A stretch of 30,187 bases of DNA from a virus, in IMG/VR virus record IMGVR_UViG_3300037486_000588, positions 1-30,187 of that record; one strand, 5' to 3'. The position numbers and the translations under genes are program-made. The notes below the pieces were generated by a model that saw only the letters and a list, made by a program, of their open reading frames with translations, made no database searches and was not told the origin of the DNA. Position 1 is the first letter of the stretch; each line of letters opens with the position of its first letter. This document shows positions 1-30,187 of this stretch, piece by piece.

Positions 1-8
1 GCTCCATA

Positions 9-62
9 AACTTGGCTCGTGATTTGTATCCGCATTTAAGCACATCCGGCGTGCACCAAGTT
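9..62 (-). other. Structured element at the end of the tRNA cluster
   Basis: A 7-bp inverted repeat (AACTTGG / CCAAGTT, at 9-15 and 56-62) encloses a small hairpin (GCAC / GTGC, at 40-43 and 51-54). The closing stem has the length of a tRNA acceptor stem and the inner hairpin resembles a D-arm. There is no room for both an anticodon arm and a T-arm, so this is not a canonical tRNA. It lies downstream of the tRNA-Gln transcript and could be a small structured RNA or a decayed tRNA. No open reading frame is visible here. Confidence 0.25.
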
Positions 63-68
63 ATATCT

Positions 69-136
69 AAAGTTGAGAAATTTGAAAAGAGTGCGTTTCC
101 ATTGCATCGAAGTAACTCTTCTCTTACTACAACTTT
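69..136 (-). repeat. Hairpin element, copy 1, directly 3' of tRNA-Gln(UUG)
   Basis: Read on the minus strand, the element starts AAAGTTGTAGTAAGAGAAG and ends CAACTTT, giving a 7-bp closing stem. Inside it, AAGAGT pairs with ACTCTT to extend the stem. It begins two bases after the tRNA discriminator base. The two flanks are nearly identical to those of the element at 1016-1093, while the loops differ in sequence and length. A transcript processing signal or a non-canonical tRNA-like RNA are both possible. Confidence 0.55.
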
Positions 137-137
137 G

Positions 138-209
138 CTGCCCTACCGGGAGTCGAACCCAGACACCAAGATTCAAAGTCTTGCGCGCTGACCATTACGC
201 TATAGGGCA
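138..209 (-). tRNA. tRNA-Gln (anticodon UUG)
   Basis: A cloverleaf can be drawn by hand. The acceptor stem is TGCCCTA / TAGGGCA, the anticodon stem CAAGA / TCTTG, and the anticodon loop CTTTGAA gives anticodon UUG. The T-loop is TTCGACT inside a stable stem. The discriminator base is G, the usual identity base for glutamine. CCA is not encoded. The first base pair is U1-A72, as in bacterial tRNA-Gln. Confidence 0.93.
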
Positions 210-434
210 ATGAGTACTGTTACGCAAGGTTTCTGATCGAATTTTTCTTTTTCTAAAGACGGTACTTCAAACCCTTTTTCCCTTCTTATATCGCCGATTG
301 CGATTTCACATATACTATTTCAATAGAGGTTGTCATTCGCCACAGCTGAACTTATCGAGTTTTGTAACAGCACCTTAATAATAATTCAAAGAACTTGTTG
401 TTCTAACAGGCTTCGAAATAATAACATTATTTTA
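210..434. other. Non-coding stretch between HNH gene and tRNA-Gln(UUG)
   Basis: These 225 bases hold no convincing reading frame. The part next to the HNH gene carries a tRNA 3'-end remnant (385-417, listed separately). Further left there is a small hairpin (ATCGC / GCGAT) near 290-305 on the minus strand. The base composition is less AT-rich than in the neighbouring intergenic DNA, so a structured RNA or decayed tRNA is possible. I cannot identify one. Confidence 0.4.
385..417 (-). repeat. tRNA 3'-end remnant (second copy)
   Basis: On the minus strand this reads TTCGAA, eight bases, GAACAACAAG, then TTCTTTGAA. The same arrangement with the same eight-base spacing forms the T-loop, acceptor end and 3' flank of tRNA-Gln(CUG) at 922-958. 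The remnant contains TAGAACA, which pairs 7 of 7 with the 5' acceptor strand TGTTCTA of tRNA-Gln(CUG). That is better than the 3' strand now present in the gene. The two copies bracket the HNH gene, which suggests insertion into, or duplication of, a tRNA gene. Confidence 0.6.
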
Positions 435-875
435 TTACGCAGCCTTCTTATTTTTTGCATTTTTTCCAGAATAAGTTTCTGTTTGTGCATGACAGTTAGG
501 ACATAACATTTGTAAATTATCTAAACTGTTATTTTTACCATTGCCATCTTTATGATGAAGTTGCATATTTAATTTTTTTTCAAGCCATTCTTCAATCCCG
601 CAATTTTCACATTTATTCTCTTTAATATTTTCTTGTAATAATCTTTGTTTTAGATGAGTTCGTTCATAATTAGGATATTTACCGGCTAAAATATCTTCTG
701 TTAATGCTTTCGTAGATTTAGGTTTTTTAATGCCTTTTCCACCCTTATTGGTTTTATAACACCCATATTCTTTTGCCAATTTACTAAATGTGTGTCTACT
801 AATGTCTATTTTTTTAGACGCATCTAGCATAGAATTTGATTCTTTACAAATTTTTATAAATTCTTCTTTTTTCAT
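435..875 (-). CDS. HNH endonuclease, probable homing type
   Basis: This 146-aa protein has an N-terminal helix-turn-helix-like stretch (about residues 15-45, with SKKIDISRHTFSKLAKEYG). The C-terminal HNH nuclease domain contains zinc-type CENCG, the catalytic LHHKDGNGKNN stretch and CPNCH. The layout matches free-standing phage HNH enzymes that cut DNA and often mobilise their own gene. I chose the ATG at 875 because the longer frame runs back into the tRNA gene at 939-1011. The gene sits alone inside the tRNA cluster, bracketed by duplicated tRNA 3' ends, as expected for a mobile intruder. Confidence 0.85.
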   Translation of the reverse strand: MKKEEFIKICKESNSMLDASKKIDISRHTFSKLAKEYGCYKTNKGGKGIKKPKSTKALTEDILAGKYPNYERTHLKQRLLQENIKENKCENCGIEEWLEKKLNMQLHHKDGNGKNNSLDNLQMLCPNCHAQTETYSGKNAKNKKAA

Positions 876-938
876 ATACAACATGTTTGTTATATATATT
901 AATGTGTTGTATATCAAAAATTTCAAAGAACGATTTTG

Positions 939-1011
939 TTGTTCCCGAGGGATTCGAACCCTCATTCTTCAGTTTCAGAAACTGATGTGTTTCCGATTAC
1001 ACCATAGAACA
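939..1011 (-). tRNA. tRNA-Gln (anticodon CUG)
   Basis: The acceptor strands TGTTCTA / GGGAACA pair well over five positions, with one G-U pair and one mismatch at the inner end. The D-stem is GTGT / ACAC. The anticodon stem TCAGT / ACTGA carries loop TTCTGAA, giving anticodon CUG. The T-arm GAGGG-TTCGAAT-CCCTC is perfect. The discriminator is A and no CCA is encoded. The imperfect acceptor stem makes sense if the 3' half was replaced (see the remnant at 385-417). Confidence 0.88.
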
Positions 1012-1015
1012 ATTT

Positions 1016-1093
1016 AAAGTTGAGAAACTTGAAAAGAGAGTCTTTTATGAGAGTATGAATCTTACGAAGTAACTCTTCTCTTACTACAACTTT
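1016..1093 (-). repeat. Hairpin element, copy 2, directly 3' of tRNA-Cys
   Basis: It has the same flanks as the element at 69-136: the minus strand begins AAAGTTGTAGTAAGAGAAG and ends CAACTTT. The loop is longer and unrelated (78 nt overall versus 68). It starts two bases after the tRNA-Cys discriminator base and ends just before tRNA-Gln(CUG). Conserved arms with variable loops point to selection on the stem, for example for RNA processing between tRNAs. Confidence 0.55.
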
Positions 1094-1094
1094 G

Positions 1095-1165
1095 AGGCCG
1101 CTGTGAGAATCGAACTCACTACATTGATTTTGCAGACCAACGTCCATCCATTGAACTTAGCGGCC
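1095..1165 (-). tRNA. tRNA-Cys (anticodon GCA)
   Basis: The acceptor stem GGCCGCT / AGCGGCC is perfect. The anticodon stem TTGGT / ATCAA contains one G-U pair and carries loop CTGCAAA, giving anticodon GCA. The T-arm GTGAG-TTCGATT-CTCAC is perfect. The discriminator base is U, the known identity base for cysteine tRNAs. CCA is not encoded. It is the first gene of the tRNA transcript; a promoter motif ends 18 nt upstream. Confidence 0.94.
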
Positions 1166-1183
1166 GTTATAATTTTTATTTTA

Positions 1184-1217
1184 CAAATATAATAAAAGTT
1201 TATTAAATAAAAAAATA
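1184..1217 (-). promoter_or_regulatory. Phage promoter motif ahead of the tRNA cluster
   Basis: The minus strand carries TATTTTTTT, a 17-nt spacer, then TATATTTG, 18 nt before tRNA-Cys. The downstream box matches the Bacteroidetes TAnnTTTG element; the upstream T-tract replaces the usual TTTG. Eight further copies of the arrangement occur in the window. Confidence 0.7.
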
Positions 1218-1244
1218 TTTTTAAACAAATTTTCAAATAACTAT

Positions 1245-1274
1245 AATAAAAAACCCCCGCTTTTGGCGAGGGTT
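1245..1274 (-). terminator. Rho-independent terminator of the leftward block
   Basis: On the minus strand an 8-bp stem (ACCCTCGC / GCGGGGGT, with one G-U pair) has loop CAAAA and is followed by a run of T. It stands between the last leftward genes and the promoter of the tRNA cluster. Confidence 0.88.
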
Positions 1275-1315
1275 CAATAAAAGGAGTATATAATAAATGA
1301 TACTAATCCATACGC

Positions 1316-1417
1316 CTAACTAGAACCCCCGTCCGTTTCAAAATAACATAACGGTAGCTGTTCACAAAATTGTTGTGGGAGTTGTGATAAAAACAAATAT
1401 GTATGGTTACGTATCAT
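1316..1417 (-). CDS. Possible 33-aa protein, unknown
   Basis: A short frame (MIRNHTYLFLSQLPQQF..., stop at 1316) fills most of the 330-base gap between the gene at 1496-1726 and the tRNA cluster, and the terminator follows about 40 bases later. The stretch is clearly less AT-rich than the flanking intergenic DNA, which argues that it is functional. It could equally be a small non-coding RNA. The gap holds nothing else recognisable apart from AT-rich sequence at 1418-1495. Confidence 0.3.
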   Translation of the reverse strand: MIRNHTYLFLSQLPQQFCEQLPLCYFETDGGSS

Positions 1418-1495
1418 CTAGATTTATTTTTTTTATATATTAATAACTAATTTATTGATTATATATACTTATTGTAAAAAGTTTTAATTTTATGA

Positions 1496-1726
1496 TTAAA
1501 TATTTTCATTAAATATTTTTACAAGATATAATGATTCTTGTCTTTGTAAAAGTTCTTCGTTTAAACGATTCCATAAATCTCTTGTATTTACTACTTCGTT
1601 TTTCTTGGCCGATTTGACGTAATTATATATTAATTGTCTGCAATTTTCAATTTGTTCTTCATTTTGGCAAGAATTAATCTTATTGATAATTTTTTTCACC
1701 GGTATTAAAACGCTTTTGCTTTTCAT
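1496..1726 (-). CDS. Hypothetical protein, 76 aa
   Basis: I do not recognise this small basic protein. It is predicted to be mostly helical (KKIINKINSCQNEEQIENCRQ and following) with two cysteines at a spacing of about nine. An upstream ATG would overlap the previous gene by about 30 bases. The ATG at 1726 follows that gene's stop by ten bases with an A-rich leader, so I prefer it. It is the last clear gene before the terminator at 1245-1274. Confidence 0.6.
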   Translation of the reverse strand: MKSKSVLIPVKKIINKINSCQNEEQIENCRQLIYNYVKSAKKNEVVNTRDLWNRLNEELLQRQESLYLVKIFNENI

Positions 1727-1736
1727 AATATTAATT

Positions 1737-2033
1737 TTAACTATCGGGAATTTTCCAGTATATTTCAAAAAATTCCTCTTTATTTTTATAAGACAGCATG
1801 TTTATTTGTTTACTTATTATAAAATCATACCATCGTTTTTCTAAATCATCTACTCTTTGTAATTTTCCTTCTTTGTGTCTATTCATTAAATCTATTACAA
1901 AATCCCAATTATTTATAATTTCTAAAACCGTGTCATTTTGTATTATATATTCAGGTAATTGTTGTGCTGGCTGTGCTTGTTGTGGGTTAAATGGCATTCC
2001 ATTAAAAAATGCCTGAAAAAACTGTTGTGCCAT
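1737..2033 (-). CDS. Hypothetical protein, 98 aa
   Basis: The N-terminus is low-complexity and rich in Gln, Pro and Phe (AQQFFQAFFNGMPFNPQQ, residues 2-19). A compact helical, tryptophan-containing part follows (NNWDFVIDLM, EKRWYDFII, EIYWKIPDS). There is no recognised domain and no signal peptide. It lies 29 bases downstream of the gene at 2063-2329 and is probably co-transcribed with it. Confidence 0.65.
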   Translation of the reverse strand: MAQQFFQAFFNGMPFNPQQAQPAQQLPEYIIQNDTVLEIINNWDFVIDLMNRHKEGKLQRVDDLEKRWYDFIISKQINMLSYKNKEEFFEIYWKIPDS

Positions 2034-2062
2034 ATATTTTTATGTTAAACTATAATTATTGT

Positions 2063-2329
2063 TTATTTTTGTCTTTCAATGTCATACATATAATAATTTC
2101 CCAACATTAAATCTAATTGAGAAACAGAAATTAATTCAAGATTTTCGCGTGTCCAATTTTCGTATTTAGAATCATCTCTTTGACCGGCTATCTTTAATAA
2201 TGTATTAATTAATTCGTCTTTTAAATTTTCGTTTAAGTAATCATTTAAGTCTTCATCTGTGTGTTCTGTCACTATTTTTTCATTTATTTTATTTATGTTT
2301 TCTATCGCGCTTAGCTTTTTTAGGAACAT
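2063..2329 (-). CDS. Hypothetical protein, 88 aa
   Basis: An acidic, helical protein without a recognised domain. Its start overlaps the last 41 bases of the protease gene at 2289-3065. No later methionine gives a sensible product, so the overlap is probably real. The long overlap suggests translational coupling with the protease. Whether it acts with the protease, for example as an inhibitor or partner, is speculation. Confidence 0.6.
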   Translation of the reverse strand: MFLKKLSAIENINKINEKIVTEHTDEDLNDYLNENLKDELINTLLKIAGQRDDSKYENWTRENLELISVSQLDLMLGNYYMYDIERQK

Positions 2330-3065
2330 ATTCTTCTACTTTTTTGGCCAAATTTTGAGAATTTGAATCTGCATCTATAGCTGTCCAAATTTCCCAATGC
2401 ATGCCAAAATCACTAAATGGATAATATGTATATCCATAATCACCCCACTGAGCACTCCAAGAATTTCGAATAATAAATTTATCCTTTAGCCATCCTACAA
2501 CAGTTACTGCATGTCCGCCCAGCATATTTTGTCCAGTAAAATCTGGCTTCCAAAAATCCATTTTTTGGGGATTATATACAGGAAAAGCAATATAACAGGG
2601 GCCATTTGCAAATAAAGCCTTTTTCAATAAATCCATAGTATTAATTTGAGCATACCCCTGAATTTTATATGAACTGGCTATTGAACGAAGTATGCTATCA
2701 ATAGGTTTAGGACTTAAATAAGGATAATCTGCTTCAGAAACAATTCCAATTTTATAAAGAATGTCCATTGTATTTCTTGGGTACATGCCTTCTTGTGTTA
2801 TATCTTCTCTTAATTTGTAAACGAACCAAGGAGACATATGTTCTTTAAATTCAATATCTACAAATTCTTGCCATTCTTTTAATGCTGCCGCTGTTTGAGC
2901 TGAACAGGTTCCTTCGGTTCCTTGATCTCTTATAGATCTCATTTGATCTCTCATATCCCACTTTGTTGGTAAAACAACAGGCTCAGGATAAATAGTTTCA
3001 AGCATTAAATCTCGAGGATCAGTTGGAGATTTTTTAAGATTAAATTTGTACAATTTTGGATCCAT
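2289..3065 (-). CDS. Papain-like cysteine peptidase (C1A family)
   Basis: The 258-aa protein shows the papain catalytic set: oxyanion Gln48 and nucleophile Cys54 in RDQGTEGTCSAQ, His185 in GGHAVTVVGW, and Asn201 in RNSWSAQWGDYGY. The Gln-to-Cys spacing of six matches papain. There is no clear signal peptide, and the roughly 35-residue N-terminal extension is too short for a classical inhibitory pro-region, so it may act in the cytoplasm or be a virion protein. It follows a terminator (3095-3128), so it probably has its own promoter in 3066-3095, where I see no copy of the common motif. The family call is firm; the substrate is unknown. Confidence 0.88.
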   Translation of the reverse strand: MDPKLYKFNLKKSPTDPRDLMLETIYPEPVVLPTKWDMRDQMRSIRDQGTEGTCSAQTAAALKEWQEFVDIEFKEHMSPWFVYKLREDITQEGMYPRNTMDILYKIGIVSEADYPYLSPKPIDSILRSIASSYKIQGYAQINTMDLLKKALFANGPCYIAFPVYNPQKMDFWKPDFTGQNMLGGHAVTVVGWLKDKFIIRNSWSAQWGDYGYTYYPFSDFGMHWEIWTAIDADSNSQNLAKKVEEYVPKKAKRDRKHK

Positions 3066-3094
3066 ATTTATAAAATTATTTTATTTATATATCT

Positions 3095-3128
3095 AAAATT
3101 AAAAAATTCTCAAAGTTAATTTGAGAAT
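3095..3128 (-). terminator. Rho-independent terminator
   Basis: On the minus strand a perfect 9-bp stem ATTCTCAAA / TTTGAGAAT has loop TTAAC and is followed by TTTTT. It lies between the HD-domain gene and the protease gene and would separate their transcripts. Confidence 0.8.
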
Positions 3129-3156
3129 AAGAATATAAAAATTAAACAATTATGTT

Positions 3157-3762
3157 TTATTTAGGTTTTAAATCTCGTTTTTCTTCTATGGTCATAGATA
3201 GCATATCTGCGCAATGTATCAATCTTACTAATGGGTGATCTATTGCTTGATTATATGCATAATTTTGAATACTATTAGAAAAATTTACGCTCATTTCAGT
3301 AGCACCCATGTGCCAACGAATAGCCATTGCTTCTGCGTCTGTAAGTTTTACAAAATTTGAAATAAGATATACACTTTTTTCGCCGTGTCCAAGAGGAAAG
3401 TCATCTTTTACAACCCACCCATAATAATCCTTCCATTTACCTGCGTCATCTTTAGTCCATTTTTGCTCTTTTTTATAAATATTTGTTTTACAAATATCAT
3501 GAAATAAAGAACATAACACAACAGATTCGTGTAAATATTCAAGATCTGGATTTACGCTTTTTATTAAATTAAAATTATGAAGAGCAAATCGAAGAACTAT
3601 CATGGTATGTTCAAGTAATCCGCCTTCATAATTTCCGTGAAAATTTGTTGATGCAGGAGCAGTAAAAAAATCAGTATCTGTGTTTAGCCACATTACTAAA
3701 TTATTAACACCATCTCTTTTAATAAATGATATTGCTTTATTGAAATTTTCCATATCTGTCAT
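3157..3762 (-). CDS. HD-domain phosphohydrolase (YhaM-like)
   Basis: Metal-binding HD-superfamily residues are visible in order: His52 in GGLLEHTMIV, His88-Asp89 in LCSLFHDICK, His126 in LGHGEKS, His151 in RWHMG and Asp186 in HCADMLS. The GGLLEHT plus LFHDICK arrangement resembles the HD part of YhaM-type 3'-5' exoribonucleases, but the OB-fold nucleic-acid-binding domain of YhaM is absent. Nuclease and nucleotide phosphohydrolase activities are both possible. The start overlaps the stop of the glucosaminidase gene by four bases (ATGA), indicating coupled translation. Confidence 0.8.
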   Translation of the reverse strand: MTDMENFNKAISFIKRDGVNNLVMWLNTDTDFFTAPASTNFHGNYEGGLLEHTMIVLRFALHNFNLIKSVNPDLEYLHESVVLCSLFHDICKTNIYKKEQKWTKDDAGKWKDYYGWVVKDDFPLGHGEKSVYLISNFVKLTDAEAMAIRWHMGATEMSVNFSNSIQNYAYNQAIDHPLVRLIHCADMLSMTIEEKRDLKPK

Positions 3763-4436
3763 AATTCTGTCATTAAATTAACATTAATAGTGTATAGATC
3801 TTGATCTCCTAAATATTTTTTTGTATGTTCTCTCACTTGTATTAAACTATCTATTTTGGTTCTTGATTCAATTTTATTACATATATTAATTAATTTTTCT
3901 TCGTAAGTTATATTAGTAGCATATCTTTTTCCGTTTATATCAACAAAACTTTCATTTAAAAGATTTGAGATTTCCTTTCCTACTAAATATTTAGTTCTTA
4001 ATAATTTCATATATGGTTCTACAGAATGATTAGGATCTTTATATGTGTATAATATAGTTCCATTATCATATGTTCCTACGTTAAATACCGAATTTGTTTT
4101 TGCAGCCATTCCTTTAGTTCCAAATTGAGATTCTAATTGTCCTTGCGCAAGTACTAATTTAATATCTATATTATAGAAATCACTTAAATATACTATAAGT
4201 TCGGCACTTAATAACGACCCTTCTCCATTAGATTTAATATAATAATTAATTTCTTGAATTAATCTTAATGTAGTTATGCCGTATACTTCTTTTTGTTGCA
4301 ACTCGTATTTTTTCCAATAATCCTTTGCGTTGCTAGATTCACCTCCTGTTTTTGTAATACTACAAAATATAAAAATTATAAAAAATATTTTTAAAGAGGA
4401 TTTTTTTAATGTGTTTAAGTTTTTTGTCCATTTCAT
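3759..4436 (-). CDS. Glucosaminidase-type peptidoglycan hydrolase with N-terminal signal/anchor
   Basis: Residues 14-27 form a hydrophobic signal or anchor segment after a lysine-rich start. Residues from about 80 to 150 match the glucosaminidase (GH73, FlgJ/LytG-like) fold: LVLAQGQLESQFGTKG with the likely catalytic Glu102, then SVFNVGTYDNGT and the YKDPNHSVEPYMKLL segment. The protein would cut the glycan backbone of peptidoglycan outside the inner membrane. It is a good candidate for the endolysin (signal-arrest-release or lipoprotein type; FIFCS is only a weak lipobox). No holin is recognisable next to it, and HD and unknown genes flank it. Confidence 0.85.
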   Translation of the reverse strand: MKWTKNLNTLKKSSLKIFFIIFIFCSITKTGGESSNAKDYWKKYELQQKEVYGITTLRLIQEINYYIKSNGEGSLLSAELIVYLSDFYNIDIKLVLAQGQLESQFGTKGMAAKTNSVFNVGTYDNGTILYTYKDPNHSVEPYMKLLRTKYLVGKEISNLLNESFVDINGKRYATNITYEEKLINICNKIESRTKIDSLIQVREHTKKYLGDQDLYTINVNLMTEL

Positions 4437-4462
4437 AATTTTTTTATTTAGTTAGACATCAG

Positions 4463-5002
4463 TTATTCTGTAAAAAGCGATATGCTATTTGCATGATAAT
4501 CAGTATCTTCATCTCTACTTATATTAATAGAAGATATTACTACTTCATAATCACTTTCATCAGATTCTTTTTCATTTATAACATATTTTATTGTGCTTGT
4601 AAGTTTTTCTCCTTCTTGAAGTTTTTTCAAAATCATATATGATCTGTCTTTAAGTTCACCATCAATTAATTTAAGTGTTTTAAACATTAAAAGTTCTTCT
4701 TCTTCTATTAGGCGAATAACGCAATTCATTCCACTTCCCTGAAGAAGAAGATATTTTGATTTATTTTGGTTTAAAGAAAAGTGTAATACATCTTTTGAAA
4801 AAATACCCCCTCTGCCGTGACTCCAATTTTTAAATTGAATTCCGGTTGTCATAGGAGGAAGTACTACAGTATGATGTCCGTCTAAAATAGTAATTATAAA
4901 ATTATCAATAACATTTGGTACTATTTGATCAATAGTTAAATCTCGAGTTGTATAATTCAAATTTTCTATTGATTCATCAGTTTGAGTTTTAGATTTTGTC
5001 AT
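4463..5002 (-). CDS. Hypothetical protein, 179 aa
   Basis: I do not recognise this acidic protein. Residues 27-90 alternate hydrophobic residues as in beta strands (FIITILDGHHTVVLPP), and the C-terminal half is Glu/Asp-rich. It has no signal peptide or membrane segment. Its start lies inside the last 14 bases of the gene at 4989-5201. It stands directly upstream of the glucosaminidase in the same operon. Confidence 0.65.
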   Translation of the reverse strand: MTKSKTQTDESIENLNYTTRDLTIDQIVPNVIDNFIITILDGHHTVVLPPMTTGIQFKNWSHGRGGIFSKDVLHFSLNQNKSKYLLLQGSGMNCVIRLIEEEELLMFKTLKLIDGELKDRSYMILKKLQEGEKLTSTIKYVINEKESDESDYEVVISSINISRDEDTDYHANSISLFTE

Positions 5003-5201
5003 GGTTTATAAATTTATATGCGGTTAATTCAATTATTTGTTTTGCTGAATTATATTGTTCGGCTTCAATCATTTTTTTAATTTTTCCTGCCCATGTACTT
5101 GGGTCTATAATCATATCTTCCTGCGTAAGATATTCATGAACTTTTTTAATATTACCCTTTTCATAAATTTTAATAATCTCTTTTACTCGAGGTTCTTTCA
5201 T
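4989..5201 (-). CDS. Hypothetical protein, 70 aa
   Basis: A small helical protein without a recognised domain. I chose the second in-frame methionine (MKEPRVKEI, at 5201) because it gives a four-base ATGA overlap with the previous gene. The first would overlap by 25 bases. The helix pattern could be a small tetratricopeptide-like hairpin, but this is weak. Confidence 0.6.
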   Translation of the reverse strand: MKEPRVKEIIKIYEKGNIKKVHEYLTQEDMIIDPSTWAGKIKKMIEAEQYNSAKQIIELTAYKFINHDKI

Positions 5202-5449
5202 ATATTTATAAATTGAATCCAATAACGATAAATTTCATCTATAAGTAGCCACTTTTGTCTTAAATCATCGTTTATAATTAAATATCTGGTTTTTCCTTCT
5301 TTAAAAAATATAACTGTATTGTTATCTTTCCAATCGATAAACTTTTTTACATGAGATGCTATTTCTTTAGATGCGCCTATATGAGCTTCATTAACTCCTC
5401 TAAATTCGTTATAATTTTTATCTATTATATTGAGTATTGTATTTTCCAT
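5198..5449 (-). CDS. Hypothetical protein, 83 aa
   Basis: A compact unknown protein with an aromatic C-terminus (WLLIDEIYRYWIQFI). It overlaps the previous gene by one base (TAATG) and the next by four, typical of tight translational coupling in this operon. I see no motif that suggests a function. Confidence 0.65.
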   Translation of the reverse strand: MENTILNIIDKNYNEFRGVNEAHIGASKEIASHVKKFIDWKDNNTVIFFKEGKTRYLIINDDLRQKWLLIDEIYRYWIQFINI

Positions 5450-5865
5450 TATTTTTGTTTTATCATGTTTTCAAATTCTTTGAGTTCTTTTACCATATCA
5501 TTTTGAAAAAATTCAAGTGCATCTCTTACAGAATGCGGATCTATTTCAAATGTTTTGCAATATTCCTTTATAGTATCATTGCTTACATTTATTTTTTTTT
5601 CTTTAATTTCTTGAGATTTTTTAGCTCCTGTAGTATACATCCAGCCTGGAACAGAGCTATATTTTGACCTTAAGAATTTTTGCCACCAATCTATTACTGC
5701 TTGCTGATTAATTTTTAAATGTTGTAAAACATTAGCTTCCATTGGGAACTGAATCGCAAATCTCCGTTGACACATAAAAAAATGTTTTCTTTTCTCACTA
5801 GGAGAAATCGAAGAATAATCGCTTGGCCTATTAAATATTACCTTTATGAATTCAAATAATTCCAT
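5449..5865 (-). CDS. Hypothetical protein, 138 aa
   Basis: Aromatic and basic, mostly helical (KRKHFFMCQRRFAIQFP; INQQAVIDWWQKFLRSKY), ending in a charged helix (KELKEFENMIKQK). It has no known motif. It is in the same operon as the nuclease and clamp-loader genes. A clamp-loader small subunit (gp62-like) would be expected near a gp44-like protein, and this is one candidate by size and context. I cannot support that from the sequence alone. Confidence 0.65.
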   Translation of the reverse strand: MELFEFIKVIFNRPSDYSSISPSEKRKHFFMCQRRFAIQFPMEANVLQHLKINQQAVIDWWQKFLRSKYSSVPGWMYTTGAKKSQEIKEKKINVSNDTIKEYCKTFEIDPHSVRDALEFFQNDMVKELKEFENMIKQK

Positions 5866-5878
5866 TTTCTATTTAATG

Positions 5879-6130
5879 TCAAAATTCTGAACCTACTTTA
5901 TTACAATCTGATAACTCTTTCATTATTCCATTAAAGACGTTCTCTTCCTCGATATCAAAATTATCAGCCCATTTTTTTGCTAATAAATAAAAATCAAATT
6001 CTTCTTTCTCTGTTAAAAGTGGAGTAGACCGCCTGTAACGACATATTCCATTTATTATCATTTGACAAGCTAATCTTATATCTGGCAAAGATGGATATAT
6101 TTTTTCTCCGGGAATTGGTGTTGTTCTCAT
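5879..6130 (-). CDS. Hypothetical protein, 83 aa
   Basis: A small acidic unknown protein with a short proline-containing N-terminus (TTPIPGEKIYPSLPDIR) and a helical remainder. There is no membrane segment or zinc motif. It sits 13 bases upstream of the gene at 5449-5865 and is probably co-transcribed. Confidence 0.6.
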   Translation of the reverse strand: MRTTPIPGEKIYPSLPDIRLACQMIINGICRYRRSTPLLTEKEEFDFYLLAKKWADNFDIEEENVFNGIMKELSDCNKVGSEF

Positions 6131-6152
6131 ATTTTATTTTTTTATATGTGTT

Positions 6153-6245
6153 TTAATATATTGAGTTATAATCATCATAAAAAAATATTATGCCTAAAAT
6201 AACTTCTATTATTGCTAAAATAACCCATATTATATTCATATTCAT
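6153..6245 (-). CDS. Small single-pass membrane protein, 30 aa
   Basis: The short frame MNMNIIWVILAIIEVILGII... ends in FFYDDYNSIY. It is essentially one hydrophobic helix with an acidic-aromatic tail. It fills the gap between two genes, starts four bases after the stop of the nuclease gene, and has an A-rich leader. A holin or antiholin-like role is possible for such a peptide but is only a guess. Confidence 0.45.
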   Translation of the reverse strand: MNMNIIWVILAIIEVILGIIFFYDDYNSIY

Positions 6246-6249
6246 TAAT

Positions 6250-7428
6250 TTAAAATAACGCAGTGCCTTTTATTCTATCAATTTGTTTAAATATTGGAGC
6301 TTCATTTTCTTGTTTCTTTTCACTAATATAACGAGTTCCTTCAAGAAGATCTTGCATTTTTAAATTTGCATAGTTAACTCTTGACTTATTTAATTCTATT
6401 TCTTTTGTTTCTTCAAATACTTTTGTAATTTCTTCGGGAAATAAATTTGGATCAAGAATTACAAGTTTTACTTGTCTTTCTATTCTTTTATTAATATCAA
6501 AGGAAGGGTTTTGCTTTGTTATAATTTTTAATGCTTCTAACACTTTATCTGCCCTTTCAATAATATCTATGTGATCTATTAATTCTGTGGGAGATGTAAG
6601 AAGCATTTGATAAATCTTTTCAAATTTAGAATTGGTTATTCGTGTTTCAACTCCCTTGTCATTTAGCCAAGTATAAATAGCTGGAATATTATCTCCATCA
6701 TCTCCACAAAATAATTTACGAAGAGCTATCATTTGTCCATCCACAAATTCTATTTTAGTTTTTTCTCCTGTAATAATTTTTTCAAAATCCTTTTTATCTA
6801 TATCAATAGATCCTTTCATATTGAAAATATCAACTGCATCAGTTGTGTTTAACCAATCTTCAAAATATTTAGGAATATACAATTTGCGAGTAGCATTTTT
6901 TCCTTGCATAAAAGGATTAAATACAGTTGTAAAAGCAAATTTGTTATTAGAAACATCATAAGGATAAAAACGAACTAATTGACGAAGATCTTCATCACCA
7001 GAAACTATAATTACATGTTGGCTATGATTAATTTGCAATTCACGAGTCCATAATGCAATAACATCATCAGCTTCTGCTTTATCAATTTTGGTAACGATCA
7101 TCCCGTTATTTTTCATTAATTCAGTAAATTCATCCAATGACTTATAAATGTTATTCCAATTTATGTTAGCAGATTTAGTACGTTGGGCTTTGTATCCATC
7201 ATTTTCTTCTATTTTTATTTCTTTTCTCCAAGATTTTGAATCGATAGCAAATATAATTCGCGAAGGATTTATAAGTCTTACAAGATAAGAAATGTCCATT
7301 GCCATTTTTCTCATCAATTGATCTATTTCAGATTGTGAATCAAATGTAAATTGGTTTGATCCATAACCCCCAACAATAAAAAGACTTCTAAATGCTATAT
7401 TGCTTAAATCAAAAATTAAATTAGTCAT
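6250..7428 (-). CDS. 5'-3' exonuclease / RNase H of the FEN family (T4 Rnh-like)
   Basis: The 392-aa protein carries the acidic metal ligands of the PIN/FEN superfamily in order: Asp7 (IFDLSN), Asp63 (AIDSKSWRKE), Glu119-Asp121-Asp122 (DKAEADDVIALW), Asp145 and Asp147 (VSGDEDLRQL), and Asp243-Asp246 (CGDDGDNIP). The last lies in the helix-3-turn-helix that holds the DNA backbone. Basic residues after Asp63 (GYKAQR) fit the helical arch. Such enzymes remove RNA primers and 5' flaps at the phage replication fork. It overlaps the membrane-protein gene by eight bases and shares the leftward block with the clamp loader. Confidence 0.9.
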   Translation of the reverse strand: MTNLIFDLSNIAFRSLFIVGGYGSNQFTFDSQSEIDQLMRKMAMDISYLVRLINPSRIIFAIDSKSWRKEIKIEENDGYKAQRTKSANINWNNIYKSLDEFTELMKNNGMIVTKIDKAEADDVIALWTRELQINHSQHVIIVSGDEDLRQLVRFYPYDVSNNKFAFTTVFNPFMQGKNATRKLYIPKYFEDWLNTTDAVDIFNMKGSIDIDKKDFEKIITGEKTKIEFVDGQMIALRKLFCGDDGDNIPAIYTWLNDKGVETRITNSKFEKIYQMLLTSPTELIDHIDIIERADKVLEALKIITKQNPSFDINKRIERQVKLVILDPNLFPEEITKVFEETKEIELNKSRVNYANLKMQDLLEGTRYISEKKQENEAPIFKQIDRIKGTALF

Positions 7429-7696
7429 CGTTTTTACGTTTTATTCTTATGAGAGTATCACATTTAATTTCTGTATCATTGATAATTTCGGTTTTAATAG
7501 TTTTTTCTACATAATAACTAGATGTAGAAAACCACATAGTATCTCTAAATCGTACCATTAACGATAATGCTAACATCATTAGCATAAATGCTAACATTGT
7601 TTTTGATTTATTCATACCTATTTTATTATCATATTCTTTAAAAAAAACTATGATAGCGTATAAGTATAATATGATTGCAATTATTAGTGTTGTCAT
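7421..7696 (-). CDS. Membrane protein, 91 aa
   Basis: Two hydrophobic segments are visible, at about residues 3-19 and 34-48, separated by a short charged loop (KEYDNKIGMNKSK). A hydrophilic C-terminal part of about 40 residues follows. There is no recognised family. It lies between the HAD phosphatase and the FEN nuclease, in the same operon. Small two-helix proteins near a lysin can be holins, but the lysin gene is 3 kb away, so I leave the function open. Confidence 0.65.
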   Translation of the reverse strand: MTTLIIAIILYLYAIIVFFKEYDNKIGMNKSKTMLAFMLMMLALSLMVRFRDTMWFSTSSYYVEKTIKTEIINDTEIKCDTLIRIKRKNDD

Positions 7697-7706
7697 TGGT
7701 TTATTT

Positions 7707-8174
7707 TTATAATATAAGTTTATTAATAATTTCTTGTTTTTTGCCGGTTTGTTTTATACCTTCCATAAATGAACAACATATAGTAAAATGATTACTTGGT
7801 ATCCAAAATCTTAAATCAAGATCGTCAATAGCAACCCAAGATGCTGGCTTAATTTTATCTGCATGTTCTAATATTTCTCTAGCTCTAACTTCTTCAAGTA
7901 ATTGTAAAGTTTTGCCTGGCAATGATTTGGTTACGTCAATAGGAGCTTTTGACACTTTTTGCCAAATGAATATTTCTTGTAAATCGTTTAATGAATAAAA
8001 ATCTTTCCAATCACTGGACACAACGATATCTGCATTCGTTTCTTTTAATATTTCATTTAAAATTTTTACAGCTTTCGCGTTAAATCGATGAACATATCCC
8101 CATCTTGTAAGCTTTGGATGCATTTCACTGCCTAATGATAATACGCCATCTATATCTAAATATATAAGTTTCAT
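7707..8174 (-). CDS. HAD-like phosphatase
   Basis: Motif I is DIDGV (Asp7, Asp9), with the nucleophile four residues after a beta strand. Motif II is VVSSDW (Ser53/Ser54) and motif IV is AIDDLDL (Asp117-Asp118). At 155 aa without a large cap it resembles small phage HAD proteins, such as those related to the polynucleotide 3'-phosphatase and Swiss-army-knife RNA-repair HAD domains. Nucleotide or nucleic-acid end processing is therefore likely, the exact substrate unknown. The start is certain because motif I begins at residue 4. A promoter box ends only four bases before the ATG, so the mRNA may be leaderless. Confidence 0.82.
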   Translation of the reverse strand: MKLIYLDIDGVLSLGSEMHPKLTRWGYVHRFNAKAVKILNEILKETNADIVVSSDWKDFYSLNDLQEIFIWQKVSKAPIDVTKSLPGKTLQLLEEVRAREILEHADKIKPASWVAIDDLDLRFWIPSNHFTICCSFMEGIKQTGKKQEIINKLIL

Positions 8175-8178
8175 AGTG

Positions 8179-8210
8179 TAAATATAATAAAAATAATTGA
8201 AAAAATAAAG
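8179..8210 (-). promoter_or_regulatory. Phage promoter motif ahead of the HAD gene
   Basis: TATATTTA (8179-8186) lies four bases before the ATG of the HAD gene. A T-rich tract (CTTTATTTTTT) lies upstream. The spacing is less regular than in the other copies, so the upstream box is uncertain. Confidence 0.5.
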
Positions 8211-8237
8211 CGCTATGTATTAAAACGATGTTAAATA

Positions 8238-8447
8238 TTATTTTGTCTCTATTATTTTTGCTTTAACTATTTTAATCCATTCCTTTAATATTTCTTCTTG
8301 AATATCGTCATCAATGCCGTCCCATTCTTGTCTAAGACCTCGTCTATCTCTTAAATCATACAAAATAGAAAAAACTATTTGTTCTTCTTTTGAAGGTAGT
8401 GCTCCATCAAGAACGTATCTATAATATCTTTCAAATATTTTTGTCAT
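8238..8447 (-). CDS. Hypothetical protein, 69 aa
   Basis: A small helical protein with alternating charges (KEEQIVFSILYDLRDRRGLRQEWDGIDDDIQEEIL). There is no recognised domain. Its start forms an ATGA overlap with the upstream 54-aa gene, so the two are probably made together. A promoter follows its stop and restarts transcription for the HAD gene. Confidence 0.65.
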   Translation of the reverse strand: MTKIFERYYRYVLDGALPSKEEQIVFSILYDLRDRRGLRQEWDGIDDDIQEEILKEWIKIVKAKIIETK

Positions 8448-8608
8448 GATTCTTTTAATTTTTTAATCTTTCTTTCTATATTTTCTTCTTCATTTATCAT
8501 AGCGCCCACACATAGTTCAGAACCATATTGATCCCACATAGATCTATTTTGTTCTTTTAAATCTTTAAGTTTTTTTTCAAGTTTTTTAAGTTCCTTTTCT
8601 TTATCCAT
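8444..8608 (-). CDS. Coiled-coil protein, 54 aa
   Basis: This short frame starts MDKEKELKKLEKKLKDLKEQ and ends in NIERKIKKLKES. It is almost entirely lysine/glutamate heptads broken by a middle stretch (MWDQYGSELCVGAM). Two coiled-coil helices joined by this linker suggest a helical hairpin or dimer. It fits exactly between two genes, with a two-base gap upstream and an ATGA overlap downstream, which strongly supports it being real. Confidence 0.7.
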   Translation of the reverse strand: MDKEKELKKLEKKLKDLKEQNRSMWDQYGSELCVGAMINEEENIERKIKKLKES

Positions 8609-8610
8609 GA

Positions 8611-8886
8611 TTATATGATTAAATTATCTCCACAATCCCTAATTGATTTAATTGAATAACTCATTTCGCTACGAGAAGTTTTTTTTGCATAATCAGTAAG
8701 ACTGCCATCGTCAGTCATAATTCTATTCGTAATACAAATTAATTCATCTGATGAGGTTAAGAATTCTACAGTTTTATGCGCAGCCATATTATAGTCATCT
8801 GCTAAAACATAATATGTTTTTGTTTTTGGCCACGAACTATCGGGTTCGCCAATTTCTACGTCAACGACAAATAATTTTGTTTTCAT
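8611..8886 (-). CDS. Hypothetical protein, 91 aa
   Basis: A small alpha/beta protein (KLFVVDVEIG; TKTYYVLADDYNMAAHKTVEFL) without a recognised motif. It starts two bases after the clamp-loader gene ends and is tightly operonic. The pattern of a strand, a short loop and then DDYNMAAHKT resembles small phage proteins that modify or bind host factors, but I cannot assign it. Confidence 0.65.
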   Translation of the reverse strand: MKTKLFVVDVEIGEPDSSWPKTKTYYVLADDYNMAAHKTVEFLTSSDELICITNRIMTDDGSLTDYAKKTSRSEMSYSIKSIRDCGDNLII

Positions 8887-8888
8887 AA

Positions 8889-9845
8889 TTACGAATTTAT
8901 TATTAATTGTAACTTATAGACGCAGCTTAAAAGAGTAATTAAAGAATCGATAACCATTGTTCTTTGGGCCTGATGTTCTGCAACAGCAATTATAATCAAC
9001 GGAATTTTATCTATTTTTTTAGGAACATTTATTTTAATGTATTCTACTAAATTTGTTCCTAACGCATTAAGTGCATCATCAACACGAGAAGAATATTCAC
9101 CTACAATAAATTTATAATTTTCGTAAGGTTTATCAGGTGTGTTTAAACATAATTTATATAAATCTTCAAAATCAAAATTAATATTAAAATTTTTATCATC
9201 TAATTTTGTAATTCCTCGAATATAAAAAGATTGAATCTTATTCATTAATGCTCTCATATCAGGAAAATCATTATGAACAAATTTATCTAATATTTCTTCA
9301 GAATAAGTTATTTTTGCAGCATTCATTATCAATGCTATTCTTTTCTTATATTCATTTATTACATAAATTTCTTCTTCATCATTTATAGTATCGAAGGATA
9401 TACAATTAAATCTTGATAATACTCCTTCTGGAATTTTTTGAATATAATTAGTAGATGCTATAAATCTTGCAACATTTGCGTATTTTTCCATGGGAACCTT
9501 TATAGCATCGAAGAATGCTGAGCTTGCTCCATCAAGTTCATCTATTATAACACATTTAAGTTTTTCTTTGCCGCCATCTAAAGAAATAGCTGCGCAAAAT
9601 TTAGAAATTTTATTTCTAACTGTTTCAATGTTTGCTTCTTCTCTTGCGTTTATTAATAATGATGGGTAATTTTTAGACAAAACTCCCATTGCACTAGTTT
9701 TTCCAGTTCCTGGCCTACCATACAATAAAAGGTTTTGAATTAAACCTTTTGCCAATTGTGCTTTTATTCTTTCTGGCACAATCAGACTCGAAAGCTCCTT
9801 TGGACGAAACTTTTCTGTAAATAATTGATCTATAGTACGACTCAT
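8889..9845 (-). CDS. Sliding-clamp loader large subunit, AAA+ ATPase (T4 gp44-like)
   Basis: The N-terminus (TEKFRPKELSSLIVP) is typical of clamp-loader ATPases. Walker A is GRPGTGKT (43-50), Walker B VIIDELD (Asp102-Glu103), sensor 1 STN (131-133), and the SRF arginine finger motif has Arg145. The 318-aa length agrees with T4 gp44 (about 320). Such proteins open the ring-shaped clamp and place it on primed DNA in an ATP-dependent pentamer. The small subunit (gp62) and the clamp are not recognisable in the window. It is in a leftward operon with a 58-aa gene six bases upstream. Confidence 0.93.
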   Translation of the reverse strand: MSRTIDQLFTEKFRPKELSSLIVPERIKAQLAKGLIQNLLLYGRPGTGKTSAMGVLSKNYPSLLINAREEANIETVRNKISKFCAAISLDGGKEKLKCVIIDELDGASSAFFDAIKVPMEKYANVARFIASTNYIQKIPEGVLSRFNCISFDTINDEEEIYVINEYKKRIALIMNAAKITYSEEILDKFVHNDFPDMRALMNKIQSFYIRGITKLDDKNFNINFDFEDLYKLCLNTPDKPYENYKFIVGEYSSRVDDALNALGTNLVEYIKINVPKKIDKIPLIIIAVAEHQAQRTMVIDSLITLLSCVYKLQLIINS

Positions 9846-9851
9846 ATATTT

Positions 9852-10028
9852 TTAGTATTTAACATCTGTTATCTCTCCATTATCCAACTTAATCTTTGCA
9901 ATACAAGTCTCTGAATTCATTTCAAGAATAATTCCTTCAAAATATTCCCTTTTTATATTTTTCCAACATACTTTTTCTCCTACAACACAAAGATAATCAA
10001 GATACGGAAGTTTTTTCTTAGTTTTCAT
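9852..10028 (-). CDS. Small hypothetical protein, 58 aa
   Basis: The frame begins MKTKKKLPYLDYLCVVGEKV. It then shows a barrel-like alternation of strands (YFEGIILEM, CIAKIKLDNGEITDV) resembling an SH3-like or KOW-type small beta fold. It lies four bases downstream of the adenylosuccinate synthetase gene and six bases upstream of the clamp-loader start, which supports expression. The function is unknown. Confidence 0.65.
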   Translation of the reverse strand: MKTKKKLPYLDYLCVVGEKVCWKNIKREYFEGIILEMNSETCIAKIKLDNGEITDVKY

Positions 10029-10032
10029 TTTG

Positions 10033-11190
10033 TTATTTTATACGTTTTTTTCTAAAAGTTTTTGAGTCCGGCGAATTATTTATCAAAATATTATTAATAC
10101 GCAAAATATTTGATATTTTTTTTATAAACTCATCTTCATTAACCGAATATATTATTTCTCCTTTATATGTAAATCTATATTCATCTACAATATGATCTAA
10201 ACAAGTAATAACTAAAGTTTTATTTTTAGATTTTTTTATATTTTCATCTTTTTCAATACCATATTGAATTAAATCTAAATCTAATAAAGAACGTCGAAAT
10301 TCTCCTTGCCATTTTCCTTTTACATTAGTTTCGTTTGGATTAGATTTAATATTATGTACTTTAGATTCATTTGTCATAGGGCCATTTCCATGTCTAGTCT
10401 GATATGCTCTTGTTACTAAATAATATTCTATTTCTTCATGTTTTAAAATATCAACGATATTTTTACTACCTAAATTAGAACGAGTTACATGCGGAAAAAA
10501 TCCGAAATTTTGATCTAACAATAGCCCCTGAGAACTTTCAAAAATATAAGTTTGATTAAACGATATTGATTGTAAATTTCCTTCTTTAATATAATCCTTT
10601 AATAGTATTAACTGATTACACGCAATTATAAAATTAGCTAATTGTTGTTTTAAATCTTTTATTTGTTCTATATCTATATTAAGTATTTTTGCGTAATATT
10701 CTTCTATCATTTGCAATTTCTTATCAAAAATAATAGGATATTTTAAATCGCTAAAAACTAAAGAATAGTGATTTTCTTCGCGTTCGACAGTTGCAGCAAA
10801 GCCTACACCACAACTACCGTGTTTATTTTTTAATTCAGTTTGTTTATTATAAATTTTATCGAATGGAGTTGTTATAGGACAATTTACATCAATGAATAAT
10901 TTTGGTATAATATCGATTTTGGTTAATGATTCTATTTCATTGATTATTCCAACGGGGTCTATGGTACAAAATTTTGACCAATAAGTGGGTACACCACTCA
11001 ATGTTCCAGATCCAAAATTAGAAAAAACATGTTTTTTTTCTTTATCTACAACAGTATGTCCAACTTGATGCCCCCCACAATATCTTATTACAAGAGGAAT
11101 AGGGTATTGGCCACAAAGATAATTGACTACTGAGCCTTTTCCTTCATCGCCAAACCCTAATCCTACTACCGCTATAGCTGCAGAATTCAT
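10033..11190 (-). CDS. Adenylosuccinate synthetase-like enzyme (PurA/PurZ superfamily)
   Basis: The P-loop-like start is VVGLGFGDEGKGS: catalytic Asp15 and Lys18 are kept, but the usual Gln-Trp before GDEGKG is Gly-Phe. GGHQVGHT keeps the second catalytic His (His45), with Asn of GGHNAGHT changed to Gln. ESSQGLLLD corresponds to EGAQGTLLD and FPHVTRSN to the YPYVTSSN motif. The GTP-base motif NKLD is replaced by TCLD, so nucleotide use may differ. At 385 aa it is shorter than cellular PurA (about 430). PurA adds aspartate to IMP; phage PurZ adds it to dGMP for diaminopurine DNA and generally lacks the catalytic Asp, so this one may be PurA-like. It is ATGA-coupled to the VWA gene. Confidence 0.85.
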   Translation of the reverse strand: MNSAAIAVVGLGFGDEGKGSVVNYLCGQYPIPLVIRYCGGHQVGHTVVDKEKKHVFSNFGSGTLSGVPTYWSKFCTIDPVGIINEIESLTKIDIIPKLFIDVNCPITTPFDKIYNKQTELKNKHGSCGVGFAATVEREENHYSLVFSDLKYPIIFDKKLQMIEEYYAKILNIDIEQIKDLKQQLANFIIACNQLILLKDYIKEGNLQSISFNQTYIFESSQGLLLDQNFGFFPHVTRSNLGSKNIVDILKHEEIEYYLVTRAYQTRHGNGPMTNESKVHNIKSNPNETNVKGKWQGEFRRSLLDLDLIQYGIEKDENIKKSKNKTLVITCLDHIVDEYRFTYKGEIIYSVNEDEFIKKISNILRINNILINNSPDSKTFRKKRIK

Positions 11191-12038
11191 AAAAGAACTT
11201 CTGGATTAGATTCAACAGTAGATTTTTTTTCTACTACTGTTGATATACTATTAGTTATAATCTTTGCAATACTTGCAGCTACATCTTCATGTCTTTGAAT
11301 TATTAATAGATTGTCTCCCATTAACTGTTTCCAACCAGCAATAGTTTCTCTTCTGCTTCCTGCTCCAGTTTCAGCGATGTGTAAGTGATAAACGTTGTAT
11401 TTTTCTCTTGCTTTATCTAAAAGTTTTGCAGCAGAAAAATCTTCATATTGGCCATCTCCCATAATTTCTTTCATGACATGATTTGAAATATTTTTAAGAG
11501 TTGGTTCATCTCCAATTGTGAATAAAAATCCCTTTTCGCTTCTTTTTTCAAATTGATCAGTTACAGTATGATATCCTGCAAAATACCAAGCTAATAAATA
11601 GCTTTCTCCTGCATTACCACCGCCACCGCCTTCAAGATAAACATCTGTAAGCCATTTATCAAGTAACTCATCACTTGATTCAAATTGGCCTACTTGGAGC
11701 GGTGATTGATCGCATTCATGATCACCTATGGCTAAGAAAAGAATTTGAGGATCAGGCTGTCCATTTTCTATGATATTAGTTACTAAAGTTGGAAGGCCAT
11801 CTTTTACAAGTGCATGAGGAACAGATCCCATAGAACCAGTTACGTCTAATGCAATTATAATTGGTAGTGATTTTGGGTGTTCGGCAGAATCACGTGACTC
11901 ACGTACAGTAATGCCATGAGGATTCATTGCATTATTTATCGATCTTTGCTTAAATATTTCATGCGCAGATTTTGTGTAGTATCCAGCAGAAACTGCTCGG
12001 CTAGTTCTACTATCTGAAGAATATGTGCCGTGTCCCAT
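11187..12038 (-). CDS. von Willebrand factor A domain protein
   Basis: After a Ser/Arg-rich N-terminus (residues 1-55) comes a VWA fold with a metal-ion-dependent adhesion site. The first motif is DVTGS (Asp65, Thr67, Ser69), a glycine-rich loop GGGGGNAGES follows around 137-146, and the third acidic residue is Asp177 in FTIGDEPT. There is no signal peptide, so it acts in the cytoplasm or virion. VWA domains usually hold protein partners through a bound metal. It is two bases downstream of a coiled-coil gene and coupled to the synthetase gene by ATGA, so the three may form a functional unit. Confidence 0.87.
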   Translation of the reverse strand: MGHGTYSSDSRTSRAVSAGYYTKSAHEIFKQRSINNAMNPHGITVRESRDSAEHPKSLPIIIALDVTGSMGSVPHALVKDGLPTLVTNIIENGQPDPQILFLAIGDHECDQSPLQVGQFESSDELLDKWLTDVYLEGGGGGNAGESYLLAWYFAGYHTVTDQFEKRSEKGFLFTIGDEPTLKNISNHVMKEIMGDGQYEDFSAAKLLDKAREKYNVYHLHIAETGAGSRRETIAGWKQLMGDNLLIIQRHEDVAASIAKIITNSISTVVEKKSTVESNPEVLL

Positions 12039-12040
12039 AA

Positions 12041-12385
12041 TTAAAGCTCTCCAAATAAATATTCATATCTCTTTTTTGCAATTTCAAGAGTGATTTCGGC
12101 AGTGCGAATTTTAACTCCAAGGTCAATATCTTTTTGAGCATAGGTTGTAGCATCAAAATCGCTAGCTAAAACTAAACTTTGAGCGTTGGTTGGCGACATG
12201 TCAAGCATATTCTCTTGATCTCTTTTCATTTGTTTGATACTCATTTCAAGATCTTCAACTTTTCTTTTGAAGACTAACTGAGCTGATTCGCCGATTGCTT
12301 GAGCACGATCATCACGAATTTGTTTGTTGTTTCGTTTAAGAGACGACAAAAAAGCGCCCTCATTTTTTACTTCTTCTTTTTCCAT
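12041..12385 (-). CDS. Coiled-coil protein, possible VWA partner
   Basis: This 114-aa protein is largely helical and charged (RKVEDLEMSIKQMKRDQENM; LGVKIRTAEITLEIAKKRYEYLFG), consistent with two long coiled-coil helices separated by a short acidic loop. It is the first gene after a promoter motif and ends two bases before the VWA start. Co-expression suggests a physical partner, but the family is unknown to me. Confidence 0.68.
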   Translation of the reverse strand: MEKEEVKNEGAFLSSLKRNNKQIRDDRAQAIGESAQLVFKRKVEDLEMSIKQMKRDQENMLDMSPTNAQSLVLASDFDATTYAQKDIDLGVKIRTAEITLEIAKKRYEYLFGEL

Positions 12386-12421
12386 GTTTAGTGTATTTAA
12401 TTGTTAATTTATTAAGTAATG

Positions 12422-12455
12422 TAAATATATTACATGTTTATCAATTTAAAAAATA
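12422..12455 (-). promoter_or_regulatory. Phage promoter motif ahead of the VWA operon
   Basis: TATTTTTTA, a 17-nt spacer and TATATTTA stand in the 88-base gap upstream of the gene at 12041-12385. The leader to the ATG is about 36 bases. The downstream box lies in a short inverted repeat (ATGTAA / TTACAT) that could be an operator. Confidence 0.68.
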
Positions 12456-12473
12456 TTAATAGTTAATGTATTG

Positions 12474-12803
12474 TTAAAAAGCTTTATTTCTCCCGTTTTT
12501 AAGATCTCTTAAAATATCACCCAAATAATCATTTATGCCCTTTTTTTCTCTCAAAAGATCATTTATAACATCATTATCTCCAAACATTTCACTAAATAAT
12601 CCTTCAAAGTTATCTTTAGTTACAGATATAAATTTAATATATTGGAAATCTTTACCGTATTTCTTTTCACAATATTCTCCGAGTTTTAATTTAGCATGAA
12701 CTTCACTATAGCAGCGTTTTACAATAATTTCTTTTCCAAAAAAATTTTCAAGACTGCAATGCACGTCATATCTTATGCGATAAGATTGAGAAGTTTCTGA
12801 CAT
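12474..12803 (-). CDS. Hypothetical protein, 109 aa
   Basis: The N-terminal half looks beta-rich (SYRIRYDVHCSLENFFGKEIIVKR; FQYIKFISVT) and the C-terminal half is a charged helical tail (NDVINDLLREKKGINDYLGDIL). There is no recognised family. It starts two bases after the previous gene ends and is followed by the promoter of the VWA operon. Confidence 0.65.
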   Translation of the reverse strand: MSETSQSYRIRYDVHCSLENFFGKEIIVKRCYSEVHAKLKLGEYCEKKYGKDFQYIKFISVTKDNFEGLFSEMFGDNDVINDLLREKKGINDYLGDILRDLKNGRNKAF

Positions 12804-12805
12804 AA

Positions 12806-13126
12806 TTATAAAGTATTAAGTACCTTTAACATTTCTTCGTATGCTGTAAGTTTGCCATGAATAAAATTGGCAAGAAGTTTTTCATCACCTTTAAGCTTTT
12901 TAAGCTCATCGTTCATTTCGAATTGATTATCTGTGATGGCTTTCATTATGAGCATTATAAGCTTATCATTTTTAGTTTCTGTGTAAGATTTATCAAAATC
13001 TATTCTAGCAGTAATTGCTTCAGCAACAAAACGGGGATTAAAATGACTTGAAGGATCTAATTGTCCTGTTAAAGTTTTTTGAAGAATTAAAATAATGATG
13101 TCTTTTGCTCTATCTGTTAGTTCCAT
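12806..13126 (-). CDS. Hypothetical protein, 106 aa
   Basis: An all-helical protein (DRAKDIIILILQKTLTGQ; RFVAEAITARIDF; LLANFIHGKLTAYEEMLKVL) without a recognised motif. It is the first gene after the promoter motif at 13145-13177, with a leader of about 18 bases, and is followed after two bases by the gene at 12474-12803. Confidence 0.66.
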   Translation of the reverse strand: MELTDRAKDIIILILQKTLTGQLDPSSHFNPRFVAEAITARIDFDKSYTETKNDKLIMLIMKAITDNQFEMNDELKKLKGDEKLLANFIHGKLTAYEEMLKVLNTL

Positions 13127-13144
13127 AGTATTTTATTTATAAAG

Positions 13145-13177
13145 TAAATATAAATATTATTTTTTAAATAAAAAATA
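13145..13177 (-). promoter_or_regulatory. Phage promoter motif ahead of the gene at 12806-13126
   Basis: The minus strand has TATTTTTTA, a 16-nt spacer and TATATTTA. It lies in the 67-base gap behind the 43-aa gene and points to the gene at 12806-13126. Confidence 0.68.
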
Positions 13178-13193
13178 TTTATGCTATTTATTT

Positions 13194-13325
13194 TTATAAA
13201 TCATTTGCGCCAGGAAGATTATCATTTTCTATTTCATCTTCCCTTTCTCTTAATATTCTTATTATAATTTCTTCATCCGTTTCAGGAAAAATACAGTCAT
13301 TTTCTTCCATTTCTGTTGTTTTCAT
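13194..13325 (-). CDS. Small acidic protein, 43 aa
   Basis: The frame starts MKTTEMEENDCIFPETDEEI and ends DNLPGANDL. It is highly acidic, with a central helix (IIIRILREREDEIE). It begins 12 bases after the previous gene and fills the gap exactly, so it is probably real. Small acidic phage proteins often mimic DNA or bind host polymerase. No specific evidence supports that here. Confidence 0.55.
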   Translation of the reverse strand: MKTTEMEENDCIFPETDEEIIIRILREREDEIENDNLPGANDL

Positions 13326-13337
13326 ATTTAGTATATT

Positions 13338-13508
13338 TTACTTATGACTTTCTATTTTATCAAAAGTAATTTTATTTGCAAATTCAACCCATGCATTATA
13401 TGGACTATCTGCCCCTAATAACCACATAATTGGTAAATAAGTAATAGCTAATAATCCAGTAAAAAGAATCGTTAAAACGATGGCTATAAGTAACGGGAAT
13501 CTCTTCAT
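13338..13508 (-). CDS. Small membrane protein, 56 aa
   Basis: Starting at the ATG at 13508 gives MKRFPLLIAIVLTILFTGLL and a second hydrophobic stretch, ending in a soluble tail (WVEFANKITFDKIESHK). The start follows the stop of the upstream gene by one base. A longer frame starting at 13631 would overlap that gene almost completely. It is an inner-membrane protein with one or two helices; the function is unknown. Confidence 0.6.
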   Translation of the reverse strand: MKRFPLLIAIVLTILFTGLLAITYLPIMWLLGADSPYNAWVEFANKITFDKIESHK

Positions 13509-13509
13509 T

Positions 13510-13680
13510 TTATTCAATTGTAATAAATAAATCAGATTGAAATAAGGACCATTGACAAATATCTTTCCTAAATTCAGAATAGTTATCTTCAATAAACCAT
13601 ACTGCATGTTCTTTTGTTCGGAATTGTCCAAGAACTCGAAGTATCACGTTACCACTTCTTAATAATACTAATTTATTCAT
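13510..13680 (-). CDS. Hypothetical protein, 56 aa
   Basis: A small alpha/beta protein (NKLVLLRSGNVILRVLGQF; HAVWFIEDNYSEF). I chose the second in-frame methionine, at 13680, which overlaps the end of the regulator gene by eight bases (AATGAATAA). The pattern of two strands, a helix and an aromatic tail is typical of small phage host-interaction proteins, but no family is recognised. Confidence 0.6.
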   Translation of the reverse strand: MNKLVLLRSGNVILRVLGQFRTKEHAVWFIEDNYSEFRKDICQWSLFQSDLFITIE

Positions 13681-14452
13681 TTTTTTTGTATAAATAAGGA
13701 TCATAATCTAATATTAAACCTATACCAGAAATATTTTTTACTGTAAGTTTTATTTTATTATTTTTAAATGTATTACGAAGATATGATATGTAAACATCCA
13801 TACTTCTTCCGGCAAAATAATCTGTCTTTCTCCAAACTTTTTCAAGAATGATTTCTTTTTTTACAACTTCTTTATAATTATTTGCAAGTATTTCAAGAAT
13901 GCCGCCCTCTTTTTGAGAAAGTCGTTTAACATCTTTTATTACATATTCAGGTTTTTTCTTTTGTGCTATTTCTTCTTCTGTTTGTGGAAGCTTTATTCTA
14001 TGAGAAAGTAATCTACGCGATGGATCATAAATACAATCTGCAAATTCAATTTTTTCAAGTAACTTTGTAGTTAGTTTTTTAAGTATTGTAAACGTTTTAA
14101 TGTATGTATCAATATTATACAATATCATTTCAGAAAAAGTATAATATGCAGAAGCTCCCTCAAATCTCAAAGGCTTATCAACATAAATATCTGCTGCAAT
14201 ATTAAATGTTCTTTCTGTTACAATAACGCCTATTACTGGAATATAAGGATTACTTTTCTTTATAAAATCTACTGCTCTTTTAAAATAAGGATTACTGTTA
14301 GAAAGAACATACGCATCTATGTCTTCTTTTTCAATATGATCAAAAAGTACAGATTCTACTTTTGTTACTATTATTTCGGCATTTTTTTCTTTGGCAACTT
14401 TAATGAATTCATTTATAAACTCATTATCATCTGTATTAACAGCGATTTTCAT
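13673..14452 (-). CDS. OmpR/PhoB-type transcription regulator with degenerate receiver domain
   Basis: The C-terminus (about 172-250) is a winged helix of the OmpR/PhoB kind: LSQKEGGILEILANN, then KKEIILEKVW, then RSMDVYISYLRNTFK (recognition helix) and ISGIGLIL (wing). Residues 1-100 follow a receiver layout, with the late Lys kept (VDKPL, Lys93). The phospho-acceptor strand reads DAYVLSNSNP, so the Asp is missing and the early acidic pair is weak. Control by phosphorylation is unlikely. It is the first gene after a promoter flanked by GTTAAA repeats that could be its own operator. It may switch phage gene classes. Confidence 0.8.
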   Translation of the reverse strand: MKIAVNTDDNEFINEFIKVAKEKNAEIIVTKVESVLFDHIEKEDIDAYVLSNSNPYFKRAVDFIKKSNPYIPVIGVIVTERTFNIAADIYVDKPLRFEGASAYYTFSEMILYNIDTYIKTFTILKKLTTKLLEKIEFADCIYDPSRRLLSHRIKLPQTEEEIAQKKKPEYVIKDVKRLSQKEGGILEILANNYKEVVKKEIILEKVWRKTDYFAGRSMDVYISYLRNTFKNNKIKLTVKNISGIGLILDYDPYLYKKNE

Positions 14453-14473
14453 GTGTGTTGTGTTAAATTAATG

Positions 14474-14508
14474 TAAATATAACAAATTGTTAAAAATTAA
14501 AAAAATTT
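14474..14508 (-). promoter_or_regulatory. Phage promoter motif ahead of the regulator gene
   Basis: The minus strand has AAATTTTTT, an 18-nt spacer and TATATTTA, about 21 bases before the ATG. It is the most divergent upstream box of the set. Confidence 0.58.
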
Positions 14509-14530
14509 TAATTGTTAAAAAACTGTTAAA
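14485..14530. promoter_or_regulatory. Direct repeats around the regulator promoter
   Basis: AATTGTTAAAAA occurs at 14485-14496 and at 14510-14521, and CTGTTAAA follows at 14523-14530. The GTTAAA cores start at 14489, 14514 and 14525, so the spacings are 25 and 11 bases. OmpR-family proteins typically bind direct repeats about one helical turn apart, so autoregulation is possible. The DNA is very AT-rich and chance repeats are likely. Confidence 0.35.
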
Positions 14531-14543
14531 TTTTAATAAAAAT

Positions 14544-15320
14544 TTAAAATCCTAAATATTTCTTACGAACAAATTCAAGATCATATGTAGTCATAGACAA
14601 AGGTACATTTAGAATATTGAACGGTGTACTAAAGGGACATGATGTTCTCCAATACGGCCCCCACTTTTTTTCCATATATTCAAAATTAGTTAAATTAACT
14701 TGTTCAAGTTTTTCTGAAATTTCGGGTTCTCCTTTAGCTGTTTGGCGTCCAGTGGCATAATAATCAGGTGTTTCTCCGTGATAGTGAACATGATCGTCCA
14801 TATCTGCGCGTTTCATAGGATCATTTTTTATTCTAAACCAATAATCTATATCTTCGTTATAGCCAGGATATAAATTTTCATCAAATAATCCATATTTTTG
14901 TACTACCCAATCTTTAATAAGAAAAAGATCCCATGCGCCAACACCCCATTCTCCACTAGTACTATTAACTACTCCTACTTCAGGATCTTGCGACTTTTGA
15001 ACCATTGCTTCTAAAAATCCTGGAGCAAAAGAAACATCGTGGCTAGACATAATCCAATAAGGCGCATTCATATAACACTTTATTATCATATTCCACGCTC
15101 CGGGGCATCCTATATTTGCGGGCAAATGACATACTGTAACGTTTTCAATAAACTGATATGTTATTTTAGCAATGTTATCTAATTCTTGCGCTATTTGTCC
15201 ACGTCCATTGTTATCGAATATCACAAAATTATCTACTGGATAATCTACACTCTCAATTAAACGTTTTAACCAATGAGGTCCGTTAACTATTGCTGTTCCA
15301 ATAACAGGAATGGAATTCAT
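14544..15320 (-). CDS. Glycosyltransferase, family 2 (GT-A fold)
   Basis: The N-terminus has the nucleotide-sugar-binding strand pattern (VIGTAIVNGPHWLKRLIESV; FVIFDNNG). NIGCPGAWN (69-77) is the typical GT2 motif, SSHDVSF (92-98) is in the DXD position, and NEDIDYWFR (155-163) holds the likely catalytic base. There is no membrane segment. Such phage enzymes glycosylate virion proteins, DNA bases or host surface sugars; the target here is unknown. It is followed closely by the regulator promoter and overlaps the upstream gene by four bases. Confidence 0.85.
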   Translation of the reverse strand: MNSIPVIGTAIVNGPHWLKRLIESVDYPVDNFVIFDNNGRGQIAQELDNIAKITYQFIENVTVCHLPANIGCPGAWNMIIKCYMNAPYWIMSSHDVSFAPGFLEAMVQKSQDPEVGVVNSTSGEWGVGAWDLFLIKDWVVQKYGLFDENLYPGYNEDIDYWFRIKNDPMKRADMDDHVHYHGETPDYYATGRQTAKGEPEISEKLEQVNLTNFEYMEKKWGPYWRTSCPFSTPFNILNVPLSMTTYDLEFVRKKYLGF

Positions 15321-15583
15321 TTTGATTGTATTTTAAGATATATTTCTGTGTACCATTTATTAAAGTCTTTACCAAAATCTCCAGAACTGAAGAATGAATT
15401 GCCGCTCCAATTATATTTAAAAGCAATCATTAATTCATTTTTGATATTTTCTTCTTCGTAAGCTTCTATCACTTCTGATAATTTAAGTTCTTTCCAATCT
15501 TCATTTTTTTCAGTTTTGACAAATAAGTTACAATCAATTTCGAAGAACTTCTTTTTCAACCAGTTTGTTATTGCTAGTTTCAT
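15317..15583 (-). CDS. Hypothetical protein, 88 aa
   Basis: An unknown protein rich in aromatic residues and lysine/glutamate (FKYNWSGNSFFSSGDFGKDFNKWYTEIYLKI). It overlaps the glycosyltransferase by four bases (ATGA) and the upstream gene by one base. The tight coupling suggests it works with the glycosyltransferase. Confidence 0.63.
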   Translation of the reverse strand: MKLAITNWLKKKFFEIDCNLFVKTEKNEDWKELKLSEVIEAYEEENIKNELMIAFKYNWSGNSFFSSGDFGKDFNKWYTEIYLKIQSK

Positions 15584-15792
15584 TATCTTATTCTTTTAAC
15601 TAAATTGTGCTTAGAAAGTATTGGAAATACATTACAAGAATCTGTAATGTTGTAAACGTGAAGTATATTTTTTTCTTTATCTATTTTTTTGATTTGTACA
15701 AGATCCTTTGAGTGAGTCATATAAACTCCGTTTTCTATTAGTTGGTCTATTGGGATAGTAACCGGCTCGATCATTTCATGTACTTCTTTCAT
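15583..15792 (-). CDS. Hypothetical protein, 69 aa
   Basis: A short beta-rich protein (VTIPIDQLIENGVYMTHSKDLVQIKKIDK; ILHVYNITDS) resembling a small SH3-like barrel. No family is recognised. It is the first gene of the operon after the promoter at 15814-15847, with a leader of about 21 bases. A second in-frame ATG six codons on is also possible as the start. Confidence 0.62.
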   Translation of the reverse strand: MKEVHEMIEPVTIPIDQLIENGVYMTHSKDLVQIKKIDKEKNILHVYNITDSCNVFPILSKHNLVKRIR

Positions 15793-15813
15793 CTTTTTAT
15801 AATTTTTGTTAAG

Positions 15814-15847
15814 TAAATATAACTATTTTTATTGATACTAAAAAATA
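15814..15847 (-). promoter_or_regulatory. Phage promoter motif ahead of the glycosyltransferase operon
   Basis: The minus strand has GTTAAAAATATTTTTTA, a 17-nt spacer and TATATTTA, about 21 bases before the ATG. It sits between the cupin gene and the operon, so the cupin and peptidase genes may form a separate unit. Confidence 0.72.
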
Positions 15848-15861
15848 TTTTTAACAGATTT

Positions 15862-16236
15862 TTAATTTTTTTCTATATATTCGTCTCGCTTTACTAAATG
15901 TTCCTGAAATGCAGGAATACAAATCGCCATATAACTAGCAATATTATATGGAGTGCTGAATTGAACCCATTCTCCCTTGCTTACCATAATTAACTGACCA
16001 TCAGCAACTCTATATTCTTTATCTTTTAATAATACATTAATGCTGCCTCTCATAACATATACATATTCATCAAATTCAGCAATTTGCCCAGGTTCTTTCC
16101 ATCCTTTTTGCGCTGTCATAAAAGCAATACTAATATCTTCTTGATCGGTACGAACTTTTCCAATGTATTCTTCGATAATTTTTTCGTTTATACCATGTCC
16201 TCTTATTACAGAAGGAATACTAATTAATTTTGCCAT
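15862..16236 (-). CDS. Cupin-domain protein
   Basis: A single cupin barrel of 124 aa: EFDEYVYVMRGSINVLLKD is cupin motif 1-like (metal ligands partly replaced), and DGQLIMVSKGEWVQFSTP is cupin motif 2-like. The usual HxH pair of motif 1 is not present, so metal binding is uncertain and a catalytic role is doubtful. Single-domain cupins are often sugar epimerases, dioxygenases or ligand sensors. It lies six bases downstream of the secreted peptidase. Confidence 0.75.
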   Translation of the reverse strand: MAKLISIPSVIRGHGINEKIIEEYIGKVRTDQEDISIAFMTAQKGWKEPGQIAEFDEYVYVMRGSINVLLKDKEYRVADGQLIMVSKGEWVQFSTPYNIASYMAICIPAFQEHLVKRDEYIEKN

Positions 16237-16242
16237 AGTTTT

Positions 16243-16998
16243 TTAATTTAATCGTTTATAATATAATTCTGGTTTTAAAATTTCTTGATAATTTGGTGGT
16301 TTATTACTTATTAATAATTCTATGCCTTGCTCTAAATTCATTGTATCTAATATAGGACGCAAAAAATCTACTGAATATTGATACATAACAAGATATCTAT
16401 TATCTGTATTGACTACATCTTCATTTGTTTTAGGAATGAAAACGTTTTTGTGATATACATTTTCTTTAGCTTTAATTACCGTATATTCACAAACTCCTTC
16501 TTCTATAAATTCTGATCCGAATTGTAATTCAAGTTGAGGAAAAATACGAAATGATCCATATTCAGAACATACGTATTCATTTCGTTGTTTTCTTTTTAAG
16601 ATAGTTTGGTTAAATAACGCATGAGTTAATTCATGAAATAACACAGCTTTTACAGTTCTGTCTGTAAAAGCTGTGTTTCGTTGTTTATATTTAGAAAGAT
16701 TAAAAAATTCATAATCAACATATCTTTCTTCGTTTGTTAAAATAATATAATCAGGATCATAAAATCTTCCTAATTCTAAAGTATCGTAATCATACATTTC
16801 ACTTAGATTGTCAACTTCAATATAAACATCATATATAGAATCAATTTTGCATTCATATTCTCCAATCAATTTTTCCTCGTTTTGCCTTATAAAATATTCT
16901 ATTCCTTTAGATGATGGGCGACCTTTGTGGTAAAGATCATCTTGCTTAAATCCTATAGTTAATATTAAAATTAATAAAATCGAAAGAAAGATTTTCAT
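16243..16998 (-). CDS. Secreted HExxH zinc metallopeptidase-like protein
   Basis: Starting at 16998, the protein opens with a signal peptide (MKIFLSILLILILTIGF, about 1-17). The zinc-binding motif is FHELTHALFN (His122, Glu123, His126), and EFIEEGVCEY (163-172) likely gives the third, glutamate ligand. At 251 aa it fits a gluzincin-like peptidase outside the cytoplasm. Possible roles are envelope damage, release or superinfection control. The promoter box ends six bases before this ATG, so the mRNA is probably leaderless; the nearest upstream alternative is a TTG inside the promoter. Confidence 0.82.
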   Translation of the reverse strand: MKIFLSILLILILTIGFKQDDLYHKGRPSSKGIEYFIRQNEEKLIGEYECKIDSIYDVYIEVDNLSEMYDYDTLELGRFYDPDYIILTNEERYVDYEFFNLSKYKQRNTAFTDRTVKAVLFHELTHALFNQTILKRKQRNEYVCSEYGSFRIFPQLELQFGSEFIEEGVCEYTVIKAKENVYHKNVFIPKTNEDVVNTDNRYLVMYQYSVDFLRPILDTMNLEQGIELLISNKPPNYQEILKPELYYKRLN

Positions 16999-17004
16999 AG
17001 AATA

Positions 17005-17038
17005 CAAATATAATTAATTATTTTATACAAAAAAAATA
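17005..17038 (-). promoter_or_regulatory. Promoter motif, start of the leftward block
   Basis: The minus strand has GTTAAAATATTTTTTTT, a 17-nt spacer and TATATTTG. The box ends six bases before the peptidase ATG. It is one of the best copies and heads the whole leftward block. Confidence 0.75.
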
Positions 17039-17080
17039 TTTTAACAAAATTTTATAAAACTTTTCTATACCTTATATATA

Positions 17081-17115
17081 CACGACGACGCGTGCAGGCG
17101 TACACGTGTACAGAG
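17081..17115. promoter_or_regulatory. GC-rich island with perfect 12-bp palindrome
   Basis: In the otherwise AT-rich divergent gap, a short island (CACGACGACGCGTGCAGGCG...) contains the perfect palindrome GTACACGTGTAC at 17100-17111 and ACGCGT nearby. It stands between the two divergent promoters. A repressor operator or replication-related site is possible. The rest of the 252-base gap (17116-17202) holds no other recognisable element. Confidence 0.5.
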
Positions 17116-17202
17116 ACTTTTAATATATTGAGATGCTTCAGGTACTATTTTTATGCTCATCTGGAAATAAGTTTTATTAAGTATGTTAATTTTTTATTAA
17201 AT

Positions 17203-17236
17203 TATTTTTTTATTTCAAACTCTTTTATTATATTTG
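17203..17236 (+). promoter_or_regulatory. Promoter motif, start of the rightward block
   Basis: TATTTTTTT, a 17-nt spacer and TATATTTG, with about 23 bases of leader before the ATG at 17260. The sequence is almost identical to the tRNA promoter at 1184-1217. Confidence 0.77.
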
Positions 17237-17259
17237 TTTATTATTTGAATATATAAAAT

Positions 17260-17457
17260 ATGAAAGAAGTTGGATTTAATAAATTAGAATTAAACAGATT
17301 AGATGAAGCAATTCTTTCAGTTCTTTATGAAGTTTATCCTTTAGAATTAACAGAAACTGAAATAATGATGAAAATAATTGAAAAAGATTTACTTCATATG
17401 TCAGAAGAAGAATTTATAAAATATAGAAGACAGCTTGTACAATCAAGAGAAAATTAA
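17260..17457 (+). CDS. Hypothetical protein, 65 aa, possible winged-helix fragment
   Basis: A short helical protein with a pattern reminiscent of a small winged helix (RLDEAILSVLYEVYPLELTETEIMMKII), which could bind DNA. It ends two bases before the YkuK-like gene and is probably coupled to it. It is the first gene of the rightward operon. The DNA-binding idea rests only on the helix pattern. Confidence 0.62.
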   Translation: MKEVGFNKLELNRLDEAILSVLYEVYPLELTETEIMMKIIEKDLLHMSEEEFIKYRRQLVQSREN

Positions 17458-17459
17458 AC

Positions 17460-17972
17460 ATGGAAAAATTAGTATTTAAAAAAGTAGACAACACGATTGT
17501 AGATGACGTAGAAAAATACGTAAAGGATTGGACTAAAGATAATCCTTATGGAAAAGTTATGATTGGTTGTGACTCTCAGATGCATGGACGTAGAATTAAA
17601 TATTCTATTGTTATCGTTATGCACCGCATTGACAGAATGGGAGTTGGACATGGAGGTCACGTTCTTCTTGCTGATTTGTGGGAAAAGAGAAAAACTAACT
17701 CACCTGTTGAAGAAATGCCAACAAAACTTTGGAAAGAAGCTGAATATACTCTTATGGCAGCTCAAATGGTTGATGGTAAAGATGAAATGTTCAAGAAAAG
17801 AATAGTTCTTCACCTTGACTTCAACTCAGTACCTGAAGCTAATTCTCATGAAAATAAATCATATATGATGTTTGCTGCAGGCCTTGGATATCTTGAAGGT
17901 ATGGGTTATTATGCAGAAGGTAAACCTCACGCATATGTAGCAACTCATACAGCAGATGCATTTTGTAGATAA
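17460..17972 (+). CDS. YkuK-like RNase H-fold protein (DUF458 type)
   Basis: The 170-aa protein shows the strand-plus-acidic-residue plan of RNase H folds: VMIGCDSQMHGRRIKYSIVIVM with Asp38, LHLDFNSV with Asp120, and a final Asp166 in THTADAF. IGCDSQ followed by a basic strand is typical of the YkuK family, predicted to be RNase H-like nucleases. The substrate is not known; processing of phage or host RNA or DNA junctions is plausible. It is followed by a 12-bp hairpin. Confidence 0.8.
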   Translation: MEKLVFKKVDNTIVDDVEKYVKDWTKDNPYGKVMIGCDSQMHGRRIKYSIVIVMHRIDRMGVGHGGHVLLADLWEKRKTNSPVEEMPTKLWKEAEYTLMAAQMVDGKDEMFKKRIVLHLDFNSVPEANSHENKSYMMFAAGLGYLEGMGYYAEGKPHAYVATHTADAFCR

Positions 17973-17975
17973 ACT

Positions 17976-18001
17976 AAGAGCCTGATATGTATCAGGTTCT
18001 T
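17976..18001 (+). terminator. Hairpin after the YkuK-like gene
   Basis: A 12-bp stem (AAGAGCCTGATA / TATCAGGTTCTT, one G-U pair) with a two-base TG turn begins just after the stop codon. The following sequence (ATAATAC) is only partly T-rich, so it may be a weak terminator or an mRNA-stabilising end. Confidence 0.55.
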
Positions 18002-18016
18002 ATAATACATAAAAAT

Positions 18017-18328
18017 ATGAAAACTTTTTTAACAGGAAACGTAATTAAAACTGCCTATGGACACATAGAAATTGTGTTTAAGGTAAGAGACGATAACTAT
18101 ATAGAAACGATTCCTATAGAATATACTAATACTACTATAGGACATTATAGAGAAGATAAAACTTATAAGCGTAATTGTGATTGCGGCGGATTTAATGAAG
18201 ATTGCTTAACTTGCGCTGGTTCAGGAACAGATGAATATGAGATTTTAGGTTTTGAAAGAGCAGAATTTATTGCTGCCACTGTTAAAGATTATATTATTGC
18301 ATCTATTACTAAAAATTTTAATTTTTAA
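18017..18328 (+). CDS. Small zinc-binding protein, 103 aa
   Basis: The core motif CDCGGFNEDCLTCAGSG resembles one half of a DnaJ-type zinc centre (CxCxG...CxxCxGxG) and likely binds one zinc. The surrounding strands (HIEIVFKVRDDNYIETIPIEY) and a C-terminal helix complete the fold. I chose the ATG at 18017; the earlier one at 17987 lies inside the hairpin. The motif suggests binding of protein or nucleic acid, without a more exact call. Confidence 0.66.
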   Translation: MKTFLTGNVIKTAYGHIEIVFKVRDDNYIETIPIEYTNTTIGHYREDKTYKRNCDCGGFNEDCLTCAGSGTDEYEILGFERAEFIAATVKDYIIASITKNFNF

Positions 18329-18404
18329 AACATCTAAATTTTGATATAACTGAAACAAACTAAGCATTGAAAATATTTATAATGAATTTTTTAAAGAAGA
18401 AAAA

Positions 18405-19313
18405 ATGAAAGATGTAAAATGGCTTATTGAAGCAGATGTATTCGAAGATAATACTGATAAGTTAATTCAAACTCTTAAAGATAAGAATTATAAATATCAT
18501 ATTCTGAAGTATGTTCCGTTTGATGATGATCTGGCTGATAGATGTTTAAAGATTTATGGCCCAGATGAGTGTGTTATTTTTTATGGATCTCTTAATTTTG
18601 GAAAAAAACTTCGAAAACTTCCTTGGGTTCCTGGTGTTTATCTCAACGAAAAAGCATTTGAATGTACAAGTTATTATCCAATTCTGGGCCCACACATTGT
18701 TCATTCTAATTATGTTATGCTTCCGTATGGTGATTTAATACGTAGAAAAGATGATTTGTATACTTATTTTAACGATGACAAAATTTTTATACGTCCCAAT
18801 TCAGGAAACAAACAATTTACTGGAATGGTTGTTGAAAAATATAATTTTGACGATTGCGTTAAACTTGCCGGCTTTTATGATGTAGAGCCAGATTTGCTTG
18901 TAGTAGTTTCAAATGTATGTAAACTTGATCAAGAATGGAGATTCGTTATAGTTGATGGTAAAGTTATTTCCGGTAGTTTATATCGTGATTGGTCAAAACC
19001 TGAAAAAATATCGCCGGGAAGTGTTACGCGTGATTATGTATTAATGAATTCCTATAAAAGAATTGAAGAATGTTTTACAGGTGAATTTATTATGCATGAT
19101 AAATACGCTTGGAATGCTGCACAGAATTGCGCTGATAAATATAATCCAGATCATTGTTGGACTATAGATGTAGCAAAAACAATGAAGGGAACTTATGAAA
19201 TTTTAGAAGTTGGCTGTTTTTCTTGTGCCGGCATGTATGGTAATAATTTAGAAATCATAGTTGATAAAGTTTCAGAAGCAGCTTTAACTGAATGGAAAGA
19301 ATATAACGAATAA
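18405..19313 (+). CDS. ATP-grasp enzyme (R2K-type)
   Basis: The 302-aa protein has the layout of the R2K clade of ATP-grasp proteins. There is a Rossmann-like N-terminus, then KIFIRPNSGNKQFTG (nucleotide-binding strand and glycine loop, about 126-140), EWRFVIVDGKVISGSLYRDW, and the metal-binding end DVAKT...YEILEVGCFS.AGMYG. These enzymes use ATP to join a carboxylate to an amine or thiol. Phage members are thought to make or modify peptides, but the substrate is unknown. Its gene has its own 76-base leader, without a copy of the common promoter motif, and the next gene follows after 16 bases. Confidence 0.82.
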   Translation: MKDVKWLIEADVFEDNTDKLIQTLKDKNYKYHILKYVPFDDDLADRCLKIYGPDECVIFYGSLNFGKKLRKLPWVPGVYLNEKAFECTSYYPILGPHIVHSNYVMLPYGDLIRRKDDLYTYFNDDKIFIRPNSGNKQFTGMVVEKYNFDDCVKLAGFYDVEPDLLVVVSNVCKLDQEWRFVIVDGKVISGSLYRDWSKPEKISPGSVTRDYVLMNSYKRIEECFTGEFIMHDKYAWNAAQNCADKYNPDHCWTIDVAKTMKGTYEILEVGCFSCAGMYGNNLEIIVDKVSEAALTEWKEYNE

Positions 19314-19329
19314 ATAAAATAAAAACAAC

Positions 19330-19656
19330 ATGAAAAAAATAGTTAAAGAAAAATTAACTGAAAAAACAAATAGTATTTCCGCATATAATGTTTGGGTTAT
19401 TATGTCTTATGGAAGTACAGATGTTAACGAAATATTCTTAGATAAAATTGATGCTGAAAAAATTGCGAAACAAAGAAACGAAGATTATTATAATTATTAT
19501 CGTGAAAGACATAAAAATATGTCTGATAAAGAATTTGAAGAATATTTTAATTCACAACACATAAAACGTAGTAAAGATGAAGTTAAATCTTTATCTGACG
19601 CAATTGAATTGATTAAAGATGACATCAGAGCCGACGAGAGAATGGATGATGAATAA
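19330..19656 (+). CDS. Hypothetical protein, 108 aa
   Basis: The first half is a short beta-alpha unit (SAYNVWVIMSYGSTDVNEIFLDK) and the second half is highly charged and helical (NEDYYNYYRERHKNMSDKEFEEYF). There is no known domain. The strand-helix start with an aromatic pattern resembles a group of small phage proteins that sit beside metabolic genes. It ends one base before the lipoprotein gene. Confidence 0.63.
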   Translation: MKKIVKEKLTEKTNSISAYNVWVIMSYGSTDVNEIFLDKIDAEKIAKQRNEDYYNYYRERHKNMSDKEFEEYFNSQHIKRSKDEVKSLSDAIELIKDDIRADERMDDE

Positions 19657-19657
19657 T

Positions 19658-19996
19658 ATGAAAAAAATAACCCTTATATTAGCTTTATCATTATGTATGA
19701 TTTCTTGCAATAAATACATTGTAAAAAATGTATATGAAAGAAGTTATAATACTGAATATACTGCATTAATTGATATTTATAGCCAACTATATTCTTATGA
19801 TATTGATTCCGTGCCAATGAATTGCTGGATGACTAGTGAAATGACAATGGATACAATAAACATTTCTCAAAAAATTCTTGATAAAGAAATCAATAGTAAA
19901 TCGAGATATTCTTTCATTTTTACTAATTATACTTATCCACACAGTGTTATTTACCAATTTCTAATACGATTTGCTGGAAAGCAAAAAGATTTATGA
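19658..19996 (+). CDS. Putative lipoprotein, 112 aa
   Basis: From the ATG at 19658 the protein starts MKKITLILALSLCMISCNKY. This is a basic start, a hydrophobic core and a Cys (position 17) after a small residue, as for a type II signal peptide. The mature part of about 95 residues is mainly soluble and has one further Cys. A longer frame starting at 19619 would put 13 residues before the signal and is less likely. A superinfection-exclusion role is possible, as for other phage lipoproteins. It overlaps the phosphatase gene by four bases (ATGA). Confidence 0.72.
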   Translation: MKKITLILALSLCMISCNKYIVKNVYERSYNTEYTALIDIYSQLYSYDIDSVPMNCWMTSEMTMDTINISQKILDKEINSKSRYSFIFTNYTYPHSVIYQFLIRFAGKQKDL

Positions 19997-20478
19997 AAAT
20001 ATTAATATTAAGTAAGCAAAATTTTGACAAAATGATGCAATATAATGTTATTGATGATTATAATGTAGAATCTCAAGATATTATGTTTATTTCGATTTGT
20101 TCTCCACAAGATGATGATCAGCCTTATATATCAGAATTAAGTAAAAAATCTCATTTTAAAGAAGAACATCCAAATGTCAAAATTATGTATTTTGGAGATT
20201 ATTCGGGGGATCAAGTTTTAAACAATCCTCACGTATTTACACGAGGACACGCAAAAGAATTATATAAATTTATTAAAGAAAATGAAAATAAAGGTATGGC
20301 AATTATTCATTGCGGCGGCGGAATATCCCGTAGTGGTGCTATCGGAACTTTTATATTTGATTTATATGGCGATATGACTTTTGAGGAATTTAAAAGAAAA
20401 AATCCTCAAATTCAACCAAATTCTCATATATTACGATTATTACGTGAAGAATATAAGAAACACACAAGAATGAAATAA
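19993..20478 (+). CDS. Protein tyrosine / dual-specificity phosphatase-like (CX5R)
   Basis: The signature IIHCGGGISRSGAIG gives the nucleophile Cys107 and the phosphate-binding Arg113 at the CX5R spacing. A general acid is likely in YFGDYSGD (Asp69 or Asp73). The 161-aa single domain fits phage dual-specificity phosphatases. It would dephosphorylate proteins or other phospho-compounds in the cell. It is coupled to the lipoprotein gene by ATGA and is the last gene before a hairpin that overlaps the next promoter. Confidence 0.85.
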   Translation: MKILILSKQNFDKMMQYNVIDDYNVESQDIMFISICSPQDDDQPYISELSKKSHFKEEHPNVKIMYFGDYSGDQVLNNPHVFTRGHAKELYKFIKENENKGMAIIHCGGGISRSGAIGTFIFDLYGDMTFEEFKRKNPQIQPNSHILRLLREEYKKHTRMK

Positions 20479-20508
20479 AGTCTGAAATATTTTTTTATTT
20501 CAGACTTT
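20477..20508 (+). terminator. Hairpin overlapping the next promoter
   Basis: A perfect 13-bp stem (AAAGTCTGAAATA / TATTTCAGACTTT) with a six-T loop starts inside the phosphatase stop codon. The T-tract box of the promoter at 20488-20521 lies in the loop and arm. It may stop upstream transcripts while the DNA form promotes the next gene. Confidence 0.62.
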
Positions 20509-20521
20509 ATTGTTATATTTG
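20488..20521 (+). promoter_or_regulatory. Phage promoter motif ahead of the gene at 20551-20925
   Basis: TATTTTTTT, a 17-nt spacer and TATATTTG with a 29-base leader. It overlaps the hairpin at 20477-20508. Confidence 0.75.
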
Positions 20522-20550
20522 TACTGTATAGAAATTATAAATTATCGTAA

Positions 20551-20925
20551 ATGACTACATCTGCAAACGTAATAGAATATACAATTTATAAAAACGGAGA
20601 ACACGCGGGAAGTTTTCGAACGCACCAGTTATGTAAATATCCTGATTATGCTGAATTACTTAAATATCAACCATTAAAAGAACACACTATTGTGGCATGG
20701 GGATATGATGAGGAAGAAGAAGAATGGTGTGACGAAGAAGAAAACTTAGAAGAAAAACTTAAACGAATGGCTGCTTATAATAAGTGGCTTAAAGCATATT
20801 TCAATGGCGAAAAAACTGCTGAACAAATACTTCAAGAATTTAAAGAAATATACGCTGAACAAACAAGAAAAATGCATGAACATTTTGCAAAAGAACGTGA
20901 AAAAATCAAAAACAAATTAACATAG
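20551..20925 (+). CDS. Hypothetical protein, 124 aa
   Basis: A beta-rich start (VIEYTIYKNGEHAGSF) is followed by a very acidic linker (DEEEEEWCDEEENLEEKL) and a long charged helix to the end (EQTRKMHEHFAKEREKIKNKL). I recognise the type as common in Bacteroidetes phages, but not its function. The acidic part and the coil could make it a protein-binding adaptor. It is transcribed from the promoter at 20488-20521. Confidence 0.65.
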   Translation: MTTSANVIEYTIYKNGEHAGSFRTHQLCKYPDYAELLKYQPLKEHTIVAWGYDEEEEEWCDEEENLEEKLKRMAAYNKWLKAYFNGEKTAEQILQEFKEIYAEQTRKMHEHFAKEREKIKNKLT

Positions 20926-20945
20926 GTTAGGCAACAAATACTGTA

Positions 20946-21452
20946 ATGAATAAAACACACTTCGACACATTTAATGACTTCTATGTAAACGCCCCTCCAA
21001 AGATAAAGGACTATATAGACAAATGTAAAAATACTCCACAAAGTCCCGAGTGGCACCCAGAATCTGACGTATATACGCACATAAAAATTGTATTTAATCG
21101 CGCTAAAAGATATAGTGATATTAATTTAATGCTCGCTGCAATTTTTCATGATTTAGGAAAGGTTGATACTACTAAGCCTCATTTTACAATTCCAGGAAAA
21201 ATTACATCCAAATTTCATGAAATAGTCTCTTGCGAATTAATAAAAGAAAATAGAGAATGGATTGAAAGTTTTGGCGCAGATTATGATATAATTTATTATA
21301 TTGTTGCAATGCATATGAGAATAAAAAATATAGATGAAATGCGGCCATTCAAACGAGATGCGCTAAAAAAACATAAATATTTTTCTCAATTAGAGAGATT
21401 TACGAGATTTGATGATATGAAAATCGATTATTCTCATGATATTAACGAGTGA
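20946..21452 (+). CDS. HD-domain phosphohydrolase, second copy
   Basis: The HD ligands appear in order: His45 in ESDVYTHIKIVF, His68-Asp69 in LAAIFHDLGKVDTT, His91 in FHEIVSC, His123 in VAMHMR and a late Asp (Asp156). The WHPESDVYTH start with IFHDLGK resembles the HD part of bacterial tRNA nucleotidyltransferases. It differs from the YhaM-like protein at 3157-3762 and from DatZ-type dATPases. No polymerase domain is present, so nucleotide or RNA-end hydrolysis is the likely role. It overlaps the next gene by 17 bases. Confidence 0.78.
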   Translation: MNKTHFDTFNDFYVNAPPKIKDYIDKCKNTPQSPEWHPESDVYTHIKIVFNRAKRYSDINLMLAAIFHDLGKVDTTKPHFTIPGKITSKFHEIVSCELIKENREWIESFGADYDIIYYIVAMHMRIKNIDEMRPFKRDALKKHKYFSQLERFTRFDDMKIDYSHDINE

Positions 21453-22209
21453 AAAAGCCTTATGGCTATATAAATGTGTAGCAACTGGTCCTATAGATAA
21501 AGCAAAAATAGTTGTATTTGGCAATGAGTGGGGAACTGGCGCTGGCGCAGGAAATACTGAAAAAGCCATAGACAGATTTATTAATGAATTTAAAACTCGA
21601 AAAGTATTAAAAATTAATGATAATTACTTTTCTATCATAGAAATTGATCCACCGCCCGTAAATTCAACATTTCTTCAATTCATTTCACGTTTATCTTTAG
21701 CATTAAAACATAAAGATGAACGTTTTTTTGATGTTCTATCTACAGAAGGTTGGATATTTTTGAATAATTATATAATGAATTCTCTTTATCGCGAAGATAC
21801 TGCTATCATTAATATGAAGCCTTTGCCCCAAACAACAGAAAGAGTTTGGGATTATGACAACATTAATGAAAGCGAATATTCTAATATGTATAATTTTCAA
21901 ATTAAGCATTATACATCTAAATACGAAAACTATAGAAAATTTAGATTACAAGGATTAAAGGCCGCTCTTGATATGGCGAAAAATGCATTGATATTAGGAT
22001 CAGGAGATAAGCACAATAAAAAAGCATTTTTTGAAACTTTATATCCAGAAATTAGATTTTCAGAAATTACTTTAAATTCAGATTTAAAAATTTATTTTTC
22101 TGAACATCCCAAAATAATAATTTCAAATTATTATGATAATCGTAGTGGTATTAAACTTTCTGGCTTAAAAGAAATCTATGATTTTATTATAAAAAATTCT
22201 TTAGCTTAA
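21436..22209 (+). CDS. Hypothetical protein, possible uracil-DNA-glycosylase-like fold
   Basis: The 257-aa protein starts with a strand and loop (KIVVFGNEWGTGAGAG), has INMKPLPQ near the middle, ALDMAKNALILGSGDKHNK further on, and HPKIIISNYYDNRSG near the end. This succession loosely resembles the UDG superfamily (N-terminal water-activating loop, HP-type leucine loop near the C-terminus). The catalytic motifs are not clear, and another Rossmann-type hydrolase is possible. It overlaps the HD gene by 17 bases and converges with the minus-strand gene at 22206. Confidence 0.55.
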   Translation: MILTSEKALWLYKCVATGPIDKAKIVVFGNEWGTGAGAGNTEKAIDRFINEFKTRKVLKINDNYFSIIEIDPPPVNSTFLQFISRLSLALKHKDERFFDVLSTEGWIFLNNYIMNSLYREDTAIINMKPLPQTTERVWDYDNINESEYSNMYNFQIKHYTSKYENYRKFRLQGLKAALDMAKNALILGSGDKHNKKAFFETLYPEIRFSEITLNSDLKIYFSEHPKIIISNYYDNRSGIKLSGLKEIYDFIIKNSLA

Positions 22210-22751
22210 AATTCAATTGGGCCTTTTACGTTACAAACAAGCCTAATTTCTTTCTCAGAAAAAACTTTAGCATTATCGTGAATCCATAACCATCCGTTTA
22301 TTTCTTTCGGTAATCCCTCTAAAGACGATAATTGATTATGAGAACACTGATATCCGTATTTGTTGTTTATATTGTATTGTAAATTTCGTTTTTTTGTAAA
22401 TACGCTAATAGGCCCATCTTTTAGAGAAGTAAGTTTATTTCCAGTGCATGTAAAAAAATCACCCATTTCTTGTGGACAACCACGTAAAGATGTCATATCA
22501 TTATCTCCAATATTAACGTATCCACTAACTTTACCAAACTGTATGTATTTAGGAAAATTTTCTTTAATTTTTCCAAGAAGTTCTAGATTATTATCAACAT
22601 CTATAGTTAAATCATCATTAATTTTATAGTCGTGCACGAGACGTTCATCTAACCATTTTTTTATCATGCGTGCTAAACCAATTCCCATATCTTTTACGGG
22701 ATCAGAATCCTCTACGAATTTTTCGTTTATATATTCTCTAACTAATTTCAT
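22206..22751 (-). CDS. Leucine-rich-repeat-like protein
   Basis: The N-terminal part (MKLVREYINEKFVEDSDPV and a helical stretch to about 60) is followed by irregular repeats of the LTSLRGCPQEMGDFFTCTGNK / LTSLKDGP... / LSSLEGLPKEINGWLWIHDN type. Hydrophobic residues recur every 20-odd residues with N or C at the turn. This is a short phage-type leucine-rich fold, usually a protein-binding surface. It stands alone on the minus strand between two rightward groups, with a four-base convergent overlap at its end. Confidence 0.68.
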   Translation of the reverse strand: MKLVREYINEKFVEDSDPVKDMGIGLARMIKKWLDERLVHDYKINDDLTIDVDNNLELLGKIKENFPKYIQFGKVSGYVNIGDNDMTSLRGCPQEMGDFFTCTGNKLTSLKDGPISVFTKKRNLQYNINNKYGYQCSHNQLSSLEGLPKEINGWLWIHDNAKVFSEKEIRLVCNVKGPIEF

Positions 22752-22758
22752 TTAAAAG

Positions 22759-22823
22759 TTTATTTATTTATTCTTTTCTTGAAAAATTAGTTTAGCTTTA
22801 TTTTATTTGAATAAATAAATAAA
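22759..22823. repeat. 15-bp inverted repeat between divergent genes
   Basis: TTTATTTATTTATTC at 22759-22773 and its exact complement GAATAAATAAATAAA at 22809-22823 surround 35 bases. It lies in the divergent gap before the fibre genes, where no copy of the common promoter motif is present. An operator, a late promoter component or a cruciform is possible. The sequence is simple (TTTA/TAAA repeats), which weakens the case. Confidence 0.45.
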
Positions 22824-22841
22824 ATAAATCTGAGAATTACT

Positions 22842-24170
22842 ATGCAGTTTTCGAGCTTTTCAAAATCACAAGAAGGTTTAACTATCACATTATATAATAT
22901 AACTCCTATAGAGAATGTAATATCTATAAAATATTATAGTGATAATTCTAGCGGTACTTTTACAAAAAAAGAATTTCGTTGGTCATTTGATAATGTATAT
23001 TGGTCATCTTGGGAAGTTCTTACACAAGCAGCAATTTCTCGTATAGATACACATGGAAATTGTTATCTATTTTTACAAATAAGATATGTTTTAACTGCTA
23101 TAGATGCGGGCACTGTATCTACATTTGCGTTGAATTATGTTGCTGGTGATGCAGTTATTACTCCTACAAATATACATCAAGATATTGAAACACCAGATAC
23201 GTCTGCTGTACTTATACATGATGTTATTCAAAGTTATCATATTACTGAAATAACGAATGCAGAAACATTAAATGGATATCTTGGAAGTTGGTATTTAAAT
23301 CGCGCTAACCATTATGGTACTCAACCAATTTCTTCAATAACTAATTTACAATCAATAATTAATAATTTAATTAGCGCAGCAGGAGTAACATATGAATATG
23401 TAGACGGTAGTTTAGCTGCTAGAGATGTATTTATAAATCAATTATTTGTTGAAAACGATAATCAAGATGCAAGCATAACATATCTTTTTAATAATAAACA
23501 AGATTTAATTCTAGATGGAACTTATTTAAAGGAAGCTTCTATAGGATTAGGATTTGCTTGGCATGGTGGAATGCTTGACGTTAGTGCCCAGGGAGATGTA
23601 ACTAAATTATATGTTGATGGAAGTTTATATTTAAGAGATTTATCTATAAATAATCTTTATCAAAATATAAATACTATTAATGTTTCTTTAGGAAATTATG
23701 TCAAAAAGACCGGAGACACCATGTCAGGCGGTCTTTACATAAATGCTTCTTTGAACGTTACAGGAAACACATTTCTTGGAAATACATTATCTGATGTTCA
23801 TACAATTTTTGGAGATTTTAATATCAATGGAAATTTAACAGCAACTACAAAATCATTCTTAATTAATCATCCAACAAAATCTGGATTAAAACTTCAATAC
23901 GGAAATTTAGAAGGCGCAGAATATGGAATATATGTTCGAGGAAAATATAATTCTTCCGTAATACAATTACCTGATTATTGGCCTTCTTTAATTGATGAAT
24001 CTACGATTACAGTTAATTTAACATCTACTCAAAAGTGGAGTATTCCTTATGTTAAAGAAATAAGAGATAATAGAATTTATCTTGGAAAATTAGGAATTGG
24101 AAAATTTGAAGGATTCTACATCGTATTCGCTGAAAGAAAAGATGTTAAAAAACTAATTGTAGAAAAATAA
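22842..24170 (+). CDS. Tail-fibre / appendage protein
   Basis: This 442-aa structural protein has an N-terminal beta domain (1-120) and then NRANHYGTQPISSITNLQS (153-171), a fibre motif. A repeated YVDGSL..RD..IN.L unit follows (187-201 and 257-272), then YVKKTGDTMSGGLYI (286-300), the tail-fibre linker repeat. The C-terminal part (FLINHPTKSGLKLQYGNLEG, GIYVRGKYN, LPDYW, ERKDVKKLIVE) matches the end domain of fibre proteins known from T4-like cyanophages. It is a receptor-binding or baseplate-proximal fibre. The next fibre gene starts three bases after its stop. Confidence 0.85.
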   Translation: MQFSSFSKSQEGLTITLYNITPIENVISIKYYSDNSSGTFTKKEFRWSFDNVYWSSWEVLTQAAISRIDTHGNCYLFLQIRYVLTAIDAGTVSTFALNYVAGDAVITPTNIHQDIETPDTSAVLIHDVIQSYHITEITNAETLNGYLGSWYLNRANHYGTQPISSITNLQSIINNLISAAGVTYEYVDGSLAARDVFINQLFVENDNQDASITYLFNNKQDLILDGTYLKEASIGLGFAWHGGMLDVSAQGDVTKLYVDGSLYLRDLSINNLYQNINTINVSLGNYVKKTGDTMSGGLYINASLNVTGNTFLGNTLSDVHTIFGDFNINGNLTATTKSFLINHPTKSGLKLQYGNLEGAEYGIYVRGKYNSSVIQLPDYWPSLIDESTITVNLTSTQKWSIPYVKEIRDNRIYLGKLGIGKFEGFYIVFAERKDVKKLIVEK

Positions 24171-24173
24171 TAA

Positions 24174-27100
24174 ATGGCTAATCGTTATTGGATAGGAGGC
24201 AGCGGTAATTGGAGCGATCCTTCTCATTGGAGTACGACTACAGGTGGAACTTGGGATGCAGCTATTCCTACCGCTTCAGATAACGTAATTTTTGATGATT
24301 ATAGTCATTTAGGACCTGAAATGCTTTTTAACGGTATGTTTGAAAATAGTGCTGGATGGACGATAGGTTCTTCTTGGACTATTAGTGATGGCAGTGCTTT
24401 TTATGATAGTAGTACTAATGAATCAAAACTATCACAAACAAACACCGATATGCTTGCGCCTATTCAAAATGGAGCAAATTATGCTGTATCATTTGATGTT
24501 ATTTCTGTGCAAACGAATGATGCTGAAATACAATTTTATACTGCTGTAGGAACTGCAACATATACATCCAGAGAACACTACGCAATTGGACATCATAATG
24601 TATTTTTTACTGCCCCCGATTCAGCGCAAGGTATTGGATTATTTGCATATCATTATATGTGGGATGACGCCTTTACTATTGATAATTATTCTCTTCGTGA
24701 AGTTCGAGATTTAAGTGTTAACATCGATATTGATGCTTCTAGTTTCGGAAGCTTAGATATGTCTGGCGTTGATGTATCTACAACATTATTATTTGGTACA
24801 AACATACAATGCTATGGTGATTTTATTTTAAGTGATAAAGTTACTATACCGTACGCTACTTATAAAGTATTTTATTTTTATGGAACAGGAGATTGTAGTT
24901 TGCATACCTATGGAAAATCTTTACAAGCTAATTATTTACGTTTTTATAGTGGAAATTATACGCTTTATAGTGATTTATATCAAGAATATACGTATGGAAC
25001 GGCGCAATTAATGGTTGATAGAGATGCATCACTCAGTTTTAACAATTACGATGTAACTACAAGATATGTATATTATCACTTAAATTCAGGCGGCACAATT
25101 AACTTAGGAAATGGTACATTATACACGGCAGGCGTAAATTTTTATCGTACGCATGTTAACTGCGGCAATTCTACTATTAAATTTATTTCTACTTCTACCA
25201 CTGACGCGGATGTTGCTATTGGAGATATGTGGAGTGTGCCAAAGCAATATAACACAATATGGCTATCAGGCCACCCTGCCGGATATTATAAATTTGATAT
25301 AACAGCCCCAGTTAATACTTATATAAATACACTTATAATAGATCCCAGCATAAGAGTAAATTTTGATGCCTTTGATCACATATTTAATGTAAGTACTTTT
25401 ATTGCTAATGGAACGGTAGACGCTTCTATACTTATTTGTTCTGATAGTTCTTTAGGTGGTAAATTCACACTTAATTATACAGGAGATACAAAAGTACAAG
25501 CAAATTATTTGTATGTGCAGGATTGTTCTGCAACTCCTGCAGGTAAATGGGAAGCAATAGATGGAACAAATCTTGGAAATAATACAGGATGGACATTTCC
25601 ACAATCTCGTTATTGGGTTGGAGGAAATGGAAGTTGGAGTGATGCAAGTACTCACTGGGCGGCAGTAAGTGGAGGAACTCCATCTACAGGATATTTGCCG
25701 TCTTCAAGTGATAATGCGGTTTTTGATGCAAATAGTCAATATGGACCTAATATGTTGTCAAATGGCGGTTTTGATAGCAGCGCAGCTTGGTCAATAGGCG
25801 CAGGCTGGTCTGTTTCTGATGGTCATCTCTATTGGGATGCTACAGAAGCAGAAACGCTTACCAGCGAGTTAGGTAGTGCAATGATATCAAATATCGTAGG
25901 AAGTACTGCCTATGTCTTGGAGTTTGATGTTCATAATACAAATCCTATATATGGATTAGTATACATAGGATTTCAAAATTATAATCAAACAGTTCAGCTT
26001 TTAAATAATGCTTCTTATGCGGATGGACACCATATAATACCCTTCACTACACAAAGTTGGATAGATACAGGAGGATTTACTATTCAAGCTCCTCCATTAT
26101 GGCAAGGGGATGCTTTTTATATTGATAATATTTTTCTTAAAAAATCTAATTCATTAAGTGCAGTAACTATAGATATTTCTATGTTTGGGTCATTAGACAT
26201 AAGCATTTTATATCCAGCAACTTTTACGTATACTCAAGATTTATATTCTCATGGAGATTTTCACTTAAACAACAATACTACTTTTGCTACAAGTGGTGGA
26301 AACTGGCATATATACTTTCGTGGCGAAGGCACAAATTATATTGCTATAGATACTTCACGTCTTGCTTATAATACAAGGCTGGAATTTGACTCAGTTGGAA
26401 CTTTCATTATTCAAAATGATTTATATGTGCCTTTTAATAAACTTTTCTCTGAATATGCCGGTGCAACTATAGATTTCAACGATTATGATATAACTAGCAG
26501 TGAAATACAATTTACCGGAGTGAATTTACTAGATCTTGGTGATGGCACAATAACTGTTAATAATCCTTATTTTTACATATATTTACCAACAACAGTTAAC
26601 GTAGGAAATTCTACTGTAATAGTGAAACAGGGTGGTGGCAATAATGCTTTATGGATTGATAAAGCATACTTTAATACTCTTATAATAGATGGTGATTTAT
26701 CTATGGTTTTATTAAATAATAACTCTAACGGTTGTGTTTGGATTAAAAAACTTGTAATTAATCCAGGAAAAAAAGTAAAATTTACACCCAAATCTACATC
26801 AGCATATATAAACTATTATATCGATACTTTAATAGCAGTAGGAAGGCCTGATGCATCTATTGAAATTAGCTCAACTACTGATGGTAGTATGTTTAACTTA
26901 TTTTTACAGGATGTTTCAACTCCTATCGAAGTTAGAAGATGTTATATTAAAGATTCTTCTGTAACTCCAGTAGGAAAATGGATTGCTGTTGATTCTAGTG
27001 ATTTAGGAAATAACTCAGGTTGGACATTTACAAACCAAGGCCAACCAATGAATTACTATTGGGTTGGAGGAACTGGAAATTGGGGCGATGCAAGTAATCA

Positions 27101-30100
27101 CTGGGCTGTAATAAGTGATGGATCTGCAGTATGTTATGTTCCAACCGCAAGTGATAATGTTTATTTTGATGCAAATTCTTTTGACGCAAGCGCAACTATA
27201 ACTGTAGATGCAAGTGCATATTGTAAAAGTTTTGATTGGACAGGACTAGATAGCAGTGTTTGGTTTTTAAGTTCATCTAAATCTTTAAGTATATATGGCG
27301 ATGTGTCTTTGAATTCTAATTTGCAATGGTATTTTAGTGATACTGCTTATATTTATTTGAAAGCTACAGATGGAAGCCACTATATTACGTCAAATAATGC
27401 TATAATTAATACTCCTCGTTTTTATTTTGATGGTGTAGGCGGAAACTGGATTAATCGCGATGAATTTCGTCTTGATCCATTTAATCAAAGAACTTACGTT
27501 ATTAATGGTATATGGAATACAAATGATCAATCTGTATATGTTGGTCGCATTGATGGAGTTACAGCATCTTCGTCTTTAGTTTTAGATTTTGAAAATTCAT
27601 ACATATATTGCGGGGATGGATTTTTTTTATATGATACCGCTAATAAAACATTAAACGCAACTAATTCTACTCTTTATCTTAATTGGCCATATCTTTCCGC
27701 TCCAGCTGAAAATTTTACATTAAACGATGTTATAATGGTAAATGCATATCCTAATGGAGGATATGTTTATTCAAATATAAATTGTCGTAGTTTTACAGTA
27801 TACGGATATCCTTCTAATGTCGCTGGATTAGTATTGCAAGGTAATATTACATGCTCAAGTACGTTTACTGCCGCTGCTTACGATTTTTCATATGATAGAA
27901 GATTATTAGTTATGTCTGATACTATAGGAACAATAAGAAAAATATATGCATCTGACGTATCTATCGCAAGCACAGATTTTAGAGATATATCTGTTGGCGG
28001 AACTGCAAATTGGGATTTGTCTGATGTTTCTGGAGGTGCAGGTGATTGTGGAGGAAACACAGGCATAACATTTACAACGTCTGCTTCTTGTTATTTTGTT
28101 CATACATCTGGTGATGTTAACTGGAGTGATGTAACTAAATGGAGAACAGGAAGTGGAGGAAGTACACAATCAAGAGCTATATTGCCTCAAGATGATTTAA
28201 TTTTTGATGCAAATAGTTTTTCGGGAAATAGTACTCTAACAGTTAATGTTCCGCGATTTGGATCTATAAACATGACTGCGGTAGATGCTTCAGTTACTGT
28301 AACTTTAGCTAATCATATTGAATGTTATGGCAGTTTTATATTAGGAAGTAACATTAGTCTTTCTACGGCAGCATATGAACGTCGCTTATATGGACGCGGA
28401 AATCATTACATAAATGGATATGGAAATTGGATGGCTTATGGCGGCGGTGCTATTTCAATTAATGCTATTACAGGAACTTATACATGTTTAAATGATTTAA
28501 ATTTATGGGGCATGTTATATGTTTATTCCGGAACATTTGATTTAAATGATTATGATTTAAATACTGAAACTTTAATTAGACATAATGGCGGAAATTTTTA
28601 TTGTGGAAACGGAAATATAACTATAAATAGTACAGATACTAATCAGCAATTTGGAATTGTTACAGCTTCTTTTTATAGTGAAGGCTCCCATATAAAATTT
28701 AACACAAAAGCAACAGCAAATACCATAGAACCATTTAATGCAGGAAATGGAACTATTTTTAATAAAGTAACTCTTGGTGGAGTACATACAGGATATTTTA
28801 GAGTATACAGTAATCTTACTTTTAATGATTTAATAATAAATCCAGGACGTAAAGTATTATTTTGGGCAGGACATACTCAAACTATTAACAATTCTTTTAT
28901 CGCGCTAGGAACTTCAGATGCTTCTATACGAATAGCGTCAAATACACCTGGTTCTAAATTTTTACTTAATGCAACTAATACATATATTCGTATTGCAAAC
29001 GCTTTTATTTCTGATGCTTCATTTAGTCCCGCAGAAGAATGGATTGCTGTAGATAGCAGTGATATGGGCGGCAATTCAGGAATTACATTTTCAGATGGAG
29101 GATATGAATATACTAATTATTATTGGGTAGGAAATAGCGGTAATTGGAGTGATTCATCTCATTGGGCTCCAATAAGCGGAGGAACTGCAGCAGCATACAC
29201 AATAACATCAAGTGATAATGTCTTTTTTGATGAAAATTCTTTTGATGCTTCAGGAACTATAACTGTAGATGTAAGTGCTAAATTCAGAACTATAGATATG
29301 AGTACTGTTGCATATCCTGTAACATTAGATTATACTAGTCAAGATATAACTTGCTTTGGAAATTATATATTAGGAGAAAATATAACGCAAACTTCTGCAG
29401 CTACTAACGAAATAAGATTATATGGTGAAGGCAATAATTATATTAATACTTATAATAAATATTCAGCAATTATAGCACAATATACGCCCGGAACATATAC
29501 ATCTTTATCAAATATTAATACAAATACACTTATAAATTATTGGGGAATATTTGATTTTAATGAATTTAATTTTACTGCCGGCGCTATGTACGGTGGTTAT
29601 GCAGGCCAAGATGCTACATATTATTTAAGAAATGGAGTTTTTAGATTAGGAGTATATAATCCGGTTGGCGGTGGAGATCTTATAAATATTGATAATCATT
29701 GCACAATATACACAGAAGAATCTACTATAATTTTTGATGCATCTGGCTACAGTAGAACTGGTGGATTAGTATTAAGCACTCCTGGTGTAAATTATAATAC
29801 AGTTTATGCGGGAGGTAGCGGTGAAAGCTATTATATTATAAATACTAATTGTAATTTTAGTGAATTAGAGATAAAATCTGGAATTGAACTTCAATTTACT
29901 TCAAATACAATACAAAATGTAAGTACATTTATCGCTCATGGAACTCGAGATGCTTCTATACTTATTCATTCAGATACACTTAATTCTAAATTTATTTTAA
30001 ATTATACAGGAGACACTGATGTTCAAGCAGATTATCTATGGGTACAAGATTCTTCTGCATCTCCTGCTAATATCTGGTCTGCAGGAAATCATGGAGTTAA

Positions 30101-30187
30101 TTTAGGAAATAATACAGGCTGGAAATTTGCACACCATAGGCTGATACACCCGTGGATGAAAGGAAATGACATGTATATTCCATTTAA
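24174..30187 (+). CDS. Giant modular adhesin/tail fibre, right end cut by the window
   Basis: An uninterrupted frame from the ATG at 24174 runs to the window edge (2004 codons and two bases). It has five tandem modules, starting near residues 4, 479, 960, 1306 and 1648. Each opens with a YWVGGxGNWSDxSHW-type signature followed by a SDNVxFD motif, and closes with LGNNTGWTF or a variant. Between these lies a beta-helix-like series rich in N, T, S and G. Modules 1 and 2 carry an extra domain of about 133 aa (LFNGMFENSAGWTIGSSW..., ending IDNYSLREV) that resembles carbohydrate-binding jelly rolls of the CBM4/9 type. It is probably a virion adhesin that binds surface polysaccharide. The sequence after residue 1985 (LIHPWMKGNDMYIPF) leaves the module pattern. 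Confidence 0.88.
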   Translation, partial: MANRYWIGGSGNWSDPSHWSTTTGGTWDAAIPTASDNVIFDDYSHLGPEMLFNGMFENSAGWTIGSSWTISDGSAFYDSSTNESKLSQTNTDMLAPIQNGANYAVSFDVISVQTNDAEIQFYTAVGTATYTSREHYAIGHHNVFFTAPDSAQGIGLFAYHYMWDDAFTIDNYSLREVRDLSVNIDIDASSFGSLDMSGVDVSTTLLFGTNIQCYGDFILSDKVTIPYATYKVFYFYGTGDCSLHTYGKSLQANYLRFYSGNYTLYSDLYQEYTYGTAQLMVDRDASLSFNNYDVTTRYVYYHLNSGGTINLGNGTLYTAGVNFYRTHVNCGNSTIKFISTSTTDADVAIGDMWSVPKQYNTIWLSGHPAGYYKFDITAPVNTYINTLIIDPSIRVNFDAFDHIFNVSTFIANGTVDASILICSDSSLGGKFTLNYTGDTKVQANYLYVQDCSATPAGKWEAIDGTNLGNNTGWTFPQSRYWVGGNGSWSDASTHWAAVSGGTPSTGYLPSSSDNAVFDANSQYGPNMLSNGGFDSSAAWSIGAGWSVSDGHLYWDATEAETLTSELGSAMISNIVGSTAYVLEFDVHNTNPIYGLVYIGFQNYNQTVQLLNNASYADGHHIIPFTTQSWIDTGGFTIQAPPLWQGDAFYIDNIFLKKSNSLSAVTIDISMFGSLDISILYPATFTYTQDLYSHGDFHLNNNTTFATSGGNWHIYFRGEGTNYIAIDTSRLAYNTRLEFDSVGTFIIQNDLYVPFNKLFSEYAGATIDFNDYDITSSEIQFTGVNLLDLGDGTITVNNPYFYIYLPTTVNVGNSTVIVKQGGGNNALWIDKAYFNTLIIDGDLSMVLLNNNSNGCVWIKKLVINPGKKVKFTPKSTSAYINYYIDTLIAVGRPDASIEISSTTDGSMFNLFLQDVSTPIEVRRCYIKDSSVTPVGKWIAVDSSDLGNNSGWTFTNQGQPMNYYWVGGTGNWGDASNHWAVISDGSAVCYVPTASDNVYFDANSFDASATITVDASAYCKSFDWTGLDSSVWFLSSSKSLSIYGDVSLNSNLQWYFSDTAYIYLKATDGSHYITSNNAIINTPRFYFDGVGGNWINRDEFRLDPFNQRTYVINGIWNTNDQSVYVGRIDGVTASSSLVLDFENSYIYCGDGFFLYDTANKTLNATNSTLYLNWPYLSAPAENFTLNDVIMVNAYPNGGYVYSNINCRSFTVYGYPSNVAGLVLQGNITCSSTFTAAAYDFSYDRRLLVMSDTIGTIRKIYASDVSIASTDFRDISVGGTANWDLSDVSGGAGDCGGNTGITFTTSASCYFVHTSGDVNWSDVTKWRTGSGGSTQSRAILPQDDLIFDANSFSGNSTLTVNVPRFGSINMTAVDASVTVTLANHIECYGSFILGSNISLSTAAYERRLYGRGNHYINGYGNWMAYGGGAISINAITGTYTCLNDLNLWGMLYVYSGTFDLNDYDLNTETLIRHNGGNFYCGNGNITINSTDTNQQFGIVTASFYSEGSHIKFNTKATANTIEPFNAGNGTIFNKVTLGGVHTGYFRVYSNLTFNDLIINPGRKVLFWAGHTQTINNSFIALGTSDASIRIASNTPGSKFLLNATNTYIRIANAFISDASFSPAEEWIAVDSSDMGGNSGITFSDGGYEYTNYYWVGNSGNWSDSSHWAPISGGTAAAYTITSSDNVFFDENSFDASGTITVDVSAKFRTIDMSTVAYPVTLDYTSQDITCFGNYILGENITQTSAATNEIRLYGEGNNYINTYNKYSAIIAQYTPGTYTSLSNINTNTLINYWGIFDFNEFNFTAGAMYGGYAGQDATYYLRNGVFRLGVYNPVGGGDLINIDNHCTIYTEESTIIFDASGYSRTGGLVLSTPGVNYNTVYAGGSGESYYIINTNCNFSELEIKSGIELQFTSNTIQNVSTFIAHGTRDASILIHSDTLNSKFILNYTGDTDVQADYLWVQDSSASPANIWSAGNHGVNLGNNTGWKFAHHRLIHPWMKGNDMYIPF
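24183..30140 (+). repeat. Five tandem protein-coding modules of the giant adhesin
   Basis: The modules cover roughly 24183-25607, 25608-27050, 27051-28088, 28089-29114 and 29115-30140. Modules 3, 4 and 5 are about 340-346 codons. Modules 1 and 2 are about 480 because each has an inserted 132-135-codon domain (24312-24707 and 25743-26147). Module 5 ends much like module 1 at the nucleotide level (ATACAGGAGA, GGAAATAATACAGG), so the set grew by duplication and diverged. Confidence 0.8.

Follow-up and report, generated by a model that had tools for sequence, protein, structure and literature searches.

A putative promoter class with an upstream T-run in large T4-type phages

Promoters of Bacteroidota sigma-A (sigma-ABfr) consist of a TTTG box at -33 and a TAnnTTTG box at -7. 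In bacteriophage T4, late promoters have the sequence TATAAATA and are read by gp55, and middle promoters carry a MotA box, WWWTGCTTTA, located 12±1 bp from the host -10 box. T4 early promoters have been described as 'uber' UP/-35/TGn/-10 promoters (PMC2988021). The -33 box was found in B. thetaiotaomicron (Ryan et al., PMC7366714) and is barely visible in F. johnsoniae, whose promoters have AT-rich zones near -18 and -28 (Baez et al., PMC6847099). The 'moraphages', large T4-related phages with Bacteroidota hosts, have sigma factors among their core genes (PMC12619734). Neither a promoter map for giant Bacteroidota phages nor a description of the T-run promoter reported here was found in the searched literature, which excluded bioRxiv preprints and the bulk of subscription journals.

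The DNA analyzed here is a 30,187-nt stretch from a virus (the window; G000 among the records compared). Among named phages, the nearest matches to its clamp loader gene (8889–9845, minus strand) were the Prevotella Lak megaphages (43%), followed by Sphingomonas phage PAU (34%), and a 5'-3' exonuclease is also encoded; the window therefore derives from a large T4-type phage and covers a fragment of it. Megablast of the window against named phages gave no match. A Bacteroidota host is inferred from the named relatives and the -7 box described below.

The pattern TATTTTTTWN{16,18}TATATTTR had seven exact matches in the window, at 1184, 12422, 13145, 15814, and 17005 on the minus strand and at 17203 and 20488 on the plus strand. 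It had no match across 100 dinucleotide-preserving shuffles of the window (expected 0), and the reversed pattern had none in the window. The initial annotation had listed nine copies, and a position matrix built from other phages, with the window left out of training (threshold 14), yielded the same nine sites and no others (shuffles: 0.3), the two additional ones being 14474, with one mismatch, and the weak copy 8179. Every copy faces a gene, as had been proposed: an ATG follows at 4–36 nt in eight of the nine, and a tRNA-Cys gene follows at 18 nt in the copy at 1184. The -7 box was TATATTTG/A in all nine copies, with A instead of G as the final base in about half, which agrees with the earlier assignment of the second box to the Bacteroidetes TAnnTTTG element. 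The fibre genes, from 22842 on, were confirmed to lack the motif.

On the minus strand, copy 1184..1217 (exact, spacer 17, score 24.9) faces a tRNA-Cys/tRNA-Gln run in which tRNA-Cys starts at 1165, and copy 12422..12455 (exact, spacer 17, score 20.0) faces the gene at 12385, which forms an operon with a PHROG_2971 protein and a PurA/PurZ-like synthetase. Copies 13145..13177 (spacer 16, score 15.2) and 14474..14507 (AATTTTTTT-N17-TATATTTA, score 19.1) face the ORF 12806–13126 and an OmpR-type winged-helix gene (13673–14452), respectively. Copy 15814..15847 (exact, score 24.1) faces 15792, and small ORFs and then a glycosyltransferase lie behind it. The transcript from 17005..17038 (exact, score 18.6) would be nearly leaderless because the ATG at 16998 lies just 6 nt past the -7 box. 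Divergent from this copy, 17203..17236 on the plus strand (exact, score 30.8) faces the ORF at 17260; the other plus-strand copy, 20488..20521 (exact, score 32.1), faces the ORF at 20551, and its T-run forms the loop between the two arms (AATAAAGTCTGAAATA/TATTTCAGACTTTATT) of a perfect inverted repeat. A YCR element in the spacer is clear in 17203 and 15814 (both with YCRA = TCAA) and in 20488 (TCAG), and degenerate in the other copies. The weakest copy, 8179..8212 (minus; score 15.1 against the threshold of 14), consists of TATATTTA with a T-run (TATTTTTTC) just 12 nt upstream, and its target is a HAD-domain gene (7707–8174) whose ATG lies 4 nt past the -7 box. The annotated spacer of 16–18 nt thus holds for 14474 and the seven exact copies and fails for 8179, which is doubtful as a promoter copy.

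The consensus of the class consists, at approximate positions, of AAAATAAT at -54, TATTTTTTTATNYCRA at -38, TATATTTR at -12, and C at -4. Conserved positions that had not been used for site selection were A-rich stretches at -54..-49 and -41..-39, AT at -29/-28, T at -13, and C at -4, as well as Y(-26), C(-25), R(-24), and A(-23) in the spacer. The 'GTTAAAAATA' said to precede the first box holds only in part, the wider consensus in that region being A-rich. The distance from TTTTTT to TATATTTR showed a sharp spike at 17/18 nt in every motif phage; G046 had 45 pairs at 17/18 nt versus 0–14 at each other distance from 5 to 44, with seven-T runs entering at both 17 and 18 nt. This spike was absent from G003, PAU, and the examined parts of Lak-A1 and PTm1. 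By the same method, PTm1 showed a clear spike for the canonical TTTG-N18-20-TAHHTTTG pair, whereas the motif phages showed none for TTTG at -33 (18–20 nt); the T-run therefore stands where TTTG belongs, as the initial annotation had read it. In the window and its relatives, approximately 80% of the matches in the scored scan fell in the 6–9% of bases that are intergenic, and 182 of the 197 intergenic matches faced a same-strand gene, in line with the annotated preference for gaps ahead of genes. That annotation mentioned neither YCRA at -26..-23 nor the A-rich part farther upstream, and it lacked the late class that complements the T-run class as well as the distribution across the clade, both described below.

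A search of public viral contigs with the motif only retrieved phage records of 66–434 kb with 10–26 copies each, mostly on one strand, and the reversed-motif control gave 0 or at most 1 in the motif-rich records. Copy numbers were 26 in G046 (430 kb), 22 in G407 (434 kb), 18 in G408 (373 kb), G409 (344 kb), and G411 (256 kb), 17 in G406 (405 kb), 16 in G415 (126 kb), 15 in G031 (349 kb), 12 in G419 (66 kb), 11 in G012 (183 kb) and G016 (80 kb), and 10 in G032 (323 kb). These records are not all independent, since some are near copies (G406/G419; G408/G409/G415 list identical sites). Several of them proved to be genuine relatives of the window phage. G032, found through the motif, is the closest relative of the window: the two clamp loaders are 66% identical, and a block of genes is collinear. 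G019 has the synthetase block in common with the window. G001 and G003, which were found first through the window clamp loader (47%), lack the T-run class; G003 carries another motif, TAAAACTT. The class was not clearly above control in Lak, PAU, PTm1, PTm5, MaF61, and three uncultured phages of 635–642 kb. Its absence from G001/G003, PAU, Lak, and PTm1 indicates that it is a clade feature, not one common to all T4-type Bacteroidota phages. As judged from sequence comparison, the nine sites are one putative promoter class common to a clade of large, uncultured T4-type phages.

A second class, GATATATA, which resembles the T4 late box, was observed about 10–50 nt ahead of genes in the motif phages and G003. 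The sole gene-upstream copy found in the window (3086..3093, minus) lies ahead of a peptidase-like gene (2289–3065). The structural block of G046 (240–380 kb) contained 5 of 81 T-run promoters versus 23 of 62 GATATATA sites (Fisher p=4e-6), the depletion of T-run promoters being weak when tested against gaps alone (p=0.07). Genes behind T-run promoters in G046 were shorter (151 vs 219 aa, p=5e-4). Sigma factors of two kinds are encoded by the motif phages, one gp55-like and late (phrog_234) and the other ECF-like (phrog_1740), the gene for the latter lying directly behind a T-run promoter in G012 and G016; sigma factors are also present in Lak phages. The scarcity in the structural block, the shorter genes, and the sigma genes fit an early or pre-replicative T-run class.

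On balance, we consider it somewhat more probable than not that the T-run motif is an early (pre-replicative) promoter class, in which host sigma-A polymerase would read the -7 box and the -33/spacer element would be specific to the phages. Large T4-type phages of Bacteroidota hosts would use the class before the structural genes are switched on. TATATTTR would be read by region 2 of host sigma-A, with transcription starting 4–5 nt past it; the T-run (-36..-30) would lie where host promoters have their TTTG box (-33), and the A-rich stretch at -54..-39 may work as an UP element. With YCRA at -26..-23 added, these parts would make a long, strong promoter that competes with those of the host in the way of T4 early promoters. 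The products of the class in related phages would include the ECF-like sigma factor, and expression of late genes would afterwards move to GATATATA promoters, for which the phage gp55-like sigma is the presumed reader. In G031, the T-run accompanied 20 of the 21 gap-located TAHHTTTG boxes, and no other host-type class was visible; provided that this contig is nearly complete, the first-used promoters must belong to the class, which argues for an unmodified host polymerase. Reading of the T-run by host polymerase, with no new phage protein involved, is the view that we modestly favor; it ranks above a phage-made reader, though not by much. Counting against it, YCRA in the spacer and the phage-only distribution also fit a phage-encoded activator. 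The annotated promoter class is upheld, and its 'modified or phage-changed contact' at the upstream box goes beyond the results, which fit a phage-encoded reader and a host polymerase without modification alike.

The activator would act in the manner of middle promoters: host polymerase would bind TATATTTR while a phage protein on TATTTTTTTATNYCRA replaced the sigma region 4 contact, for which sigma appropriation by MotA/AsiA in T4 is a parallel (PMC2988021). We regard this as possible, with less confidence than direct reading by the host enzyme. The box is centred near -30; unlike host promoters, it has specific bases (YCRA) after a part made up of A and T only, and its distribution is phage-only. 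G046 moreover has a second upstream box, TTAACGTTT..ATCGTT, whose seven copies share the -7 box of the T-run class; this points to upstream boxes that can be exchanged, each being recognized on its own. However, a search for the MotA DNA-binding domain (MotCF) gave no match above the cut-off in 16 records, where remote homologues could escape, and the domain does not track the motif. Nor does the OmpR-type regulator of the window, which is confined to the window and G032, and among the candidates from gene content, five proteins occurred only in motif phages, none clearly a transcription factor. Almost all host-type -7 boxes of G031 belong to the T-run class, leaving no other early class. T-run plus YCRA might, tentatively, be the site of a clade-wide phage-encoded activator that is not related to MotA and replaces the sigma region 4/-33 contact; additional, exchangeable activators would bind boxes such as that of G046.

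Reading of the class by a phage sigma, the ECF-like phrog_1740 protein, appears improbable. Its gene was present in G046, G031, G012, G016, G032, and G001, and in every sigma-checked motif-rich record except G019 and the window, both of which are fragments; its position behind a T-run promoter in G012 and G016 could reflect self-activation. On the other hand, the -7 box is that of host sigma-A and differs from an ECF-type -10, G001 carries the gene yet has almost no motif, and a class that makes the sigma cannot need it at the start.

Still less probable is that the class has nothing phage-specific and is simply the usual promoter type of a host from among the AT-rich Bacteroidota. Any match to the motif occurred in just 69 of 296 Bacteroidota genomes, with at most five per genome versus seven in the 30 kb of the window. 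In 60 genomes of one Bacteroidota family, to which the true host may not belong, pairing at 17/18 nt (361) was not above that at 25/26 nt (412). The YCRA part was absent, by eye, from the listed host-genome matches, and YCRA within the spacer is not known as a host feature. In favor of an ordinary promoter, F. johnsoniae promoters contain zones rich in A and T, with a -33 motif that can hardly be made out (PMC6847099), and the sampled genomes may not include the true host. In the genomes sampled, the T-run/TATATTTR class is not a general host signal. In a scan of genome contigs with an exact, long version of the motif, 10 of 11 matches were in Pelagibacteraceae; these were not taken as host evidence. 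Least credible of all is that the T-runs are intrinsic-terminator tails preceding promoters in which only the -7 box is functional: hairpins with the T-run as loop were found in 10–25% of copies in G046, G012, and G016 versus 3–6% after permutation, and at 20488, but most copies lack a hairpin, G031 and G019 show no hairpin excess, the distance from T-run to -7 box is fixed to the base, and the divergent pair 17005/17203 needs no terminator.

One motif scan retrieves such phages from metagenomes, and the motif marks likely early genes, among them candidates for takeover, defence, and counter-defence. Its copies are ready-made test promoters for a phylum with poorly understood -33 recognition. 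If a phage protein does read the T-run, phages would have a second and independent route to sigma appropriation.

Compared with Bacteroidota sigma-A promoters, the class has the same type of -7 box (TATATTTR), short leaders, and an AT-rich spacer, and differs in the T-run at -33, YCRA at -26..-23, the A-rich -54..-39 stretch, the fixed spacing, and a pairing that is not above chance in the sampled genomes. Tenacibaculum phage PTm1 is likewise a T4-type phage with a Bacteroidota host and a host-type -7 box, but it keeps the canonical TTTG at -33, and the T-run class is not above control. Moraphages and Lak phages are similar in being large, T4-related, and sigma-encoding with Bacteroidota hosts, although Lak phages lack the motif. 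The T-run motif is not the T4 late promoter TATAAATA; in relatives, GATATATA forms a class of its own, and a gp55-like gene is present. As in T4 middle promoters, a phage-specific box near -30 replaces the upstream host box next to a host-type downstream box, but the sequence is unrelated and TATTTTTTTATNYCRA ends 10 bp from the -7 box, not 12±1. T4 early promoters have other boxes and another host sigma than the putative class described here; both have many copies, mostly short non-structural genes downstream, and an extended consensus beyond the host boxes with an UP-like A-rich upstream part, which in the present class comprises AAAATAAT at -54 and AAA at -41.

The divergent T-run promoters at 17005 (minus strand) and 17203 (plus strand) of the window flank a GC-rich island (17080–17118), which contains the palindrome GTACACGTGTAC (17100–17111) and coincides with a sign change of the GC skew. 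The island with its palindrome is a possible operator or origin. The ATG follows the −7 box by 4 nt at 8179 (ATG at 8174) and by 6 nt at 17005 (ATG at 16998), and nearly leaderless transcripts are therefore expected. Exact matches to TTAAAAATATTTTTTTN15-17TTATATTTG were found in ten Pelagibacteraceae genomes, perhaps representing a single orthologous site.

The gene at 13673–14452 (minus strand) of the window, which has a T-run promoter to itself, encodes a winged-helix regulator of the OmpR type; among 12 records checked, this regulator was found elsewhere only in G032, the window's closest relative. RpoD-like phage sigma factors of about 300–340 amino acids were identified in the motif-carrying phages G046 (at 181 kb) and G031 (at 70 kb) and in Lak-B1, in addition to the ECF-like and gp55-like ones.

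A PurA/PurZ-like adenylosuccinate synthetase (10033–11190, minus strand; PHROG_1211, Pfam Adenylsucc_synt) with the P-loop GFGDEGKG is encoded next to a PHROG_2971 protein, a block also carried by the motif phage G019. Together with two HD-type hydrolases (3157–3762 and 20946–21452), this block may constitute a pathway for modified-purine DNA.

Tenacibaculum phage PTm1 has canonical TTTG-N18-20-TAHHTTTG promoters (18 versus 0 at shifted spacing). In Sphingomonas phage PAU, ACTGAAACTT, TTCGTAGTATAAT, and TATACATAT were strongly enriched upstream, marking different promoter classes for this distant relative. Seven promoters grouped inside 10 kb of G046 (158–168 kb) keep TATATTTG but have a different upstream box, TTAACGTTT..ATCGTT. 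In gene gaps of G003, a contig found via the window's clamp loader, TAAAACTT was additionally enriched. This contig and G046, G031, G012, G016, and G019 share a GATATATA box in gene gaps, about 10–50 nt upstream of genes, which resembles the T4 late type.
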